Assembly: GCF_030697375.1 (NCBI RefSeq)
Contig: NZ_JAUYQD010000069.1
Location: forward strand, 1 to 64,000
Source: Rhodoferax sp.
Lineage (GTDB): Bacteria; Pseudomonadota; Gammaproteobacteria; Burkholderiales; Burkholderiaceae_C
DNA length: 64,000 bases
Direction of reading: 5' to 3'
A model generated the notes under the pieces. The model was not told where the DNA came from. It saw nothing but the letters and a program-made list of their open reading frames with translations, and did no database searches. Shown piece after piece: positions 1 to 64,000 of this stretch (positions within the stretch are counted from its first letter, which is position 1; every line of letters starts with the position of its first letter). The translations under genes and the position numbers were made by a program.

Positions 1-22
1 TTTGCAAACGATGCGCAAGCAG
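1..22 (-). repeat. Partial copy of dispersed GCTGCTTGCGCA repeat
   Basis: Read on the minus strand this stretch contains GCTGCTTGCGCA followed by a GTTTGC-like tract, which matches the core and following bases of the full copy near 12.2 kb. It is cut by the window edge, so only the core can be compared. No other feature is visible in bases 1-107. Confidence 0.45.
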
Positions 23-107
23 CGGGCTTGCTTATTTGACTGCCTGGTCAGCGTCTTCAACGCTCAACCGATTCAGCCTTGCTTGGGCCGGTGAGGCGCC
101 CTTGACG

Positions 108-215
108 CTACGGGGCTTCATTGGGAGCTGAGTAGTTACGAGAAAAGACCAGCAGCAGCGCGGGGAACAGTAGAACGACCAGTAGGGTCCTGAACATCTG
201 ACCGATTGTTTTCAT
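108..215 (-). CDS. Small single-pass membrane peptide, 35 aa
   Basis: This is a 35-residue ORF. A positively charged N-terminus (Lys2, Arg9) is followed by one hydrophobic segment at about residues 11-24, rich in Leu and Val, and then a short polar tail. An AGGGAG Shine-Dalgarno lies about 7 nt before the ATG, which is the main reason to believe it is translated. It lies 116 bp downstream of the histidine kinase gene on the same strand. I do not recognise a family. It could be a small accessory peptide of the sensor kinase, but that is inference from position only. The intervening bases 216-331 hold a short CCCAAA/TTTGGG inverted repeat and nothing else I can support. Confidence 0.5.
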   Translation of the reverse strand: MKTIGQMFRTLLVVLLFPALLLVFSRNYSAPNEAP

Positions 216-331
216 GCATCACTCCCTGAATCGTCGTACCCAAACTTTTGGGGCTGGCGCCCGCATGGACGCTATTTAGACAAACTCCGGGGATGGGTGT
301 TATGCGACTTATCAATGCGCTGTGAAGTGGT

Positions 332-2266
332 CTAGGAACGGGGGAGGGGGCTGGCACCCAGGGGCAATAGCAGGGAAAACTGAACTTCGCCCTTGATATC
401 GGTCTTCAGCGTCAGATCTCCGCCGTGGGCACGCGCGATTTCGCGTGACAAACTCAAGCCCAGGCCCACGCCCTCCGTGGCGCGGCTGTGCGCCGAGTCC
501 ACGCGGTAAAAACGCTCAAAAATCTTTTCCCGCTCGGACGGCGCAATGCCATGGGAGGCATTGGACACCAGCACCTCCACACGTTTGCTCCACTGGGCGG
601 TGCTGATACGAATCCAGCCCGGTTGACCATCCTGCGCTTCGTTGTATTTGATGGCATTGCTGATCAGGTTGTGCAGCAACTGGCGCAGCAGGCTGGCATC
701 GCCTTGCAGCACCAAACCCCTTTGAATGTCTCCGCTGATGTTCAGGTGGGGCGCGAGCATGCGGGTGTCTTCCAGCAAGTCTTCCAGCGCGGCCGACAGG
801 TCGAAGGGCGCATGGTGAATGCTGAGCCGCCCCGCGTCCGCCTGTGAGAGCAACAGCAGTTTGCGCGAGATGGTGGACAGGCGCCGCACTTCATCGAGCA
901 CGCTGGTGAGGGTGGCCTGCATGGGTGAGCCGTCACCCGCCTGTGCAATGGCCCGCTCCAACTGCCCCTGCACAATGGCCAGCGGTGTTTTGAGTTCGTG
1001 CGCCGCGTCCGCCGAGAAGCGGTGGGCCTGCTTGAAGCTGCGTTCCAGGCGCTCCAGCATGCGGTTGAACACTTCAATCAGCCCGGCAAATTCACGGTCT
1101 TCACCCTGCACGGCGATGCGCTGGTTCAGGCCCGCTGCCGTTACGCGCTGGGTGGCTTTGGTGAGTTTGTGCACCGGTTGCAAGGCGCGCCCGGAAAAAT
1201 ACCAGCTTCCCATGCCAATGAGCACCAGCGCAAAAGGCAGCGCCAGCAAAAACGCATTGCGTATGCCGCGCAGGTCTGCGTCCATGGTGCGCTCGTTCAC
1301 GGCGATGGCCACCCGCCCTCGCTCCATGGTAGCCATGCCGATGCGCCATTTTTGGCCGTCCGCAGACACCGTGGCTGTGGACGATGCGGGCGGCGGGCCG
1401 GGGCGTGGGGGTAGCGGTAGAGCGCTGGGCAGTGTCGCGGGTGGTAGGTGGGGCAGGGCCGGTGGCACATGCTCTGCAATGGGGCTGGCGGGGCGGGGCG
1501 GGGCGGGAGTGGTAGGAGTGGCAGGCAAGGTAGGCGCAGCCGTTGGCGGCAGCAGGGTGCTTGGCGGCTCGGTGGTGTGTGGCACAGAGCTTGGCTGCGC
1601 TTGTGCCGGTGGCTGCTGCGGTGTGTGGATGGCGTCCGGCAGGCTGGGGGGACGTGGCAGGGGCGCGATGGGCTGCCGCACAGGGGTATCCAAGGGCGGT
1701 CCGCCGTACTGCGGGCCGAAAGGCAAGCCCCCGGGCAGTCCCCCAGGTGGACCGCCACCGCCTGGTCTACCTCCTGCAGGGCCTCCTCCTCTACCGCCAC
1801 CGCCGCCACCACCTCCACCGCCTCCACCACCGCCCTGCGCCAGTTGCACCGGCGCACCCCAGGGCAAGTCGGCGGCCTGCGCCGAGGGAATGATGTCCAG
1901 ACCGAAGCCGGGGCGGCGAGGGCGCTCGCCGGGTTTGGGCCAATCCAGCTTGTCTGGTGTGACACCTGAGGGCCAGTGCGGCGATTGGTAGCTGCTTTCA
2001 CCGTCTCCCGTGAGCACCAGCAGCGCCAGATCGGACGGGTTGCGGATGCCCATATTGCCCGCGAGTTGGCCTTCGGCCGCTTGCCAGTCGCGGTCTTCTT
2101 GCAAACGCGCAAGTTGCCGTTCGGCATGGGCACGGATTTCGAGGTCGATTTTTTCGGTCTTGATGCCACGGATCAGCCACAGGCTGCCCAATCCAAAAGC
2201 GGCCAGCACCAAACCGGACAGCAGCGCCGAGAGCAGCGCCATGCGCAGACGAAACGAACGGATCAT
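332..2266 (-). CDS. Sensor histidine kinase with Gly/Pro-rich periplasmic insert
   Basis: Membrane sensor kinase of the QseC/CusS class, 644 aa. There is an N-terminal membrane segment at about residues 8-32, a periplasmic region, a second membrane segment at about 337-357, a HAMP-like linker, the phospho-acceptor H-box with His423 (sequence AAHELKTPLA), an N-box (NLISNAIKYN) and a G-box (GVGLGLSLS). The periplasmic loop carries an exceptional low-complexity insert. It starts with 14 consecutive Gly at 145-158, continues as Gly/Pro-rich sequence, then Pro/Ala/Thr-rich sequence up to about residue 298. Ordinary members have a compact loop here. The start codon overlaps the stop of the upstream response regulator by 4 nt, so the two are translationally coupled. 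The stimulus is unknown; the divergent operon at 3108 is the obvious candidate target. Confidence 0.93.
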   Translation of the reverse strand: MIRSFRLRMALLSALLSGLVLAAFGLGSLWLIRGIKTEKIDLEIRAHAERQLARLQEDRDWQAAEGQLAGNMGIRNPSDLALLVLTGDGESSYQSPHWPSGVTPDKLDWPKPGERPRRPGFGLDIIPSAQAADLPWGAPVQLAQGGGGGGGGGGGGGGRGGGPAGGRPGGGGPPGGLPGGLPFGPQYGGPPLDTPVRQPIAPLPRPPSLPDAIHTPQQPPAQAQPSSVPHTTEPPSTLLPPTAAPTLPATPTTPAPPRPASPIAEHVPPALPHLPPATLPSALPLPPRPGPPPASSTATVSADGQKWRIGMATMERGRVAIAVNERTMDADLRGIRNAFLLALPFALVLIGMGSWYFSGRALQPVHKLTKATQRVTAAGLNQRIAVQGEDREFAGLIEVFNRMLERLERSFKQAHRFSADAAHELKTPLAIVQGQLERAIAQAGDGSPMQATLTSVLDEVRRLSTISRKLLLLSQADAGRLSIHHAPFDLSAALEDLLEDTRMLAPHLNISGDIQRGLVLQGDASLLRQLLHNLISNAIKYNEAQDGQPGWIRISTAQWSKRVEVLVSNASHGIAPSEREKIFERFYRVDSAHSRATEGVGLGLSLSREIARAHGGDLTLKTDIKGEVQFSLLLPLGASPLPRS

Positions 2267-2949
2267 GGCAGCTTGCGAAAACGGTATCCCACGCCCCGCA
2301 CACTTTCAATCGGCGACTCGCTGTCCGCGCCAGCACCTATGGACGACATTTTTTTGCGGATGCGCTGGATGCATACGTCCACCACATTGGTGCTGGGGTC
2401 GAAGTCGTAGTCCCACACATGCTCCAGAATTTGCGTGCGGGTAAACACGCGGCCTGGCGAGCGCATCAGGTACTCGACGAGGTTGAACTCGCGCCCGGTC
2501 AGGTCCACGCTCTGGCTGTGCCAAGTGACCTCGCGGCCGATGCGGTCCAGCCGCAACTCGCCCACGGTCAGCACGTTTTGCCGCTCACCCGACACGCGGC
2601 GCAAGAGCGCCTGCACCCGGGCGATCAGTTCTTCCACAAAGAATGGCTTGGCCAGGTAGTCGTCCGCACCCAGCGACAAGCCGTCAATCCGGTCATCCAG
2701 TTCATTGCGGGCCGTGAGCAGGATGATGGGGGTGACATTGCCCGCCTTGCGCAGGCTTTTCAGGATAGACAGCCCGTCGCGCCCGGGTAGCATGATGTCC
2801 AGCACGATGGCGTCGTACACGCCGGTGCTGGCGCGGTCGTAGCCATCAATGCCGTTGTCGCAATGCTCCACGGCGAAGCCCTGCTCCTTGAAGCCCGCGC
2901 TCACGAACCCGGCAATCTTTTGTTCGTCTTCGACGAGCAGAACCTTCAT
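2263..2949 (-). CDS. OmpR-family response regulator
   Basis: Response regulator of 228 aa. The receiver domain is at residues 1-115, with the acidic pair at Glu8/Asp9, phospho-acceptor Asp51 (VLDIMLPG) and the conserved Lys in LAKPF. It is followed by a winged-helix DNA-binding domain at about 125-226 with the usual ending VRGVGYRF. It is the first gene of a two-gene operon with the kinase at 332-2266, which it overlaps by ATGA. Its start faces the TPR gene at 3108 across 158 bp. That gap holds an inverted repeat, ATTAC-N6-GTAAT, that could be its operator. It resembles the CusR/QseB/IrlR group, and the specific ligand pathway cannot be read from sequence. Confidence 0.93.
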   Translation of the reverse strand: MKVLLVEDEQKIAGFVSAGFKEQGFAVEHCDNGIDGYDRASTGVYDAIVLDIMLPGRDGLSILKSLRKAGNVTPIILLTARNELDDRIDGLSLGADDYLAKPFFVEELIARVQALLRRVSGERQNVLTVGELRLDRIGREVTWHSQSVDLTGREFNLVEYLMRSPGRVFTRTQILEHVWDYDFDPSTNVVDVCIQRIRKKMSSIGAGADSESPIESVRGVGYRFRKLP

Positions 2950-3011
2950 GTGCGTACTTTCATGTGCCTGTTGCTGTGCGGTCGAGCTTAAAGCCGCAGC
3001 CCGTATCCGTC

Positions 3012-3050
3012 ATTACAAAACTGTAATCCAGGGGCAGTGCCAACCGTAAT
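3012..3050. promoter_or_regulatory. Candidate operator in divergent TCS/TPR promoter region
   Basis: A perfect inverted repeat, ATTAC at 3012-3016 and GTAAT at 3023-3027, is followed by a third GTAAT half-site at 3046-3050. It sits in the only non-coding gap between the two-component genes and the 3108 operon. Binding by the adjacent response regulator is inference. Confidence 0.45.
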
Positions 3051-3107
3051 CGGCCGGCGAGAACATCCACCCCGTTCTCAACCCAACCCGTTCGAAAGGT
3101 ATTTATT

Positions 3108-3719
3108 ATGAAAATCAAAATGGCATGGCTGGCGGTGGCTGCGGCCCTGGTTGCACCGGTGAATATGGCCGTGGCGCAGGAAGCGGTGTGGCAAAACTCC
3201 TACCAGTTCGAGACGGCAGGCAAATATACCGAAGCCCTCTTTGCGATTGATTCGGTCTGGGCCAGCGGCCCGGAGGCCGAACTCAAACTGCTGCGCCGTG
3301 GCTGGCTCTTGTATTCGGCCGGCAAGTTCGACGAGTCCATCCGCGAATACCGCCTGGCCATTGAACGCAACCCCAAGTCCGTTGACGCCCGCCTGGGCCT
3401 GAGCCTGCCTTTACTGGCGTCCAAGCGCTGGCGGGAGGCGGACCAGGCGGCACGCACCGCACTGGATCTGGCGCCCAACCACTACACGGCGCTGGCACGG
3501 CTGGCGGCTGCACAGGAAGGGCAGCAGGACTGGGCATCCCTGCTGAAAACCGCCAGCACGCTGGTCACCGGCTACCCCTCCGACGCCACGGCCTATGTGT
3601 ACCAGGCCCGTGCCCAAGCGTGGCTGGGCAAACGGACCGAGGCGCTCGCCGCCTACACCGCGGTGCTGGCCCGCTACCCCGGCCATCTGGAAGCCAAAGC
3701 CTATATCGACAAGAAATAA
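3108..3719 (+). CDS. Secreted TPR-repeat protein
   Basis: A 203-aa protein with a cleavable signal peptide (hydrophobic core at about 7-18, likely cut after AVA-Q near residue 24), followed by helical pairs with TPR character. The best is around residues 65-100 (GWLLYSAGKFDESIREYRLA, then NPKSVDARLGL), and two weaker repeats follow. TPR proteins are protein-protein scaffolds; this one should act in the periplasm. An AAAGG ribosome-binding site lies 8 nt before the ATG. It is the first gene of the operon and is separated from the decarboxylase gene by 12 bp. The role is unknown; it could scaffold the periplasmic peptidase domain encoded at 9026-11212. Confidence 0.85.
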   Translation: MKIKMAWLAVAAALVAPVNMAVAQEAVWQNSYQFETAGKYTEALFAIDSVWASGPEAELKLLRRGWLLYSAGKFDESIREYRLAIERNPKSVDARLGLSLPLLASKRWREADQAARTALDLAPNHYTALARLAAAQEGQQDWASLLKTASTLVTGYPSDATAYVYQARAQAWLGKRTEALAAYTAVLARYPGHLEAKAYIDKK

Positions 3720-3731
3720 GCAGGTACGCGT

Positions 3732-6443
3732 ATGAACACCTTTGACCTACAACACCGCCGCGCCGCCCTGTGGCAGCAACTGCGCGCGGTGGCCTGCCAA
3801 TCGCCGTTTGTGGCCGAGGCGTTCAGCGCGGCGCTGGGCGCGCTGGACCTGGTGGACCGCTTCTGGAGCTATCCGGGGCGCGAAGTGCTGGAGCGCCTGC
3901 ACACCTACCTGGAGCGCGGCCAGCATGCCTTGCTCACGCAGTTGGTCAACAACTGCTGCCATCAAATGGCGCGTGGCCGCTACCGCAGGCAGGTGTTCAG
4001 CCCGTTTCAAAGCACCCTGGAAGCGCTGGACAAACCGGCGCTGCACGATGCAGGCCAACTGACATCGCGCCAGCAGGCCCCTGACAAGCCCTACTTTGAA
4101 GTGCTGGTGGTGCACCCCGTGCCGCAGGACTTTGAGGCCCTGTACCGCCAGCAACTGGCCAGCTTCCAAACGGCGCAGGATGAGTTTGTGTACGGCTTGG
4201 TGTTTGTGGATTCGGCGCAGGACGCGCTGACCGCCTTGCTGGCCAACACCGACATCCAGGCTTGCGTGTACCTGCAGCATGTGCAGTCGGCATCGGCCAC
4301 ATCCAGCCCGCTGTTCACCCGCCACAGCCGCGCTTTGCTGGCCACCACGCCACCGGCGCACATGCTCCAAAGCGTCGAAGCCAACTTGAGTGCCAGCGCG
4401 CGCTGCCTGCGCCCCGAGATCGACCACATTTTGATCAGCGAGCAGTCTGCGCTGGCCCTGCCGTTGGAGGTGCGCCGCCATTTTGACCGTGTGCTGTTTC
4501 ACATCAACCCGTTTGCGGACCTGCACGCCGCCATCCTGGCCGGTGTGCGCAACCGTTTTTCCACCCCGTTTTTTGACGCACTGCAGGCCTACAGCCGCCA
4601 GCCCAAGGGTGTGTTTCACGCCTTGCCTCTGTCGCGCGGGGCGTCGGTGAAAGACTCCCCGTGGATCGGCGACATGCTGGATTTTTACGGCGACAACATT
4701 TTTTTGGCCGAAACCTCGTCCACCCAGGGCGGCATGGACTCGCTGCTGGACCCCACGGGCGCCATCAAGCAGGCCCATGCCAAGGCGGCCCGCACCTTTG
4801 GCGCCGACCACAGCTACTTCGTCACCAATGGCACCTCAACCTCCAACAAGATCGTGCTGCAGGCCAATGTGCGCCCCGGCGACATCGTGCTGGTCTCGGC
4901 CGACTGCCACAAGTCGGTGCCCTATGGCGTGATGCTGGCCGGTGCCTACCCCGTGTTTCTGGAAACCTACCCGCTGCCGGAGCACGATCTGTTTGGTGCG
5001 GTGGATCTGGCACAAATCAAGGCCGTGTTGCTGGACCTCCAAAAGCAGGGTCTGCTGCACCGGGTGAAGCAGATCACCCTGACCAGCTCCACCTTCGACG
5101 GGCTGATTTACCACGCCGAAAAAACCATGATGGAGATCCTGGCCCTCAAGCCCGATGTGATTTTCCATTGGGACGAAGCCTGGTTTGCCTTTGGCCACTT
5201 CCATCCGCTGTACCACAGCCGCACGGCCATGAGCGCGGTGCAAAAAATCCGGGCACGCCTGCAAGACCCCTTGTATTGGCAGTTTTATACGCACTGGAAG
5301 GCCGCGTTTGATGCCAACACCGACCCCTTGAAGTGGGAGCAGGTGCTGTTCCCCGATCCCCAGCAGGTGTGCCTGCGGGTGTATGTGACCCAGTCCACCC
5401 ACAAGACGCTAACGGCGTTTCGGCAAGCATCGATGATCCATGTGGCCGATGCGGCCTTCGACGCGGCCCGTTTTCTGGAGGCCTTTCGCATCCACACCTC
5501 CACCTCGCCCAACTACCAGATCATTGCCTCGCTGGACATTGCCCGCCGGCAGGCCGCGCTGGAAGGTTTTGCCAAGGTGCGGGACACGCTGGCGCTCTCC
5601 CTGCAACTGCGTGAGCGCATCCGTACCACCAAGGCACTGCACCCTTATTTTGAGGTGCTGGACGACGAACACCTGGTGAGCGCGCACCTGCGCCAAAGCC
5701 CTACCGACACCCAGGTGGAGGGTGACACCCTCAGTGCACTGAGCGCGGCCTGGGGCCACTCGGAGCTGGTGGTGGACCCCACCCGCATCACGCTCAATGT
5801 GGCCCGCACCGGCATGGACGGCAGCAGCTTTAGGCAGTTGTTGATGACGCGCTACGACATCCAGGTCAACAAAACCTCGCAAAACACGGTGCTGTTTCTT
5901 ATGACAATAGGCGCCACGCAGGCATCGGTGGACTACCTGCTGCAAGTGCTGCTGGAGATGGCGGCCAAGTTCCAGTACGAGCGGCGCACCTGCGTCCGCA
6001 TGGCGGGCGAGGCCACGCCCGCGCTACCCGGCAAACGCCGCTTCCACGCGGCCTTCCTGCCCTTGGGCGCCGGCAGGTACTGCGCCGTCGATATCCGCAG
6101 CGCGTATTTCGATGGGGCTTTGGAGGCCAACGTGGCTTACGTGCCGCTCTCGCACGAAACCCTGATGGCCATGCAGGCGGGCTGCGAATGGGTGTCTGCC
6201 ACCTTTGTGACGCCTTACCCGCCGGGTTTCCCGGTGCTGGTGCCGGGGCAGGTGCTCACACCCGAAATATTCCATTTCCTGCACACGCTCAAGGTGCGCG
6301 AGATCCATGGTTTTCACGCCGAGGCCGGTTTCAAGGTGTTCAGTGCGGGCTACCTGGCGCGCCACAGCATGCCTTTGCCAATGGCGCAACACCCAGCCCC
6401 CACCTCCGTGCCGGCCCCCGTGCTGGCCACCCTTGAAGGATAA
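3732..6443 (+). CDS. Orn/Lys/Arg-family PLP decarboxylase, extended
   Basis: Fold-type-I PLP enzyme of the biodegradative basic amino-acid decarboxylase family (ornithine, lysine or arginine to the amine and CO2). Family marks are a receiver-like wing domain at about residues 115-230, the PLP-phosphate region around VTNGTSTSNK, Asp481 in HWDEAWFAFGHF that pairs with the pyridine nitrogen, and the Schiff-base Lys558 in TQSTHKTL. The C-terminal domain carries the typical TPYPPGFPVLVPGQ. At 903 aa it is clearly longer than the usual 710-760, with extra N-terminal sequence at 1-110. Substrate cannot be assigned from sequence. It is followed after 4 bp by an ATP-grasp gene, which suggests that the amine product is activated or conjugated rather than simply exported for acid resistance. 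No cognate antiporter gene is present. Confidence 0.9.
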   Translation: MNTFDLQHRRAALWQQLRAVACQSPFVAEAFSAALGALDLVDRFWSYPGREVLERLHTYLERGQHALLTQLVNNCCHQMARGRYRRQVFSPFQSTLEALDKPALHDAGQLTSRQQAPDKPYFEVLVVHPVPQDFEALYRQQLASFQTAQDEFVYGLVFVDSAQDALTALLANTDIQACVYLQHVQSASATSSPLFTRHSRALLATTPPAHMLQSVEANLSASARCLRPEIDHILISEQSALALPLEVRRHFDRVLFHINPFADLHAAILAGVRNRFSTPFFDALQAYSRQPKGVFHALPLSRGASVKDSPWIGDMLDFYGDNIFLAETSSTQGGMDSLLDPTGAIKQAHAKAARTFGADHSYFVTNGTSTSNKIVLQANVRPGDIVLVSADCHKSVPYGVMLAGAYPVFLETYPLPEHDLFGAVDLAQIKAVLLDLQKQGLLHRVKQITLTSSTFDGLIYHAEKTMMEILALKPDVIFHWDEAWFAFGHFHPLYHSRTAMSAVQKIRARLQDPLYWQFYTHWKAAFDANTDPLKWEQVLFPDPQQVCLRVYVTQSTHKTLTAFRQASMIHVADAAFDAARFLEAFRIHTSTSPNYQIIASLDIARRQAALEGFAKVRDTLALSLQLRERIRTTKALHPYFEVLDDEHLVSAHLRQSPTDTQVEGDTLSALSAAWGHSELVVDPTRITLNVARTGMDGSSFRQLLMTRYDIQVNKTSQNTVLFLMTIGATQASVDYLLQVLLEMAAKFQYERRTCVRMAGEATPALPGKRRFHAAFLPLGAGRYCAVDIRSAYFDGALEANVAYVPLSHETLMAMQAGCEWVSATFVTPYPPGFPVLVPGQVLTPEIFHFLHTLKVREIHGFHAEAGFKVFSAGYLARHSMPLPMAQHPAPTSVPAPVLATLEG

Positions 6444-6447
6444 ATCC

Positions 6448-8043
6448 ATGAACACGTCCACCCGCCTCTCGAAAGCACTCCAACAGGCACTCCAACGGAA
6501 CCCCGCCCAAGCCGCGGCGGTCCCCATCACCCCCTTGCGCTCGGTGGAAGACATCCGGCAGTACTTCGCCAAGAGCGAACGCAGCTACTACTTCATCAGT
6601 GCCAGCAACTTCAACATGATCGGCATGCACCAGTGGGTGCGCGGCTGGCACAACATCAATCTGCTGGACTGCTTTGACGGCGCCCACCCCGCCGCCACGG
6701 TGGTGCCAGACGACCATTCCCGCGTTTTCAGCGGCATGGAAGATGTGAACCACTACCTGCTCGACAAGCCGGCGGTGCAGGCGCTCATTGGGGCGCGCAG
6801 CGCCATTCGCACCAGCAAAGGCAGCTCCGTTTCCACCCCGAAGGCTCCCGGCAAAGACCAGGCGCTGTTCTTGTTTTTTGACGAGGGGCTGGAGGAGAAG
6901 TGCCAGGCCCTGGGGCTGGAGCTGGCGCTACCGCCCAACCGCCTGGTGCGCGAGGTGGATAGCAAAATTGTGACCACACACATCGGCACGCAAGCCGGTG
7001 TAGCCAGCGTGCCGCATGTGATGGCGCAGGTGGGCTCCTGGGCCCAACTGCAAACCTTGGCCCAGGAGGCGGGGCTGGGTGAACGCTGGGTGGTGCAAAG
7101 CGCTTACGGCGACTCGGGCAAGACCACCTACTTTATTGACTGCGAAGCCGACTACCAAGCGGTCGCGCACCTGATCGAAGCGCAAGACCAGGTCAAGGTG
7201 ATGCGCCGTGTGCGCTGCGTGGGCACCGCCATTGAAGCCTGCGCCACCCGCTGGGGCACGGTGGTGGGGCCGCTGCTCACCGAGTTGATCGGACAAGCGC
7301 CCCTGACCCCGTATGCCGGGGGCTGGTGTGGCAACGAAAACTACGCCGATGCCTTCACCCCCGCCTTACGCGCCACGGTGCAGCAAAAAACCCAGGCCAT
7401 GGGCGACGCGCTGTACCAACGCGGCTACCGGGGCACCTTTGAGCTGGACTATCTGCTGGACCTGGACAGCGGCGCGCTGTACCTGGGCGAATTGAACGCA
7501 CGCATCACCGGTGTGACGGCGCTGACCAACACCTCAAACTTCTGTGCCGCGCACCTGCCGCTGTTTTTGTTTCATTTGCTGGAGTTTGACGGCGCAGTAG
7601 ACCTGCAGATGGACCTGCACGCCTTCAACCGCACCGTGCTGGAGCAGGGGAGTACAGGAGTGTCCGCGCAGATCATCCTCAAGCACACCGATGCCATGCT
7701 GCAAATGATCACCCAGGCACCGGTGTCGGGGGTGTACCGCATGGACGCGGACGGTGCGCTGCACCTGCACGCCGCCGGAGTGGACCGGCGCCAGGCGCTG
7801 GCGGCGGACCAGGCCTTTGTCCTGCGTATCCAGTCGGAAGGTGAATACGCCTACCAAGGCGGCGACATGGCCATCCTGTTCCTGAACACCGTGATCCGCC
7901 AGGCCGATGGCCAGCTCAATGCCCAGGGGCTGCGCTGGACGCAGGCCCTGCAAGCCACATTTGCCCTGCGCAATCTGACGCAGGAAGAGCGTGCCGCCAT
8001 CGCCTTGGCGCACAACCCGGCCAACGTCAAAAGCGGAGCCTAA
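6448..8043 (+). CDS. ATP-grasp ligase, biotin-carboxylase-like
   Basis: A 531-aa ATP-grasp protein. The ATG at 6448 is chosen over an upstream in-frame ATG at 6307 because the latter lies inside the decarboxylase gene, and an AAGGA site stands just before 6448. The central part (about residues 170-380) contains the ATP-grasp core, with a glycine-containing loop at YGDSGKTTYF, the conserved RRVRCVGTAIEA strand and the Mg/ATP motif GELNARITG near the end of the core. These enzymes form amide or acyl-phosphate-derived bonds between a carboxylate and an amine or thiol. The N-terminal 150 residues and the C-terminal 120 are not recognised. Position between a decarboxylase and a C45-type hydrolase suggests ligation of a decarboxylase-derived amine; that is inference. 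Confidence 0.85.
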   Translation: MNTSTRLSKALQQALQRNPAQAAAVPITPLRSVEDIRQYFAKSERSYYFISASNFNMIGMHQWVRGWHNINLLDCFDGAHPAATVVPDDHSRVFSGMEDVNHYLLDKPAVQALIGARSAIRTSKGSSVSTPKAPGKDQALFLFFDEGLEEKCQALGLELALPPNRLVREVDSKIVTTHIGTQAGVASVPHVMAQVGSWAQLQTLAQEAGLGERWVVQSAYGDSGKTTYFIDCEADYQAVAHLIEAQDQVKVMRRVRCVGTAIEACATRWGTVVGPLLTELIGQAPLTPYAGGWCGNENYADAFTPALRATVQQKTQAMGDALYQRGYRGTFELDYLLDLDSGALYLGELNARITGVTALTNTSNFCAAHLPLFLFHLLEFDGAVDLQMDLHAFNRTVLEQGSTGVSAQIILKHTDAMLQMITQAPVSGVYRMDADGALHLHAAGVDRRQALAADQAFVLRIQSEGEYAYQGGDMAILFLNTVIRQADGQLNAQGLRWTQALQATFALRNLTQEERAAIALAHNPANVKSGA

Positions 8044-8048
8044 GCACC

Positions 8049-9029
8049 ATGGCCTACACCCACAAACACTTTCAAGCCATTGAGGAGTACCAGCCCGGCG
8101 ACAGGTGGCTGGCCCACTACCACGCAGCCCTGCCAGCCTACCGCCAGTGGTTTGCCAGCGAGGGTGAAATCAAGCGGCCCGGCCTGGCGCAATGCCACGC
8201 CGCCATGCAAACCCATATGCCGGAAATGGTGCCGCTGTGGGAGCGCCTGGTGGCCCTGACCGGTGCCGACGAAACGGACGCACGCTTGTTGACTTTTTAC
8301 TGCCCCGCCGTGTCGGTGTCGGGTTGCTCGCAAGCGGTGTGGACGCGCTACACCCCCACGCTGGTGCGCAACTACGATTTCGCCCCCGACTACTGCGAAG
8401 GCCGGATTCTGAAAACCTGCTGGCACGGCACGCAGGTCATTGCCAGCACCGATTGCCTGTGGGGCGTGCTGGACGGCATGAACGAACACGGCCTGTCGGT
8501 GTCGATGGCGTTTGGCGGCAAGGAGGCGGTGGCGCCGGGCTTTGGCATTGCGCTCATCCTGCGTTATGTGCTGGAGTTTTGCACCACGGTGGAGGCGGCG
8601 GTGAAGGTGCTGCAGCGCGTGCCTGCCCACATGGCCTACAACGTGACCGTGTTGGACGCCACCGGACAGGTGCGCACCGTGGAGCTGGAGCCACAGCAGG
8701 CGGCCCGCTGCAGCGCACGCCCCATGGCGGTGAACCACCAGGGTGAGTTTGAGCTGACCAACTACGCCATGTTTTCGCACTCGTACGAGCGCCAGCAAAG
8801 CATTCTGGGCAAGCTCTCCGACCCGCTGTGCAATGTAGAGGCGTTTGTGAATGCGTTTGAGTACGGCCCGCTGCGGTCCACCAACTACGCGCAGGGCTTC
8901 GGCACGCTGTACACGGCCATCTACAACCCGCAGTTGCGCGCCATGGAGTACCGCTGGCCCAACCGCGAGCGCATGTACCAGTCGTTTGCCGCATTTGATG
9001 AACGTGACGTGTGGGTGGAACTGGCATGA
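8049..9029 (+). CDS. C45-type autoproteolytic Ntn hydrolase / acyltransferase
   Basis: A 326-aa protein of the acyl-CoA:6-aminopenicillanate acyltransferase (peptidase C45) family. These proteins self-cleave before a Cys that becomes the N-terminal nucleophile and then hydrolyse or transfer amide-bound acyl groups. The Gly92-Cys93 pair in SVSGCSQAVWTR is the expected cleavage site. Typical downstream motifs are the NYDFAPDYCEG strand and the GVLDGMNEHGLSVSMAFGG segment, in which the family places an NEHGL-like turn. It follows the ATP-grasp gene by 5 bp, and its stop overlaps the start of the next gene by 4 nt. In context it could trim or transfer the amide made by the ligase. The reaction is not known. 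Confidence 0.85.
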   Translation: MAYTHKHFQAIEEYQPGDRWLAHYHAALPAYRQWFASEGEIKRPGLAQCHAAMQTHMPEMVPLWERLVALTGADETDARLLTFYCPAVSVSGCSQAVWTRYTPTLVRNYDFAPDYCEGRILKTCWHGTQVIASTDCLWGVLDGMNEHGLSVSMAFGGKEAVAPGFGIALILRYVLEFCTTVEAAVKVLQRVPAHMAYNVTVLDATGQVRTVELEPQQAARCSARPMAVNHQGEFELTNYAMFSHSYERQQSILGKLSDPLCNVEAFVNAFEYGPLRSTNYAQGFGTLYTAIYNPQLRAMEYRWPNRERMYQSFAAFDERDVWVELA

Positions 9030-11212
9030 ACTACGACAAGGGAGGGATGAATGTGGCACGGCGGGCGCTGCGCGAGTTGGTGCAGGAACTGGCCTTGGGT
9101 TATGCCTGGATCGGCCTGGTGCCCTCGTGGAAAGCGGGGGTGTTTTTGGCGGCACTCACCTGGATACAGCCGCTGGCCGGCGCGGTGGGCCTGCTGGCGG
9201 CCCTGTCGGCCTGGGCGGCCGCGCATATTGCCGGAGCGGACGCGGCTGAGCGGCCGGTGGCGGTGTTCAACGGCCTGCTCAGCGGCCTGTTTGTCGTGCA
9301 TGTGTGGGCCGCTGGTGCAAGCGTGTGTGCGCTGGCCGTGTTGGGCGGTGTGCTGAGCGGATGGCTCAGCGTGGTGCTGGGGCGCCTGAGCGGTTCGCTC
9401 TTGACGCTGCCGATTCTGAGTCTGCCCTACGCGCTGGTGGCCATGCTTACCAGTGCGGCAGGCGGTAGCCTGTCAACCTTGCAGCCCCATGCCTATGTGG
9501 CACCACCTGCCTACTTTGGCGGGCATGTGGATGCCTTTTTCAATGCCTTTGGCGCACTGTATTTTTATACCAGCCCGCTGATGGGGGCTGCCGTGCTGGC
9601 GGTCTTGCTGGTGTTCTCGCGTTACTACGCGGTGCTGGCCCTGCTGGGTTACGGCGCCGCCGCCTTGTGCCTGGGCACCCTGGGCGCAGCGCCCGAGCAT
9701 CTGGCGTCCACCGCCTGGGACAGCAGCGCCATTCTGGCGGCCTTGCTGGTCGGTGGTTTGTTTGCCACGCCTTCGTTCTTGACCGCCGGCCTGGGCGTGC
9801 TGGCAGCGGTGTTTGCCGCCTGGCTGGCATTGGCGCTGGGGCGCATCAGCAACGTGGCCCACCTGTTGCCGCACTCTGTGCCTTTTGTCATGGCGGCGTG
9901 GCTGGTGTTGTACGCCGCGGTGCACAACGTGCGCATCGCCAACCGTTTCAATATGCACCTGCCCGACTTCCCCGAGCGCACCCATGCCCGCACCCGCATC
10001 GCCAAGGCGCGCATGGGCTCGCCGGGCAGTGTGCCGCTGGCGCTGCCGTTTGCGGGGGCGTGGACGGTGTCGCAGGGCTTCTCCGGCGAGCACACCCACC
10101 GGGGCTTGTGGCGCCACGCCTTGGACTTTGTGGTGCTCCAAGACGGCAAAAGCTTTGCGGGCCGTGGCAGCCGGCTGGAGGATTTTTACTGCTACAACCA
10201 GCCGGTGTTGTCACCCGCCTATGGTCAGGTGTGGCAGGTGATTGCCCATATTGCCGACAACTTGCCGGGCAGCATCAACGTGGTGGACAACTGGGGCAAC
10301 TATGTGGTGATCCGCATGGCCAACGGCAAATTTGTGCTGCTGGCCCACCTCAAACCCGAGAGCGTGGTGGTGCAAGCCGGGGCCTGGGTGAAGCCCGGCG
10401 ATGTGCTGGGCTATTGCGGAAACTCCGGCCGCTCACCCCAGCCGCACATCCACATGCATGTGCAGACCGCCGCCGAAGCCGGCTCGCCGACGGCACCGTT
10501 TCATCTGGCCAGCGTGATGGTCGAAGAGCAGCCCGTCAGTGCCCGTTTTGAGCTGGCCGTGGTGCCCGCGACCGGCGCCACGCTGTGGGCTGCGCAGGAG
10601 GGCGATGCACGCCCCCTGTATTTGTTGGCCGGGCGCGGCCTGCACTACCGTGTAGCGCGCAATGGAGCGCCTGCGGTGGACTGGTCCTTGCACTGTGAGG
10701 TGGATGCGCTGGGGCGCATGGTGCTGGTCTCCAGTGCCGGGGCGCGCTGCGTGGCCGAGTCCACCTGGGCGGTGTTCTCCTGCTACGAGCGCAATGGTGT
10801 GGCCGACCCCTGGCTGGATGTGTGGCTGCTGGCCTGCGGCTACACACCCGCTGCCATGCAAGTGCTGCAGTGGCAGGACCACTGCACATCGGCCAGCCTA
10901 TTGCCAAGGATCGGTGCGCGTTGGCTGGCCGTGTTGGCCTGGCCGGTGGCCGCATTTGTGCGCAGCCACTATGCACGCCGGTGGGATACGCAGGCCCAAG
11001 GTTGGCGCCAGTCGGTCCAGCATCGCCAAGCTCTGCTGGGCTTGGATGCCCGATTGGAAGCGCTCATCGTGCCGCAACTGGGTTGTACAACCCTGACGGC
11101 ACAGGTCGGGCGCGATCACTTGGTTTTTCAGGCCGCCCGCTCTTTTCAACGCGCCGATCTGGGCGTGCCCGCTTGGGACCTGCCGCTGCGGCTGTCTGCA
11201 GTTTTGACCTAG
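9026..11212 (+). CDS. Urea-transporter-like channel fused to M23 peptidase domain
   Basis: A 728-aa fusion. Residues about 1-300 are strongly hydrophobic with around ten membrane segments and two proline-bearing signature loops (LPILSLPYALVAML and LPHSVPFVMAAWL), as expected for the internally duplicated UT family. Residues about 335-500 form a LytM/M23 zinc metallopeptidase domain with His364-x2-Asp367 (RHALDF) and His474/His476 (PHIHMHV), so the zinc site looks intact. A C-terminal region of about 220 aa is unassigned. The start at 9026 overlaps the previous stop by ATGA. A later ATG at 9047 or GTG at 9053 follows a GGGAGG tract and is a real alternative. UT channels pass urea and small amides; M23 enzymes cut peptidoglycan cross-bridges. 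Topology should put the peptidase in the periplasm. Confidence 0.82.
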   Translation: MNYDKGGMNVARRALRELVQELALGYAWIGLVPSWKAGVFLAALTWIQPLAGAVGLLAALSAWAAAHIAGADAAERPVAVFNGLLSGLFVVHVWAAGASVCALAVLGGVLSGWLSVVLGRLSGSLLTLPILSLPYALVAMLTSAAGGSLSTLQPHAYVAPPAYFGGHVDAFFNAFGALYFYTSPLMGAAVLAVLLVFSRYYAVLALLGYGAAALCLGTLGAAPEHLASTAWDSSAILAALLVGGLFATPSFLTAGLGVLAAVFAAWLALALGRISNVAHLLPHSVPFVMAAWLVLYAAVHNVRIANRFNMHLPDFPERTHARTRIAKARMGSPGSVPLALPFAGAWTVSQGFSGEHTHRGLWRHALDFVVLQDGKSFAGRGSRLEDFYCYNQPVLSPAYGQVWQVIAHIADNLPGSINVVDNWGNYVVIRMANGKFVLLAHLKPESVVVQAGAWVKPGDVLGYCGNSGRSPQPHIHMHVQTAAEAGSPTAPFHLASVMVEEQPVSARFELAVVPATGATLWAAQEGDARPLYLLAGRGLHYRVARNGAPAVDWSLHCEVDALGRMVLVSSAGARCVAESTWAVFSCYERNGVADPWLDVWLLACGYTPAAMQVLQWQDHCTSASLLPRIGARWLAVLAWPVAAFVRSHYARRWDTQAQGWRQSVQHRQALLGLDARLEALIVPQLGCTTLTAQVGRDHLVFQAARSFQRADLGVPAWDLPLRLSAVLT

Positions 11213-11222
11213 GAGATACCCC

Positions 11223-12191
11223 ATGAACCCCATAAAACCCATGAACGCTTTCAATCTTTTTCGAATTCCTGCGCGGTGGCACGCCCTCCCATACACGCTG
11301 GCATGCGGCGCGCTGGGTGCATTGGTGGCGCACGCAGCATGGGCGCATGAAAGCCCTGCCCAGCAAACCCAGGCTTTGCCAGGGAAGACCTGGGTGTTGG
11401 ATGGCCATGCCCTACCTCTGGGCGACGGCAAAGTCAGCACCCGTCCCCAAGCCGGCCATGTGTACGCATGCAACACGCGCTTCATGGGACGCGGGGCGTT
11501 TCGGGACGGCGATTGGATTTCCGGCATGACCTGGGACGAAGGGCGGAAAATTTTTGTGCAAGGCGACGTGGCCTGGCCGGAAGCGCAATTTGCACTGAAC
11601 CACACGGGCGCACAACGCGTTCTCAGTGGCAACGGCTTGCCGGTGGGCGGCTCCACGGGCGTGTTCCCGGTGCAGCGCAGTGACCCTGCGTTCCAGGTGG
11701 ACCGCAACCCCAACCACATTGCGGCGCAGCGGGTGGAGGTTGCGCTGCCGGCCCAGCCAGAGGTCCTGGCCCAGCCCGGCTGCGTGCCCATGGGCAGGGT
11801 GGGGGTGATGCGCAATGGCGTGGCCCTGTTCAATGCACTCGATGGCGAAGGGCGTGACGCCGTGGCGCACAAAGTGCAGGACCATTGCGGTGGACACCCG
11901 GAGCGCTCGGGCAGCTACCACTACCACGGCAACAGCCTGTGTGTGCCGGGTGCCAGCGAAAACAACACGCTGGTGGGTTACGCGCTGGATGGTTTTGGCA
12001 TCACCAGCATGTTCGATGAAAACGGCCGCGAGCTGACCAATGCCGACCTGGACGAATGCCACGGCCGCGTGAGCCGCATCGTGTGGGATGGCAAAGAAGT
12101 GGAGATGTACCACTACGTGCTCACGCGGGAGTACCCCTACACCGTGGGTTGTTTCAGGGGGAAGGCGGCACTTTCGCTACAAAATAGATAG
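11223..12191 (+). CDS. Secreted YHYH-domain protein
   Basis: A 322-aa protein with a signal peptide (hydrophobic core at about 22-38, cleavage near AWA-H). It ends in a YHYH domain marked by GSYHYHGNSLC, LVGYALDGFGI, the LDECHGR segment and a final YHYVLTREYPYTVGCF. The YHYH family is of unknown function and is often secreted or lipid-anchored; the His and Cys pattern suggests metal binding, which is inference. An AGGAG site 7 nt before the ATG supports this start. It is the last gene of the 3108 operon (10 bp gap). The final residues and the TAG stop are supplied by a copy of the dispersed repeat at 12176-12223, so the original C-terminus may have been changed. Confidence 0.85.
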   Translation: MNPIKPMNAFNLFRIPARWHALPYTLACGALGALVAHAAWAHESPAQQTQALPGKTWVLDGHALPLGDGKVSTRPQAGHVYACNTRFMGRGAFRDGDWISGMTWDEGRKIFVQGDVAWPEAQFALNHTGAQRVLSGNGLPVGGSTGVFPVQRSDPAFQVDRNPNHIAAQRVEVALPAQPEVLAQPGCVPMGRVGVMRNGVALFNALDGEGRDAVAHKVQDHCGGHPERSGSYHYHGNSLCVPGASENNTLVGYALDGFGITSMFDENGRELTNADLDECHGRVSRIVWDGKEVEMYHYVLTREYPYTVGCFRGKAALSLQNR

Positions 12192-12223
12192 CTGCTTGCG
12201 CAATGTTTACGGGGGCTAGAGGC
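12176..12223 (+). repeat. Dispersed repeat copy at the end of the YHYH gene
   Basis: The pattern is GCTAC, an A/T-rich tract, ATAGCTGCTTGCGCA, a variable 6-8 nt and then GGGGGCTAGAGG. It lies between convergent genes, contains the stop codon of the YHYH gene and fills the whole gap to the cytochrome gene. It shares core and order with the copies near 39.9, 51.1, 53.2 and 57.4 kb. Confidence 0.85.
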
Positions 12224-13504
12224 CTATTTTGCTTGCAAAACCTCCAGTTCTGAGACCTCGGATGCCTGGTTTCCCCAGGCTTGCCGAATGAAGGTCAGCA
12301 CATCGGCCAGCTCACGGTTGCCCAGGGCCTGTCCAAAAGGGGGCATGCCATAGGGCCGCGGATTCCTGGCGGTCACGGGGGCAAAGCCACCACCCACCAG
12401 CACACGCACCAGGTTGGCCGATGTGGGCAGGGTCACGGCGCGGTTTCCGGCCAGGGCCGGATAGATGCCCGTGACGCCTTGCCCCTGGTCGCCATGGCAG
12501 TTGGCGCAGTGGTGTTCGTACATTTTGGCGCCGCGCTGCACCACCTGCGTGTTGGCGGGTAGCACCGCTTCAGCGCGTGCTCTCACCGGGGGCAGGTCCT
12601 TGAGGTAGCTTGCCATGGCGCCCAGGTCGTCCTCCGACAGGTACTGGGTGCTGCCAAAGACCACCTCGGCCATGGGCCCGCTGACGTTCCCGGATCTGGA
12701 CACACCCGCTTGCAGCAAATCGACGACTTCAGAGTCTGCCCATTCGGCCACGCTGGCCTCTTGTCGGGATAGCAGCGAGGGCGCATACCACTTCTGCGCG
12801 GGCATGGCCCCACCGCTGAACAGCGCAGTCGCGGATGTGCCACCCAGCGCATTGCGTGGTGAATGGCAGGCGGCACAGTGCCCCAGCCCCTGCACCAGGT
12901 AGCGGCCGCGATTCCACGCATCGGATTTTTCCGGCTGTGTTGGGTCGCGTTCGGGCGTGAAGAACAGGGCGCGCCACACCGCCAATGCCGCTTGGGTGCT
13001 GAAGGGAAAGCGCAGCGCATGGGGCGTGGCGGGCCGCTCCACGGGTGCCAGGCTGCGCAGGTAGGCAAACAGGGCGTCGGAATCGTCGCGCGTGACCCGC
13101 GTGAATTGCGGGTAAGGAAAGGCGGGGTACAGCAAGTGCCCATCTTTGGAACGCCCGTTGTGCAGGGCGCGCCAGAAGTGCGTGGCGTTCCAGGTGCCCA
13201 GGCCGGTCTGGGGGGCCGGCGTCAGGTTGCCGGCGTAGACCACGCCAAAGGGCGTGTCGATGCCCCGGCCACCGGCGTATGCGGCGCCGCCCGCTTGGGT
13301 GTGGCAGGACTGGCAGTTGCCCGCGCGCGCCAGGTAGGCACCGCGCTGAATCTGCAACGCCGTCGGTGCCGGGTCGGCCACAGCCTGGGCCATGTCCGGC
13401 TCGTCGCGCAGGTTCAATGCAAGGACGGCCCCGCCCAAGGCGGCGACGGTCAGCGCCACCAGGACCAACACCCTTGGCCACTTGCGCGGTCTGGAGGGGT
13501 TCAT
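12224..13504 (-). CDS. Triheme cytochrome c, dehydrogenase-subunit type
   Basis: A 426-aa protein with a membrane anchor or uncleaved signal (about residues 11-30) and three CXXCH heme sites: CQSCH near 71, CAACH near 221 and CANCH near 350. Spacing and sequence around the first site (RGAYLARAGNCQSCH) match the cytochrome subunit of membrane-bound gluconate, alcohol or sorbitol dehydrogenases, which pass electrons to quinone or an oxidase. No dehydrogenase catalytic subunit is in the window, so it is an orphan here. The start at 13504 overlaps the stop of the diheme cytochrome gene by ATGA; an upstream in-frame Met lies inside that gene and is rejected. Confidence 0.9.
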   Translation of the reverse strand: MNPSRPRKWPRVLVLVALTVAALGGAVLALNLRDEPDMAQAVADPAPTALQIQRGAYLARAGNCQSCHTQAGGAAYAGGRGIDTPFGVVYAGNLTPAPQTGLGTWNATHFWRALHNGRSKDGHLLYPAFPYPQFTRVTRDDSDALFAYLRSLAPVERPATPHALRFPFSTQAALAVWRALFFTPERDPTQPEKSDAWNRGRYLVQGLGHCAACHSPRNALGGTSATALFSGGAMPAQKWYAPSLLSRQEASVAEWADSEVVDLLQAGVSRSGNVSGPMAEVVFGSTQYLSEDDLGAMASYLKDLPPVRARAEAVLPANTQVVQRGAKMYEHHCANCHGDQGQGVTGIYPALAGNRAVTLPTSANLVRVLVGGGFAPVTARNPRPYGMPPFGQALGNRELADVLTFIRQAWGNQASEVSELEVLQAK

Positions 13505-14238
13505 GGTTTCTCTCGCTTGCAGGGGTTGGACGTTTGTGTTTCTGCGGGTGCGGGGTGGCTGTTGGTGGGCACCGGCTGGGAGGCCAGCCAGTTGCTCACC
13601 GCGTGCAAGTCGTCCGGGGTCAGGCGCTGGGCCACCTGGGCCATGCAATCCGGCGCAGTGGCCCGGCGCAAACCGGTTTTCCAGGCGCCCATTTGGGCCA
13701 CCACATAGTCGCGCGGCAGCCCCAGCAGGCCCGGGGTCGATGGCAAACGCCCCGTCAGGGCCGCCCCGTGGCAGCTCACGCAGGCCGCCATGCCGCGCCG
13801 TGGATCACCCCGTAGGACCAGTTGTTCGCCTGCCGCCAGCACTGTGGGCGCGGCGCCTGTGGTTGGGGGCGCAGGGTAGGGCAGGTCCAGCGCGCTGAAA
13901 TACTGCGCTATTTCCAGCAGGTAGGCATCCGACATGTTTTCCAGCAGATAGGCCATCGCCGGGTAGTTGCGCCGGCGTTCGCGGAAATTGCGCAACTGCT
14001 GGTACAGGTAGCCCGCCGGTTTGCCCGCAATCCGTGGGAAATAGCCCTGGTTGGTGGCGACACCTTCTTTGCCATGGCAGAGCGTGCAGGCCTGCATGCG
14101 CTGGGCCATGGTGTCCGGCACCTGGTGGGGGGCTGCGGCGTGCGCCATGGGGCCCCATGCAAGGCAGCAGGTTAAAGACGCCATGGCGGTGAAAGCCAGA
14201 GTTTTGGCGGTGGAGGTACAGCGGCGGATTGGCATCAT
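13501..14238 (-). CDS. Diheme cytochrome c4-like protein
   Basis: A 245-aa secreted protein. The signal peptide ends near AHA-A (residue about 34), and two c-type heme motifs follow, CTLCH near residue 52 and CVSCH near 154. This is the two-domain layout of cytochrome c4 and of the small cytochromes paired with triheme subunits. It should carry electrons in the periplasm, probably to or from the triheme protein it overlaps. Its ATG directly follows the TAA of the chimeric lrg gene, without a clear ribosome-binding site of its own, so translation may depend on coupling. A second Met one codon later is an alternative start. Confidence 0.88.
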   Translation of the reverse strand: MMPIRRCTSTAKTLAFTAMASLTCCLAWGPMAHAAAPHQVPDTMAQRMQACTLCHGKEGVATNQGYFPRIAGKPAGYLYQQLRNFRERRRNYPAMAYLLENMSDAYLLEIAQYFSALDLPYPAPPTTGAAPTVLAAGEQLVLRGDPRRGMAACVSCHGAALTGRLPSTPGLLGLPRDYVVAQMGAWKTGLRRATAPDCMAQVAQRLTPDDLHAVSNWLASQPVPTNSHPAPAETQTSNPCKREKP

Positions 14239-14661
14239 TTACAACAGAAAACCCCTGGCGTGGAACAGGCCCATGGCCAGCGGAACCAGCAGGGCAGTAG
14301 CGACACCGTTCAGGCCCATGGCCAGTGCTGCAAAGGCGCCTGCGGTTGCGTTGAACTGAAGTTCACGGGCAGTGCCGATGGCGTGTGCCGTCAGGCCGAT
14401 GGCAAATCCGCACACGGCGGGGTCGTTGATGCCCGCGATGCTGGGCAGGAGCAAGAGCATGAAGTGCTGCAACAGCTGGCGGGTCGTTTTTTCGAAGGAC
14501 GCGGGCACCTTGCCCCGCCTAGCCAATGCCAGGAAAAGCAGGAGCATCCCGGCCAAGGGGCCCGGGAGCGGAAGACCCGCCATTCGCACCACGGCCTCAC
14601 CGGTGAACTGGAAGGCGAAGAGGGCAGCGATGGCGCACGCCCCGTGTGCAATGGGCTTCAT
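14239..14661 (-). pseudogene. Chimeric LrgA-LrgB remnant, in-frame fusion
   Basis: A 140-aa hydrophobic protein. Residues 1-78 match CidA/LrgA holin-like proteins (LPLPGPLAGMLLLFLALA, then a conserved QLLQHFMLLLLPSIAGI segment). Residues from about 80 to the end match the extreme C-terminus of LrgB (CGFAIGLTAHAIGTAREL, then TAGAFAALAMGLNGV). The end of LrgA and about three quarters of LrgB are missing. In most genomes lrgA and lrgB are adjacent, so an internal deletion that kept the frame explains this gene. LrgA/CidA and LrgB/CidB take part in murein hydrolase control and, in some bacteria, small-acid transport. Whether this chimera works is unknown. It lies between ccoG and the cytochrome genes and abuts the latter. 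An in-frame ATG at 14676 is also possible; neither has a good Shine-Dalgarno. Confidence 0.8.
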
Positions 14662-14694
14662 GATTGGGTGCACCATGGGCTTGGAAGCCCAGCG

Positions 14695-16137
14695 TCAGCG
14701 TGGAACATGGAAGGTGGAGCGCTCCAGCACCTGATGGCCGTCATGCTCCCCACCCAGCAGCTGGACCTCAAAGTGGAAGGAAACGGTCTGCCCGGCCCGT
14801 GCCGCCGCTTGCGTGCTGGGCAAACGCACGCCCACGGGGACGGTGTGTTCCTCAACTGGGCCCAGCTCCACCTCCAGCGGATGGCGCAGTGCCAAGCCCA
14901 GCGGCCCTGCCACACCAATCCGGTAACGCTGTGTGGATTCGGTGGCGTTCATGAGGTGCAGGCGGTAGATGTTGTCCACAGCGCCATCGTTGGCCGTACG
15001 GGCCATCACCCCCCGGTCGCGGATGATGTCCATGCGCACCGGGCTGCGCTGGGCGATGCTGACGACCAAGGCGGTCGTGACGGTCAGCAACAGCGCGCCG
15101 TACAGGAGCACCCGGGCGCGCAACACCCTTTTGAGCAGGGTGGCCTTGTCCCAGCCATGGGCCAGACCGTTTTCCGTGGCGTAACGGATCAGCCCCCGGG
15201 GGTAGTGCATCTGGTCCATGACCGAATCGCACACGTCAATACACGCTGCGCACCCGATGCAGTTGCTTTGCAGGCCCTTGCGGATGTCGATGCCGGTGGG
15301 GCACACCTGCACGCACAGGGTGCAGTCGATGCAGTCGCCCAGCCCCAGGGACTTGGGGTCTGCCGTGCGCGGGCGCGAGCCGCGCGACTCCCCCCGCGCC
15401 GCGTCGTAGCCGATGACCAGGGTGTCGCGGTCCAGCATGGCGCCCTGAAAGCGGGCGTAGGGGCACATGTGTTTGCACACCTGCTCGCGCAGATAGCCCG
15501 CGTTGCCATAGGTGGCCAGTCCGTAAAACAGAATCCAGAACGCCTCCCACGGGCCCATGCCCAGCGTGGGGAGGGTGGCCGCCAGGGTTTGAATGGGGGT
15601 GAAGTAGCCGACAAAGGTGAAACCCGTCCACAGGCTCAGGCCCAACCAGAGGATTTGTTTGCTGGTTTTGCGGGCCAGCTTTTCAGGGCTCCAGGCCATC
15701 CCATCCAAGCGCTTGCGTGCATGGTGATTGCCTTCGGTATGGCGTTCTATCCACAAAAAAATCTCGGTGTACACCGTTTGCGGACAGGCAAAGCCGCACC
15801 ACAAGCGTCCGGCCACGGCGGTGAAGAAGAACAGCGCCAAGGCCGACACCATCAGCAGCACCGCCAGGTAGACCAGATCTTGCGGATACAGCGCCAGCCC
15901 AAACAGAAAGAAGCGCTGGCCTTGCAGGTCGAACAGCACCGCCTGCCGCCCGTTCCATTGCAGCCAGGGCATGCCATAAAACACCAGCTGCGTGATCCAC
16001 ACCAGGGCCCAGCGCCAGGCGGCAAACCAGCCGGTGACGGCGCGGACGTAAATTTTGTTTTTGGCCTCCACCACCCACAGGCCGGACGAAGGGGCGGTAT
16101 CGGTGGCAGCGAAGATGGGAATGAATTTGTCGGACAT
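14695..16137 (-). CDS. ccoG: CcoG/FixG-type cytochrome oxidase maturation protein
   Basis: Membrane ferredoxin-like protein of 480 aa, needed for copper delivery to cbb3-type oxidase. It has N-terminal membrane segments (about residues 35-57 and 84-108), the CGFACPQTVY motif, further membrane helices near 160-215, then two 4Fe-4S sites (CIDCTLCVQVCP and CIGCAACIDVC). A last membrane helix near 340 precedes an immunoglobulin-like periplasmic C-terminal domain. Length and motif order fit CcoG/RdxA exactly. The ccoNOP structural genes are not in the window. It is the first gene of a minus-strand group that continues into the lrg chimera and two cytochromes c, so the group may belong to respiratory electron transfer. 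Confidence 0.93.
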   Translation of the reverse strand: MSDKFIPIFAATDTAPSSGLWVVEAKNKIYVRAVTGWFAAWRWALVWITQLVFYGMPWLQWNGRQAVLFDLQGQRFFLFGLALYPQDLVYLAVLLMVSALALFFFTAVAGRLWCGFACPQTVYTEIFLWIERHTEGNHHARKRLDGMAWSPEKLARKTSKQILWLGLSLWTGFTFVGYFTPIQTLAATLPTLGMGPWEAFWILFYGLATYGNAGYLREQVCKHMCPYARFQGAMLDRDTLVIGYDAARGESRGSRPRTADPKSLGLGDCIDCTLCVQVCPTGIDIRKGLQSNCIGCAACIDVCDSVMDQMHYPRGLIRYATENGLAHGWDKATLLKRVLRARVLLYGALLLTVTTALVVSIAQRSPVRMDIIRDRGVMARTANDGAVDNIYRLHLMNATESTQRYRIGVAGPLGLALRHPLEVELGPVEEHTVPVGVRLPSTQAAARAGQTVSFHFEVQLLGGEHDGHQVLERSTFHVPR

Positions 16138-16228
16138 GGCCCTGACTGTGCCCGCAACCCATCTGTTTTGGTAGATTCAGTTTCGTGATAAAAAACCATA
16201 TCAGTTTGCCCATCCACCCGGTACCTCT

Positions 16229-17662
16229 ATGAAACGCTACGAGCGGTATGCGCAGGAAATCACGGCGCTCATCAAGGCCCAGACCCTGCGCCCTGGCGAG
16301 CGGCTGCCTTCGGTGCGCCAAGCCAGTGCCAGCCGCAAGATCAGTCCATCCACCGTTTTTGAGGCCTATTACCTGCTGGAGGCCCGAGGGCTGATCCAGG
16401 CCAAGCCCCGCTCCGGCTACTACGTCAGCGCCCAACTGGTGCCCGCGCAGGCGGAGCCGGCGACCGCGCTGCCAGGTTCGCAATCAACCCTGGTGTCCAT
16501 CAGCGATCTGGTGTTTGAGGTGCTGGAGTCCACCCGCCATCTGGACGTGGTGCCGCTGGGCTCGGCCTTTCCCAGCCCCAGCCTGTTTCCCCTGGACAAA
16601 CTGGCACGCGGCCTGACACCGGCCATGCGCAAGCTGGAGCCGGACCGCATGGTGGAGGACCTGACGATTGGCAACGAACGTTTGCGCCGCCAGATCGGCC
16701 TGCGGTATGCGATGCACGGGGCGGTGGTGGAGGCAGAAGAAATTGTCATCACCAATGGCGCCATGGAGGCCTTGAACCTGTGCCTGCAGGCCGTTACCCA
16801 GCCGGGCGATGTGGTGGCGGTGGAGTCCCCCACGTTTTATTCGGCCCTGCAGGCTTTGGAGCGCTTGAATTTACGCGCCGTCGAGGTGGCCACCCATCCG
16901 CGTGACGGGGTGGACCTGGATTCGCTGGCGCAGGTGTTGCAGCGCCACCCGGTGAAGGCCTGCTGGTTCATGCCGAATTTTCAGAACCCCCTGGGCAGTC
17001 TGATGCCCGACCGCCGCAAGCAGGCCTTGGTCGAATTGCTGGCCCGCCATGGTGTGCCCTTGATCGAGGATGACGTGTATGGCGAGCTGTACTTTGGGCT
17101 AGAGCGGCCCTTGCCCGCCAAGGTGCATGACCGCCAGGGCCTGGTGATGCACTGCAGCTCTTTTTCCAAATGCCTGGCGCCCGGCTACCGCGTGGGCTGG
17201 GTGGCGGCGGGGCGGTTTGCCCAAACCGTGCAGCGCCTGAAGCTGATGACCACGCTCTCGACCGCCATCCCTTCGCAGTTGGCCATTTCAGACTATTTGC
17301 AGGGGAGTGGCTACGAGCGCCATTTGCGGCAATTGCGCCAGGTGTTGGCGTCGCAGCAGGCGCGGGCCCTGGACCTGATTGCCCGGCATTTTCCGGAAGG
17401 AACGCGGGTGACGCGGCCCGAAGGCGGGTACTTTTTGTGGCTGGAGTTGCCCCCGCAGGTGGATGCATTGCAGTTGCACCGCCGGGCGCTGGCGCAGCGC
17501 ATCAGCATCGCCCCGGGCCACCTGTTTTCGGCGGACCGGCGCTTTCGCCACTGCCTGCGTCTGAACTACGGCTACCCCGGTGATGCGCGCCTGGACGACG
17601 CGCTGAAAACCGTGGGCCAACTCGCCCATGGGCTGTGTGGCAACCCCCAAAGTGCTGCTTAA
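16229..17662 (+). CDS. MocR-type GntR/aminotransferase transcription regulator
   Basis: A 477-aa regulator. The N-terminal GntR winged helix is at residues 1-75 (LRPGERLPSVRQ, SPSTVFEAYYLLEARG). It is fused to a fold-type-I aminotransferase domain with the PLP Lys314 in SSFSKCLAPGYRVGW and the usual FQNPLG and DDVYGE segments. MocR proteins use PLP or an aldimine as effector; PdxR and GabR are examples, and the target here is unknown. It is divergent from ccoG across 91 bp and its stop codon overlaps that of the convergent FAD subunit gene by a few bases. There is no obvious partner gene on its own strand. Confidence 0.93.
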   Translation: MKRYERYAQEITALIKAQTLRPGERLPSVRQASASRKISPSTVFEAYYLLEARGLIQAKPRSGYYVSAQLVPAQAEPATALPGSQSTLVSISDLVFEVLESTRHLDVVPLGSAFPSPSLFPLDKLARGLTPAMRKLEPDRMVEDLTIGNERLRRQIGLRYAMHGAVVEAEEIVITNGAMEALNLCLQAVTQPGDVVAVESPTFYSALQALERLNLRAVEVATHPRDGVDLDSLAQVLQRHPVKACWFMPNFQNPLGSLMPDRRKQALVELLARHGVPLIEDDVYGELYFGLERPLPAKVHDRQGLVMHCSSFSKCLAPGYRVGWVAAGRFAQTVQRLKLMTTLSTAIPSQLAISDYLQGSGYERHLRQLRQVLASQQARALDLIARHFPEGTRVTRPEGGYFLWLELPPQVDALQLHRRALAQRISIAPGHLFSADRRFRHCLRLNYGYPGDARLDDALKTVGQLAHGLCGNPQSAA

Positions 17663-19293
17663 ACGTCTTCCGCCACCATATCAATTGCTCCGCACGGGCA
17701 CTCGGCTACGCACACTCCGCAGCCTTTGCAATAGTCGTAATTGAATGCAAAGCCTTTGCCAGGGCCGAGCTTGATAACGGCGTTGTCGGGGCAGACGCCG
17801 TAGCAGTTGTCGCACTCAAAACAATTGCCACAGGACAGGCAGCGGCGTGCTTCAAACAGGGCGTTGTCTTCGGTCAGACCCCCTTGCACTTCATCAAAGC
17901 TGCTGGTGCGCCGCGCAAGGTCCAACTGGGGGCGCACGGTGTGGGGGGCATCGCTGTAGTACCAGGGGTTGATACGGTCCCCGCTGGCGGGGGCGTGTTT
18001 GGGTTCGGGTGCGCGCGCGGTGCCTTGGAGCCAGGCGTCGATATGGCGTGCGGCTTTCTTGCCGTGGCCCACGGCCACCGTGACATTGCGGTCCGCGGGA
18101 ACCATGTCGCCGCCGGCGAACAAGCCCGGGCAGCCCGTCATCATGGTGGCGGGGTCCACTTGCACCACGCCGTCTTTCACCACCAGGCCTGGCACGCCTT
18201 GCAGCAGCGACAGGTCCACGTCCTGCCCCAGGGCCAACACCAGGGAGTCTGCCTCCAGCGTTTCAAATTCGCCGGTGGGTTGCGGATTGCCTTGGGCGTC
18301 CAGTGCCATTTTCTCCACGGTCAAGAACCCTTCTCCCGCGCCTTTGATGGTGGAGAGCCACTTGACCATCACGCCCTCGGCCAGTGCATCTTCCACCTCC
18401 AGGTCATGTGCCGGCATTTTTTCGCGGGTGCGGCGGTAGACGATGATGGCCTCGGTGGCCCCGAGCCGTTTGGCGGTGCGTGCGACGTCAATGGCAGTGT
18501 TGCCACCCCCGTACACCACCACACGGCGGCCCAACAGGGGCTTGTCTTCGCCCTCCATGGAGCGCAACACGGCCACCGCGTCCAGAATGCGTGACGAGTC
18601 TTTGGCAGGGATGTACGTCCGTTTGGCAATGTGTGCCCCTACCGCCAGAAAGGCGGCGTCAAAGCCGCCATCCGCCATGGTCTGCGCAATATCCGCCACT
18701 TTGGTGTTGAGCTGAACTTGGACCCCCATGTCAATGATGCGCTGCATCTCCGCGTCCAGCACCTCGCGCGGCAAACGGTATTTGGGGATGCCAAAGCGCA
18801 TCATTCCCCCCATCAGCGGCCCCGCCTCCAGCACGGTGACCGCATGGCCCAGGCGGCGCAGGTGGTAGGCCGCCGACATGCCGCAGGGTCCGGCCCCCAC
18901 CACCAACACCTGTTTGCCGGTCTCTGCGGGCGGGCCATCCAACTTCCAACCCCTTTTGAGCGCTTCGTCGCCCAGAAAACGCTCCACCGAATTGATGCCC
19001 ACCGCCGCATCCAACTGACCCCGGTTGCATACGCCCTCGCAGCTGTGGTAACAGACCCGGCCCATGGTGGCGGGAAAAGGGTTGTCTTGCGTGAGGTGGC
19101 GCCAGGCGGACTCGTAGTCGCCACTTTCGGCATGGAACAGCCAGCCCTGAATGTCTTCACCGGCAGGGCACTGTGCATTACACGGTGGCAGGCGGTTCAC
19201 ATACACCGGGCGTTCGGTACGCCAGGTGCCCGTCTTGTTGGCCAGGGAGGAGCCGGGGTCCAGGGTGATGGCGAAAGGCTTTTGCATGGTCAT
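17659..19293 (-). CDS. 2-oxoacid oxidoreductase FAD/NAD(P)-ferredoxin subunit
   Basis: A 544-aa flavoprotein related to the glutamate synthase small subunit. The N-terminal Cys-rich 4Fe-4S region (CNAQCPAGED, CYHSCEGVCNRG) is followed by an FAD Rossmann motif (VVGAGPCGMSAAYHL), an NAD(P) Rossmann motif (VVYGGGNTAIDVART), and a C-terminal delta-type ferredoxin with two 4Fe-4S sites (CFECDNCYGVCP and CKGCGVCVAECPCG). The fusion of NAD(P)H oxidoreductase and delta ferredoxin implies electrons pass between the TPP enzyme and NAD(P). This recalls the PadH/PadF parts of phenylglyoxylate dehydrogenase. The start overlaps the beta-subunit stop by ATGA. It is the last gene of the four-gene operon. Confidence 0.9.
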   Translation of the reverse strand: MTMQKPFAITLDPGSSLANKTGTWRTERPVYVNRLPPCNAQCPAGEDIQGWLFHAESGDYESAWRHLTQDNPFPATMGRVCYHSCEGVCNRGQLDAAVGINSVERFLGDEALKRGWKLDGPPAETGKQVLVVGAGPCGMSAAYHLRRLGHAVTVLEAGPLMGGMMRFGIPKYRLPREVLDAEMQRIIDMGVQVQLNTKVADIAQTMADGGFDAAFLAVGAHIAKRTYIPAKDSSRILDAVAVLRSMEGEDKPLLGRRVVVYGGGNTAIDVARTAKRLGATEAIIVYRRTREKMPAHDLEVEDALAEGVMVKWLSTIKGAGEGFLTVEKMALDAQGNPQPTGEFETLEADSLVLALGQDVDLSLLQGVPGLVVKDGVVQVDPATMMTGCPGLFAGGDMVPADRNVTVAVGHGKKAARHIDAWLQGTARAPEPKHAPASGDRINPWYYSDAPHTVRPQLDLARRTSSFDEVQGGLTEDNALFEARRCLSCGNCFECDNCYGVCPDNAVIKLGPGKGFAFNYDYCKGCGVCVAECPCGAIDMVAEDV

Positions 19294-20309
19294 ACGGTCA
19301 CCTCGTCGTCAAGCAGCTTGAAGCGGCGGATGTTGCGGTCGGCATCGGCCTGAATCCGGGCCACCATCTCGGGCTGTCCTTGGGCGCCAAAAAGATGGGC
19401 AAAGCGCTTTTGCGCTTGGAGGTAGTCCTGCACCGGCACCCTGCGGCGAATGGGGGTGACGCGGGTGACCTCGCCGTGCTCCGCTTCAAAGACCGGGAAG
19501 ATCCCTGTTTCGCATGCCAGCCGCGCCAGTCTGATCGTGTCGTGGCTGGCCGCGCCCCAGCCCAGCGGGCAGGGCACCAGGATGTGCAAGTAGCGCGCTC
19601 CGTGCAGGCCCATGGCCTTTTCCACCTTGGCTTCCAGGTCGCGCAGGTCGGCCACGGTGGCGGTGGCCACATAGGGGATTTCGTGCGCCATGGCGATCAG
19701 CGGCAGGTTCTTGCCCTGGCCAAACTCGGCGCCGGGATGCGCGCCCACCGCCATGGTGGTGGCGGTGCGCGCAGCCGGCGGTGTGGCCGAGCTGCGCTGC
19801 ACCCCGGTGTTCATATAGGCCTCGTTGTCGTAGCAGATGTAGAGCACGTCGTCGTTGCGCTCAAACATGCCGGAGAGGCAGCCAAAACCAATGTCCGTGG
19901 TGCCGCCGTCGCCGCCCTGGGCAATGACGCGCACATCGCTGCGTTCTTGACCGGCTTTGCGGGCCTTGACCTTGAGCGCTGCCGCAATGCCGGTGCCCAC
20001 GGCAGCCGCATTGCCGAACAGCGAGTGAATCCAGGGCAACTGCCACGAGGTTTCGGGGTAGGGGGTTGAAAACACCTCCAGGCAACCCGTGGCGTTGGCG
20101 GCGATCAGTTGTCCGCGGGTGGCACGCATGGCGGCATCGACCGCATAGCGCGCCCCCAGGGCTTCGCCGCAGCCCTGGCAGGCGCGGTGGCCACAGGTGA
20201 GCGAGTTGCTGCGCTCTTGCGAGGCTTGCACACTGCGCTGTTCAGGCTCCAGCAGGCGGTTGCCCACGGTGAAGGTGCCGGTTTGGTAGAACTTGACGCT
20301 TGGGTTCAT
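19290..20309 (-). CDS. 2-oxoacid:acceptor oxidoreductase beta subunit
   Basis: A 339-aa TPP-binding subunit. The TPP/Mg motif is GDGGTTDIGFG followed by an Asn-containing YDNEAYMNTG. The N-terminal Cys set includes CGHRACQGCGE, which binds a 4Fe-4S cluster in PFOR-type enzymes. The start at 20309 is used because longer in-frame extensions lie inside the alpha gene. With alpha, gamma and the FAD-ferredoxin subunit it should oxidatively decarboxylate a 2-oxoacid to the acyl-CoA. Pyruvate, phenylglyoxylate and indolepyruvate are all possible substrates. Confidence 0.92.
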   Translation of the reverse strand: MNPSVKFYQTGTFTVGNRLLEPEQRSVQASQERSNSLTCGHRACQGCGEALGARYAVDAAMRATRGQLIAANATGCLEVFSTPYPETSWQLPWIHSLFGNAAAVGTGIAAALKVKARKAGQERSDVRVIAQGGDGGTTDIGFGCLSGMFERNDDVLYICYDNEAYMNTGVQRSSATPPAARTATTMAVGAHPGAEFGQGKNLPLIAMAHEIPYVATATVADLRDLEAKVEKAMGLHGARYLHILVPCPLGWGAASHDTIRLARLACETGIFPVFEAEHGEVTRVTPIRRRVPVQDYLQAQKRFAHLFGAQGQPEMVARIQADADRNIRRFKLLDDEVTV

Positions 20310-20310
20310 A

Positions 20311-21564
20311 TCAGCGCACCTTGGAGGCCACTGCGCCCACGTCGCGCAGCAGGTTTTCGGCAATCGGGCCACTGCGGCGCATCTGCGCCTCACGCTCCAG
20401 CTGGCGGTTGACGATACGCCAGTCCAGGTCCATAAAGGTCAGGGGTTCCAAGGTGCCGGCAATTGCTTCGCGCAGGGTGCGGTGCAGCGAGGCCTTGGTG
20501 ATCGCATGGCCGCCCAAGCCCGCCACCACGGTGGTGACACGCGGGTCCAGGCCAGCCAGGGCCAGCCGCACGTCGGTGGACACCACGCCCCCCAGGCCCA
20601 CCGAAAAGCTCTTCTCCAGCACCACCACGCGCTCTGCTTTTTGTAGCGCCTCACGCACAGCCAGCAAGGGGAAGGGGCGAAATGACTGAATACCGAGCAC
20701 ACCTATGGCGATGCCATCCGCGCGCATTTCGTCAATGGTGTCTTTCAAGGTTCCAATCACCGAGCCCAGCGCCACCACGATGGTTTCGGCGTCGTCCGTC
20801 CGGTAGCCACGCACCAGCCCGCCGGATGCACGGCCAAAGCGCTGCGCAAACTCTTGCGCGATGCGCGGAATCACGTCCAAGGCCATCAACTGCTTGGCAT
20901 GGGCCAGGTAGCGCACTTCCATAAAGGCCTCGGGCCCCACCATGGCGCCAATGGAGACCGGGTCGGCGGGGTCCAGCACTTGGCGTGGCACGTAGGGTGG
21001 CAAAAAGGCATCGACCTCGGCTTGTTCCGGGATGTCCACACCTTCGTAGGCGTGGGTAAGGATAAAACCGTCCATGCACACCATCACCGGCATGGAAAGT
21101 TCTTCGGCCAGCTTGAAGGCCTGGATATGCAGGTCCAGTGCTTCCTGGTTGCTTTCGGCAAACAGCTGAATCCAGCCGCAGTCGCGCTGGCTCATGGAGT
21201 CGCTGTGGTCGTTCCAGATGTTGATGGGCGCGCCGATGGCGCGGTTGGCCACCGTCATCACGATCGGCAGACCCAGGCCGGAGGCGTTGTAAATGGCCTC
21301 GGCCATGAACAGCAGCCCCTGGCTGGCGGTGGCGGTGTAGGTGCGCGCGCCTGCGGCCGATGCACCGATGGCCACGCTCATGGCGGCAAATTCGCTCTCC
21401 ACGTTGATGAACTCGCAGGGCGTGAGCGTCCCGCGTTTGACCATTTCACCCAGGCCCTCCACGATGTGGGTTTGGGGTGAGATGGGGTAGGCGCAGATCA
21501 CCTCCGGTCGGGCCAGCGCCACCGCTTCGGCCACGGCACGGGAGCCTTCAGTTTGTTTGCGCAT
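20311..21564 (-). CDS. 2-oxoacid:acceptor oxidoreductase alpha subunit
   Basis: A 417-aa alpha subunit of the pyruvate:ferredoxin oxidoreductase family. The N-terminal domain carries AYPISPQTHIVEGL, the conserved glutamate in INVESEFAAMS and TATASQGLLFM. It is followed by the VPRQV linker and a C-terminal transketolase-like domain with VLEKSFSVGLGG. It overlaps the gamma gene by 17 bp and ends 1 bp before the beta gene. Four-subunit enzymes of this type catalyse CoA-dependent oxidative decarboxylation and are oxygen-sensitive in many hosts, which fits micro-oxic or anaerobic metabolism. Substrate is not deducible. Confidence 0.93.
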   Translation of the reverse strand: MRKQTEGSRAVAEAVALARPEVICAYPISPQTHIVEGLGEMVKRGTLTPCEFINVESEFAAMSVAIGASAAGARTYTATASQGLLFMAEAIYNASGLGLPIVMTVANRAIGAPINIWNDHSDSMSQRDCGWIQLFAESNQEALDLHIQAFKLAEELSMPVMVCMDGFILTHAYEGVDIPEQAEVDAFLPPYVPRQVLDPADPVSIGAMVGPEAFMEVRYLAHAKQLMALDVIPRIAQEFAQRFGRASGGLVRGYRTDDAETIVVALGSVIGTLKDTIDEMRADGIAIGVLGIQSFRPFPLLAVREALQKAERVVVLEKSFSVGLGGVVSTDVRLALAGLDPRVTTVVAGLGGHAITKASLHRTLREAIAGTLEPLTFMDLDWRIVNRQLEREAQMRRSGPIAENLLRDVGAVASKVR

Positions 21565-22138
21565 GGGCCAGCTCCTCCATCTCGCGTTGGATATACAGGT
21601 AGGCCTCGGACGCCGCGGCGACGTTGGCGTCGGCGGTTTTTCCGCTGAACTTGGTGCAGATCGCGTGGGCGACCGCCTCCAGCGTGATCAGGCCCGACAG
21701 TGCGGCAAAGCCCCCCAGCAGCACGGCGTTGGGCAGCGGGCGGCCCAGGTGCTTGAGCGCTATTTCGGTGGCAGGCAGGGTGGTCAGGCGCTCCACACGA
21801 AAGCGCTTTTCGATATCGGCCAGTCCCAGGTCATGAAAACTGCGCTTGCTGTTGATCAGCACATAGCCATCGGCGTGCAGTCCCTGGAACACATCGACCT
21901 GGTGCAGCAGGGTCGGGTCTTGCACGATCAGGACATCGGGGGCCTGAATGGGCTCGCGCAGACGTATTTCGCGGTCGTCGATGCGGCAAAACGCCACCAC
22001 CGGCGCACCCGTGCGTTCAGATCCAAAACTGGGAAAAGCCTGGGCATGGCGCCCTTGCTCGAAGGCGGCCACCGACAGCATTTCTGCCGCAGTCACCACG
22101 CCTTGGCCGCCACGGCCATGAATACGGATTTGCAGCAT
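21548..22138 (-). CDS. 2-oxoacid:acceptor oxidoreductase gamma subunit
   Basis: A 196-aa gamma subunit, with the family signature near the N-terminus (IRIHGRGGQGVVTAAEML) and the SFGSERTGAPV motif. The start at 22138 is preferred over one 36 bp upstream because it is preceded by AGGAGA at a normal distance and aligns with other gamma subunits. It is the first gene of the operon. Upstream lies a 339-bp stretch without a gene that contains a 154-bp repeat, so the promoter must lie in or beside that repeat. Confidence 0.93.
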   Translation of the reverse strand: MLQIRIHGRGGQGVVTAAEMLSVAAFEQGRHAQAFPSFGSERTGAPVVAFCRIDDREIRLREPIQAPDVLIVQDPTLLHQVDVFQGLHADGYVLINSKRSFHDLGLADIEKRFRVERLTTLPATEIALKHLGRPLPNAVLLGGFAALSGLITLEAVAHAICTKFSGKTADANVAAASEAYLYIQREMEELAHAQTN

Positions 22139-22174
22139 CAACCGGTCTCCTGCGATGGCCAACAATCCGCCCAT

Positions 22175-22328
22175 TGTTCGGGCTCCCGCAGATTGGGAAT
22201 TTGATGTGGATCAAGGTGTATTCACATCGTTGGCACCCGCGAATGTGCTGGGTTTTGGCCTTGCATGCGTCCTGGCGAAAGCCCCTGTGGCTTAAGCCCA
22301 GGCAAACCCTGCCATCGTCAAACAGTGC
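22175..22328. repeat. 154-bp direct repeat, copy 1
   Basis: This stretch aligns with 23338-23491 over the same length with about 80-85% identity by eye and two compensating 1-nt gaps. Shared blocks include TGTTCGGGCT, TATTCACATCGTTGG, CTGTGGCTTAAGCCCAGGC and CCATCGTCAAACAGTGC. It occupies about half of the gene-free interval 22139-22477. The remaining 149 bp before the secreted-protein gene holds no recognised feature apart from a GAAGGA ribosome-binding site. Confidence 0.85.
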
Positions 22329-22477
22329 ATGCCAGTGCGCCAGTGGGTGCTGTTTGTGCCAAAGGGGCTGCGTGATAAAAGACCAAGCTCGACATGATCG
22401 GCGACTGCAGGGCCCAGTTGAAGATTGCCGAATACAAGGCGAGGTAGAGTACCCTCTGCGAGAAGGATCTGACCGCC

Positions 22478-23284
22478 ATGAAATCGTTTTTTCGAATCAG
22501 TATCGGACTGATCGTGCTGTTGCAGGCGCTGTGCGTCGGCACGGCCAGTGCCGCGACCGGCGACCAGGAATTTGGCTTGGAATTGCCCACCTGTAAAAAG
22601 GACCTGGCGGCCTGGAAGCGCTATATGGTGGAAGGTCATAAGCGGCATCCGGCCGATGTGGTCAACCTGTTGTGGACCGATGTCGATGGTGATGGCCTAT
22701 GCGATGTCGTGGCCAGCATGCGGCCGGAATTTTCCAGCATTTATCCGGAAGGCAAGCGGACTTTTCCCCGAATCATCAAGAATTATGGCTGCACCTTTTT
22801 GTACAGGAACGGCAAGTTCGGTACCGTGCCGCCGGTTCAGAGCACGCTGTATTGCAGCCTCGCGGAACGGGCGCTGGAGTCGGCCATGCCGATCTACAGC
22901 AAGCTGGCCAGGAAGACCTTCCTGGTGTCGTTTGAGTATGCGAGCAATATGCCCGCGCTGACCGTGTTTGGCGAGGTAGAAAGCAAGAAGTTTCCTCACA
23001 CGAAGGCAAGCGTGATGGCGTTTTATCTGCGCAGCCTGCTGCGCCTGCAGCGCGACATGGTGGCGGCCTATCCGCAGCCGGGCAGCGAAGTCAATCTGAG
23101 CCAGGGCCAAGTGGCAGCCAATATGCTGCAGCAAGAAATCGACGGCGTCAGCGGCTGGAAAGTGGGCGAATTGCTGGGGCTGCCGGAAGCGCAGGCCGAC
23201 CAATTGGTCGAGCGCATCGGACAAGAGGTGGCTGCAGAGCCCAAGGGCACCGGCACCGGTCTGCCGCCGCGCGGCAGACCTTAG
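22478..23284 (+). CDS. Secreted protein of unknown function
   Basis: A 268-aa protein with a clear signal peptide (Lys/Arg at residues 2-6, hydrophobic core at about 8-20, cleavage near ASA-A at about 25). The mature part contains DVDGDGLCDV, which has the spacing of an EF-hand-like or FG-GAP calcium loop, and four Cys scattered in the first 120 residues that could form disulfides. The C-terminal 60 residues are helical and polar. I do not recognise a family. It is flanked on both sides by 154-bp direct repeats in the same orientation, unlike any neighbour, so it may have arrived or been duplicated as a cassette. The GAAGGA ribosome-binding site is about 11 nt from the ATG, slightly long. Confidence 0.7.
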   Translation: MKSFFRISIGLIVLLQALCVGTASAATGDQEFGLELPTCKKDLAAWKRYMVEGHKRHPADVVNLLWTDVDGDGLCDVVASMRPEFSSIYPEGKRTFPRIIKNYGCTFLYRNGKFGTVPPVQSTLYCSLAERALESAMPIYSKLARKTFLVSFEYASNMPALTVFGEVESKKFPHTKASVMAFYLRSLLRLQRDMVAAYPQPGSEVNLSQGQVAANMLQQEIDGVSGWKVGELLGLPEAQADQLVERIGQEVAAEPKGTGTGLPPRGRP

Positions 23285-23337
23285 AGTGGCGATATTGCAT
23301 TGCGGCCATGTTTTATCTGATCCATCACTCCGCCGAG

Positions 23338-23491
23338 TGTTCGGGCTCTCGCAGACTGGCAATTTGAGGTGGATCAGGGATATTCACATCGTTGGTACGC
23401 TCAGATGGGCTGGGTGGGGGCCTTGTATGCGTTCTGGCGAAGGCCCCCTGTGGCTTAAGCCCAGGCTGACCCAACCATCGTCAAACAGTGC
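23338..23491. repeat. 154-bp direct repeat, copy 2
   Basis: Second copy of the repeat at 22175-22328, same orientation, starting 53 bp after the stop of the secreted-protein gene. The right end (CATCGTCAAACAGTGC) is followed by unrelated sequence in each copy, which defines the boundary. Confidence 0.85.
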
Positions 23492-23546
23492 GTCGAGTTT
23501 TTTCTGCAAGCCAAGAAGTTTCCAGATCATGGTGGGCATCCTCTCT

Positions 23547-23666
23547 TTAGAAATAGGGGCGCTTGCGCAACAGGTGGGCGCGTTGTAAGGCAAAAAATTC
23601 CAGTACGCCCCACAGGATGCAGGCTGGCAGTGCGACATACCGAAAAAAAGCAGCGTTGCGGGTCAT
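23547..23666 (-). CDS. Small membrane protein, 39 aa
   Basis: A 39-residue ORF with an aromatic, hydrophobic segment at about residues 7-26 (FFRYVALPACILWGVLEFF) and a basic C-terminal tail (HLLRKRP). This layout, RYVALPA then LWGVLEF then an LQR-like basic end, looks like short hypothetical proteins I associate with Comamonadaceae genomes. No good Shine-Dalgarno is visible, so translation is uncertain. It is opposite in direction to both flanking plus-strand genes. Function unknown. Confidence 0.45.
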   Translation of the reverse strand: MTRNAAFFRYVALPACILWGVLEFFALQRAHLLRKRPYF

Positions 23667-23835
23667 AGAAGCTTGTCTTTGCATGAACAGACTGCCAAGG
23701 TAATGGCCTTGTGTGACAGCGTTATGTCAGTGCGAAATTCAGACACAGGGGGTGCAAAAACGGTCCGAACCCATGGCATCCCCTGTATGCTTTTGTGCTG
23801 CGCTGGGGCGTTTTCTCGGCATTTTTTAGGCACTT

Positions 23836-24849
23836 GTGGCAACTCTTCAACTTCCCGAATTGGACGCACTGGAACGCATCATTGAATTGGGTGCTGGCGA
23901 GTTGGAGAGCCGCACCGTGGCTAGCGTGACCCTGCCCCAGGGAGACGTTTACCCGATCCATGCGGTACTGCTGGGGAACCCGGATAAATCGGTTCCGGCT
24001 GTGGGCTATTTCGGTGGTGTGCACGGCTTGGAGCGCATCGGTGCGGAAGTGGTCATCGCCTATTTGCAAAGCCTGGTCATGCGCTTGCAGTGGGACAGCA
24101 CCTTGCACAAACAACTGGAGTCGGTGCGCCTGGTGTTCATGCCCATTGTCAACCCCGGTGGCATGGCGGTAGGTACGCGCGCCAACCCCCGGGGGGTGGA
24201 TCTCATGCGCAATGCCCCTATCTCTTCCGAAGAGCCGGTTCCTTTTCTGGTGGGTGGGCAGCGCATCAGCGCCCGCTTGCCCTGGTACCGGGGCGCGCAG
24301 TCCGCTCCCATGGAAATCGAAAACCAGGCGGTATGCGAGGTGGTGGCAGCGGAGTTGCTGACCCGACCCTTCAGCGTGGCGGTGGACTGCCACTCGGGTT
24401 TTGGTTCGCGTGACCGCATCTGGTTTCCGTATGCCCACACCCGGGCATGTATTGCCCATTTGGCGGAGATCCAGGCGCTGAAGAATATTTTTGTGCAGTC
24501 CAACAGCCACCACCGCTATATCTTCGAGCCGCAAAGCCAGCAGTATCTGGCCCATGGTGACCTGTGGGACTATTTGTACAAGCTCTCGTGTGTGCAGACG
24601 CAAGGTATTTTTTTGCCGCTCACGCTGGAAATGGGCTCCTGGCTGTGGGTCAAAAAGAACCCGCGCCAACTGTTTTCTCGGCACGGCATTTTTAATCCAT
24701 TGATCGAGCACCGGCAGCAGCGGGTGCTGCGCCAGCACCAGTCATTGCTGGACTTTTTGTCGCGTGCGGCGTGTGGCCACCACCTTTGGTTGCCCACTGC
24801 GGAGAACCGGGCTCAGTTTCACGCCCAGGCCCTCCAGGACTGGTACTGA
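23836..24849 (+). CDS. M14-family zinc carboxypeptidase-like protein
   Basis: A 337-aa cytosolic protein with an M14-like catalytic layout: the HxxE zinc motif in GVHGLERIG, a NPGGMAVGTRANPRGVDLMRN segment (NPDG/RxNxxGVDLNRN in the family) and VDCHSGFG supplying the third zinc ligand. The family also needs a Glu near the C-terminal side; TLEMGSW at about 256 is a candidate. Substrate could be a peptide or an amide-linked small molecule. The start is a GTG at 23836, the first possible codon after an in-frame TAG, with AGG 6 nt upstream. The last 108 bp overlap the 3' end of the convergent CYTH-CHAD gene, which is a long overlap. Confidence 0.82.
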   Translation: MATLQLPELDALERIIELGAGELESRTVASVTLPQGDVYPIHAVLLGNPDKSVPAVGYFGGVHGLERIGAEVVIAYLQSLVMRLQWDSTLHKQLESVRLVFMPIVNPGGMAVGTRANPRGVDLMRNAPISSEEPVPFLVGGQRISARLPWYRGAQSAPMEIENQAVCEVVAAELLTRPFSVAVDCHSGFGSRDRIWFPYAHTRACIAHLAEIQALKNIFVQSNSHHRYIFEPQSQQYLAHGDLWDYLYKLSCVQTQGIFLPLTLEMGSWLWVKKNPRQLFSRHGIFNPLIEHRQQRVLRQHQSLLDFLSRAACGHHLWLPTAENRAQFHAQALQDWY

Positions 24850-26349
24850 AGACGTCTCCCGCCCTACGGCAAGGCCACGCAAGAATTCCACCAGGCCGGG
24901 GTCTACCCGTAGCGTGGCGGCCAGCGCACCGGCTTGGGTGATGTCTCGGGCAGTTCCAATGCTGGTTTGCAGTGCCGTGGCTTTCTGGTGCCAGCGTTGT
25001 GCACGCCGCTTCCAAAGCAGGGGCTGTAGTGCCTCAATTCCATACCGCAAACGCTTGGCGAATATGCGTATGCGGTGCTGGTCTTGTGCACCATGGGCGT
25101 CCTGGGTGGCCTCTTTCATACGCTGGCGCAAACGGGCAATGCGCCGCCGTGCCCATGGCCGCAACGGCATAGGCGCTTCGGTCGTGGTGTGGTCTGGCAC
25201 GGGGGGCTTTGTCAGCGCCTCCAGCCACTGCGTGGTGGCCAGCAGGGCCAGGCCGGTGGCCGGTGTTTGGAGTGCAATTCGCACGGACTTTCTCTGCCTG
25301 TCCGCCGCGGCGGACAGGGTGCTCAGCATGGTTTCGAAGCTTTGCACCCGTTGGGCATCACCTTGGGCATAGGCTTCAAGGAACGGGGGCAAAGTTTCGT
25401 TCAGTGCGACCTCCAGGTCCCGAAGTGTGCCCAGGTCGCTCAGGAATGGGCCCAGAGCCAACCACGGCGGGTTTGCTTGGGTGGGCAGAGCCGGTTTGAA
25501 AAGTCGCAAAGCACTTTTGAATCGGCGCCAACCGACACGGGCCTGGTGCACCACTTCGGGGGCATCTGAGGTGCATAAAACATGGAGGTTGGATGTGAAC
25601 TGGCTGAACATTTCTCGCAGCACCCGTCCCGCAGCCTCGTGCAATGCAAGCTCGCGGCCCAATTCCGGTGGCCTGGCCCGCACCGGTCTGTCCCATGTGT
25701 TTTGGGCCAGCGCATACCCGCGCTCCGCTTTGCTGGTGTTCGCAGGCAGCACCGCAATGGTGTTTGCAATGGCCTGGGCGGTATCAAACAGTGCGTCCGG
25801 CGTGCCTGACAGCAATTCAAACTCCAGTTCGCAGAGGGGGGCGCTGTGCCCGCAGGCCACGATCTGCCCTACATCCAGGGCCACTTCCACCGAACTGCCA
25901 TCGGGTCCGCGTACCAGCCAACTGCTGCGCTCAAAGCTGGTCGTGAAGCAGGGGGCCAGTGCCTGGAATATGTGCCCGTCTGGGTCTATCTGGGACCACG
26001 GTGTGGCCTCCAGCGCATGAAAATCCAGCGCCCCGTTGGGTACCGCCACTTCCCACTCCCCGCGCTGACTGAGCGCTGAATCGCTGGCACCGCCCATCTT
26101 GAGTGTTTGCAGCCACTGCGGGTTCTGGTCGCTGCCTACGCGCCTTAGGCGCAAGGCAATGCGGGCTTGGTGCAGGACTTGGTCCGGCGTGTCGTAGTAC
26201 ACATTGTGCAGATGCCTGATGCTTGCTTTCTTGCGCGATAGAAGTGCGGTCTTGGACAAGCGTTGTACCAAGCGCGACGGGTCTTGCGTTGGCACGGCCA
26301 GCTTGAGTTCAATTTCAGTGGGGCGGGGATTCGGTGCATCGGATTTCAT
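24742..26349 (-). CDS. CYTH-CHAD domain protein, triphosphatase-like
   Basis: A 535-aa two-domain protein. Residues 1-215 form a CYTH domain with the ExExK signature (Glu12, Glu14, Lys16 in TEIELKL) and alternating charged strands of the triphosphate tunnel. CYTH enzymes hydrolyse inorganic triphosphate or related substrates using divalent metal. Residues about 235-500 form a CHAD domain of His- and Arg-rich helices (HEAAGRVLREMF, HQARVGWRRFKSALRLF, HRIRIFAKRLRYGIEAL). CHAD domains bind polyphosphate. The start at 26349 is preferred because a GGGAG site precedes it. It is divergent from siaA, with the PhoB-like array between them, so it may be part of the same response. Its 3' end overlaps the M14 gene. 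Confidence 0.9.
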   Translation of the reverse strand: MKSDAPNPRPTEIELKLAVPTQDPSRLVQRLSKTALLSRKKASIRHLHNVYYDTPDQVLHQARIALRLRRVGSDQNPQWLQTLKMGGASDSALSQRGEWEVAVPNGALDFHALEATPWSQIDPDGHIFQALAPCFTTSFERSSWLVRGPDGSSVEVALDVGQIVACGHSAPLCELEFELLSGTPDALFDTAQAIANTIAVLPANTSKAERGYALAQNTWDRPVRARPPELGRELALHEAAGRVLREMFSQFTSNLHVLCTSDAPEVVHQARVGWRRFKSALRLFKPALPTQANPPWLALGPFLSDLGTLRDLEVALNETLPPFLEAYAQGDAQRVQSFETMLSTLSAAADRQRKSVRIALQTPATGLALLATTQWLEALTKPPVPDHTTTEAPMPLRPWARRRIARLRQRMKEATQDAHGAQDQHRIRIFAKRLRYGIEALQPLLWKRRAQRWHQKATALQTSIGTARDITQAGALAATLRVDPGLVEFLRGLAVGRETSSVPVLEGLGVKLSPVLRSGQPKVVATRRTRQKVQQ

Positions 26350-26403
26350 GTTTTCAGCGTCTCCCATAGATCCGCACAGTATGCCGCGAAGCACTCCACC
26401 GGT

Positions 26404-26454
26404 GCGTCATGAAAGCTTCATTGTGGCGTCACCCGCCCGTCATTTGGTTTGACT
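26404..26454 (+). promoter_or_regulatory. PhoB-like array, five half-sites, upstream of siaA-like gene
   Basis: Half-sites at exact 11-nt spacing: GCGTCAT (26404), GCTTCAT (26415), GCGTCAC (26426), CCGTCAT (26437) and a poor TTTGACT (26448). The known Pho box is tandem CTGTCAT-like heptamers separated by 4 nt. The array ends 31 bp before the ATG of the siaA-like gene and also lies in front of the divergent CYTH-CHAD gene. Binding is inferred from the pattern. Confidence 0.7.
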
Positions 26455-26485
26455 ATCGTCACTTTCATCCAACACAGGAGCAGCA

Positions 26486-27772
26486 ATGCTGACGATTGAA
26501 AGCCTCTACGAATCTCTGGCAGCCACCGCAGAAGATGACATGCCGGGCTCCACCGCCATGGTGACGCGGGCTGAGCAGATGGCGCATAGCCAGGAAGCCG
26601 CCTCTGCGGACACCAGCAATGAGCAGCTTCGGGAGATGTTTGCACGCATTGAGGGGGTTTCCACGATTGCGGTGGTAGAGAACGGACGTCCCATTGGCCT
26701 GGTCAATCGGCATGTTTTCATGGAGCAGTATGCCAAGCCGTACGCCCGTGATCTGTACGGCCGCAAGAGCTGTGTGGCCTTCATGGACAAGTCGCCGTTG
26801 ATCGTTTCGGTGTCCACGCCTGTGGAAGTCCTGGTCAAGGCGGCGGTTGCCTCGGGCGGCAAGGTTTTGGACGACGGGTTTATCACCACCCTGAATGGCG
26901 AATACCATGGGGTGGGTACAGGGTTTGGCTTGATGAAAGCCATGTCGGAGATTGAGGCCGAGAAGACACGGCAATTGATGGCCAGCATCAATTACGCCAG
27001 CCTGATTCAGCGCTCCCATCTGGTGGAGTCGGACCAGGTTTTGCGCCACGATGTGGGTGACTATGGTTTGATCTGGATGCCCAGGGATGTGGTGGGTGGT
27101 GATGCCTACTTTTTCCGAAAAGTGGCTGACGGCGTGTTTGGTTGTGTGTTCGATTGCACAGGACATGGCGTTCCAGGGGCGTTCATGACGCTGATTGTTT
27201 TGTCCTTTCTTGAGCAAGTGGTTGTTCCAGACGCCAGTGGCATAGACCCGGGGGCTGTTCTGGCGCAGATGCATGGGTACATCAAGCGGGTTTTGCGCCA
27301 AGAAGACCGTTCTGCCAGCGACACCGCATCGGACGAAAAAGCGTCCAACGATGGCCTGGATGCGGCTGCGTTTGTCCTGGCGGCCGACCACAGCGGGTTG
27401 CGTTTTGCGTCCGCCAAGTTGAGCCTCCTGGTAGCCCGAGAAAGCAGCGCCGAGATCGAAGTGCTGGATGCGGACAAGCACGGCATTGGCTACGCAGACA
27501 CGCCGCTTGCAACCCAGTGGACCACCCGCCAGGTTGCGCTCGGCCCCCAGTGCATGGTGGTCATCCCCACCGACGGTGTCATTGACCAGATTGGTGGCAG
27601 CAAGTCGATTGCCCATGGGCGCAGACGCTTGGTGCAGTTCATGGCAGAGCACCGGCCACTGGATGCCGCGCAATTGATGCGCACTTTCGACACCCATTTC
27701 TCCCAGTGGCAGGGCAGTCAAAAGCGCCGGGATGACGTGACGCTGCTGGCTTTTGGCACACGCAGGCGCTGA
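26486..27772 (+). CDS. siaA: SiaA-like PP2C/SpoIIE phosphatase with N-terminal sensor domain
   Basis: A 428-aa protein. Residues about 45-150 form a CBS-like sensor domain (RPIGLVNRHVFMEQY, YGRKSCVAF, LDDGFITTLNGEYHGVGTG). A linker follows, then a SpoIIE-type PP2C serine/threonine phosphatase at about 190-425, with the metal ligands in RDVVGGDAYFF, FDCTGHGVPGAF and DDVTLLAFG. In Pseudomonas the SiaA phosphatase dephosphorylates SiaC, which then activates the diguanylate cyclase SiaD. SiaA there has a membrane and HAMP sensor, so the soluble CBS-like sensor here is a different input. An AGGAG site lies 5 nt upstream. It is the first gene of siaA-siaB-siaC, one base before siaB. Confidence 0.87.
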   Translation: MLTIESLYESLAATAEDDMPGSTAMVTRAEQMAHSQEAASADTSNEQLREMFARIEGVSTIAVVENGRPIGLVNRHVFMEQYAKPYARDLYGRKSCVAFMDKSPLIVSVSTPVEVLVKAAVASGGKVLDDGFITTLNGEYHGVGTGFGLMKAMSEIEAEKTRQLMASINYASLIQRSHLVESDQVLRHDVGDYGLIWMPRDVVGGDAYFFRKVADGVFGCVFDCTGHGVPGAFMTLIVLSFLEQVVVPDASGIDPGAVLAQMHGYIKRVLRQEDRSASDTASDEKASNDGLDAAAFVLAADHSGLRFASAKLSLLVARESSAEIEVLDADKHGIGYADTPLATQWTTRQVALGPQCMVVIPTDGVIDQIGGSKSIAHGRRRLVQFMAEHRPLDAAQLMRTFDTHFSQWQGSQKRRDDVTLLAFGTRRR

Positions 27773-27773
27773 C

Positions 27774-28343
27774 ATGAACCTCAATACCTTCGAGGTCTTC
27801 CAGGCCCAGGCCCATGCTTCAGGCATCATTTTTTACCACAGTGGCGAGTTCAACAGCGCCATCATTACCGCTGCAGCCGAATCGTTGAAGCACCGTATGG
27901 AAGAGGCCGGTGCGTCCGGACCCGCCAAGCGCAAGTTGTTTTCCACGTTTGTGGAAATGGCGCAAAACATCGTTCACTACGCGGCCCTGCCCCCGGATGC
28001 GGAACCCGGTTGTGCTGTCGGAAAACCTGGAACGATCGGTATCGGAAAAAACGGAGACGACTATTGGGTGGTTTGTGTCAATCGGGTTGAGACGGCACAC
28101 ATTGCGCGCCTGTCCGAAAAGCTGGATGCCGTGCGCTCCATGAGTCTGGAAGACATTCGCAAGAGTTACCGCGCCCAGTTGCACAACACCGAGCATGAAA
28201 CAACGGACACCGTGAGCAAGGGGGCTGGCTTGGGCTGGCTCACCATCGCCCGCGACAGCAAACAGCCGTTGGCGTACAGCTTTTCTTCCGACCTTGAGTC
28301 CCAAGGAAAAACAGCCTTCTTTTTTGTCAAGGCCGTTGTCTGA
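27774..28343 (+). CDS. siaB: SiaB-like kinase (DUF6272 type)
   Basis: A 189-aa protein matching SiaB in size and position. In the Pseudomonas system SiaB is the kinase that phosphorylates SiaC, opposing SiaA. Features seen include FVEMAQNIVHYA (histidine-kinase-like N-box helix), a GKPGTIGIGKNGDDYWV strand pair and GAGLGWLTIARDSKQP, which resembles the G-box of an ATP-binding fold. The start at 27774 follows the siaA stop after 1 nt. An earlier in-frame ATG lies inside siaA and is less likely. Confidence 0.82.
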   Translation: MNLNTFEVFQAQAHASGIIFYHSGEFNSAIITAAAESLKHRMEEAGASGPAKRKLFSTFVEMAQNIVHYAALPPDAEPGCAVGKPGTIGIGKNGDDYWVVCVNRVETAHIARLSEKLDAVRSMSLEDIRKSYRAQLHNTEHETTDTVSKGAGLGWLTIARDSKQPLAYSFSSDLESQGKTAFFFVKAVV

Positions 28344-28387
28344 TCCGCGGCATACCCATTTTTGTCACCCTTTGAAGGTCTATCACT

Positions 28388-28774
28388 ATGCAAACTCTCA
28401 GAGCCGCCCGCACCGCAGTCACCCCCGAAATTGTGTTTTCACGTTTGGAAAACAAATTGTTGATTGATGGCGAGTGCTACCCCGAAAATCCGCTGCCGTT
28501 CTTTACCCCGATTGTGGGGGCCATCAAGGCCCACCTGGAAAGCCATCGGCCCGGCCAATTCGACGCCCATCTGCGTCTTCATTACGTGAACAGCGCGTCC
28601 ACCAAAGGACTTCAGACCATTATTTCCGTGCTGAATGATGCGGGGGAGAAGGGCACCACCGTTAACGTGTATTGGACGCACGATCCAGAAGACGATGCGA
28701 TGGAAGAGTTGGGGCAAGATTTGGTGGAGGATTTCGCCAACGTGATGCTGTTTCGCCAGCCCCTGGCGGCCTGA
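28388..28774 (+). CDS. siaC: SiaC-like phospho-switch protein (DUF1987)
   Basis: A 128-aa protein of the DUF1987/SiaC family. The typical motifs are present: a YPENPLPFFTPI segment near 31-42, and HYVNSASTKGL near 65-75, whose Ser69/Ser71/Thr72 cluster contains the expected phosphorylation site (Thr68 in P. aeruginosa SiaC). Unphosphorylated SiaC binds and activates the SiaD diguanylate cyclase. An AAGG site precedes the ATG and there is a 44-bp gap after siaB. It is followed by a hairpin terminator rather than directly by an intact siaD. Confidence 0.85.
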   Translation: MQTLRAARTAVTPEIVFSRLENKLLIDGECYPENPLPFFTPIVGAIKAHLESHRPGQFDAHLRLHYVNSASTKGLQTIISVLNDAGEKGTTVNVYWTHDPEDDAMEELGQDLVEDFANVMLFRQPLAA

Positions 28775-28803
28775 GCAACTGCAGTACACCGACGTTCCTT
28801 GGA

Positions 28804-28836
28804 TTGGGCTGCGACTTGCAGCCCAGCTGCATTTTT
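28804..28836 (+). terminator. Rho-independent terminator after siaC
   Basis: A perfect 7-bp stem GGGCTGC/GCAGCCC (28806-28812, 28818-28824) with a 5-nt loop, extended by T-A and T-G pairs, is followed by five T at 28832-28836. It would end the siaABC transcript before the 71-aa ORF. Confidence 0.65.
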
Positions 28837-28860
28837 GGAAAAGAGTATTGAGAAAAATCT

Positions 28861-29076
28861 ATGTCACGCCAATTCGACGATTCAATGCGCCGCTTCAATG
28901 AGTTCAAAGACCGGTTGGGGGAAGATGACCCTCTTGTTTCCCAGTGGCGCACCGAGCTTGACATGCGCAGGGCTTTTGAATCCCAGTACCCCGCCAGACT
29001 CGCTCCCAGCCAAGGCGAAGGCTTGGCGGCGGGAGACGCGACCAGGGTTGGAAAACGGTTGGAAAAATTTCAATAG
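28861..29076 (+). pseudogene. 71-aa ORF, possible truncated siaD start
   Basis: A short ORF after siaC. Residues 1-42 are hydrophilic and helical (MSRQFDDSMRRFNEFKDRLG, then DDPLVSQWRTEL), the kind of region that precedes the GGDEF domain in SiaD-type cyclases. From residue 43 onward the sequence is encoded by a GC-rich palindrome (29001-29040) and looks unrelated. No GGDEF domain follows before olsB. I read it as the head of a deleted siaD, but a free-standing small protein cannot be excluded. Only the position and character support the siaD link. Confidence 0.4.
29001..29040. repeat. GC-rich palindrome in tail of the 71-aa ORF
   Basis: Arms CTCCCaGCCAAG (29003-29014) and CTTGGCggcGGGAG (29022-29035) surround a 7-nt centre. 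There is no T-run, so it looks more like a REP-type element than a terminator. It marks the point where the ORF stops looking like a normal protein. Confidence 0.55.
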
Positions 29077-29136
29077 TCCAGCGGAACTGTTTCGACCAGA
29101 GGAATGTTGTTGCGCCCATGGACGATGGCCTGTACC

Positions 29137-29176
29137 GCGTCACCAATTCTTCACCAAACTGCCTTCTTCGGGTCAT
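29137..29176 (+). promoter_or_regulatory. PhoB-like array upstream of olsB-like gene
   Basis: Heptamers in 11-nt phase: GCGTCAC (29137), TCTTCAC (29148), CTGCCTT (29159, poor) and GGGTCAT (29170). This array is weaker than the others, but the register is exact. It lies 59 bp before the olsB-like ATG. Confidence 0.55.
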
Positions 29177-29234
29177 ATTGAATCAGCAAACTCCGTTACG
29201 AGTGTAGATGTTTCAACTATGCAAGGAGACTACG

Positions 29235-30059
29235 ATGCAGAACTTTGCCAAGCCCCATGCTGCGTCAGCCGTACCTTTGGCGGGCGTTATTTCACAAGTC
29301 CACGAAGATGTGCAGGCCCGGCAGGACCCGCGTCCCGGAATCGTGGTTTCCTGGGCGGTGCACCAGGATGAGGTGCGCGCTGCACAGCGTTTGCGCTTCG
29401 ATGTGTTTGCCGGTGAAATGGGGGCACGCTTGAGCACCCCTTTGCCCGGGCACGATGTGGACCTGTTTGACAACTACTGCGAACACCTGCTGGTGCGTGA
29501 CCAGGCAACACAGCAGGTGATTGGCACTTACCGGGTGTTGACCCCGGCCCAGGCCAAACGCGTTGGCAGCACCTACAGCGATACCGAGTTTGACCTGACC
29601 CGCCTGCGCATGCTGCGCGAGCGTATGGTGGAATTGGGCCGCAGTTGTGTACATCCCGACCACCGGCATGGCGGCGTCATCATGGCGCTGTGGGGCGCAT
29701 TGGCCGAGTTCATGGTGCGCAACCAGTTGGACACCATGATCGGCTGTGCCAGTGTGCCCATGCTGCACCAGGGTATTGTCAGTGGCGACGCTGCGGCCAG
29801 CATCTGGCGCCAGGTGCAAACCACGCATTTGGCGCCCATTGAATACCATGTGCGTCCCCGCTTGCCTTTGCCTTTGGACCAATTGAACTCCTCGTTGGAG
29901 GTCGAACCTCCTGCGCTTATCAAAGGCTATTTACGCCTGGGCGCCAAGGTGCTGGGGCCACCGGCTTGGGATCCAGATTTCAATTCGGCGGATCTGCCAA
30001 TGCTGATGCGCATTGCCGATTTACCAGCCCGTTACCGCAAACACTTTCTGGGGGCGTGA
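29235..30059 (+). CDS. olsB: Ornithine lipid acyltransferase, OlsB-like GNAT
   Basis: A 274-aa acyltransferase of the OlsB / acyl-homoserine-lactone-synthase-like GNAT fold. It transfers a 3-hydroxyacyl chain from ACP to ornithine, the first step of phosphate-free ornithine lipids. Seen are AAQRLRFDVFAGEMGARL near the N-terminus, the catalytic acidic segment DLFDNYCEHLLVRD, the cofactor strand VELGRSCVHPDHRHGGVI and a C-terminal PALIKGYLRLGAKV. The start at 29235 has AGGAGA 6 nt upstream; an earlier in-frame Met at 29208 has none. No olsA is seen beside it, although some organisms use another acyltransferase. It is the first gene of a three-gene run with tight overlaps. Confidence 0.85.
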   Translation: MQNFAKPHAASAVPLAGVISQVHEDVQARQDPRPGIVVSWAVHQDEVRAAQRLRFDVFAGEMGARLSTPLPGHDVDLFDNYCEHLLVRDQATQQVIGTYRVLTPAQAKRVGSTYSDTEFDLTRLRMLRERMVELGRSCVHPDHRHGGVIMALWGALAEFMVRNQLDTMIGCASVPMLHQGIVSGDAAASIWRQVQTTHLAPIEYHVRPRLPLPLDQLNSSLEVEPPALIKGYLRLGAKVLGPPAWDPDFNSADLPMLMRIADLPARYRKHFLGA

Positions 30060-30940
30060 TGCGCACCGCCTTCGATGCCATTGGCGCGGATTGGCAAGGT
30101 ATGGTGGCAAACGCGGCGGTGGACAGCGATGACGACGCTGGCCATCGGCGCTATCGGGCTGTGTTCATCTCCGACATCCATTTGGGTACGGCAGGTTGCC
30201 AGGCCAAGGCTTTGCTGGATTTCATGCGACACCACCCCAGTGACCACCTCTACCTGGTGGGTGACATTGTGGACGGTTGGCAATTGCGCCGCCGCTGGTT
30301 TTGGCCGCAGGCCCACAACGATGTGGTGCAAAAGCTCTTGCGCCGTGCGCGCAAGGGTTGCAGGGTGGTTTTTATTCCCGGCAACCATGACGAATTTGCC
30401 CGGGCTTTTGTTGGACACCAGTTTGGTGGTATCGAGGTATGTGAGGACACGGTGCATACCACCGCCGATGGCCGCACCCTGTGGGTGACCCATGGCGACT
30501 ACTTTGACGGCGTCATTCAGTGCGCCAAGTGGCTTGCCTATGTGGGCGATAACCTGTATGAGTTCACCCTCAAACTCAACCGCTATCTCAATAGCCTGCG
30601 TGCGCGCTTGGGTTTGCCGTACTGGTCTTTGTCGGCGTATCTCAAACACAAGGTCAAAAAGGCTTTGAATTACGTGACGGACTTTGAAGTGGCGGTGGCC
30701 AACGAAGCGCGTTCTCGCGGGCACAGTGGCGTGGTGTGTGGGCATATCCACCGTGCCGAAATGCGTGAGATCAACGGCACCTTGTACTGCAACGATGGTG
30801 ACTGGGTGGAGAGCCGCAGCGCCTTGGTGGAACATATGGACGGCCATCTGGAACTGGTATTTTGGGGTGGAACACCCCTTGTTTCGGGTGGAAGCAGCAG
30901 CCTATTGGCGACTCAGGCATTGAAGGAGACACACGCGTGA
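30059..30940 (+). CDS. Metallophosphoesterase, PlcP-like phospholipase C
   Basis: A 293-aa calcineurin-type phosphoesterase of the UDP-2,3-diacylglucosamine-hydrolase-like group. All five metal motifs are present: ISDIHLG, VGDIVDGW, PGNHDE, THGDYFDG and GHIHRAE. In marine bacteria and rhizobia this type, called PlcP, removes the head group of phospholipids to give diacylglycerol during phosphate starvation, and it is paired with a glycosyltransferase, Agt. The neighbour downstream here is exactly such a glycosyltransferase, overlapping by 4 nt. A role in LPS synthesis (LpxH) is the alternative, but the context argues against it. The start at 30059 shares one base with the olsB stop (TGATG). 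Confidence 0.85.
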   Translation: MRTAFDAIGADWQGMVANAAVDSDDDAGHRRYRAVFISDIHLGTAGCQAKALLDFMRHHPSDHLYLVGDIVDGWQLRRRWFWPQAHNDVVQKLLRRARKGCRVVFIPGNHDEFARAFVGHQFGGIEVCEDTVHTTADGRTLWVTHGDYFDGVIQCAKWLAYVGDNLYEFTLKLNRYLNSLRARLGLPYWSLSAYLKHKVKKALNYVTDFEVAVANEARSRGHSGVVCGHIHRAEMREINGTLYCNDGDWVESRSALVEHMDGHLELVFWGGTPLVSGGSSSLLATQALKETHA

Positions 30941-32001
30941 AACTGGCCCTCATTACGGATGCATGGCTACCCCAGGTCAATGGGGTTGTCACAACGCTGG
31001 TGGAATTGGTTCGGGAGATGGAGGGCCTGGGGCACCAGGTGGTGGTGATTCATCCGGGGCTTTTCAAGACCCGGCCCTGTCCGGGCTATGCGGGTATTGA
31101 CCTGGCAGTTCGGCCCGCCAAGGCATTGGCCCAGCAGCTGGACGAAATAGCGCCGGATGCCGTGCACCTTGCCACAGAGGGCCCGTTGGGCTGGGCGGCA
31201 CGGCGTTACTGCCTTCGGCGCAAACTGGCATTCACCACGGCCTTTCACACGCGGTTCCCAGAGATTTTGAAGGCTGCACTCAAAATCCCCCTGTGGCTGG
31301 GTTATGTGGTGTTTCGGCACTTTCACAGGCCTTCCAGTGGTGTGCTGGTACCTACGCAAAGCGTGCTGCGCATGCTGGAATTGCGGAGGTTTAAAAACCT
31401 GCGGAGTTGGACCCACGGTGTGGATATGAAATTGTTCAGCTACAAAGAGTCGCCGGAGGTTTATGCGCCCTTGGGAATACTGGCGCGCCCGGTGTCGCTG
31501 TTTGTGGGGCGGGTGTCGTATGAAAAAAACATCGATGCATTCCTGAAGCTGGATGTTCCGGGTACCAAGGTGGTGTGTGGCGTGGGGCCCCTGGAGACCT
31601 CTTTGCGCGAACGTTATCCGCATGTGCGCTGGCTCGGATTGTTGCCGCGCGATGAATTGGCACAGGTGTATTCGGCAGCGGATGTATTTGTCATGCCCAG
31701 CCAGTCGGAAACGTTTGGCCTGGTGATGCTGGAGGCCATGGCCAGTGGAACGCCGGTGGCAGCTTACCCCGTGGAAGGGCCCCTGGAAGTGGTCGGCAGC
31801 CCGGCCCAGGGGGGTGTGTTGGAAAAAGACCTTTCCGTGGGATGGTACAGCGCGCTGACGGTTCCCCGGCACGAGGCGCGCGCCCGGGCCATGGCATTCA
31901 GTTGGGCGTATGCTTCGTTGTTGTTCCTGGGGTACTTGGTGCCCGCAAGGCAGGGGAAAGTGTTGGATCCGGTTGTCATTACGCACAGTGCTGTCACATA
32001 A
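30937..32001 (+). CDS. Family-4 glycosyltransferase, Agt-like
   Basis: A 354-aa GT-B glycosyltransferase with the N-terminal opening TDAWLPQVNGVV typical of MgtA/GtfA enzymes and the C-terminal nucleotide-sugar site SETFGLVMLEAMASGTPV. After PlcP, Agt adds a sugar to diacylglycerol to make glycolipids that replace phospholipids. The start is a GTG at 30937 with AGGAG 8 nt upstream, overlapping the phosphoesterase stop. The stop codon lies inside the PhoB-like array of ppk. A mannosyltransferase role in another envelope lipid is possible. Confidence 0.85.
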   Translation: MKLALITDAWLPQVNGVVTTLVELVREMEGLGHQVVVIHPGLFKTRPCPGYAGIDLAVRPAKALAQQLDEIAPDAVHLATEGPLGWAARRYCLRRKLAFTTAFHTRFPEILKAALKIPLWLGYVVFRHFHRPSSGVLVPTQSVLRMLELRRFKNLRSWTHGVDMKLFSYKESPEVYAPLGILARPVSLFVGRVSYEKNIDAFLKLDVPGTKVVCGVGPLETSLRERYPHVRWLGLLPRDELAQVYSAADVFVMPSQSETFGLVMLEAMASGTPVAAYPVEGPLEVVGSPAQGGVLEKDLSVGWYSALTVPRHEARARAMAFSWAYASLLFLGYLVPARQGKVLDPVVITHSAVT

Positions 32002-32042
32002 CTGTCATTTGAACCGTCAACAATTCTTCATCTTATTGTCAT
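31991..32042 (+). promoter_or_regulatory. PhoB-like array upstream of ppk
   Basis: A near-perfect Pho box, CTGTCAC (31991) and CTGTCAT (32002) with a 4-nt spacer, is followed by a second in-phase set: CCGTCAA (32014), TCTTCAT (32025) and TTGTCAT (32036). There is one 12-nt step between the two sets. It overlaps the stop codon of the glycosyltransferase gene. Confidence 0.8.
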
Positions 32043-32058
32043 AGTCAGATTGGGAGCC

Positions 32059-34164
32059 ATGTCGTCTACTTTTCGCAAACTCAAATCACAGGAGGCGGGT
32101 GCTGCACCGGAGTTGCTGGACCGTGACCAGAGTCTGCTGGCATTCAATGAGCGGGTGCTGGATTGGGCAGTGCGCGACGACGTGCCCTTGATGGAGCGCT
32201 TGCGCTACTTGTGCATCGTTTCTTCCAATCTGGACGAGTTTTTCGAAGTCCGAGCCGAACCGCATCTGGCAGCCAACCGGGCCAATGACCGCAAAGGCTT
32301 GTACACGGTGGACACCTTTGAGCGTTTGGCAGCTTCGTTGCACCATTTGGTAGTGCGCCAATATGCGCTGTACAACGAAAAATTGATGCCTGCATTCGAG
32401 GCGCAGGGCATCAAAATTATTTCGCATGGCGAGCGCAACGCCGTTCAGAGGCAGTGGGTGCGTCAGCATTTTGAGCGTGAAGTGCGCCCTTTGCTGATTC
32501 CGGTGGGGCTAGACCCCTCGCATCCGTTTCCGCAGGTGGCCAACAAGTCGCTGAACTTCATCGTCCGCCTGAGTGGCAAGGATGCGTTTGGGCGTGAGAA
32601 CGAAATTGCCATCGTCAAAGTTCCGCGTGTGCTGCCGCGCCTGATTCGCATGCCCGATAAAGTGTCCGGCGGCCTCACTATGTTTGTCTCCCTGTCCAGC
32701 GTCATCCGGGCGCACCTGTCAGATTTGCTGCCAGGTCGCACTGTGGGGCAGTTTTCTCAGTTTCGTGTCACCCGGCATTCGGACCTGGCGGTGGATGAGG
32801 AGGACGTCCAAAATTTGCGTACCGCCTTGCGCGCGGGGCTGGAGGTGCGCCACTACGGGCAGGCCGTGCGGCTGGAGGTGTCCGCTGGTTGCTCGGAGTA
32901 TCTGGCCGAATTTTTGCTGAAAGAGTTTGATCTGCCCCAACAGGCTTTGTACCGGGTGGCGGGCCCGGTGAACCTGGTGCGCCTGACCCAGTTGATTGAT
33001 TTGCTGGACCGCTCCGACCTGTGTTTCACGCCCTACAAGGCCAGTTACCCCGTGCAAATGAACCATGGGCAGTGTATTTTTGACCAACTCAAGCTGGGCG
33101 ATATTGTGATCCACCAGCCCTTTGAGAGTTTTGACGGTGTGCTGGCATTTTTGCGGGAGGCGGTGAACGATCCCCAGGTGTTGGCCATCAAGCAAACCAT
33201 TTACCGTACTGGATCCGACTCCACACTGATGGACTTGCTGCGTGAGGCGGTGCGGCGTGGCAAGGAGGTGACGGTAGTGGTTGAGCTCAAGGCGCGGTTT
33301 GACGAAGAGGCCAATATCAACTGGGCCGAAATGCTTGAATCGATTGGTGCCCAGGTGGTTTACGGTGTGGTCGGGTTGAAGACCCACGCCAAGATGATGC
33401 TGGTGACCCGGCGCGAAGGCCGGGCGCTCAGGCGCTACGGGCACCTGTCTACGGGAAATTACAACCCGCGAACGGCTAGCCTTTACACCGACCTAAGCCA
33501 CATCACCGCCGATGCAGCCCTCACGGCGGATATGGACCATGTGTTTGTGCACTTGGCCAGCCACAGCAAATTGCCCCGTTTGCGCAAGGTCTGGATGGCG
33601 CCTTTTTACCTGCACCGCAATCTCATCGACAAAATCGACAGTCTGGGCGCCGCGGCTGCCAAGGGAAATTCGTCCCGTATTGTTGCCAAAATGAATTCGC
33701 TGACCGATGAAGCCCTGATTCGCAGCCTGATGCGGGCGGGTTCGCTGGGGGTGAAAATTGACCTGATCGTACGCGGCGCGTGCATGTTGCCGGCGCAAGT
33801 GCCTGGCCATACCGACAACATTCGGGTGCGCTCCATCATTGGTCGGTTTTTGGAGCACTCCAGGGTGTTCTATTTTCGCCAGGGGGAGGCGGAGGAGTTG
33901 TATTTGTCCAGTGCCGATTGGATGAACCGCAACATGGTGCGCCGTGTGGAATTGGCATGGCCCGTGACGGATGCTGTGCAACGCCAGCGGATTGTGGACG
34001 AATGCCTGGTGGCCTATTTGCATGACGGCGTGGATGCCTGGGACATGGGGCCTGACGGCACCTACACCCACACCAAAGGGGATGGTAAAACGGCCGTGCA
34101 TGGTGCACAGGCCGCTTTAATGGCGCGGTATGGCCGCTATGTGGCAGGGAAACGGGGAGTTTGA
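32059..34164 (+). CDS. ppk1: Polyphosphate kinase 1
   Basis: A 701-aa PPK1, which makes inorganic polyphosphate from ATP reversibly. The usual N-terminal segment is present (LLAFNERVLDWAVRDDVPLMERL, SSNLDEFFEVR), the head domain follows, and then two PLD-like catalytic domains with the autophosphorylated His443 in GLKTHAKMMLV and the second His near ARGACMLPAQVPGHTDNI. The ATG at 32059 is chosen; an in-frame TTG 9 bp upstream has no site before it. It sits behind a Pho box and is followed after 4 bp by sixA. Length is normal. Confidence 0.95.
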   Translation: MSSTFRKLKSQEAGAAPELLDRDQSLLAFNERVLDWAVRDDVPLMERLRYLCIVSSNLDEFFEVRAEPHLAANRANDRKGLYTVDTFERLAASLHHLVVRQYALYNEKLMPAFEAQGIKIISHGERNAVQRQWVRQHFEREVRPLLIPVGLDPSHPFPQVANKSLNFIVRLSGKDAFGRENEIAIVKVPRVLPRLIRMPDKVSGGLTMFVSLSSVIRAHLSDLLPGRTVGQFSQFRVTRHSDLAVDEEDVQNLRTALRAGLEVRHYGQAVRLEVSAGCSEYLAEFLLKEFDLPQQALYRVAGPVNLVRLTQLIDLLDRSDLCFTPYKASYPVQMNHGQCIFDQLKLGDIVIHQPFESFDGVLAFLREAVNDPQVLAIKQTIYRTGSDSTLMDLLREAVRRGKEVTVVVELKARFDEEANINWAEMLESIGAQVVYGVVGLKTHAKMMLVTRREGRALRRYGHLSTGNYNPRTASLYTDLSHITADAALTADMDHVFVHLASHSKLPRLRKVWMAPFYLHRNLIDKIDSLGAAAAKGNSSRIVAKMNSLTDEALIRSLMRAGSLGVKIDLIVRGACMLPAQVPGHTDNIRVRSIIGRFLEHSRVFYFRQGEAEELYLSSADWMNRNMVRRVELAWPVTDAVQRQRIVDECLVAYLHDGVDAWDMGPDGTYTHTKGDGKTAVHGAQAALMARYGRYVAGKRGV

Positions 34165-34168
34165 GAGC

Positions 34169-34630
34169 ATGGACCTGATTTTGTGGCGGCATGCAGAGGC
34201 CATTGACCTCGACTTGGTGGGTGACGACATGGTGCGAACCCTGACGCCGCGGGGGGAGAAGCAGGCTGCCCGTATGGCCGCGTGGCTGGACCGGCAGTTG
34301 CCCGAGGGCGCCAAGGTGTGGGCCAGCCCGGCGCTGCGGGCGGAGCAAACGGCCAAGGCATTAGGGCGAAAGTTCAGGACCAGTCCCGCGCTGGCGCCAC
34401 TGGCCACGGTGGACCAGTTGCTGGAGCTGGTGCAGTGGCCCCATGCCAAAGGCTGTGTAGTGGTGGTGGGGCACCAGCCCACCCTGGGGCAGGCCATTGC
34501 GAGGCTGCTGGCCTTGAACGACTACGAGTGTGCCGTTAAAAAAGGCGCAGTGTGGTGGTTGCGCTACCGTGAGCGCGAAGCCATTAACAAGACGGTGGTG
34601 CTCACGGTTCAGTCTCCCGAAATGCTGTAG
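34169..34630 (+). CDS. sixA: SixA-like phosphohistidine phosphatase
   Basis: A 153-aa histidine phosphatase with the RHxx catalytic loop at the N-terminus (ILWRHAEA, His9) and the second catalytic His in VVGHQPTLGQA. SixA removes phosphate from phospho-His on phosphotransfer proteins. Pairing with ppk, whose intermediate is phospho-His, is recurrent in proteobacteria. It starts 4 bp after ppk, probably in the same transcript. The start at 34169 is supported by a GGGGAG tract; an upstream in-frame Met lies inside ppk. Confidence 0.9.
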   Translation: MDLILWRHAEAIDLDLVGDDMVRTLTPRGEKQAARMAAWLDRQLPEGAKVWASPALRAEQTAKALGRKFRTSPALAPLATVDQLLELVQWPHAKGCVVVVGHQPTLGQAIARLLALNDYECAVKKGAVWWLRYREREAINKTVVLTVQSPEML

Positions 34631-34646
34631 CGCCTACCAGAGTCGG

Positions 34647-35156
34647 TCAGCTTGATTTTTTGCTGGCAGGGCGCCCAGTTTTGAGACTGGGAACGGCCTT
34701 GATGGCGGCCAGGAATGCTGCATCGGTCATGGCGGCGATGGCTTTGATGCCTGCGCGAATCAGCTCTGTTTTCTTAGCGGGACTGGCCAGTTTTGCTGCG
34801 CGGAGTTTCAAAATATCGAGCACCGCGTATTCCAGCTTGGGAATGGTCAGGCTATCACGAACCATCTTGGGCTTTTTCACTTTGGCCGGTTTTTCTGCAA
34901 CGGGCTTGGCTGCGGCCTTGGCTTTGACAGCCGGTTTGACAGCAGGCTTCGAAGCTGGCTTCGAAGCTGGCTTGGCAACGGGTGCGGAGGCTGCAGGGGC
35001 TACAGGTTTGACCTCTGCCTTAGGGGCGGTGGATGCCACAGTTTTCGCGCGTCTTTTTGCGACAGGTTTGGCGGCGACTTTGGCGGGAGCGGGTGCTGCC
35101 GCTGCGACAGAACCATTGGGCATTGCGACGACAGCTGGTTTTTCGGCGTTGGTCAT
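34647..35156 (-). CDS. Lys/Ala/Pro-rich histone-H1-like protein
   Basis: A 169-aa protein. Residues 1-100 are almost only Ala, Lys, Pro and Val, with short repeats (KPASKPASKPAVKPAVK), like the tails of histone-H1-like proteins or PhaF-type phasins. Residues about 100-160 form an amphipathic helical domain (IPKLEYAVLDILKLRAAKLA). Such proteins bind DNA or polyanions; polyphosphate is an attractive ligand given ppk and ppx next door, but that is inference. An AAGGA site lies 9 nt before the ATG and a 33-bp perfect palindrome lies 18 bp upstream. It is convergent with sixA with a 16-bp gap. Confidence 0.75.
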   Translation of the reverse strand: MTNAEKPAVVAMPNGSVAAAAPAPAKVAAKPVAKRRAKTVASTAPKAEVKPVAPAASAPVAKPASKPASKPAVKPAVKAKAAAKPVAEKPAKVKKPKMVRDSLTIPKLEYAVLDILKLRAAKLASPAKKTELIRAGIKAIAAMTDAAFLAAIKAVPSLKTGRPASKKSS

Positions 35157-35173
35157 TCAGTTTTTTCCTTTTT

Positions 35174-35206
35174 GTTAAACGATATATACAGTTTATATCG
35201 TTTAAC
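35174..35206. promoter_or_regulatory. Perfect 13-bp inverted repeat, candidate operator
   Basis: Arms GTTAAACGATATA (35174-35186) and TATATCGTTTAAC (35194-35206) with a 7-nt centre lie in an A/T-rich island just upstream of the histone-like gene. There is no T-run beyond either arm, so a terminator is unlikely. The symmetry suits a dimeric repressor or activator of unknown identity. Confidence 0.65.
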
Positions 35207-35245
35207 CATGGGGGTCAATTCTGGTGAAATTGGGTGTTGCGTGGC

Positions 35246-35296
35246 TTGTCATTGTTCTGTAATACCTCTGTCACGGAGTCGTCATTTCGTCGGCAT
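35246..35296 (+). promoter_or_regulatory. PhoB-like array, five half-sites, upstream of EAL/GGDEF gene
   Basis: Exact 11-nt register: TTGTCAT (35246), CTGTAAT (35257), CTGTCAC (35268), TCGTCAT (35279) and TCGGCAT (35290). It ends 32 bp before the GTG start. This is as good a match to the Pho box as the arrays at ppk and pstS. Confidence 0.8.
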
Positions 35297-35328
35297 AAAC
35301 TGATTTTTGTCATCAGCAGGAGAAAATT

Positions 35329-37146
35329 GTGCACCTTCAATTGTTGCGGAATGTGACCCCGGTTTCGGAGGTCGCCGGAGGGCTGGGGCCTTTGGAGCGC
35401 TTGCTGGATGAGCGCCTTCTCTACCCGGTGTTTCAGCCCATTGTCCATCTGGGAAATGCCTCCATTTACGCCCATGAGGCCCTGATACGTGGTCCCCTGG
35501 GTTCGGTCCTGCACACACCGGACGCGCTCTTGCGGGCTGCCGCACAAGAGCAGCTCAGCTACGAATTTGAGATTGCCTGCATAGAGGCCGCCATGCAAAG
35601 CTGGGGGCAACTGCGGGTGGCGGGTCGTTTGTTTGTCAACATCAGCGCCATGGCCCTGACGCAGTTGTTTGCGCTACGCGGACGTGAAGCGCTGCTGGGC
35701 TTGATTACGGGCTTTGGCGTTGTGCCGCGTATGCTGGTGCTGGAGATTACCGAGCACGAGCGTGTGGAGGACATGGACCATCTGGCGCAGGTGGTTGCAG
35801 AGGTGCGCTCCGCCGGGGTGGCTCTGGCTTTGGACGATTTTGGGGACGGGCGCTCCAGCCTGCGGCTGTGGTCGCAGCTCAAGCCAGAACTGGTCAAGAT
35901 TGACAAATACTTCACCCGCAACATCAGTGAACACGGCGACAAGCTCAAAACCATCCAGGCCTTGCAGCAAATTGCGGAGATTTTTGGTACGCAGTTGGTG
36001 GCCGAGGGTATTGAAACCCCGGAAGACCTGCGGGTGCTGCGTGACTTGGGAATTACCTATGGGCAGGGATATTTCCTGGGCCACCCAGACCGCAAGCCTC
36101 TGAAGTACCTGGGGGTCGATTCCTTGCGGGTCTTGCGCGAGCGCCAGGTGGCCGTTTTCCCGGAGTTGACACGGTCTACGCCGGGCGGGCATCTGCGCAG
36201 TCTTTCGCTGGTGCGGGCGCCTACGGTAAGCCTTGAAACCAGCAATGACGAGTTGGCCGGCATTTTTTTAGACATGCCAGACTTGCACGCTGTGGCCTTG
36301 GTGAACACGGAGCGTCCGGTGGCCATCATCAACCGCGTGCAGTTCATGAACGAGTACACCAAGCTGTATTACCGCGAAGTGTGGGGCCGAAAATCCTGCG
36401 CGGTGCATGCCAATTTTGAGCCCCGCATCATTGAGCGGGACCACAGTGTTGATGAGCTGGTGGGGATCTTGACCTCGCAGGACCAACGCTACCTGAGCGA
36501 CGGATTCATTGCCACCGAGAACGGCCGCTATGCAGGGCTGGGCACGGGGGACCAATTGGTGCGTTCAGTCACCGAGGTGCGTATTGAAGCCGCCCGCCAT
36601 GCCAACCCCCTGACGTTTTTGCCCGGCAATATTCCGATCAGCCAACACATCGAGCGCTTGCTTAAGAAGCAATCTCGCTTTGTGGCGTGTTATGCCGATT
36701 TAAACCACTTCAAACCCTTTAACGACCACTACGGTTATTGGCGCGGGGACGAGATGATTCGCCTGGTTGCCAAAATCGCGCTGGAGCAGTGCGACCCCCA
36801 GTGGGATTTTCTCGGCCATGTGGGGGGGGATGATTTCATCCTGCTGTTCCAAAGCCCGGACTGGCAGGTGCGTTGTGAACGTTTGGTGGTGGAATTCGCC
36901 GCCCGGGCCGAGGCCATGTTTGACGAAGACGCCAGGCGCCAAGGGGGCATTCAGGCCGAAGACCGGCACGGAGTTTCCCGGTTTTTTCCCTGCACCACCT
37001 TGTCCATCGGTGCCGTGGTCATCGATGGCAGCCAGTTTTCCAGGGCCGAAGACGTGGCCAACCTGGCCGCCTCTGCCAAACACGATGCCAAACAGGGCGG
37101 GGGTGGGGTATTTGAGAAAGTGATCCCAGTCCCCGCGCCGGTTTGA
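35329..37146 (+). CDS. EAL - CBS-like sensor - GGDEF c-di-GMP protein
   Basis: A 605-aa cytosolic protein with the domain order EAL (about 20-265), a CBS-like sensor (about 300-425) and GGDEF (about 430-600). The EAL catalytic set is intact (EALIRG, EITE, DDFGDG, KIDK, EGIET), so phosphodiesterase activity is expected. The GGDEF site reads GGDDF and the domain has an odd insert after it (EDRHGVSRFFPCTT), so cyclase activity is doubtful. The sensor is homologous to that of the siaA-like phosphatase at 26486 (shared RP-I-NR-FM-Y, GRKSC and DGFI-T-NG-Y-G-GTG). The start is a GTG with AGGAG 7 nt upstream. It is preceded by a PhoB-like array and is convergent with ppx, 2 bp apart. Confidence 0.92.
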   Translation: MHLQLLRNVTPVSEVAGGLGPLERLLDERLLYPVFQPIVHLGNASIYAHEALIRGPLGSVLHTPDALLRAAAQEQLSYEFEIACIEAAMQSWGQLRVAGRLFVNISAMALTQLFALRGREALLGLITGFGVVPRMLVLEITEHERVEDMDHLAQVVAEVRSAGVALALDDFGDGRSSLRLWSQLKPELVKIDKYFTRNISEHGDKLKTIQALQQIAEIFGTQLVAEGIETPEDLRVLRDLGITYGQGYFLGHPDRKPLKYLGVDSLRVLRERQVAVFPELTRSTPGGHLRSLSLVRAPTVSLETSNDELAGIFLDMPDLHAVALVNTERPVAIINRVQFMNEYTKLYYREVWGRKSCAVHANFEPRIIERDHSVDELVGILTSQDQRYLSDGFIATENGRYAGLGTGDQLVRSVTEVRIEAARHANPLTFLPGNIPISQHIERLLKKQSRFVACYADLNHFKPFNDHYGYWRGDEMIRLVAKIALEQCDPQWDFLGHVGGDDFILLFQSPDWQVRCERLVVEFAARAEAMFDEDARRQGGIQAEDRHGVSRFFPCTTLSIGAVVIDGSQFSRAEDVANLAASAKHDAKQGGGGVFEKVIPVPAPV

Positions 37147-37148
37147 GT

Positions 37149-38696
37149 TCAGGCGCCAATAATCTCAAGCGACCAAGGCGTTTTTTGCCAGGCCAGCACT
37201 TCCTCGCGCAGCAAGTAGGCTGACTGGGGGTAGACCGCTGCCCAACCGGCGCGGCAGGTCAGCCGGGCATGGGTGCTTTTGGGGTCCATCCGCTCCAGTG
37301 TCATACCCGCCAAATCGGGGTCACGCCGGGCGTGGCACAGAATCACGGCCAGGCGCAGTGTCATGAGCTGGGCAACAAGGTCGTTCTCGGCCAGGACGGC
37401 TTCCAGCTTGCGCAGCTTGCCACGGTGCCCCAACACCAGCAGGCTGAGGCGGTGCATTTCGGAAAGTGAAAAACCCATGGCGTCCGCATTGTCCAGAATG
37501 TAGGCGCCATGCTTGTGGTAATCGCTGTGGGAGATGTGGCTGCCAATCTCGTGCAACTGGGCCGCCCAGCTTAGTTTGCGCAGGAGGTTGGCTTGATTCG
37601 CAAGGTTTGACGTGGGCTGTGTTGCCATCAGTTGGGTGAACAATTCAGTGGCCACCTTGCCAACCCGCTCTCCATGGGTGGTATCCACGGCAAATTTTTT
37701 CTCCAGACGGTGCACGCTTTTGAAGCGTAAATCGTCTTCGGTGTGGGTGGTCCCCAGCAGGTCACAAATCAGGCCGTGGCGCAGACCACCGGCCGCCCGC
37801 TGCATGCTCTGAATGCCCAACAGGCTGAACACCGCGCGCATGACGCTCACGCCGCCCCCGATGATGGCTTTGCGGTCTTCGCGCATGCCGGGTAGTTTGA
37901 GCCGGTCCGCGCTTTGGGCTAGCACCAATTTTTCAAGCAACCAGTCCAGTCCATCCTGTGTCACCGTGTCGGCGGGCCAGCCTGCCGCAACCAACACGTC
38001 GCCAATGGCGCCTACGGTGCCCGCGGACCCGTAGGCGGCATCCCAGAGTTCGGGGTGGTAGGCATCCAGGGCTTCATCCAAAACGGCCTTGGCGGCAATT
38101 TCAGCAATTTCGAACGATTTTCGGGTGAATTGACCATTGGGGAAGTAGCGGTTGGACCAGGCGATGCTGCCCACCCGGTACGACTCCATGACTTGGGGGA
38201 CAACACCATGGCCCAGGATGAGTTCGGTGGAACGGCCGCCGATGTCAATCACCAGGCGGCGCTCCTCCGAGCGCTCCAGCATTTGGGCCACGCCTTGGTA
38301 AATCAGGCGCGCTTCCTCGCGCCCTGAAATCACATCAATGGGAAAGCCCAGCACCTGGGTGGCTCGGCTCAGAAACTCGTCGCGGTTGCGGGCTTCGCGC
38401 AGGGTTTGGGTGGCGACGGCACGTACTTCGTCCACATTGAAGGCCGCCAGCCGTTCCCCAAAGCGCGCCAGACAGTCCCAGCCACTTTGCATGGCTTGGG
38501 GCGTCAGGTTGCGGTTTTCGTCGAGCCCGGCGCCTTGGCGCACGGTTTCTTTTAAGTATTCGGTGCGCCGGAATTCACCATGATCTACCCGTCCGATTTC
38601 AAGCCGGAAACTGTTGGAGCCCAAATCTACAGCGGCCAGGCGATTTCCGTTTTGCATTCGCTTTTGTCTCTTCGAGTTTTTGACGGTCATGAGCAT
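37149..38696 (-). CDS. ppx: Exopolyphosphatase, Ppx/GppA family
   Basis: A 515-aa member of the ASKHA-fold Ppx/GppA family. It has the phosphate loop VDLGSNSFRLE near the N-terminus, the conserved catalytic Glu region ISGREEARLIYQGV, the second loop VIDIGGRSTELILG and a C-terminal HD-like domain (HEIGSHISHSDYHKHGAYIL). It releases phosphate from polyphosphate ends and, in some members, converts pppGpp to ppGpp. The start at 38696 has GGAG 8 nt upstream and gives the usual N-terminal length; an ATG at 38657 is the alternative. It lies 38 bp downstream of the substrate-binding-protein gene. Together with ppk it covers synthesis and breakdown of polyphosphate. Confidence 0.94.
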   Translation of the reverse strand: MLMTVKNSKRQKRMQNGNRLAAVDLGSNSFRLEIGRVDHGEFRRTEYLKETVRQGAGLDENRNLTPQAMQSGWDCLARFGERLAAFNVDEVRAVATQTLREARNRDEFLSRATQVLGFPIDVISGREEARLIYQGVAQMLERSEERRLVIDIGGRSTELILGHGVVPQVMESYRVGSIAWSNRYFPNGQFTRKSFEIAEIAAKAVLDEALDAYHPELWDAAYGSAGTVGAIGDVLVAAGWPADTVTQDGLDWLLEKLVLAQSADRLKLPGMREDRKAIIGGGVSVMRAVFSLLGIQSMQRAAGGLRHGLICDLLGTTHTEDDLRFKSVHRLEKKFAVDTTHGERVGKVATELFTQLMATQPTSNLANQANLLRKLSWAAQLHEIGSHISHSDYHKHGAYILDNADAMGFSLSEMHRLSLLVLGHRGKLRKLEAVLAENDLVAQLMTLRLAVILCHARRDPDLAGMTLERMDPKSTHARLTCRAGWAAVYPQSAYLLREEVLAWQKTPWSLEIIGA

Positions 38697-38734
38697 AGCA
38701 CTGGCTCCAAAGTGGTCCTGGAGCGGGCCAAGTG

Positions 38735-39880
38735 CTAACCGACCAGCCGCCCGCCGGCCGCGATCATGCTCTGGGTGACAAAGGTGCCGCTGCGGGCTTT
38801 GGCCTCCAACGCAATATGGAAGCCGCCCAAGTCCATGGAACTGCGTTTTTGCAGCGCTTGCAAGACGCTTTGGCGGGTGAGGGGACCATCGACGCTTTGG
38901 AGCATTTCAAAAGTGTAGCGTGCGGCTACAAACCCTGCCAGGCTATGGGCGGTTGGCGGTTCATCAAACAGGCGCCCCAAGGTCTCACGGTACGTTTTGA
39001 CAATCGGCAGGTTCGAGTTCACCATGGGCACCACCTGGGTTGCAATCACCGAGGCGTACCGTGAGCCGCCCATTTGCGACAAGGTTTGCAGGTTGACATC
39101 GGACATGGCGATGATGTAACGCTGCGCGGCCTGTTTGTCGATGCCCTGAGAAAATTGCAGCAGTTCGGGTGTGCCGCCAATGAAGATGAGGACGCGGGGG
39201 CTGTCGGCGCTCAGGGCACTTCCCAGTTGCTGCAGATCGGTCGTGGGGCTGTAAGACTTGAGTCGTATTTTCAGCCTGGCGGCGGTTTGCTCCATACCGT
39301 CCCGGTAAGCCGCATATTCGGCGGCAGTTCCGTAGACTGCGCCCAGCTCCGGAATTCCCATGGTGGACAGGTTTTTGATGGCATGGACTATCTGGTCTTG
39401 GCGCGACGCGAATATGGGAAAGGTGTTGTCCGCGTTATTGACGTCCAGGTTTTGCAGCCAAGGTGCCACATGGGCCATGTCGGGCACTTCACGCCGCAAA
39501 ATGTCTCTCACATGGCTGGCCGCCCGATCACCCGCGGTGCCAAACAGGGCGAGGTATTGGGGCAGGTTTTTGAGTGTGCCGAGCGTCGCACGCACGCCGG
39601 CGGCGCTGTCGTCAAATTCCAGTACCTCATGGTGTATGGCTTTACCCCGGACGCCGCCTTTGGCATTGATGTCCTTCCATGCCGCCCGTGAGCCGACCAA
39701 GAAATCCTTGGAAACATCAATCTGGCTGGGGGACATGTCCACGATTTGAACCACTGTGGGTTTGCGCCCATTGGCGCTGCCCGTCGGGGCCTGGGCCCAC
39801 GCGGGAATGGCACTGGCGGCGGCAAGGCCGAACGTGGCGCCCAAGAGGGCGCGGCGACGGGGATGGTGTAGGGATGGCAT
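38735..39880 (-). CDS. Periplasmic substrate-binding protein, branched-chain amino acid type
   Basis: A 381-aa type-I periplasmic binding protein of the ABC branched-chain amino acid/amide class. The N-terminal RRRALLGATFGLAAASA is a Tat-like or Sec signal. The mature part follows the family (VVQIVDMSPSQIDVSKDF, then a FGTAGDRAAS loop). No ABC permease or ATPase gene is adjacent, so it is an orphan; such orphans are common in this family. It lies on the same strand as ppx, 38 bp upstream of it. The ligand is unknown. Confidence 0.85.
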   Translation of the reverse strand: MPSLHHPRRRALLGATFGLAAASAIPAWAQAPTGSANGRKPTVVQIVDMSPSQIDVSKDFLVGSRAAWKDINAKGGVRGKAIHHEVLEFDDSAAGVRATLGTLKNLPQYLALFGTAGDRAASHVRDILRREVPDMAHVAPWLQNLDVNNADNTFPIFASRQDQIVHAIKNLSTMGIPELGAVYGTAAEYAAYRDGMEQTAARLKIRLKSYSPTTDLQQLGSALSADSPRVLIFIGGTPELLQFSQGIDKQAAQRYIIAMSDVNLQTLSQMGGSRYASVIATQVVPMVNSNLPIVKTYRETLGRLFDEPPTAHSLAGFVAARYTFEMLQSVDGPLTRQSVLQALQKRSSMDLGGFHIALEAKARSGTFVTQSMIAAGGRLVG

Positions 39881-39930
39881 CGTTTTTTTGAATAAATGGT
39901 AATGGATGAATCCGTGGAATCTGCATTCAT

Positions 39931-39979
39931 TTGCTATTAAATAGATAGCTGCTTACGCACTATCTATAAGGGCTTGAAT
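39931..39979 (+). repeat. Dispersed repeat copy, intergenic
   Basis: TTGCTATTAAATAGATAGCTGC is followed by TTACGCA, a variable tract and AAGGGCTTGAATGC. It differs from the other copies by one base in the core (TTACGCA for TTGCGCA). It is the main content of the 151-bp gap between the substrate-binding-protein gene and the fasciclin gene. Confidence 0.85.
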
Positions 39980-40031
39980 GCGATTTGATATCTAGATCCG
40001 GCGCCAACAACTCGCCGGACCCGAACGGTGC

Positions 40032-40535
40032 TTATTTCTTTACCGGAGGCACGAGCACCGCGTCCACCAGATGCAGAACGCCATTGGTGGCGGCAATGTC
40101 GGCCTGGGTGACCGCAGCGCTTTCAATCGTTACAAAATCGCCAGCCTTGGACAGGGCGACCTTGGCGCTGTTGAGGGTCTTTACGTCGCTGTTCTTGACG
40201 TCAGCGGCCATGGTTTTGCCGGGGATGACATGGTAGGTGAGCAAACTCTTGAGTTTTTCCGGGTGTTGGGCCAAATCGTCCATGGTCTTGGCGGGGACGG
40301 CTTTGAAAGCATCATTGTTTGGCGCAAACACCGTGAATGGACCCGGTGTTTTGAGGGTTTCGGTCAGACCGGCTTGGTTTACCAAGCTGTTCAGTGTGCT
40401 GAGCGAAGGGGTGCTGGCAATGGTGTCGGCGAGGTTGACGGGCGCTGGTTTGGTAGCGCAGCCGACTATGCTGGCGACAAGGGCTGCGGCGAGCACGGCA
40501 CGGCGGGTGGTGGTAATGAGGGTGCTGCTTGTCAT
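40032..40535 (-). CDS. Fasciclin-domain lipoprotein
   Basis: A 167-aa lipoprotein with lipobox ASIVGC (Cys26) and one complete FAS1 domain: IASTPSLSTLNSLVNQAGL at the start, FTVFAPNNDAFKAV, LLTYHVIPGK and NGVLHLVDAVLVP at the end. FAS1 domains mediate adhesion; bacterial ones are cell-surface or periplasmic and their ligands are mostly unknown. The start at 40535 is supported by GGAG 7 nt upstream. It is divergent from pstS and has its own PhoB-like array on the minus strand, which suggests induction under phosphate limitation. Confidence 0.92.
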   Translation of the reverse strand: MTSSTLITTTRRAVLAAALVASIVGCATKPAPVNLADTIASTPSLSTLNSLVNQAGLTETLKTPGPFTVFAPNNDAFKAVPAKTMDDLAQHPEKLKSLLTYHVIPGKTMAADVKNSDVKTLNSAKVALSKAGDFVTIESAAVTQADIAATNGVLHLVDAVLVPPVKK

Positions 40536-40577
40536 GGGTTTACTCCAGTTTGAAACCCACGAGCGTAGAAAACTTGT

Positions 40578-40617
40578 GTGACGACGATGTGACAATTTTT
40601 TGAAATAGGAGTGACAA
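40578..40617 (-). promoter_or_regulatory. PhoB-like array upstream of fasciclin gene
   Basis: Read on the minus strand, four heptamers lie in 11-nt register: TTGTCAC (40617-40611), ATTTCAA (40606-40600), TTGTCAC (40595-40589) and TCGTCAC (40584-40578). They end 43 bp before the fasciclin ATG. This set is separate from, and opposite to, the pstS array. Confidence 0.75.
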
Positions 40618-40652
40618 AGTCCATTTTTAAAAACGGAAGTCCTTGTTGTGTT

Positions 40653-40681
40653 TTGTCACACGGATGTCACAAATTCTTCTT
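40653..40681 (+). promoter_or_regulatory. Pho box upstream of pstS
   Basis: TTGTCAC (40653) and ATGTCAC (40664), with a 4-nt spacer, are followed by a weaker TCTTCTT (40675). It lies 42 bp before the pstS ATG, the position known for PhoB-controlled pst operons. Confidence 0.82.
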
Positions 40682-40722
40682 AAAGTGCAGGCATTCCTTA
40701 ACCAACCTACCAAGGGTATTTG

Positions 40723-41766
40723 ATGAACTTCTCTTTTGACCGCGCTGTTCTGGCCGTGCTGGCAACAACGTCTTTGAGTTTTGCAGGTGCAGTCAGCGCC
40801 CAGGAAATTACCGGTGCGGGTGCCAGCTTTCCGGCGCCCATTTATTCCAAGTGGGCCTCGGACTACTACAAGGCCACGGGTGTCAAAGTGAACTACCAGT
40901 CCATCGGCTCCGGTGGTGGGATCAAACAAATTGATGCGAAGACGGTGGATTTTGGTGCATCGGATGCGCCATTGAAAGACGAAGAGTTGGCCAAAAAGGG
41001 GCAGATCCAATTTCCTACCGTCATTGGCGGTGTGGTGCCGGTGATTAACGTCAAAGGCATTGAACCGGGCCAATTGAAATTGTCAGGCCAGGTCTTGGGT
41101 GATATTTATCTGGGCAAAGTGGCCCGCTGGAACGATGCGGCCATCAAGGCGCTGAACCCTACACTGGCCTTGCCAGACGCAGCCATTGCGCAGGTCCGCC
41201 GCGCCGATGGTTCTGGAACCTCATTCCTGTTTACAAATTACCTGAGCAAGGTGAATGCCGACTGGAAAGCCAAAGTGGGCGAGGGCACGGCCGTGAATTG
41301 GCCCGTGGGTGCGGGCGGTAAGGGCAATGAAGGTGTGGCGGCTTTCGTGGGTCGCCTGCCCAACTCGATTGGCTACGTTGAATATTCCTATGTCAAGCAA
41401 AACAAAATGAACTACGCCATCATGCAAAACGCATCCGGTGCATTTGTGGCGCCTGATGATGTGGCCTTCAAGGCTGCGGCTGCCGGTGCGGATTGGAGCA
41501 AATCGTTCTACCAAATCTTGACCAACCAGCCTGGCAAAGAATCATGGCCTATCACGGGTGCGACGTTCATTCTGATGCACACCAAACAAGACAAGCCTGC
41601 CAGCGCGACGGAGACCCTCAAATTCTTCAGCTGGGCCTATAAAAATGGCGAAAAAACGGCTGCAGACTTGGACTATGTGCCCATGCCCAAGGCGGTGGTG
41701 ACCTCGATCGAAAAGCTCTGGGGCGAGATCAAGGATGCATCTGGCAAGCCAGTGGCCATCAAATAA
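40723..41766 (+). CDS. pstS: Phosphate ABC transporter periplasmic binding protein
   Basis: A 347-aa PstS that binds inorganic phosphate in the periplasm for the PstCAB importer. The signal peptide is at about 1-26 (cleavage AVSA-Q). The mature start EITGAGASFPAPIYSKWA carries the phosphate-binding Ser, and the other ligand loops are SIGSGGGIKQI, DFGASDAPL and RRADGSGTSFLFT. The ATG at 40723 has AAGGG 6 nt upstream; an in-frame TTG 3 bp earlier is less likely. It is the first gene of pstSCAB-phoU-phoBR, behind a Pho box. Confidence 0.97.
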   Translation: MNFSFDRAVLAVLATTSLSFAGAVSAQEITGAGASFPAPIYSKWASDYYKATGVKVNYQSIGSGGGIKQIDAKTVDFGASDAPLKDEELAKKGQIQFPTVIGGVVPVINVKGIEPGQLKLSGQVLGDIYLGKVARWNDAAIKALNPTLALPDAAIAQVRRADGSGTSFLFTNYLSKVNADWKAKVGEGTAVNWPVGAGGKGNEGVAAFVGRLPNSIGYVEYSYVKQNKMNYAIMQNASGAFVAPDDVAFKAAAAGADWSKSFYQILTNQPGKESWPITGATFILMHTKQDKPASATETLKFFSWAYKNGEKTAADLDYVPMPKAVVTSIEKLWGEIKDASGKPVAIK

Positions 41767-41808
41767 GCGCTGCGACGTACTGAACCCGAATTGACGGAGC
41801 TTGTCCCC

Positions 41809-42840
41809 ATGTCATCTACACTTGTCCGTGGGGCTTCCCCGTCTAATTCGTCTGTAATATCGTCTGCTCGCGCAATGACCAAACCTCCTCCCCTCAAGCG
41901 GCCCCGCTCGGGCCCCATGGCTGATCGCATATTCGGCTGGATGGCCAAGGGGGCGGCGCTGCTGACCCTGGGCTTGTTGTTGGCAATTTTGACCTCACTC
42001 ACCATCAGTGCGTGGCCCGCGATCAGCAAATACGGGTTTTCCTTTTTGACAAGTACCTCATGGGACCCTGTGAAAGAGGAATTTGGCGGCTTGGTCATGA
42101 TCTACGGAACGGTGGCCACCTCCCTGATCGCTTTGCTGATTGCTGTGCCGGTGAGTTTCGGTATTGCCTTGTTCTTGACGGAGTTGTCGCCTGCATGGCT
42201 TAAACGTCCTTTGGGCACGGCTGTGGAGTTGCTGGCGGCGATTCCCTCCATTGTGTACGGCATGTGGGGTTTGCTGGTTTTTGGCCCGGTGCTTTCCACC
42301 TACGTGCAGCAGCCCTTGCAGGCCCTGTTTTCCGATGTGCCGTATCTCGGGGCTTTCGTGTCGGGCCCGCCTGTGGGCATTGGTATTTTGTCGGCGGGCA
42401 TCATTTTGGCGATCATGATTATTCCGTTCATCTCTGCGGTCATGCGGGATGTATTTGAAGTGACTCCCCCCTTGTTGAAAGAGTCCGCCTATGGGCTGGG
42501 CGCCACCACCTGGGAAGTGGTGTCCAAGGTAGTGCTGCCTTACACCAAAACGGGTGTTATCGGGGGCATCATGCTGGGACTGGGGCGTGCCATCGGAGAG
42601 ACCATGGCGGTCACCTTTGTCATCGGCAACTTCAATCAGCTGGACTCGGTGAGCCTGTTTCAGGCTGCCAACAGCATTACCTCGGCATTGGCCAACGAAT
42701 TTGCAGAAGCGGGCGAGGGCTTGCACCAGGCTTCGCTGATGTATCTGGGGTTGGTGCTTTTCTTTATTACCTTTGTCATCCTGTCCTTGTCCAAAGTGCT
42801 GCTGTTACAGCTGCGTAAAGGCGAGGGAGAAAAAACATGA
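41809..42840 (+). CDS. pstC: Phosphate ABC transporter permease PstC
   Basis: A 343-aa inner-membrane permease with six hydrophobic segments and the EAA loop [20 protein letters not shown] that contacts PstB. It has a Ser-rich N-terminal extension of about 35 residues before the first membrane segment. The start at 41809 is chosen with GGAG 10 nt upstream; a Met within the extension (MTKPPP) is an alternative. It overlaps pstA by ATGA. Confidence 0.95.
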
Positions 42841-43700
42841 GCACTTCTGCGCTGCATCAGGCCCGTTTGGCCAAGTTTGCGCGACGCAAACAGGTCAATA
42901 CCCTGGCAACCACCCTGGCACTTTTGGCCATGGGATTCGGCTTGTTCTGGCTGTTCTGGATTCTGTGGGAAACCATTCGCCTGGGGTTTGACGGCATGGC
43001 CTGGGCCACGCTGACCCAGATGACACCACCTCCCAATGAAGAAGGCGGTCTGGCCAATGCCATCTACGGCTCGTTCTTGATGGTGTTGCTGGCCACGTGT
43101 GTGGGCACACCCGTGGGTGTGATGGCAGGTATCTACCTGGCAGAGTTCGACACCAAAAGCTGGTTTGCTTCTCTGACCCGTTTTGTCAACGATATCTTGC
43201 TGTCCGCCCCGTCCATTGTGGTGGGCCTGTTCGTCTACGCGGTGGTGGTATCGCGTTTTAAATCGTTTTCTGGGTATGCCGGCATTTTGGCGCTGTCCCT
43301 GATTGTGATTCCCGTGGTCATTCGCACCACCGAGAACATGCTGCAACTGGTGCCCGCTGGTTTGCGTGAAGCGGCCTATGCGCTGGGTGCGCCCAAGTGG
43401 AAAGTGATATTGAGCATCACCCTCAAGGCAGCGCGGTCCGGGGTGATCACCGGTGTCTTGCTGGCCGTGGCCCGCATTGCCGGCGAAACAGCACCCCTGT
43501 TGTTTACGGCACTGAGCAACCAGTTCTGGACCTCCAGCCTGGGAGAGCCCATGGCCAGTTTGCCGGTGACCATTTTCAAGTTCGCCATGAGCCCGTATGA
43601 AAACTGGCAAAAGCTGGCATGGGCCGGTGTGTTCCTGATCACAGCGGCGGTCCTGGGCCTGAATATTTTGGCCCGTATCCTGACTCGCAGCAAAATTTGA
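42837..43700 (+). CDS. pstA: Phosphate ABC transporter permease PstA
   Basis: A 287-aa inner-membrane permease, second half of the PstCA channel. Hydrophobic segments match PstC in layout, and the EAA loop reads [15 protein letters not shown]. The start overlaps the pstC stop by 4 nt. Length is standard. It is followed after 35 bp by pstB. Confidence 0.96.
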
Positions 43701-43735
43701 CCGGGCTCTGAGCCCTCTAATCTGAAAAACACCCT

Positions 43736-44515
43736 ATGCTAAGTACCACTTCAGCGCCGGAAAAAACAAAAATTTCGGTCAAAGACCTCAATTTTTACTA
43801 CGGCAAGTTTCACGCGCTCAAGGGCATCAATCTGGAAATTCCAGAAAAGAAGGTCACGGCGTTTATTGGTCCTTCGGGCTGTGGTAAATCGACCCTCTTG
43901 CGTATTTTTAACCGGATGTTCGAGCTCTACCCTGAGCAAAGGGCAGAAGGGCAAATCTTGCTGGATGGCGAGAACCTGCTGACCAGCAAGGAAGATGTCG
44001 CTTTATTGCGCGCCAAAGTAGGCATGGTCTTCCAAAAGCCCACACCGTTTCCCATGTCGATCTATGACAACATCGCCTTTGGCGTGAAGCTGTTTGAGTC
44101 TTTGAACGCCTCCGACATGGACGAGCGTGTGGAATGGGCCTTGCGCAAGTCCGCACTGTGGTCCGAGGTCAAGGACAAGTTGAACCAAAGCGGCTCCAGC
44201 CTGTCGGGTGGGCAGCAGCAGCGTCTGTGTATTGCACGCGGCATTGCCATCAAGCCCGAGGTTCTGTTGCTGGATGAGCCTTGTTCTGCGTTGGACCCGA
44301 TTTCTACCGCCAAGGTGGAAGAGTTGATCGTAGAGCTCAAGAGCGACTACACCGTGGTGATCGTCACCCACAACATGCAGCAGGCAGCCCGTTGCAGCGA
44401 CTACACGGCCTATATGTATTTGGGCGACTTGATGGAATTTGGCTCCACCGAGCAAATGTTCTTCAAGCCCACCCGCAAGGAAACAGAAGACTACATCACT
44501 GGTAGGTTTGGTTAG
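43736..44515 (+). CDS. pstB: Phosphate ABC transporter ATPase PstB
   Basis: A 259-aa ATPase that drives phosphate import and, with PhoU, signals phosphate status to PhoR. Walker A is GPSGCGKST, the Q-loop lies in [10 protein letters not shown], the signature is LSGGQQQRL, Walker B is [11 protein letters not shown] and the switch His is in VTHN. Length and motifs are standard. Confidence 0.97.
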
Positions 44516-44531
44516 ATTGAGAGGAGATTAC

Positions 44532-45233
44532 ATGTCCGATAAGCACTTATCCACCCAGTTCGACAGCGAACTGACCTCTGTCTCCAGCCGCGTCATGGAG
44601 CTTGGCGGCTTGGTCGAGTCCCAAATTCGCCAGGCCATCTACGCGCTGTCCCAGTTCAGCGTGGAAGTGGCCAATGAAGTCAGCGCCCGGGAGGCTCGGG
44701 TGAATGCCATGGAGATTGAGATTGACCATGATCTCTCCTCCATCATTGCGCGCCGGCAGCCTACCGCGCGGGATTTGCGTTTGCTCATCGCCATCTCCAA
44801 AACCACGGCCAATCTGGAGCGCGTGGGGGATGAGGCGGAAAAAATTGCCCGCATGGTGCGCTCCATCATCCACAGCGGCGCCCCCCGGTCCTTGCCCTCC
44901 TTGGAGCTGCGCGTGGCTGCGGATCTGGCCTCTGGCTTGCTCAACAAGGCCCTGGATGCATTTGCACGGCTGGACGTGGCGGCTGCGGTGGCCATCCTCA
45001 AGGAGGATGACTTGATCGACAAGGAGTTCGACGGTTTTGTGCGCAAGCTCATCACTTACATGATGGAAGACCCCCGCATGATTTCCCCCAGCCTCGACCT
45101 GCTGTTTCTGGCCAAGGCGATTGAGCGCATCGGCGACCACGCCAAGAACATCGCTGAGTTCATTATTTATGTGGTCAAGGGAGAAGATGTGCGCCATGCC
45201 ACGATTGAAAAAATTGAGTCTGTTGTCAGATGA
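44532..45233 (+). CDS. phoU: Phosphate transport system regulator PhoU
   Basis: A 233-aa PhoU made of two three-helix bundles, with the metal-binding ExxxD motifs in LERVGDEAEKIARMV and IERIGDHAKNIAEFI. It links PstB to PhoR and holds PhoR inactive when phosphate is plentiful. The start at 44532 has GGAGA just upstream; longer in-frame starts lie in pstB. Its stop overlaps the phoB start by ATGA. Confidence 0.96.
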   Translation: MSDKHLSTQFDSELTSVSSRVMELGGLVESQIRQAIYALSQFSVEVANEVSAREARVNAMEIEIDHDLSSIIARRQPTARDLRLLIAISKTTANLERVGDEAEKIARMVRSIIHSGAPRSLPSLELRVAADLASGLLNKALDAFARLDVAAAVAILKEDDLIDKEFDGFVRKLITYMMEDPRMISPSLDLLFLAKAIERIGDHAKNIAEFIIYVVKGEDVRHATIEKIESVVR

Positions 45234-45964
45234 GAAACATGCCAACGGTCCTGGTGGTGGAGGACGAGCCTGCCATTGCTGAACTCATCGCCGTGAACCT
45301 GCGGCACAACGGCTTTCGGCCTACCTGGGCCATGGACAGCGCCAGTGCCCAGTGCGAGCTGGATGCCGCGCTGCCCGACCTGATTCTGCTGGACTGGATG
45401 CTGCCCGGAGAGAGTGGGCTGGTGCTTGCCAAACGTTGGCGTGCCCACCCCCGAACCAAGGCGGTGCCCTTGATCATGCTCACCGCGCGTGGCGACGAGT
45501 CGGACCGTGTGGCGGGCTTGGATGCCGGTGCCGACGATTACATTGCCAAGCCCTTTTCCACCAAAGAGTTGTTGGCACGCATCCGTGCGGTGCTGCGCCG
45601 GCGCGCGCCCGAGCCCGTGGGGGAAGCGATTTCTGTGGGCGGTCTGACTTTGGACCCCGGCACGCACCGTGTGTCTTTTGAAGACCGGCCTATCAAGCTG
45701 GGCCCCACCGAATTCAAGTTGCTGCACTACCTGTTGGGGCACGCAGAGCGTGTCCACAGCCGAGCCCAGTTGCTGGACAAGGTCTGGGGTGACCATGTGT
45801 ACATTGAAGAGCGCACGGTGGATGTGCACGTCAAGCGTTTGCGAGAAGCCCTGGGCCAAGCCGGTGCTTTGGTTGAGACCGTGCGTGGTGCGGGCTACCG
45901 CTTGACCGCCAAGCCGTTGGACAGCCCGGCAGGCCAGACGGCGGTGGAACGCTTGAGCGCCTGA
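45230..45964 (+). CDS. phoB: Phosphate response regulator PhoB
   Basis: A 244-aa OmpR-family regulator. The receiver domain has Glu11/Asp12, phospho-acceptor Asp55 (LILLDWMLPG) and Lys in AKPFST. The winged helix ends with VRGAGYRL. It should bind the 11-nt-periodic arrays found at six places in this window. A second start at Met4 would give a more standard N-terminus. It is coupled to phoU and followed after 16 bp by phoR. Confidence 0.95.
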   Translation: MRNMPTVLVVEDEPAIAELIAVNLRHNGFRPTWAMDSASAQCELDAALPDLILLDWMLPGESGLVLAKRWRAHPRTKAVPLIMLTARGDESDRVAGLDAGADDYIAKPFSTKELLARIRAVLRRRAPEPVGEAISVGGLTLDPGTHRVSFEDRPIKLGPTEFKLLHYLLGHAERVHSRAQLLDKVWGDHVYIEERTVDVHVKRLREALGQAGALVETVRGAGYRLTAKPLDSPAGQTAVERLSA

Positions 45965-45980
45965 CCTGCGGCACACCCGG

Positions 45981-47318
45981 ATGTTGTGGCGTTTTTTTTC
46001 TTTCTTCGTTTGCCAGGCATTGTCAGCAGGGGCGGGCTGGTATCTGGCGCTGTACGGTGACGCGTGGCTGGGGGCACTGGCCATGGCGATTGTGGGGGGC
46101 TACGTCTGGCTGAGTTTTGATGCCTTGCGGGGCGCGCGTTTGCTGCGCTGGCTTCGCAAAGGTGAAACCGACAGTGTTGCATTGGGCCACGGGCTTTGGG
46201 GCGAAGTGTCTGATCGCGTCCGGCGTCTGGTGCGCGTGCATGACCGTTTGGCGGTTGAAAGTGAAGGGCGTCTGCAGGATTTTCTGGCGGCGCTGCAGGC
46301 ATCCCCCAATGGGGTGGTGCTGCTGGATTCGCAGGGACGTATTGAATGGTTCAACCAGACGGCAGCCACCCATTTCGGTTTTGATGCGCGGCGCGACATG
46401 CTGCAGCATTTTGGCAACCTGGTGCGCGACCCTGGATTTGCGGCCTACTTGGCCGGACGCGATTTTCGCCACGATGTGGTGATGCCTGGGCGCGATAACA
46501 CCAGTTCCAAGCCGGTCAAACTCTCGGTGCACCTGCACTCCTATGGGGAAGGGCGCAGCCTGCTGCTGTCCCGCGATATCACCGCGGTGGAGCAGGCCGA
46601 TGCCATGCGGCGCGATTTCGTGGCCAATGTGTCGCACGAGATTCGCACGCCCTTGACCGTGTTGGCTGGCTTTGTGGAAACATTGCAGTCGCTGCCCCTG
46701 AATGCCGATGAACGCCAGCGTTACCTGGGCCTGATGTCCCAGCAGGCCCAGCGCATGCAAACCCTGGTGACGGACTTGTTGATGCTCTCCCGCCTGGAAG
46801 GCAGCCCGCTGCCGCCCACCCAGGAATGGGTTTCCGTCGCTGCCTTGATGGCGCAATGCCAGCAAGATGCGCACGATTTGTCCAGCGTCTTGGGGGCACG
46901 CACGCAGGACATTGGTTTTGAGGTGGATGGCGAGTGCGAAGTATCCGGCTCCGGCGCCGAGTTGTTGAGTGCCATGTCCAACTTGATTGGCAACGCCATC
47001 CGGTACACCCCTGTGGACAAAACGATCCGGGTCTGTTGGAAGACGACGCCAGAAGGGGGGGCGAGGTTCAGCGTCCAGGATACGGGGCCAGGCATTGCAC
47101 CGGAGCACATCGCGCGCCTGACCGAGCGCTTTTACCGTGTGGACCGCAGCCGCTCGCGGGACACCGGGGGAACCGGCTTGGGACTGGCCATTGTCAAACA
47201 TGTGGCGCAACGCCATGGGGCCGAGTTGGGCATCGACAGCGTGCCCGGCAAAGGCTCCCATTTTTCGATTACCTTCCCGGCGCAACGCGTGCGCCGACTT
47301 CGGCTGGTGCTGGCCTGA
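45981..47318 (+). CDS. phoR: Phosphate sensor histidine kinase PhoR
   Basis: A 445-aa membrane kinase with two close N-terminal membrane segments (about 4-40) and almost no periplasmic loop, as is usual for PhoR. A PAS domain follows (about 95-205), then the H-box with His219 (ANVSHEIRTPLTVLAG), N-box (NLIGNAIRYTP) and G-box (GGTGLGLAIVK). It phosphorylates PhoB when PstSCAB-PhoU reports low phosphate. It ends 26 bp before the convergent acylase gene. Confidence 0.95.
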   Translation: MLWRFFSFFVCQALSAGAGWYLALYGDAWLGALAMAIVGGYVWLSFDALRGARLLRWLRKGETDSVALGHGLWGEVSDRVRRLVRVHDRLAVESEGRLQDFLAALQASPNGVVLLDSQGRIEWFNQTAATHFGFDARRDMLQHFGNLVRDPGFAAYLAGRDFRHDVVMPGRDNTSSKPVKLSVHLHSYGEGRSLLLSRDITAVEQADAMRRDFVANVSHEIRTPLTVLAGFVETLQSLPLNADERQRYLGLMSQQAQRMQTLVTDLLMLSRLEGSPLPPTQEWVSVAALMAQCQQDAHDLSSVLGARTQDIGFEVDGECEVSGSGAELLSAMSNLIGNAIRYTPVDKTIRVCWKTTPEGGARFSVQDTGPGIAPEHIARLTERFYRVDRSRSRDTGGTGLGLAIVKHVAQRHGAELGIDSVPGKGSHFSITFPAQRVRRLRLVLA

Positions 47319-47344
47319 AGCCAGTTTTGAGGGCGGTGTATGCG

Positions 47345-49747
47345 CTAGCGCACCGGCTTCAGGGTCAGCGTGCTTTGGGTGTGGGCCTTGACGTCTGCTG
47401 CACTCAGGTATTGGGGCACGTACAGGCCTTCGGCAAATTGCTCCGCCTGGTCGGCATAGTGGGCGTCGAATAACACCCCGCTTTGGCCCACCGGATTGAT
47501 GCCTACGGCCTTGCTGGCATCGGCGAAATCAACCACCCGCCGGGTGGACGGCCCATAACTCGCTGGCCAGGGTGCCGTGCCGATGTCGCTGGAGAGGTTG
47601 TTGGGAACTTCACGGCCTCCGGCAACTGCGAATGGCCCGACGTTGAACAGCAGATTCAGTGGCTTTTGCAGGCCCAGGGGATGGCCATGGGTCAGGGTGT
47701 GCGTCTGGCCCCAGGACCAGGACAGCAGGCTTTTGCCATACAGGCTTTGCAAGTGCTCCAGCGCGTCATGCCAGGCCACCCGTACGGTTTCGAAACGGCT
47801 CTCTTTGGGGGATGTGTCCACGTTGTCCCACCAGGGGGATTTGGCGTCTGCCGCCAGCAAGGGCAGGGCGGAATCCAGGGCCCGGGTACGCAGCAGGTTA
47901 TCGAACTGCACTTCGCCCAACTCATCGGCCATGGCCGCGTGGGCCAACTGGTACAGCAGCTCGCTGAACAGGGTGGCGGCGATGCTGTCGCGGGTGTAGC
48001 TGCCATCCCATTTTTCCAGCGGCTCCAAGAACGCTTTTTCGTTCGGGTCGGTGACCACGGCGCGGAGCACGGGCAGCAGGTCTTTGAGGACGCGCGCGCT
48101 GTAATCGGTGCCTGCGTCGAGCTGCAATGCTTGAGCACCGGCCGTGTCCCATTTGCGCTTGGGGTTGTCCAGCATCAAGTCCAGGCGTTGCGCCCGGTCA
48201 GCCAGGTTGTAGTAGCCAGGGACGGGTACACCGCTGCTGGGTTTGGGCTGGTGGTTGGCCGACACAATGTAGCCGCGCGGCGGGTTTTCCTCTTGCGGGT
48301 TGAAGCTGAAGTTGTAGAAGCCCAGTTTTTCAGCCTCCCCTTTGCTGGCATTCAGAATAAAAGTCGGGTTCACGCCCTCGGGACGGATCGGCAATTTGGC
48401 CGCCGCCCACCAAGCGATGTCGCCAGCGGCGTTGGCCCACACCACGTTCAAACCCGGGGAGTGGATTTTGTTGGCCGCAGTGCGGGCCTTTTCGCGTGTA
48501 TCGGCGCGGTTCAATTCATAAAAGGCCTGCAGCACCGGGTTCTCGGTTTCCAGAAAGGCCCACCACATGGCAACGGGTGTTTTGCCGTAGTTCTCGCTAA
48601 ATGCATCGGTGATGATGGGGCCGTGCGGCGAGCGCCGCAATTTGAGCTGCACGGGGGCTGCACCCTTGACGGCAATCGTTTCAGTGCGTGTTTTCAGGTC
48701 CACCCATTGGTCCTGGTACCAGACCTGTTTGGCATTGGCCGGGTTCACTTTTTCGGCGATCAGGTCCACGTCGTCGTTCTGAAACATCGTGATGCTCCAG
48801 CCGAATTGGGCGTTGTGGCCCAGCAGCGCCACGGGGTTGAGCGCCTGGTAATGGCCGTACAGGTCAAAGCCCGGGGCGCTCAGGTGGGCCTCGTACCACA
48901 CCGCCGGCGCCGAATAACCGATGTGCGGGTCGCCAGCCAGAATCGGCTTGCCGCTGGCCGTGCGTCGGCCCGAAATGGCCCAGGCATTGCTGCCTTCAAA
49001 GAGGGGAATCGCAGCTGCATCCAGCGCTTTCTGGCTGTTCAGCGCCAATTGGTTCAGGTTTTTCCAATCTCCGCTGTCCAGTACGGGCGCTGCTTGCGCC
49101 AGCACGCCCTCGGGGTGCCAGTCGATGTCAAAGACCTTCAGGTAGTCGGCGCCCAGGTGATCGCGGATGTAGGTGAGCGCGGGTTCTGTTTTAAAGGCGG
49201 CGGCAAAACTGTAGGCCAGGTAGCCTGAAACCGCAAAGGTGTCTTGCGGCGTGAACGGGCGTTTGGGAATGCCGAGGATGTCAAATTCCAGGGGCGCTTT
49301 GTGGCTGGCCTGGTATTGGTTAATGCCGTCCAGGTAGGCCAGCAAGGCTTGGCTGGCCGGGCTGCCCAGGTCCAGCTGGGCGACAGCCTCGTCGGCCCGT
49401 GCGCGTATGCCCAGGGTGCGAAACAGCTTGTCGGTGTCCAGCAGTTTGGGGCCCAAAATTTCGGCCAACTCACCCCTGGCCAGGCGGCGCACGATTTCCA
49501 TTTGGAACAGCCGGTCTTGCGCATGCACATAACCCAGCGCCCGGTACATATCGGACTCATTCTCCGCGCGGATGTGGGGCACGCCGCGTTCGTCATAGTT
49601 CACACGCACGGGCGCTTGCAGATTGCGCAGGCCGGCCGCACCACTGCGCACCGGTTGCTTGGTATGCACATACCAGGCGCCCGCGCCGCCCACTGCAATG
49701 AGCGCCGCAAGCAGCGTGGCGCTGAGAATTTTGAATCCGATGTGCAT
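47345..49747 (-). CDS. Penicillin-acylase-family Ntn hydrolase (S45)
   Basis: An 800-aa secreted amidase of the S45 family, which includes penicillin G/V acylases and acyl-homoserine lactone acylases (PvdQ, QuiP). It has an N-terminal membrane or signal segment at 7-26, an alpha-chain opening VNYDERGVPHIRAENESD, the processing site Gly252-Ser253 (FEGSNAWAISG) with Ser253 as the beta-chain N-terminal nucleophile, and the beta-chain GDPHIGYSAPAVWYEAHL. Substrate is unknown; quorum-signal degradation is possible. AGGAG lies 8 nt upstream of the ATG. The upstream bases 49748-49891 carry only decayed TetR sequence. Confidence 0.9.
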   Translation of the reverse strand: MHIGFKILSATLLAALIAVGGAGAWYVHTKQPVRSGAAGLRNLQAPVRVNYDERGVPHIRAENESDMYRALGYVHAQDRLFQMEIVRRLARGELAEILGPKLLDTDKLFRTLGIRARADEAVAQLDLGSPASQALLAYLDGINQYQASHKAPLEFDILGIPKRPFTPQDTFAVSGYLAYSFAAAFKTEPALTYIRDHLGADYLKVFDIDWHPEGVLAQAAPVLDSGDWKNLNQLALNSQKALDAAAIPLFEGSNAWAISGRRTASGKPILAGDPHIGYSAPAVWYEAHLSAPGFDLYGHYQALNPVALLGHNAQFGWSITMFQNDDVDLIAEKVNPANAKQVWYQDQWVDLKTRTETIAVKGAAPVQLKLRRSPHGPIITDAFSENYGKTPVAMWWAFLETENPVLQAFYELNRADTREKARTAANKIHSPGLNVVWANAAGDIAWWAAAKLPIRPEGVNPTFILNASKGEAEKLGFYNFSFNPQEENPPRGYIVSANHQPKPSSGVPVPGYYNLADRAQRLDLMLDNPKRKWDTAGAQALQLDAGTDYSARVLKDLLPVLRAVVTDPNEKAFLEPLEKWDGSYTRDSIAATLFSELLYQLAHAAMADELGEVQFDNLLRTRALDSALPLLAADAKSPWWDNVDTSPKESRFETVRVAWHDALEHLQSLYGKSLLSWSWGQTHTLTHGHPLGLQKPLNLLFNVGPFAVAGGREVPNNLSSDIGTAPWPASYGPSTRRVVDFADASKAVGINPVGQSGVLFDAHYADQAEQFAEGLYVPQYLSAADVKAHTQSTLTLKPVR

Positions 49748-49891
49748 GTGCTGCGTCTCCTACTCGTTTGCGAGGACAGGCCCGCGTACCAAGCAGGCGG
49801 GCGGTGCCGAACTGCGCATCATAAAGCGCGTGTCTGCAGCGGCGCAGTTCGGCCAAGAAGGGCGCCAGCTGGGTGCCCAAGTCCTGCGCAC

Positions 49892-50047
49892 TCAGGTCAA
49901 TTTCGTATCCAGCGTGCGGTGCGCCATTTGCAGCAAGTCCAGCCAGCCCGTGCCCTCGTGCATCAGCCGCGCGCTGGGGAAGTATTTATAGAAGGTGGCG
50001 TCCCCCAGGCCGGCGGTCCGGGCGATTTGTTGCATGGTGGTGCGCAT
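49892..50047 (-). pseudogene. Decayed TetR-family regulator, N-terminal fragment
   Basis: A 51-codon ORF that begins like a TetR helix-turn-helix (MQQIARTAGLGDATFYKYFPS) and stops soon after. Another frame downstream (minus strand, about 49790-49880) continues with helical sequence (GTQLAPFLAELRRCRHAL), which suggests a frameshifted and truncated gene. TetR genes often sit beside the small DUF6463-like membrane protein found upstream here. The fragment may still make a short peptide, but no ligand domain is left. Confidence 0.6.
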
Positions 50048-50050
50048 GCA

Positions 50051-50419
50051 TCAGTACCCCAGGCCGTAGCCCGCAGCGATCAGCCAGGGCCCCAGAACCA
50101 GCGCCGCCCAGAAAGGCGATTTGGGGAAGGCCGTGATTCCCGCGAGGGCGGTTACCAGGACGTAGACGCCCAGAATCTGGAGCAAGGCCAGGTCACCCAC
50201 CGCCACGGCGTGGATGGCGACATGCCCAGCCGCCATGAGCAAGGGGCCAAAGATCACAAACCAGAACGCGGTGCGCCGGGCCTCCGGCGCGGGTGCGGCA
50301 AATTGCCCGACATAGCCAGCAGAGACGGCCTCGGCCAAGGGCTTTTTGTACTTGACCAGGCCAAAAACCAGATGGGCCAAGCCCAGGGCGAATGTGAGCC
50401 AGGCGACGAGGTGGGGCAT
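50051..50419 (-). CDS. Small integral membrane protein (DUF6463-like)
   Basis: A 122-aa protein with four hydrophobic segments (about 5-22, 48-66, 75-95, 100-120) and charged loops between them. The opening LTFALGLAHLVFGL and the central FWFVIFGPLLMAAGHVA resemble small membrane proteins of the DUF6463 type; this is recognition by look, not by search. Its stop is adjacent to the start of the TetR remnant, so both formed one operon. The 185 bp upstream are strongly A/T-rich (50440-50530), then G-rich. Confidence 0.65.
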   Translation of the reverse strand: MPHLVAWLTFALGLAHLVFGLVKYKKPLAEAVSAGYVGQFAAPAPEARRTAFWFVIFGPLLMAAGHVAIHAVAVGDLALLQILGVYVLVTALAGITAFPKSPFWAALVLGPWLIAAGYGLGY

Positions 50420-50536
50420 ACCGGGGGTCCTTCGGAAGGTGTAAATGTGATGGAAATGTTTATTAAATATACTTGCTATTGTTAATTATTGCAATTTATT
50501 GAAAATTTGAATAGTAAATATTTAATATTGGCGTGT

Positions 50537-50593
50537 TGGGGCCTTGTGGGGCCATTGGTACCTTGGGTGGGAAAGTGGGGGGGGAGGGGGGGC
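50537..50593 (+). other. G-run tract, quadruplex-capable
   Basis: At least six runs of three or more G lie within 57 bases on the plus strand, including one run of eight and one of seven. It lies directly downstream of hpnE on the other strand and beside an A/T-rich stretch. No gene is visible in 50420-50604. Confidence 0.5.
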
Positions 50594-50604
50594 TGCAGCC
50601 GTGT

Positions 50605-51915
50605 TCAGCGGCCGCCAGCAAGGGCTGTGGCCAGCCGAACGGCTTCCAGGCCGCTGCGCACCGCCCCTTCCAGCGTGGCGGGGTAGGGGCCCGCCACATA
50701 GTCGCCGCAGGCCAGCAGGCCGGGGGCAATGGCCTGGGCCGGGCGCACCAAGCCGGGGGTGCAGGCAAAGGTGGCGCGCTTTTCCACCACGGTTTGCACC
50801 GGCAGCAGCGCCAGGCCCAGTTGCACTTGGGCCTGCTCCAGCACTTGGCGTTGCAAGGCCTCGCGCTCCCCCGCGCTGGCGCTGACCACAAAGGCCAGCA
50901 GCCCCTGGGGTCCACCCAACTGGCCCCGGTCGAAGACGAACTGGGCGGGGGCATCCGTGGGGTGGCTGCGCAGGGCCAGCATGGGCTGGGACAGGTGCGC
51001 ACCGGGGGCGTAAGCGTAGACGGTGGCAATGGCCTCAAACTGCAAGGTCTGGGCTACAGCGGTCCATTGCCGCAGTGCTTTTGCTATCAATTCAGGAGCT
51101 GCTTGCGCATATTCCATAAGGGCTGAGGCCGCATTGGACGATGAAGTGGCCCAGAGGACGGCGTCAAACGGCGCACCGTTGATGCACCAGCGGCCCGAGG
51201 CGGTGCACGCCAACTGCTCCACCCGCGTGCCCAGCCGCACGCTGCCGCCCTGGGCCTGCACCCAGTCGGCGGCGGCCTGTGGAAACAGGCGGGCCAGATC
51301 GACCCGGGGCAAGAGCAGGTTGGAAGCGCCCTGGCCGCCCAGCAGCGAGTCTTTGAGCACGGTCAGGAACACCTGGCCGCTGGCCCGCTCGGCCGGGGTG
51401 TTCAGGGCCGAGACACACAGCGGGTCGATCAGGGTCTCCAACACCCGGGGGCTCAGCGTGTGGCACAGCTGGGCCACCGAGGTGCCTGGGGCGCAGGCAA
51501 AGCCTCCCAGTTGCCAGCCCGCAGCGGCCTTCAGCAAGGACCATTTGTCGGTCCAACTCCAGCCCACCGCCCCCAGAATGCCGCCCAAGGCGTCCAGCGG
51601 GGCGAACCAGCGCGGCAGCGCCAGGCCGGAGCCGTCGGGAAACTGCAGGGTGAGCGGCAGGCGCAGACAGGCGGTTTCGGGGTCCACGCCGACCTGGCGC
51701 ATCAGCCGCAGGGTTTCGGAGTAGGCCCCGATCATGATGTGCTGGCCGTTGTCCAGCACTACGTTTGAGCCATCGGGCAGCGTGCCCTGCAAGGCTCTGG
51801 CCCGCCCACCGACTGCGCGGGCTGCTTCAAAAACGGCAGCAGTGTGGCCCGCCTGCGTGGCCGCCACCGCAGCCGCCATTCCCGCCCAACCGGCACCGAC
51901 GATGGCGATCTTCAT
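50605..51915 (-). CDS. hpnE: Hydroxysqualene dehydroxylase HpnE
   Basis: A 436-aa FAD-dependent oxidoreductase that converts hydroxysqualene to squalene, the last step of the HpnCDE route. The N-terminal dinucleotide motif is IAIVGAGWAGMAAA followed by AVFEAARAVGGRARA, the central segment is VLDNGQHIMIGAY, and the C-terminal FAD site is ACGDYVAGPYPATLEGAV. The start at 51915 is set by the family motif; no ribosome-binding site is evident. A dispersed repeat copy (51079-51130) lies in-frame within it and encodes part of the MEYAQAAPELIAKALRQW stretch, so the enzyme has a locally altered sequence. Confidence 0.92.
   Translation of the reverse strand: MKIAIVGAGWAGMAAAVAATQAGHTAAVFEAARAVGGRARALQGTLPDGSNVVLDNGQHIMIGAYSETLRLMRQVGVDPETACLRLPLTLQFPDGSGLALPRWFAPLDALGGILGAVGWSWTDKWSLLKAAAGWQLGGFACAPGTSVAQLCHTLSPRVLETLIDPLCVSALNTPAERASGQVFLTVLKDSLLGGQGASNLLLPRVDLARLFPQAAADWVQAQGGSVRLGTRVEQLACTASGRWCINGAPFDAVLWATSSSNAASALMEYAQAAPELIAKALRQWTAVAQTLQFEAIATVYAYAPGAHLSQPMLALRSHPTDAPAQFVFDRGQLGGPQGLLAFVVSASAGEREALQRQVLEQAQVQLGLALLPVQTVVEKRATFACTPGLVRPAQAIAPGLLACGDYVAGPYPATLEGAVRSGLEAVRLATALAGGR
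51079..51130 (+). repeat. Dispersed repeat copy inside hpnE
   Basis: TTTTGCTATCAATTCAGGAGC, TGCTTGCGCAT, a variable tract and AAGGGCTGAGGCC. It lies entirely within the hpnE coding sequence, antisense to it, and keeps the frame open. Confidence 0.85.
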
Positions 51916-51945
51916 GGCGTGGGGGGCGCATGGAGTGCCGCCGGG

Positions 51946-51978
51946 CCGCCCCAAGGCACGAAAGCCCCCTTGGGGGGC
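51946..51978. repeat. Hairpin repeat between hpnD and hpnE
   Basis: GCCCCAAGG (51948-51956) and CCTTGGGGGGC (51968-51978) form a strong stem. The wider context (GGGGGGCAGCGA, then GAGCGTGGGGG) resembles an intergenic element I associate with Comamonadaceae genomes. It fills most of the 94-bp gap between the two genes. Confidence 0.6.
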
Positions 51979-52009
51979 AGCGACGACACGCAGTGCGGGA
52001 GCGTGGGGG

Positions 52010-52849
52010 TCACATCCGCCCCAGCGCCTGCACCTTCCACGCCAGCCAGAATTTGCGCAGGGGCGTGAGGCTGACGCGTTGGTGCAGCACCTGGAACTTG
52101 TCGCGTTCGATCTCGTTCAACAGGGCGCGGTAGATGCTGGCCATCATCAGCCCGGGCTTCTGGGTGCGGCGGTCTTCCGGGGGCAGCAGGGCCAGGGCTT
52201 CGTCGTACAGGCCTTGTGCACGCTGGGCCTGGAATTGCATCAGCGCGGTGAAGCGGTCGGAGTAGGTGCGCTTCAAAATCTCGTGCGCCTTGACGTCAAA
52301 CTGCTGCAACTCGTTCACCGGCAGGTAGATGCGCCCGCGTAGCGCGTCTTCGCCCACGTCGCGGATGATGTTGGTGAGCTGCAGGGCCTGGCCCAGTTTG
52401 TGGGCATAGGCGGTGGTCTGGGATTGCGTCTGGCCAAAGATGTTGGCGGCCACTTCGCCCACGATACCGGCCACCAGGTGGCAGTAGCGCTGCAGGCCGG
52501 GGTAGTCCAGGTAGCGGGTCTGGTTCAGGTCCATCTGGCAGCCTTCGATCACGGCTTGCAGGTGGCGCTGTTCAATCTGGTAGTCGGCGGCCAGAGGCAT
52601 CAGGGCCTGCATCACCGGGTGGCTGGGCTGGCCGGCATACGCTTTGGCAACTTCGCCCTGCCACCACGCCAGTTTGGTGGCGGCCACACCGGGATCGACC
52701 ATGTCGTCCACCACGTCATCGACCTCCCGGCAAAAGGCGTAAAACGCGGTGATGGCGGCGCGCCGGGGCTTGGGTAAAAACAAAAAAGCGTAATAAAAGC
52801 TGCTGCCCGAGGCGGCGGCTTTTTCTTGGACGTATTGCTCTGGATTCAT
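52010..52849 (-). CDS. hpnD: Presqualene diphosphate synthase HpnD
   Basis: A 279-aa squalene/phytoene-synthase-fold enzyme that condenses two farnesyl diphosphates to presqualene diphosphate. It has the first Asp-rich motif (FCREVDDVVDDMVD) and the second (LTNIIRDVGEDALRGRIYLP), both intact, and YLDYPGLQRYCHLVAGIVG between them. The start at 52849 (MNPEQYVQEKA) matches other HpnD proteins. It lies in order hpnC-hpnD-hpnE on the minus strand but is separated from hpnC by a 187-bp gap that holds a large inverted repeat. Confidence 0.94.
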   Translation of the reverse strand: MNPEQYVQEKAAASGSSFYYAFLFLPKPRRAAITAFYAFCREVDDVVDDMVDPGVAATKLAWWQGEVAKAYAGQPSHPVMQALMPLAADYQIEQRHLQAVIEGCQMDLNQTRYLDYPGLQRYCHLVAGIVGEVAANIFGQTQSQTTAYAHKLGQALQLTNIIRDVGEDALRGRIYLPVNELQQFDVKAHEILKRTYSDRFTALMQFQAQRAQGLYDEALALLPPEDRRTQKPGLMMASIYRALLNEIERDKFQVLHQRVSLTPLRKFWLAWKVQALGRM

Positions 52850-52879
52850 GGGGCGTATTGTCGCGGGCATTTAGGGTTC

Positions 52880-53030
52880 GTTACGTAATAACCAGTGCAT
52901 TTGGCCGTCGGATTTGGGATGCAGTGCTAGGCGCAAAGCGTGACATGTGGCTCTGCCACATGAGCGATTTGTAACGACGCAATGCGCCCAAAGCTGACGA
53001 GCCAAATGTGCATGTTATTGCGGAGCGAGC
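52880..53030. repeat. Large imperfect inverted repeat between hpnC and hpnD
   Basis: The left arm 52887-52918 (AATAACCAGTGCATTTGGCC and on) pairs with the right arm 52987-53019 read in reverse (AATAACATGCACATTTGGCT and on). Inside, a perfect ATGTGG/CCACAT stem sits at 52945-52950 and 52956-52961. The whole 150-bp stretch can fold as one long hairpin, which is typical of a MITE or structured intergenic repeat. Confidence 0.75.
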
Positions 53031-53036
53031 CCTTAT

Positions 53037-53936
53037 TTACATCCACAGGGCGCGCCACAGCATGAGAGGCGCGTCCCACCAGCGCAGCGTGGGGCGCTGG
53101 GTGAGGGTGGCAAAGTGCAGGGCCTCGATGCGGTCCAGAATGCGCAGGCCGCCTTGCACCACCAGGCGCAGCTCCCAGCCGGCCCGGCCCGGTATTTTGT
53201 GCACCAATGGAGCACCTTTTAGCATCCTAGCCCGCGCAGAATGTGCGCAGGCAGCTATTAATTTTGTAGCAAAAGTGGTTTGCCTGCGCGCCAGAAGGTC
53301 CTGCGGGTCCACGCCAAACTGGCTGCAGTCCTGCCGGGTGAGGTAGTAGCGGCCGCGCGGAATGTCCACACTCAGGTCTTGCCAGAAGTTGATCAATTGC
53401 AAAGCGGTGCAGATGTCGTCGCTCTCCCGCAGGGCCTGGGGCTCAGCCACGCCGTACAGGTGCAGCAGCAGGCGGCCCACTGGGTTGGCCGAGCGGCGGC
53501 AGTAGTCCAGCAGTTCGGCCTCATTGGCGTAGCCCGCCTGGTCGCGGGTTTTTTCGGTGTCTTGTACAAATGCGTCCAGCAGGTCGTGCAGGGCCTGCAC
53601 CGGCAGGCCGTGGGCGCGCAGGGTGTGCTGCAGCGGGCCAAACACGGCAGCCCAGCGGCCGCTGGGGTTGGTGCCCATGGCTGCCCCGCTGGCTTGGGCA
53701 AGGGCCGCCTGGGCGGTCGTGTTCAGCGCCTGGCGGTAGTCCTGCAGGTCTTGCAGCCGCTGCGCTGGCGTGGCGTCGCCTTCGTCGGCCAGGTCATCGG
53801 CGGTGCGGGCAAAGTGGTAAATGGCGGCAATGGGTGCACGCAGCTCGGCCGGGCACAGCCAGGACGCCACCGGGAAGTTTTCGTAGTGCTGGATCGGAGC
53901 GGGGGGCAGGGGGGCGGTGGGGGCGGGCACATGCAT
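53037..53936 (-). CDS. hpnC: Hydroxysqualene synthase HpnC
   Basis: A 299-aa squalene-synthase-fold enzyme that converts presqualene diphosphate to hydroxysqualene. Marks are HYENFPVASWLCP near the N-terminus, the first Asp motif HFARTADDLADEGD, YCRRSANPVGRLLL and the second Asp motif INFWQDLSVDIPRGRYYL. The start at 53936 is a choice among several Met codons; 53957 is also possible. A dispersed repeat copy (53226-53274) lies in-frame near the C-terminus and encodes TTFATKLIAACAHSARARML, replacing the expected sequence before the conserved GWELRLVVQGG. Function is probably kept. It is divergent from the PAS kinase at 54051. Confidence 0.92.
   Translation of the reverse strand: MHVPAPTAPLPPAPIQHYENFPVASWLCPAELRAPIAAIYHFARTADDLADEGDATPAQRLQDLQDYRQALNTTAQAALAQASGAAMGTNPSGRWAAVFGPLQHTLRAHGLPVQALHDLLDAFVQDTEKTRDQAGYANEAELLDYCRRSANPVGRLLLHLYGVAEPQALRESDDICTALQLINFWQDLSVDIPRGRYYLTRQDCSQFGVDPQDLLARRQTTFATKLIAACAHSARARMLKGAPLVHKIPGRAGWELRLVVQGGLRILDRIEALHFATLTQRPTLRWWDAPLMLWRALWM
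53226..53274 (-). repeat. Dispersed repeat copy inside hpnC
   Basis: On the minus strand: TTTTGCTACAAAATTAATAGC, TGCCTGCGCA, a variable tract and GCGGGCTAGG. It lies inside hpnC in the sense orientation and leaves the reading frame open. Confidence 0.85.
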
Positions 53937-54050
53937 GGGGAGGGATTTTGCCTGCATTCCGGGGGCACAGCCCCACATGCAGATGCCCCTGGGTTGCGCG
54001 GGTAGACTGGGACCTTTCGGGCAAAACAACAATCCCTATTTGGAGACCGC

Positions 54051-56177
54051 ATGGCCATTGACCTTGATTTTGGTGGTGAGTTGGCGCTGCTCATCCAAGG
54101 GGTTGACCAACTGGATATTGGGTTCACCGTGTTCGACCGCCACCTGGTGATGGTGGCGGCGAACCGGCGGTTTCAGGCACTTTTGAACTTTCCAGACCAC
54201 CTGTGCCGCCCCGGCACGACGATGGAGGACGCCTTGCGCCACAACGCCGCGCAAGGGGAGTATGGGCCGGGTGACGTTGAAGACCAGGTGCGCCAGCGCC
54301 TGGAGCTGTCGCGCCAGTTTTTGCCCCACCGGTTTGAACGCATGCGCCCCGACGGCACCATCATCGAGGTCTGCGGCCACCCTTTGCCCAGCGGCGGCAT
54401 GGTCACCACCTACACCGACGTCACCATCCCCCGCCAGCGTGAGCAGGCCTTGCGCGACCTGAGCGCCGAACTGGAGCAGCGGGTGGAGGCGCGGACCCGG
54501 GAGCTGCGCCACCGCGAGGCCGAGTTGGCCCGCAAGGCGGCGTTGCTGGAGTCGGTCATCAGCAATGTGAACCAAGGCATCAGTTTCATCAACGCCGATT
54601 TGGAGTTGGAGCTGTGCAACCAGAAATTTGCCGAGCTGTTGCAACTGCCTGCCGAGTTGTGCCAGCCTGGGATGCGGTTTGAGGAACTGGCCCGTTACAA
54701 CGCTGCGCGCGGCGAATACGGGCCGGGTGAGGTGGAGGAGCTTGTGCGCAGCCGTATGGAGGTGGCCAAAAAGTTTGTTCCCCACCGCTTTGAGCGTACC
54801 CGGCCCGGTGACGGCGTGACCCTCGAAATCACGGGCATGCCCACCCCCGACGGCGGCATGGTGTCCACCTACCTGGACATCAGCGAGCGCAAAGCCAGTG
54901 AGCACGCCTTGCGCCTGGAGCGTGAGCGCTTAAGCAGCATTTTGAAAGGCAGCAATGCGGGTGCCTGGGAGTTCAATTTCCAAACCGGCGAGGTGCGGGT
55001 CAATACGCGCTGGGCCGAAATGATCGGACACACGGTGGCGGAGCTGGCGCCGATCACCGTAGACACCTTGCTGCGTTTGTGCCACCCGGAGGACCTGGCC
55101 CTCGCCAACGCGGCGATTGCCCGGCATGTGAAGGGAGAAACGGAGTACTACCGCTGCGAGCACCGGGTGCGGCACAAAGAGGGCCATTGGATCTGGGTGA
55201 CCGCACATGGACAGGTTTCGGCGCGCACGGCGGATGGACGGGCCGAGTGGATTTCCGGTGCCCATCTGGAAATTACCGAGCGCAAGGAGGCGGAGCGCAG
55301 GATTCAGGAACTCAATGAAACGCTGGAAGAGCGGGTGGCCGAGCGCTCCACCCAGTTGAGCGAAGCCATGCAAACCCTGCACCATTCCCAGGAAGCGCTC
55401 GCCCGCAGTGCGGCCAAAGCGACCCTCGGCACCCTGGTGGCCAGTGTTTCACACGAGCTCAATACGCCCCTGGGCAACAGCTTGATGACGGCCAGCACCT
55501 GCGCCGACTTGGCCAAACGCTTTCAGCGCTTGGTGGAGTCCGGGCAGCTCAAGCGCTCGGACCTCAGCGCATTTGTGGGCGAGATCCGCGAAGGCAGTGA
55601 TTTGATTGAGCGCAATTTGCACCGCGCAGTCGAATTGGTGCGCAATTTCAAACAAGTCGCTGCCGACCAGGCCAGCGAGCAGCGCCGCTCGTTTGATGTG
55701 GCGGCGGTGGTCCGGGAGGTGCTGGACACCCTGCGGCCCAGTCTGAAGCTGCACTCGCACCAGGTGCGGGTCGAGATCGCGCAGGAGATGTGGATTGACA
55801 GCTTTCCAGGGGCATTGGGGCAGGTGCTGATCAACCTGATCAACAACGCCTACCTGCATGCTTTTGACGGCCGTGCCAACGGCTGTGTGCGCATTGCCGC
55901 CCAGGCGCAGGAGGGGTGGGTGGACCTGCGTATTTCGGATGATGGGGTGGGCATGTCACAGGCGCTTTTGTCGCAGCTGTTCCAACCCTTTTTCAGCACC
56001 AAAATCGGCCGTGGTGGAACCGGCTTGGGCATGACGATTGTTGAAAATCTGGTGAAAAAGACCCTGGGCGGAACACTGGCCGTGGCCTCGACATGCGGGG
56101 TGGGGTCCTGTTTCCATATTCGACTGCCCCAAGTTGCACCGCGCGACGGAGATTTGGGCTTCGACGCGTCCATTTGA
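54051..56177 (+). CDS. Soluble multi-PAS sensor histidine kinase
   Basis: A 708-aa kinase without membrane segments. Two tandem PAS domains of the same subtype (residues about 10-125 and 170-290) share HNAAQGEYGPGDVE and YNAARGEYGPGEVE and the PHRFER strand, so they arose by duplication. A third PAS domain (about 305-425) resembles the PAS_3 type. Coiled-coil linkers lie near 125-165 and 425-465. The H-box has His468 (ASVSHELNTPLGNSL), the N-box is NLINNAYLHAF and the G-box is GGTGLGMTIVENLV. Input could be redox or a small ligand. No response regulator gene is adjacent, so it is an orphan kinase. Confidence 0.93.
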   Translation: MAIDLDFGGELALLIQGVDQLDIGFTVFDRHLVMVAANRRFQALLNFPDHLCRPGTTMEDALRHNAAQGEYGPGDVEDQVRQRLELSRQFLPHRFERMRPDGTIIEVCGHPLPSGGMVTTYTDVTIPRQREQALRDLSAELEQRVEARTRELRHREAELARKAALLESVISNVNQGISFINADLELELCNQKFAELLQLPAELCQPGMRFEELARYNAARGEYGPGEVEELVRSRMEVAKKFVPHRFERTRPGDGVTLEITGMPTPDGGMVSTYLDISERKASEHALRLERERLSSILKGSNAGAWEFNFQTGEVRVNTRWAEMIGHTVAELAPITVDTLLRLCHPEDLALANAAIARHVKGETEYYRCEHRVRHKEGHWIWVTAHGQVSARTADGRAEWISGAHLEITERKEAERRIQELNETLEERVAERSTQLSEAMQTLHHSQEALARSAAKATLGTLVASVSHELNTPLGNSLMTASTCADLAKRFQRLVESGQLKRSDLSAFVGEIREGSDLIERNLHRAVELVRNFKQVAADQASEQRRSFDVAAVVREVLDTLRPSLKLHSHQVRVEIAQEMWIDSFPGALGQVLINLINNAYLHAFDGRANGCVRIAAQAQEGWVDLRISDDGVGMSQALLSQLFQPFFSTKIGRGGTGLGMTIVENLVKKTLGGTLAVASTCGVGSCFHIRLPQVAPRDGDLGFDASI

Positions 56178-56209
56178 GGTCTGTGCTCCGGGTGCGGGAA
56201 GGGGGCGGC

Positions 56210-56260
56210 TTGACAATCGTTCGCATTTCCAATAAATTACTAACCAGTTGGTCATTAGTA
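56210..56260 (+). promoter_or_regulatory. Sigma-70 promoter with palindromic operator before the RND pair
   Basis: TTGACA (56210-56215), 17 nt, then TAAATT (56233-56238) make a good -35/-10 pair. A 23-bp inverted repeat, TACTAA (56238-56243) and TTAGTA (56255-56260) with ACCAGTTGGT between, overlaps the -10 and start site. This is the usual design of TetR/AcrR-type repression of efflux genes. Confidence 0.7.
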
Positions 56261-56301
56261 TTTTTTTGGCCTCTTGTACCACCCATAACCCCCGTCGCAC
56301 C

Positions 56302-57447
56302 ATGCCTATCCAATCCTTTCCCACCGGGGCCATGCTCATCGCTGCTGCGCTGGTGCTGTCCGCGTGTTCCAAGCCAGCCCCCCCGGAGGAGCCAATCCGT
56401 GCCGTCAAAGTGGTCACCGTGGGGGTGGACAGCATGCACTCCGGGTCCGAATTCTCGGGCGACGTGCGTGCCCGCACCGAGTCGCGTCTGGGCTTTCGGG
56501 TGGGTGGCAAGATGGTGCGGCGTCAAGCCGAGCTGGGGCAGCGGGTGAAGACCGGCGATGTGCTGGCCCAACTCGACCCCCAGGATTTGAAGCTCGCCAG
56601 CGAAGCCTCGCGGGCACAGGTGGCGGCTGCGGTCACCAACCGGGACCTGGCGGCGGCCGATTTCAAGCGTTTCAAAGAATTGCGTGAACAAAACTTCATC
56701 AGCGGCGCCGAGCTGGAGCGGCGTGAAGCCACGCTGAAGGCCGCCCAGGCCCAGGTGGATCAGGCCCAGGCGCAAGCATCGGGGCAGGGCAACCAGGCGT
56801 CTTACGCGAATTTGGTGGCCGATGTCTCCGGGGTGGTGACCTCGGTGGATGCGGAGCCCGGTCAGGTGGTGGCGGCGGGCACGCCGGTGGTGCGCATTGC
56901 GCAGGACGGTCCACGCGACGTGGTGTTTACCGTGCCGGAGGACAAAGTGGCGCTGATCAAGACCGGCTCTGCGGTGGACGTGCAGGTGTGGTCCACCAAG
57001 GCGGCGCTCAAAGGCGTGGTGCGGGAAGTGGCCGCCAGCGCCGACCCCGTCACCCGGACCTTTGGTGTGAAAGTCTCGCTGGACGCCAAAGAAACCTTGG
57101 CGCTGGGCACCACCGTGACGGTGGCGCCGCAGGCCTTGGACCGCAGCGGAGTTCAAGTCATCAAGTTGCCGACCAGTGCGTTTCACCAGGTGGGCAAGGC
57201 CTCGGCCGTGTGGGTGCTCGACACCGCCAGCATGACGGTCAAACTGCAGCCGGTGCAAATTGCCACAGCCGATGGCAACGAGGTGGTGGTGGCCGCAGGT
57301 TTGCAGCCCGGCATGCGGGTGGTGACGGCGGGCGTGCATGTGTTGTCGCCCGGCCAGAAGGTCACCATTTACAAGGAAAAATCGGCTGTAGCCCCCGTAT
57401 TGTCTGCGCAAGCAGCTACAAATTCAATAGCGCCTGCAGCGAAGTAA
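56302..57447 (+). CDS. RND efflux periplasmic adaptor lipoprotein
   Basis: A 381-aa membrane-fusion protein with lipobox LVLSAC (Cys22), a biotinyl-lipoyl-like half-motif (SRLGFRVGGKMVRRQAELGQ), an alpha-hairpin (about 95-155), the second lipoyl half (YANLVADVSGVVTSVDAEPG) and beta-barrel and membrane-proximal domains. It bridges the RND pump to an outer-membrane channel. The start at 56302 gives a normal lipoprotein signal. The last residues (AVAPVLSAQAATNSIAP) are encoded by an in-frame copy of the dispersed repeat. No TolC-type gene is adjacent. Confidence 0.92.
   Translation: MPIQSFPTGAMLIAAALVLSACSKPAPPEEPIRAVKVVTVGVDSMHSGSEFSGDVRARTESRLGFRVGGKMVRRQAELGQRVKTGDVLAQLDPQDLKLASEASRAQVAAAVTNRDLAAADFKRFKELREQNFISGAELERREATLKAAQAQVDQAQAQASGQGNQASYANLVADVSGVVTSVDAEPGQVVAAGTPVVRIAQDGPRDVVFTVPEDKVALIKTGSAVDVQVWSTKAALKGVVREVAASADPVTRTFGVKVSLDAKETLALGTTVTVAPQALDRSGVQVIKLPTSAFHQVGKASAVWVLDTASMTVKLQPVQIATADGNEVVVAAGLQPGMRVVTAGVHVLSPGQKVTIYKEKSAVAPVLSAQAATNSIAPAAK
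57385..57431 (-). repeat. Dispersed repeat copy inside the RND adaptor gene
   Basis: On the minus strand: GCTATTGAATTTGTAGCTGC, TTGCGCA, a variable tract and ACGGGGGCTACAG. It forms the 3' end of the adaptor coding sequence, antisense to it, and is read through in-frame. Confidence 0.85.
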
Positions 57448-57454
57448 GGTTCCC

Positions 57455-60400
57455 ATGAAACAAGAACAACCCAAAGAGAGCTTCAACCTCTCCAAGTGGG
57501 CGCTGGACCATACGGCGCTGACCCGGTTTTTGATGATCGTGCTGCTGATTCTGGGCGCTTCGGCCTATTTCCAGCTGGGGCAGGATGAAGATCCGCCCTT
57601 CACCTTCCGCATGATGGTGGTGCGCACTTTCTGGCCCGGCGCGACGGCCCAGCAGATGGCGGAACAGGTCACCGACAAGATCGAGCGCACCTTGCAGGAA
57701 GTGCCCAACGCCGACAAGATCCGCAGCTACTCCAAGCCCGGTGAGTCCACCATTTTGTTCCAGGTCAAGGACTCGACCAAGGCCACCGACGTGTCCAACA
57801 TCTGGTACACCGTGCGCAAGAAAGTGGGCGATATGCGCCTGACCTTGCCTGGTGGTATCCAGGGGCCCTTTTTCAATGACGAATTTGGCGATGTCTACGG
57901 TGTGATTTACGCCCTGGAGGCCGATGGCTTTTCCAGCGCCGAAGTCAAGGCCTTTGCCGACGAGGTGCGGCAAAAGCTTCTGCGCGTCACCGATGTGAAC
58001 AAGGTCGAACTCTTTGGTGTGCAAGACGAAAAACTGTACATCGAAATCTCCCAAAAGCGGCTGGCGCAGTTGGGCCTGGACATGAACCAGGTGCTGGCCC
58101 AGTTGGCCCAGCAAAACGCCGTCGAAGGGGCGGGTGCGGTGCAAACGCCGCTGGATGTGGTGCAGGTGCGGGTCGGTGGGCAGTTTACGGCGGTGGATGA
58201 TTTGAGTGCCATGCCGATTCGGGGCAGTTCAGGCAACCAGTTGCGCCTGGGCGACATTGCCGACATCAAGCGCGGCTATGTGGACCCACCGGCGGTCAAG
58301 GTGCGCCACCAGGGCCAGCAGGTCATCGCGCTGGGTGTGTCCATGGCCAAAGGCGGCGACATCATCGCCCTGGGCAAGGCCCTCAAGGTGGCGACTGACA
58401 AGATCGGCACTACGCTGCCGGTGGGCGTGCGCCTGGTCAATGTGCAAGACCAGCCCAAAGCCGTGGCTAAGTCGGTTAACGAATTTGTGGCCGTGCTGCT
58501 GGAGGCGATTGTGATTGTGCTGGCCGTGAGTGTGATCAGCCTGGGCCTGCACAAGCGCAACGGCAACGTTTCCTGGTTGAAGCGTTACTACGTGGACATG
58601 CGTCCGGGGCTGGTGGTCGGCATCACCATTCCCTTGGTGCTGGCCGTCACGTTTTTGGGCATGCTGTACTGGGGTATTGGTTTGCACAAAATCTCCCTGG
58701 GATCGCTCATCATCGCGCTGGGCTTGCTGGTGGATGACGCCATCATTGCGGTGGAGATGATGGTGCGCAAGATGGAGGAGGGCTACGACAAGGTGCGCGC
58801 CGCCACCTTCGCCTATGAGATCACCGCCATGCCCATGCTGACGGGTACGCTCATCACGGCGGTGGGTTTCCTGCCGATCGGTATTGCCAAGTCGTCCACC
58901 GGCGAATACACCTTTGCCATTTTTGGGGTGACGGTGCTGGCGTTGGTGTTGAGTTGGATTGTGTCGGTCTACTTCGTGCCCTACCTGGGAACCCTGTTCC
59001 TCAAGGTCAAGCCCCATGGTGTGGGCGAGGCGTCGCACGAGCTTTTCGATACGCCGTTCTACAACACCTTCCGCAAAACCGTGAACTGGTGTGTGCAGCA
59101 CCGCTGGATCACCATTGGCGCCATGCTGCTGACTTTTGCGTTGGGCATTGTCGGCATGGGCAAGGTACAGCAGCAGTTCTTTCCCGATTCCAGCCGCCCC
59201 GAGGTCTTGCTGGATGTCTGGTACCCCGAAGGCACCGCCTTCGCCGCCAACGAAGCCACCACCAAACGCATTGAAGCCCGTCTGATGCAAGAGCCGGGCG
59301 TGGAAAGTGTGAGCACCTGGGTGGGCTCGGGCGTGCCCCGTTTTTACCTGCCCATGGACAATATCTTTCCGCAGAGCAACGCCTCGCAGTTCATCATCCT
59401 GCCCCAGGATTTGAAGCTGCGCGAGTCGATCCGCATCAAGCTGCCCGCGCTCATGGCGCAGGAATTTCCCGAGATCCGGGCCCGCGTCAAAATTTTGCCC
59501 AACGGTCCGCCCGTGCCCTATCCGGTGCAATTCCGCGTGGTCGGTGGTGAGCCGTCGGTGTTGCGCGAGCGCGCCGACGAAGTCAAGGCCGTGGTGCGCG
59601 AAAGCAGCAACATGCGGGGCGTGAACGACAACTGGAACGAGTCGGTCAAGGTCATGCGCCTGGAGGTCGACCAAGCCAAGGCGCGGGCCCTGGGGGTCAC
59701 CAGCCAGTCGATTGCCCAGGCCTCCAAAACCTTGCTGGCGGGCTCCACCGTGGGCCAGTACCGCGAAGGCGACAAGTTGATTGACATTGTGCTGCGCCAA
59801 CCCCTGGACGAGCGCAGTGCCATCACCGATATCGCCAACGCCTACCTGCCGACGGCGTCGGGCAAGTCGATTCCGCTGACCCAGATCGCCAAACCCACGT
59901 TCGCCTGGGAGCCCGGAGTCTTGTGGCGCGAAAACCGCGACTACTCCATCACCGTGCAGGGCGACATCGTCGAGGGCCTGCAAGGCGCCACGGTGACCGC
60001 CGAGCTGCTGCCCAAACTGCGCGCTTTGGAAGCATCGTGGAAAGCCAAGGACCTGGGGGGCTACCGCATTGAAGTGGCTGGAGCCGTGGAGGAAAGCAGC
60101 AAGGGCTCAGCCTCCATCGTGGCGGGCGTTCCCATCATGCTGTTCATCACCTTCACCCTGCTGATGCTGCAGTTGCACAGCTTCAGCCGCGCCATGCTGG
60201 TGTTTTTGACCGGGCCTTTGGGGATTGCCGGTGTGGCGGGTGCGCTGCTGCTGTCGGGTCGGCCTTTTGGATTCGTTGCTTTGCTCGGGGTGATTGCCTT
60301 GATGGGCATGATCCAGCGCAATTCAGTGATCCTGATTGACCAGATTGAGCAGGACCGTGCCAACGGCATCCCCGCCTGGGACGCCATTGTGGAGTCGGCG

Positions 60401-60604
60401 GTGCGGCGTTTGCGCCCGATTGTGCTCACCGCCGCTGCCGCCGTTCTGGCCATGATCCCTCTGTCGCGCTCGGTGTTTTGGGGCCCCATGGCTGTTGCCA
60501 TCATGGGCGGACTCATCGTGGCCACGGTGTTAACCTTGCTGGCGCTACCGGCCATGTACGCGGCTTGGTTCAGGGTAAAAAGGGAGACGCCCGCAGCAGG
60601 TTAA
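57455..60604 (+). CDS. RND-family efflux permease
   Basis: A 1049-aa proton-driven inner-membrane pump of the AcrB/HAE superfamily. It has a cytosolic N-terminus, a first membrane segment near 24-42, two large periplasmic loops and twelve expected membrane segments. In the fourth, SLIIALGLLVDDAIIAVEMM carries the paired Asp used for proton relay. GSLIIALGLLVDDAI and a C-terminal ALMGMIQRNSVILIDQIEQD are family-typical. It resembles the branch that ends without a His tag-like tail and pumps drugs or organic acids. AAGG precedes the ATG by 6 nt, and it lies 7 bp after the adaptor. Confidence 0.94.
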   Translation: MKQEQPKESFNLSKWALDHTALTRFLMIVLLILGASAYFQLGQDEDPPFTFRMMVVRTFWPGATAQQMAEQVTDKIERTLQEVPNADKIRSYSKPGESTILFQVKDSTKATDVSNIWYTVRKKVGDMRLTLPGGIQGPFFNDEFGDVYGVIYALEADGFSSAEVKAFADEVRQKLLRVTDVNKVELFGVQDEKLYIEISQKRLAQLGLDMNQVLAQLAQQNAVEGAGAVQTPLDVVQVRVGGQFTAVDDLSAMPIRGSSGNQLRLGDIADIKRGYVDPPAVKVRHQGQQVIALGVSMAKGGDIIALGKALKVATDKIGTTLPVGVRLVNVQDQPKAVAKSVNEFVAVLLEAIVIVLAVSVISLGLHKRNGNVSWLKRYYVDMRPGLVVGITIPLVLAVTFLGMLYWGIGLHKISLGSLIIALGLLVDDAIIAVEMMVRKMEEGYDKVRAATFAYEITAMPMLTGTLITAVGFLPIGIAKSSTGEYTFAIFGVTVLALVLSWIVSVYFVPYLGTLFLKVKPHGVGEASHELFDTPFYNTFRKTVNWCVQHRWITIGAMLLTFALGIVGMGKVQQQFFPDSSRPEVLLDVWYPEGTAFAANEATTKRIEARLMQEPGVESVSTWVGSGVPRFYLPMDNIFPQSNASQFIILPQDLKLRESIRIKLPALMAQEFPEIRARVKILPNGPPVPYPVQFRVVGGEPSVLRERADEVKAVVRESSNMRGVNDNWNESVKVMRLEVDQAKARALGVTSQSIAQASKTLLAGSTVGQYREGDKLIDIVLRQPLDERSAITDIANAYLPTASGKSIPLTQIAKPTFAWEPGVLWRENRDYSITVQGDIVEGLQGATVTAELLPKLRALEASWKAKDLGGYRIEVAGAVEESSKGSASIVAGVPIMLFITFTLLMLQLHSFSRAMLVFLTGPLGIAGVAGALLLSGRPFGFVALLGVIALMGMIQRNSVILIDQIEQDRANGIPAWDAIVESAVRRLRPIVLTAAAAVLAMIPLSRSVFWGPMAVAIMGGLIVATVLTLLALPAMYAAWFRVKRETPAAG

Positions 60605-60607
60605 AAT

Positions 60608-60647
60608 AGCGGGCTGACCGATTTCAAATGTGAGGTCAAAGCCCGTT
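60608..60647 (+). terminator. Imperfect hairpin after the RND operon
   Basis: AGCGGGCTGACC (60608-60619) pairs with GGTCAAAGCCCGTT (60634-60647) with a two-base bulge. No T-run follows, so it may slow rather than stop transcription. Confidence 0.4.
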
Positions 60648-60691
60648 AGACTCTGTCCACCGGTGTTTTTGACCTTTCATGTTATTTTTTT

Positions 60692-60778
60692 GCGCGGGTG
60701 GCGAAATTGGTAGACGCACCAGGTTTAGGTCCTGACGCTGGCAACAGTGTGGGGGTTCGAGTCCCCCCCCGCGCACCA
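60692..60778 (+). tRNA. tRNA-Leu (anticodon UAG)
   Basis: An 87-nt class-II tRNA including an encoded CCA end. The acceptor stem GCGCGGG pairs with CCCGCGC. The D-loop reads AATTGGTAGACGC, the anticodon loop TTTAGGT has the anticodon TAG at 60726-60728, a long variable arm (GACGCTGGCAACAGTGT) is present and the T-arm contains GGTTCGAGTCC. All features fit tRNA-Leu that reads CUA/CUN codons. Confidence 0.96.
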
Positions 60779-60793
60779 TATCTGAGAACTTGT

Positions 60794-60838
60794 GGGCAGT
60801 CCCGCCGCTGAACAGCGGCAGGGCTGCCCCCATTTTTT
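60794..60838 (+). terminator. Strong terminator after tRNA-Leu, in the tig leader
   Basis: The stem GGGCAG-CCCGCCGCT with a 4-nt loop pairs with AGCGGCAGGG-TGCCC and has one internal mismatch. Six T (60833-60838) follow. It ends the tRNA transcript, but it also lies only 19 bp before the tig ATG. Confidence 0.85.
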
Positions 60839-60857
60839 AAAATCTAGGAGAAATACT

Positions 60858-62168
60858 ATGGCTGTTACTGTCGAAACGCTGGAAAAGCTGGAACGAAAAA
60901 TCACCCTGACCCTGCCCGTGGGGTCGATCCAGTCCGAAGTGGACGCACGTTTGCGCAAGCTCGCACGCACCGTCAAGATGGATGGCTTCCGTCCAGGCAA
61001 AGTGCCCATGAACGTCATTGCCCAGCGTTATGGCTATTCCGTGCACTACGAAGTGATGAACGACAAAGTCGGCGAGGCCTTCGCCAGCGCCGCTAACGAA
61101 GCCAAGCTGCGTGTGGCGGGCCAGCCCCGTATCACTGAAAGCGAAGCTTCGCCAGAAGGACAGATGGCTTTTGACGCGGTGTTCGAAGTGTTCCCCGAAG
61201 TCAAGATCGCCGATCTGACCACGGCTGAAGTCGAAAAGATCAGCGCCGAAGTGACCGATACTGCCATCGACAAAACCGTGGAAATCCTGCGCAAGCAGCG
61301 CCGTACCTTCGCCCAGCGTCCCCAGGACGCCGCAGTGCAAGACACCGACCGCGTGACGGTGGACTTCGAAGGCAAAATCGACGGCGAACCCTTTGCCGGC
61401 GGCAAGGCCGATGGTTACCAGTTCATCGTGGGCGATGGCCAGATGCTCAAAGAGTTTGAAGATGCCACCCGTGGCATGAAATTGGGCGAGAGCAAGACCT
61501 TCCAACTGGCTTTCCCCGCTGAATACCATGGCAAAGATGTGGCAGGCAAAACCGCCGATTTCATGGTGACCTTGAAAAAAGTGGAAGCTGCGAACCTGCC
61601 TGATGTCGATGGCGAACTGGCCAAGTCCCTGGGCATTGCGGACGCAACGGTAGAAGGTTTGCGCGCCGACATCCGTAAAAACCTGGAGCGTGAAGTCAAA
61701 TTCCGTTTGCTGGGTCGCAACAAACAAGTGGCCATGGATGCGCTGATCGAAAAGGCCGAGCTGGATTTGCCCAAGTCCAGCGTGCAAGCCGAAGTCGAAC
61801 GCATGATCGAAGGCGCCCGTGCCGACTTGAAGCAACGCGGTATCAAGGACGCTGACAAAGCCCCGATTCCCGATGACGTGTTCCGCCCTCAGGCTGAGCG
61901 CCGCGTGCGCTTGGGGCTGGTGGTGGCTGAATTGGTGCGTTCCAATGACCTGCAGGCCAAGCCAGAGCAGATCAAGGCGCACATCGACGAGTTGGCCGCC
62001 AGCTACGAAAAACCTGCGGATGTGGTGCGTTGGTACTATGGTGATAACCGCCGCATGGCCGAAGTGGAAGCCATCGTGATTGAAAACAATGTGACCGACT
62101 TTGTGTTGGGTAAGGTCAAAGTGAGCGAAAAGGCCATTTCCTTTGACGAGTTGATGGGTCAAAACTAA
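60858..62168 (+). CDS. tig: Trigger factor chaperone
   Basis: A 436-aa ribosome-bound chaperone and peptidyl-prolyl isomerase. It has an N-terminal ribosome-binding domain with the signature GFRPGKVPMNVI (about residue 45), an FKBP-type domain at about 160-245 (DRVTVDFEGKIDGEPFAGG, MKLGESKTFQLAFP) and a C-terminal chaperone domain of long helices. The start at 60858 has AGGAG 8 nt upstream. It heads the tig-clpP-clpX cluster. No promoter fits between the tRNA terminator and this ATG. Confidence 0.97.
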   Translation: MAVTVETLEKLERKITLTLPVGSIQSEVDARLRKLARTVKMDGFRPGKVPMNVIAQRYGYSVHYEVMNDKVGEAFASAANEAKLRVAGQPRITESEASPEGQMAFDAVFEVFPEVKIADLTTAEVEKISAEVTDTAIDKTVEILRKQRRTFAQRPQDAAVQDTDRVTVDFEGKIDGEPFAGGKADGYQFIVGDGQMLKEFEDATRGMKLGESKTFQLAFPAEYHGKDVAGKTADFMVTLKKVEAANLPDVDGELAKSLGIADATVEGLRADIRKNLEREVKFRLLGRNKQVAMDALIEKAELDLPKSSVQAEVERMIEGARADLKQRGIKDADKAPIPDDVFRPQAERRVRLGLVVAELVRSNDLQAKPEQIKAHIDELAASYEKPADVVRWYYGDNRRMAEVEAIVIENNVTDFVLGKVKVSEKAISFDELMGQN

Positions 62169-62206
62169 TCACCAGCGTCGCTAACGCAACGCAGTTGGTG
62201 GCATCA

Positions 62207-62249
62207 ATGGGGTTTGCGCGGGGCTTGTAGTCTTGCAGTCAAACCCCAT
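62207..62249 (+). promoter_or_regulatory. Long-loop hairpin between tig and clpP
   Basis: A perfect 10-bp stem, ATGGGGTTTG (62207-62216) and CAAACCCCAT (62240-62249), with a 23-nt loop. It lies 55 bp before the clpP ATG. It could end part of the tig transcript or regulate clpP; no good T-run follows. Confidence 0.45.
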
Positions 62250-62304
62250 TTGTCTTCATGGTTTCGATTTTTCGGTACAGTCACTACACTTCTTGGGAGA
62301 CGTT

Positions 62305-62934
62305 ATGAATGTGAGATATGGAGCGCCAAGCGCAATGGATACACAGGCACTTGGCATGGTTCCCATGGTCATTGAACAGTCAGGTCGCGGGGAGCGTTCC
62401 TACGATATTTACTCGCGTTTGCTCAAAGAGCGGGTCATTTTCTTGGTCGGCCCGGTGAACGATTACGTCGCCAATTTGGTCGTAGCGCAGTTGCTTTTTC
62501 TGGAAAGCGAAAATCCAGACAAAGACATCTCGTTTTATATCAACTCACCCGGTGGCTCCGTGAGTGCAGGCATGGCGATTTTCGACACCATGAACTTCAT
62601 CAAGCCAGAGGTTTCGACCTTGTGCACCGGTATGGCTGCCAGCATGGGCGCATTTTTGCTGGCCGCAGGTGCGAAGGGCAAGCGCTTCTCGCTGCCCAAT
62701 TCCAAGGTCATGATTCACCAGCCCTCGGGTGGTAGCCAGGGTCAGGCCACTGAAATTGAGATTCAGGCCCGTGAAATTTTGAAAACACGCGAGCAGCTGA
62801 ACAAAATCTTGGCCGAGCGTACCGGCCAACCGTTGGACCGTATCGAACGGGACACCGAGCGCGACTATTACATGTCGGCCGAGGAATGCAAGGAATATGG
62901 CCTGATCGATCAGGTTATCTCCAAGCGTCCCTAA
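62305..62934 (+). CDS. clpP: ATP-dependent Clp protease proteolytic subunit
   Basis: A 209-aa serine protease that forms the two-ring chamber used by ClpX and ClpA. The catalytic triad is Ser113 (AASMGAF), His138 (MIHQPSGG) and Asp187 ([10 protein letters not shown]). The oxyanion segment [10 protein letters not shown] is intact. The start at 62305 follows GGGAGA; a short propeptide is expected. Length is standard. Confidence 0.97.
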
Positions 62935-62962
62935 GCATTTGAGCGGGCGATAGCGTCGCCGC

Positions 62963-62997
62963 AACGGTGTTCTTCTGCTGGAAGGGCACCGTTTTCA
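62963..62997 (+). terminator. Hairpin with short T-run between clpP and clpX
   Basis: AACGGTG (62963-62969) pairs with CACCGTT (62987-62993), with inner G-A/T pairs, followed by TTTTC-like sequence. It is a possible partial terminator that would set clpP above clpX expression. Confidence 0.45.
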
Positions 62998-63040
62998 TTT
63001 GGTTATCATTGCGCAATTTAGCGGAAAAGGCAGTCTTCAC

Positions 63041-64000
<960 letters not shown>

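Follow-up and report, generated by a model that had tools for sequence, protein, structure and literature searches.

The Pho box is described, in excerpts of PMC4415409 and PMC10294691, as tandem 11-nt direct repeats with CTGTCAT-like heptamers, and the Pho regulon as containing PhoB and PhoR with pst and phoX among the targets. On the one hand, the island that we analysed in a 64,000-nucleotide stretch of Rhodoferax sp. DNA (the window) resembles this description in all of these respects. On the other hand, it adds siaABC, an EAL-CBS-GGDDF gene and a fasciclin gene, several of its arrays have four heptamers, and hexamer variants (such as CACACT for olsB and AACAAT for ppk) stand at the same 10-nt gap. 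Binding of PhoB need not mean regulation: most PhoB sites inside E. coli genes have no effect (excerpt of PMC10294691), and certain genes that contain a confirmed Pho box show no obvious response to phosphate (excerpt of PMC4415409).

SiaABCD of Pseudomonas aeruginosa, as described in PMC7278518 and in excerpts of PMC7647112, shares with the island the order phosphatase-kinase-SiaC, the PP2C fold and the SiaC acceptor region, and a SiaD-like cyclase adjoins in some relatives of the island. However, in the island phosphatase the SiaA sensor half finds no match and a CBS pair is present, the SiaC acceptor is Ser and not Thr68, SiaD is not adjacent, and a putative Pho promoter contrasts with the carbon and SDS cues given in those papers. 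The upstream signal of the SiaABC-type switch is called unknown (PMC7278518). A Pho-boxed c-di-GMP phosphodiesterase gene is found in the RapA-LapD system of P. fluorescens Pf0-1, where the RapA gene is expressed at low phosphate and lowers c-di-GMP (excerpt of PMC3032545); the predicted island enzyme differs in having a CBS pair and GGDDF, and the LapD route is not known for it. By description it also resembles DdpB (BB2957) of Bordetella, with EAL, GGDDF and two CBS domains between them, but according to an excerpt of PMC12805831 DdpB reads ESL in place of EAL and is not known to be active, whereas the island protein has EALIRG and its gene a putative Pho promoter. In PlcP-Agt lipid remodelling, a metallophosphoesterase gene stands beside a glycosyltransferase gene with a Pho box upstream (excerpts of PMC4796936 and PMC8528852). 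The island is alike by gene position, but has olsB in front and ppk behind.

That a Pho regulon contains pst, ppk and plcP-agt is ordinary. What is new is a SiaABC partner switch in a CBS-PP2C version, behind a putative Pho promoter. No report of siaABC or DUF1987 under PhoB was among the literature matches listed (open-licence PMC papers), nor was a published PhoB regulon for this bacterial group.

Heptamer arrays and phased hexamers in the window

The sequence-only reading had placed PhoB-like 11-nt arrays before six genes and joined these genes in a single phosphate-starvation regulon. All six arrays are present at the positions given in that reading (Table 1), and each has a hexamer fitting NANNNT exactly 10 nt past a strong last heptamer, TANNNT in four promoters. 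A fixed gap between box and -10 is typical of Pho promoters. The arrays differ in quality: the olsB heptamers are degenerate, the ppk array is out of register by one 12-nt step, and the pstS site consists of two good heptamers and a degenerate third.

Table 1. Features of the island, in window coordinates.
Feature	Position	Strand	Remark
Pho array before siaA-like gene	26404..26443	+	GCGTCAT-GCTTCAT-GCGTCAC-CCGTCAT, 11-nt steps
-10-like hexamer, siaA-like	26454..26459	+	TATCGT, 10 nt past last heptamer
CBS-pair and PP2C (SpoIIE) phosphatase, SiaA-like	26486..27772	+	
SiaB-family kinase	27774..28343	+	NF038262 153.6 bits, cut-off 85
SiaC-family phosphoprotein	28388..28774	+	PF09345 102 vs 24.5
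Pho array before olsB	29137..29176	+	GCGTCAC-TCTTCAC-CTGCCTT-GGGTCAT
-10-like hexamer, olsB	29187..29192	+	CAAACT, 10 nt past array
OlsB-like ornithine N-acyltransferase	29208..30059	+	
Metallophosphoesterase	30059..30940	+	PlcP-like by position before glycosyltransferase
GT4 glycosyltransferase	30937..32001	+	Agt-like by position
Pho box pair before ppk	31991..32008	+	CTGTCAC-CTGTCAT; more irregular heptamers to ~32042
Hexamer, ppk	32019..32024	+	AACAAT, 10 nt past pair; alike hexamers in relatives' ppk
Polyphosphate kinase (ppk)	32050..34164	+	
SixA-like histidine phosphatase	34169..34630	+	His_Phos_1
Pho array before EAL/GGDEF gene	35246..35285	+	TTGTCAT-CTGTAAT-CTGTCAC-TCGTCAT
-10-like hexamer, EAL/GGDEF	35296..35301	+	TAAACT, 10 nt past array
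EAL-CBS-GGDDF protein	35329..37146	+	
Ppx/GppA exopolyphosphatase	37149..38657	-	single heptamer upstream, pair score 7.8
Fasciclin-domain protein	40032..40535	-	
-10-like hexamer, fasciclin	40562..40567	-	TACGCT
Pho array before fasciclin gene	40578..40617	-	TTGTCAC-ATTTCAA-TTGTCAC-TCGTCAC
Pho box pair before pstS	40653..40670	+	TTGTCAC-ATGTCAC
-10-like hexamer, pstS	40681..40686	+	TAAAGT, 10 nt past pair
pstS-pstC-pstA-pstB-phoU-phoB-phoR	40723..47318	+	pstS, phoB, phoR by domain search

When the window was scanned on both strands for four-heptamer clusters without supervision, with 30 Markov shuffles as control, the five best were the EAL (35.95), siaA-like (34.05), fasciclin (33.95) and olsB (29.75) arrays, each at the first coordinate given in Table 1, and ppk (28.1) at 32014. 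The pstS site scored 25.3 only. Considering that the shuffle maxima were 26.55-29.9, olsB and ppk are not beyond chance on this score alone. A PhoB matrix was trained on 16 pairs, all from plus-strand pstS loci of relatives with the own site left out, and was applied to an own-genome background of 373 kb (~745,000 positions, both strands). The four-heptamer score of the own site was reached by no background position for EAL and fasciclin, by two for siaA, both of them the phoX box, and by nine for olsB; the pair score was reached by none for pstS, 2 for ppk, 6 for siaA and 38 for olsB. The olsB array is the least clearly separated from chance in its own genome. Upstream of plcP, agt, sixA, siaB, phoB and phoU the pair score was at most 3.4, and the 7.8 found upstream of siaC, as of ppx, came from one heptamer alone.

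The exact pair YGTCAY-N5-YGTCAY has 11 matches in the 5.78-Mb genome. Because the reversed pattern also gives 8, the genome-wide count is hardly raised; the clustering is raised, with five of the 11 within a 14-kb stretch (siaA, ppk, EAL, fas and pstS). A match at C28:73057 sits in coding sequence and is taken as chance, a further one lies at C99:51773, and a candidate box at C34:43292 precedes a Fic-domain gene. When TANNNT at 10 nt is added to the pair, a pattern defined after the sites were known, exactly four matches are found in the genome, all in the window: siaA-like, EAL/GGDEF, fasciclin and pstS. With one mismatch allowed, there are 14 matches in all versus 9 reversed, and such matches need outside support.

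Regulators of the OmpR family generally use direct repeats in steps of 10-11 nt, and another member with a similar heptamer could read the siaA and EAL arrays as a separate regulon. We consider this very improbable, since the matrix that finds these two arrays was trained on pstS sites alone and their spacing and -10 phasing match pstS.

Conservation of the sites in relatives

Matrix scores of upstream regions of relatives were compared with the 99th percentile of the scores in 951 in-gene windows. Being of coding composition, these windows stand in imperfectly for intergenic DNA. With the own locus included, 26/30 EAL, 12/13 siaA, 22/30 olsB, 26/30 ppk, 30/30 fasciclin and 30/30 pstS regions passed (16 of the 30 pstS sites had also trained the matrix), while 18 of the 951 in-gene windows passed any threshold. 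The failing loci were L002, L003, L024 and L028 for EAL, L035 for siaA and L098-L101 for ppk; in six of the eight failing olsB loci (L047, L051, L054, L056, L062 and L067), phoX stands directly before olsB. In L193, phoX-olsB-plcP-agt-ppk all lie on the same strand. Against stricter but flawed controls, whose thresholds were very strict because the control windows overran short genes, EAL passed in 12/30, olsB in 20/30, ppk in 21/30, fas in 21/30 and pstS in 28/30. An antisense-upstream control (94/163 positive) was dropped, since the heptamer is almost a palindrome and a single region serves both fas and pstS.

The gene order of the island is largely kept across several genera. Among ORF-upstream windows of the regions collected, with a gap of at least 60 nt and with targets and non-targets pooled, 30/172 pass the pair threshold; those ranking highest belong for the most part to island targets, siaA-like genes, phoX and a gene of phytase type. 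Outside the island, siaA-like operons reached score 11 in 8/12 relatives versus 4/1208 control windows (p=2e-15), and siaA-like loci of named genomes reached score 10 in 7/20 versus 7/639 (p=2e-8). Seven of 20 further EAL homologues score below 7.4, and the scored upstream region of an EAL paralogue on C99 of the own genome has no box. Of 130 scored loci, 115 have NANNNT at gap 10, any other gap (2-17) accounting for 14 at most, and TANNNT stands at gap 10 in all 30 pstS loci. The phased hexamer is present in only 5/9 scored siaA loci of the family.

It may be that only pst, ppk, olsB-plcP-agt and fasciclin obey PhoB and that the arrays before siaA and EAL merely look like Pho boxes or bind PhoB without effect. 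Such inert sites are common for PhoB in E. coli (excerpt of PMC10294691), the siaA pair scores lie below those of pstS (median 11.8 versus 21.9), and one of 13 siaA regions passed the stricter, flawed control. However, siaA and EAL provide two of the four exact pair-plus-phased-10 matches in 5.78 Mb, and the phasing recurs, in 19/22 EAL loci and, as TANNNT at gap 10, in 14/20 siaA-like loci of other named genomes versus 1/636 control windows. Unlike the described inert sites, these arrays stand before genes and are seen again in relatives. We regard this alternative as improbable. The comparison with random sequence came out in favour of the siaA, olsB and EAL arrays, least clearly for olsB; own-genome background, in-gene and region controls and -10 phasing separate them from chance. 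Arrays, conservation and phasing together argue for the proposed single regulon.

Genes of the island and the CBS-bearing switch

The pst-pho operon belongs to the island, as had been claimed, and the island encodes its own PhoB (TIGR02154, 327 bits, cut-off 296.2); pstC, pstA, pstB and phoU are putative names given by position. The protein labelled OlsB scores 154.5 and 142.7 against two NCBIfam OlsB equivalogs with cut-offs of 350 and 320. Accordingly, the name is kept at OlsB-like only. Metallophosphoesterase and then glycosyltransferase follow in this box-headed unit, with the box before olsB and none directly before plcP; the metallophosphoesterase had no PDB match. A putative role in adhesion is read from the fasciclin name.

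Of the siaA label, the PP2C phosphatase holds, but the protein is not SiaA itself, a CBS pair replacing the sensor part. It scores 161.3 bits against the SiaA model NF038263 (cut-off 700), with the match confined to residues 150-423, and its predicted structure best matches P. aeruginosa SiaA-PP2C (6k4e). The kinase and the SiaC protein reach the family cut-offs given in Table 1, but the narrower equivalogs NF038264 and NF038265 are not reached. The SiaC protein, the sole SiaC match in its genome, keeps the acceptor region, and its Ser69 was aligned by eye with Thr68 of P. aeruginosa.

The phosphatase shares its CBS domain with the EAL-CBS-GGDDF protein (36% over 124 aa, E=1e-24). Pfam CBS scores 21 bits on the phosphatase, below the cut-off of 24; the PDB matches listed for a predicted model of the siaA-like copy (pLDDT 88.6) are mostly CBS-titled proteins or enzymes in which CBS domains are known, and some matching CBS-pair structures were solved with ATP, ADP or AMP. 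CBS domains are presumed energy sensors (excerpt of PMC8846402), and by analogy with many CBS pairs this one is probably a nucleotide sensor. The EAL-CBS-GGDDF protein keeps the EAL motifs; GGDDF stands for GGDEF, and RxxD is absent 5-8 residues before GG. Lowered c-di-GMP through EAL and a SiaC-activated cyclase would act in opposite directions.

It is possible, though somewhat doubtful, that this SiaABC is not a c-di-GMP device, SiaC having another partner and the independent EAL gene sharing a CBS ancestor and the regulon. No SiaD cyclase follows siaC within the window, all 70 own-genome matches to a SiaD-like query leave the first 50 residues of the query uncovered, the EAL gene lies 6.5 kb from siaC, siaABC is absent from the same-genus genome G125, and the ORF after siaC in L178 has no Pfam family match. 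Against this, SiaD-like cyclases directly follow siaC in 7 of 24 loci examined, G084 has an EAL-CBS-GGDEF gene upstream of siaA on the same strand, and both genes occur together in 9/13 siaA genomes (own included) versus 41/137 others (p=0.006, ignoring kinship).

A predicted joint response to phosphate shortage

We consider it highly probable that this locus is a conserved Pho-regulon island with six PhoB-driven units, two of them with CBS-tuned signalling. At low phosphate, PhoR would phosphorylate PhoB, which would bind the head-to-tail 11-nt repeats at the -35 place, 10 nt upstream of the -10 hexamer, and turn on pstSCAB-phoUBR, fasciclin, ppk-sixA, olsB-plcP-agt, the EAL-CBS-GGDDF gene and siaABC. 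Induction and PhoB dependence of the six units are predicted from their promoters; as the six neighbouring groups share a putative switch, phosphate shortage should trigger them jointly. The response would combine phosphate uptake and storage, membrane lipids free of phosphorus, and a signalling module with a biofilm-controlling relative elsewhere. Phosphorus would be saved and stored by the lipid and polyphosphate units, and siaABC and the EAL gene would form a signalling layer whose amount is set by PhoB, while the homologous CBS pairs in the phosphatase and the EAL protein would tune activity and thereby set how far SiaC is phosphorylated and c-di-GMP broken down. The sequences show the arrays, the -10 phasing, the conservation in relatives, the domain homology and, as predictions, the CBS and PP2C folds, while induction, the ligand of the CBS pair, the target of SiaC and the way in which c-di-GMP would change are inferred.

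The analysis yields a checkable promoter list with an exact rule (heptamer pair, 10 nt, -10), and it would link two c-di-GMP parts that are poorly understood, a SiaABC-type switch and an EAL-CBS-GGDDF protein resembling DdpB, with phosphate starvation and with what is likely a nucleotide sensor. We see about an even chance that in beta- and gammaproteobacteria the CBS-PP2C SiaABC belongs to the Pho regulon as a widespread, so far unnamed member, and that, with the EAL-CBS-GGDDF protein and their homologous nucleotide-sensing domains, phosphate starvation and the energy state of the cell would be combined into one c-di-GMP decision.

Pho-like promoters in the genome

The six PhoB-like arrays that the sequence-only reading had placed before the siaA-like, olsB-like, ppk, EAL, fasciclin and pstS genes (the island) were all present as described. 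When both strands of the window were scanned for four-heptamer arrays, those of EAL, siaA, fasciclin, olsB and ppk ranked first to fifth in this order, and pstS, with two strong heptamers, was inconspicuous as a four-heptamer array. Since 30 Markov shuffles reached values of 26.55-29.9, the EAL, siaA and fasciclin arrays were clearly above chance by this score, but those of olsB and ppk were not.

From 16 heptamer pairs 5' of pstS in relatives, excluding the own pstS site, we also built a matrix, and used 373 kb of the own genome (5.78 Mb in 115 contigs) outside the island as background, about 745,000 positions. The siaA, EAL, fasciclin, pstS and ppk sites lay in the extreme tail of this background or beyond, and the top two background places were the phoX Pho box and one site within coding sequence. 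The olsB array was weaker, its four-heptamer score being equalled at 9 background positions and its pair score at 38.

In the whole genome, the exact pair YGTCAY-N5-YGTCAY had 11 matches, five of them within the island, and the reversed pattern had eight. When TANNNT was added 10 nt downstream, four exact matches were left genome-wide, those of siaA, EAL, fasciclin and pstS. As this pattern was devised after the sites had been seen, its weight rests on the relatives and on the absence of other exact matches. Allowing one mismatch added ppk, phoX, a seventh site in the window and seven others; the reversed pattern gave nine matches with at most one mismatch, and accordingly single-mismatch sites need outside support.

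Further sites and neighbouring features
Feature	Location	Strand	Observation
Seventh Pho-like promoter	window 23697-23728	minus	one mismatch; TACCTT at gap 10
Small ORF, ~45 aa	window ~23685-23547 (by eye)	minus	downstream of the preceding site; looks like a small membrane peptide
CYTH-CHAD gene	window 24742-26394	minus	divergent from siaA
Pho-like site L319	own genome, contig C31:286512-286543	minus	one mismatch; GGDEF match nearby; gene behind it presumably encodes an HD-GYP protein, by appearance
Pho-like site L323	own genome, contig C57:10718-10749	minus	one mismatch; 29 nt 5' of a lipoprotein gene, by eye like a secreted metallophosphoesterase
Strong heptamer pair L165	own genome, contig C34:43292		immediately 5' of a Fic-domain gene
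Compact island version	L193 (relative) 1991-15858		EAL, ppx and pst lie beyond phoX-olsB-plcP-agt-ppk
bcsG (cellulose synthesis)	L204 (Cupriavidus sp. D384) 1937-3550		lies 5' of siaABC and of a gene for a SiaD-like cyclase; suggests cellulose as output there

Conservation of the arrays in relatives

Among 150 family genomes (EAL gene counted as present at E <= 1e-60), we scored 150 nt upstream of the best 30 loci per gene and of all 13 siaA loci, own locus included. A locus passed when at least one of three scores exceeded the 99th percentile of 951 in-gene windows, of which 18 passed themselves.

Presence, array passes and -10 phasing by gene
Gene	Genomes (of 150)	Passes, in-gene controls	Passes, far stricter but flawed controls	NANNNT at gap 10	Most frequent hexamer
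EAL	50	26/30	12/30	19/22	
siaA	13	12/13	1/13	5/9	
olsB	121	22/30	20/30	21/21	CACACT
ppk	138	26/30	21/30	20/23	AACAAT/AACACT
fasciclin	78	30/30	21/30	20/25	TACGCT/TAAGCT
pstS	135	30/30 (partly circular, because 16 of the 30 sites trained the matrix)	28/30	30/30	TAAAGT

The most convincing feature was the phasing of the -10 hexamer, because the matrix held no information on it. In 115 of 130 loci, NANNNT lay exactly 10 nt past the last heptamer, the runner-up gap occurring in 14 loci, and all six own predicted promoters followed this rule. These 130 were taken from 163 loci, the other 33 having a pair score (for olsB, a four-heptamer score) below 10 or too little sequence. Among 20 further EAL homologues, 13 scored at least 7.4, and 11 of these had the phased hexamer.

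Eight olsB loci failed. In six of them the end of phoX lay directly upstream; L055 had a weak PhoX-like piece (36%) there, and L070 had its array farther upstream, at -199. In the relative L193, phoX, with its own array, is followed by olsB-plcP-agt-ppk, all co-directional on one strand. In G125, a genome of the same genus, 328 nt separate olsB from the end of its upstream array (four-heptamer score 21.4), and a small ORF lies in between. Gene order was mostly conserved in G125, G134, G145, G014, G061 and G027, with parts rearranged in G027; the island stretch of G134 had no EAL match, and those of G014 and G061 had no fasciclin match.

The siaABC and EAL genes and their products

The siaABC genes form a run of three in the own genome and 12 relatives. 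In the own genome they sit between the CHAD gene and olsB, and nothing similar occurs at that place in G125, where a CHAD gene also precedes olsB. The upstream pair score reached at least 11 in 8 of the 12 relatives vs 4 of 1208 control windows. Among named genomes, at least 80 siaA-like loci were detected; of the 80 listed we scored the 20 in which the match extends over the CBS part, whereas in the remaining 60 it begins at residue 109 or later. A pair score of at least 10 was found in 7 of these 20 (controls, 7/639), and in 14 the best pair was followed by TANNNT at gap 10 (controls, 1/636), including loci of Herbaspirillum, Vogesella, Cupriavidus, Duganella, Paraburkholderia, Janthinobacterium, Acidovorax, Phytobacter and Methylomonas. 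Three of the 14 (L197, L199, L206) had pair scores of just 2.0-3.2, and the phased hexamer was not found in L201, L207, L209, L213, L217 and L219.

The siaA-like phosphatase has a CBS pair at residues ~40-145 and a PP2C domain, whose predicted structure is closest to SiaA-PP2C of P. aeruginosa (6k4e). Its CBS domain, modelled alone, matched CBS pairs, some of them solved with ATP, ADP or AMP. The acceptor region of SiaC is conserved in relatives, with Ser at the position of P. aeruginosa Thr68 in nearly all 36 matches listed. A SiaD-like cyclase lay immediately 3' of siaC in 7 of the 24 loci listed, at 135-152 bits against a cut-off of 290; the ORF at this place in L178 matched no Pfam family. 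The own genome has one SiaC, and no clear SiaD was found in it among the 70 matches to a SiaD-like query.

In the EAL protein, a CBS domain homologous to that of the phosphatase is located between EAL and GGDDF. The EAL letters (30/30 loci), DDFGDG (29/30), KIDKYF (27/30) and GGDDF (30/30) are conserved, and RxxD 5-8 residues ahead of GG is absent in all 30 loci. Accordingly, we expect a phosphodiesterase with a non-cyclase GGDDF domain, which possibly binds GTP; there is precedent for a GTP-binding, non-cyclase domain of this type. Contig C99 of the own genome (L187, L173) carries an EAL-CBS-GGDEF paralogue (61%) without a box, adjoining a CHAD gene that has a Pho pair upstream. The GC content of this contig is 66.2%, compared with 59-62% for the window and for three further contigs; the contig could be of foreign origin or a contaminant.

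A putative response to low phosphate

The pst and phoX genes, plcP-agt and a Pho-controlled phosphodiesterase are already-known kinds of Pho target, as is ppk. Among the best-ranked titles and abstract openings of the open-access literature, no report of siaABC, fasciclin or EAL-CBS-GGDDF genes in a Pho regulon was found. RapA of P. fluorescens lowers c-di-GMP when phosphate is low (PMC3032545).

The predicted promoters, their conservation and the modelled folds form the part of the mechanism shown here. Low phosphate would raise all six units via PhoB. In this case, pst would serve phosphate uptake, ppk, with ppx and sixA adjacent, would serve polyphosphate handling, and plcP-agt and olsB would replace phospholipids. 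An EAL enzyme would lower c-di-GMP whereas a SiaC-activated cyclase would raise it, so the net change may go either way. The products of siaABC and the EAL gene would add a c-di-GMP layer to the response, tuned by the ligands of their CBS domains.
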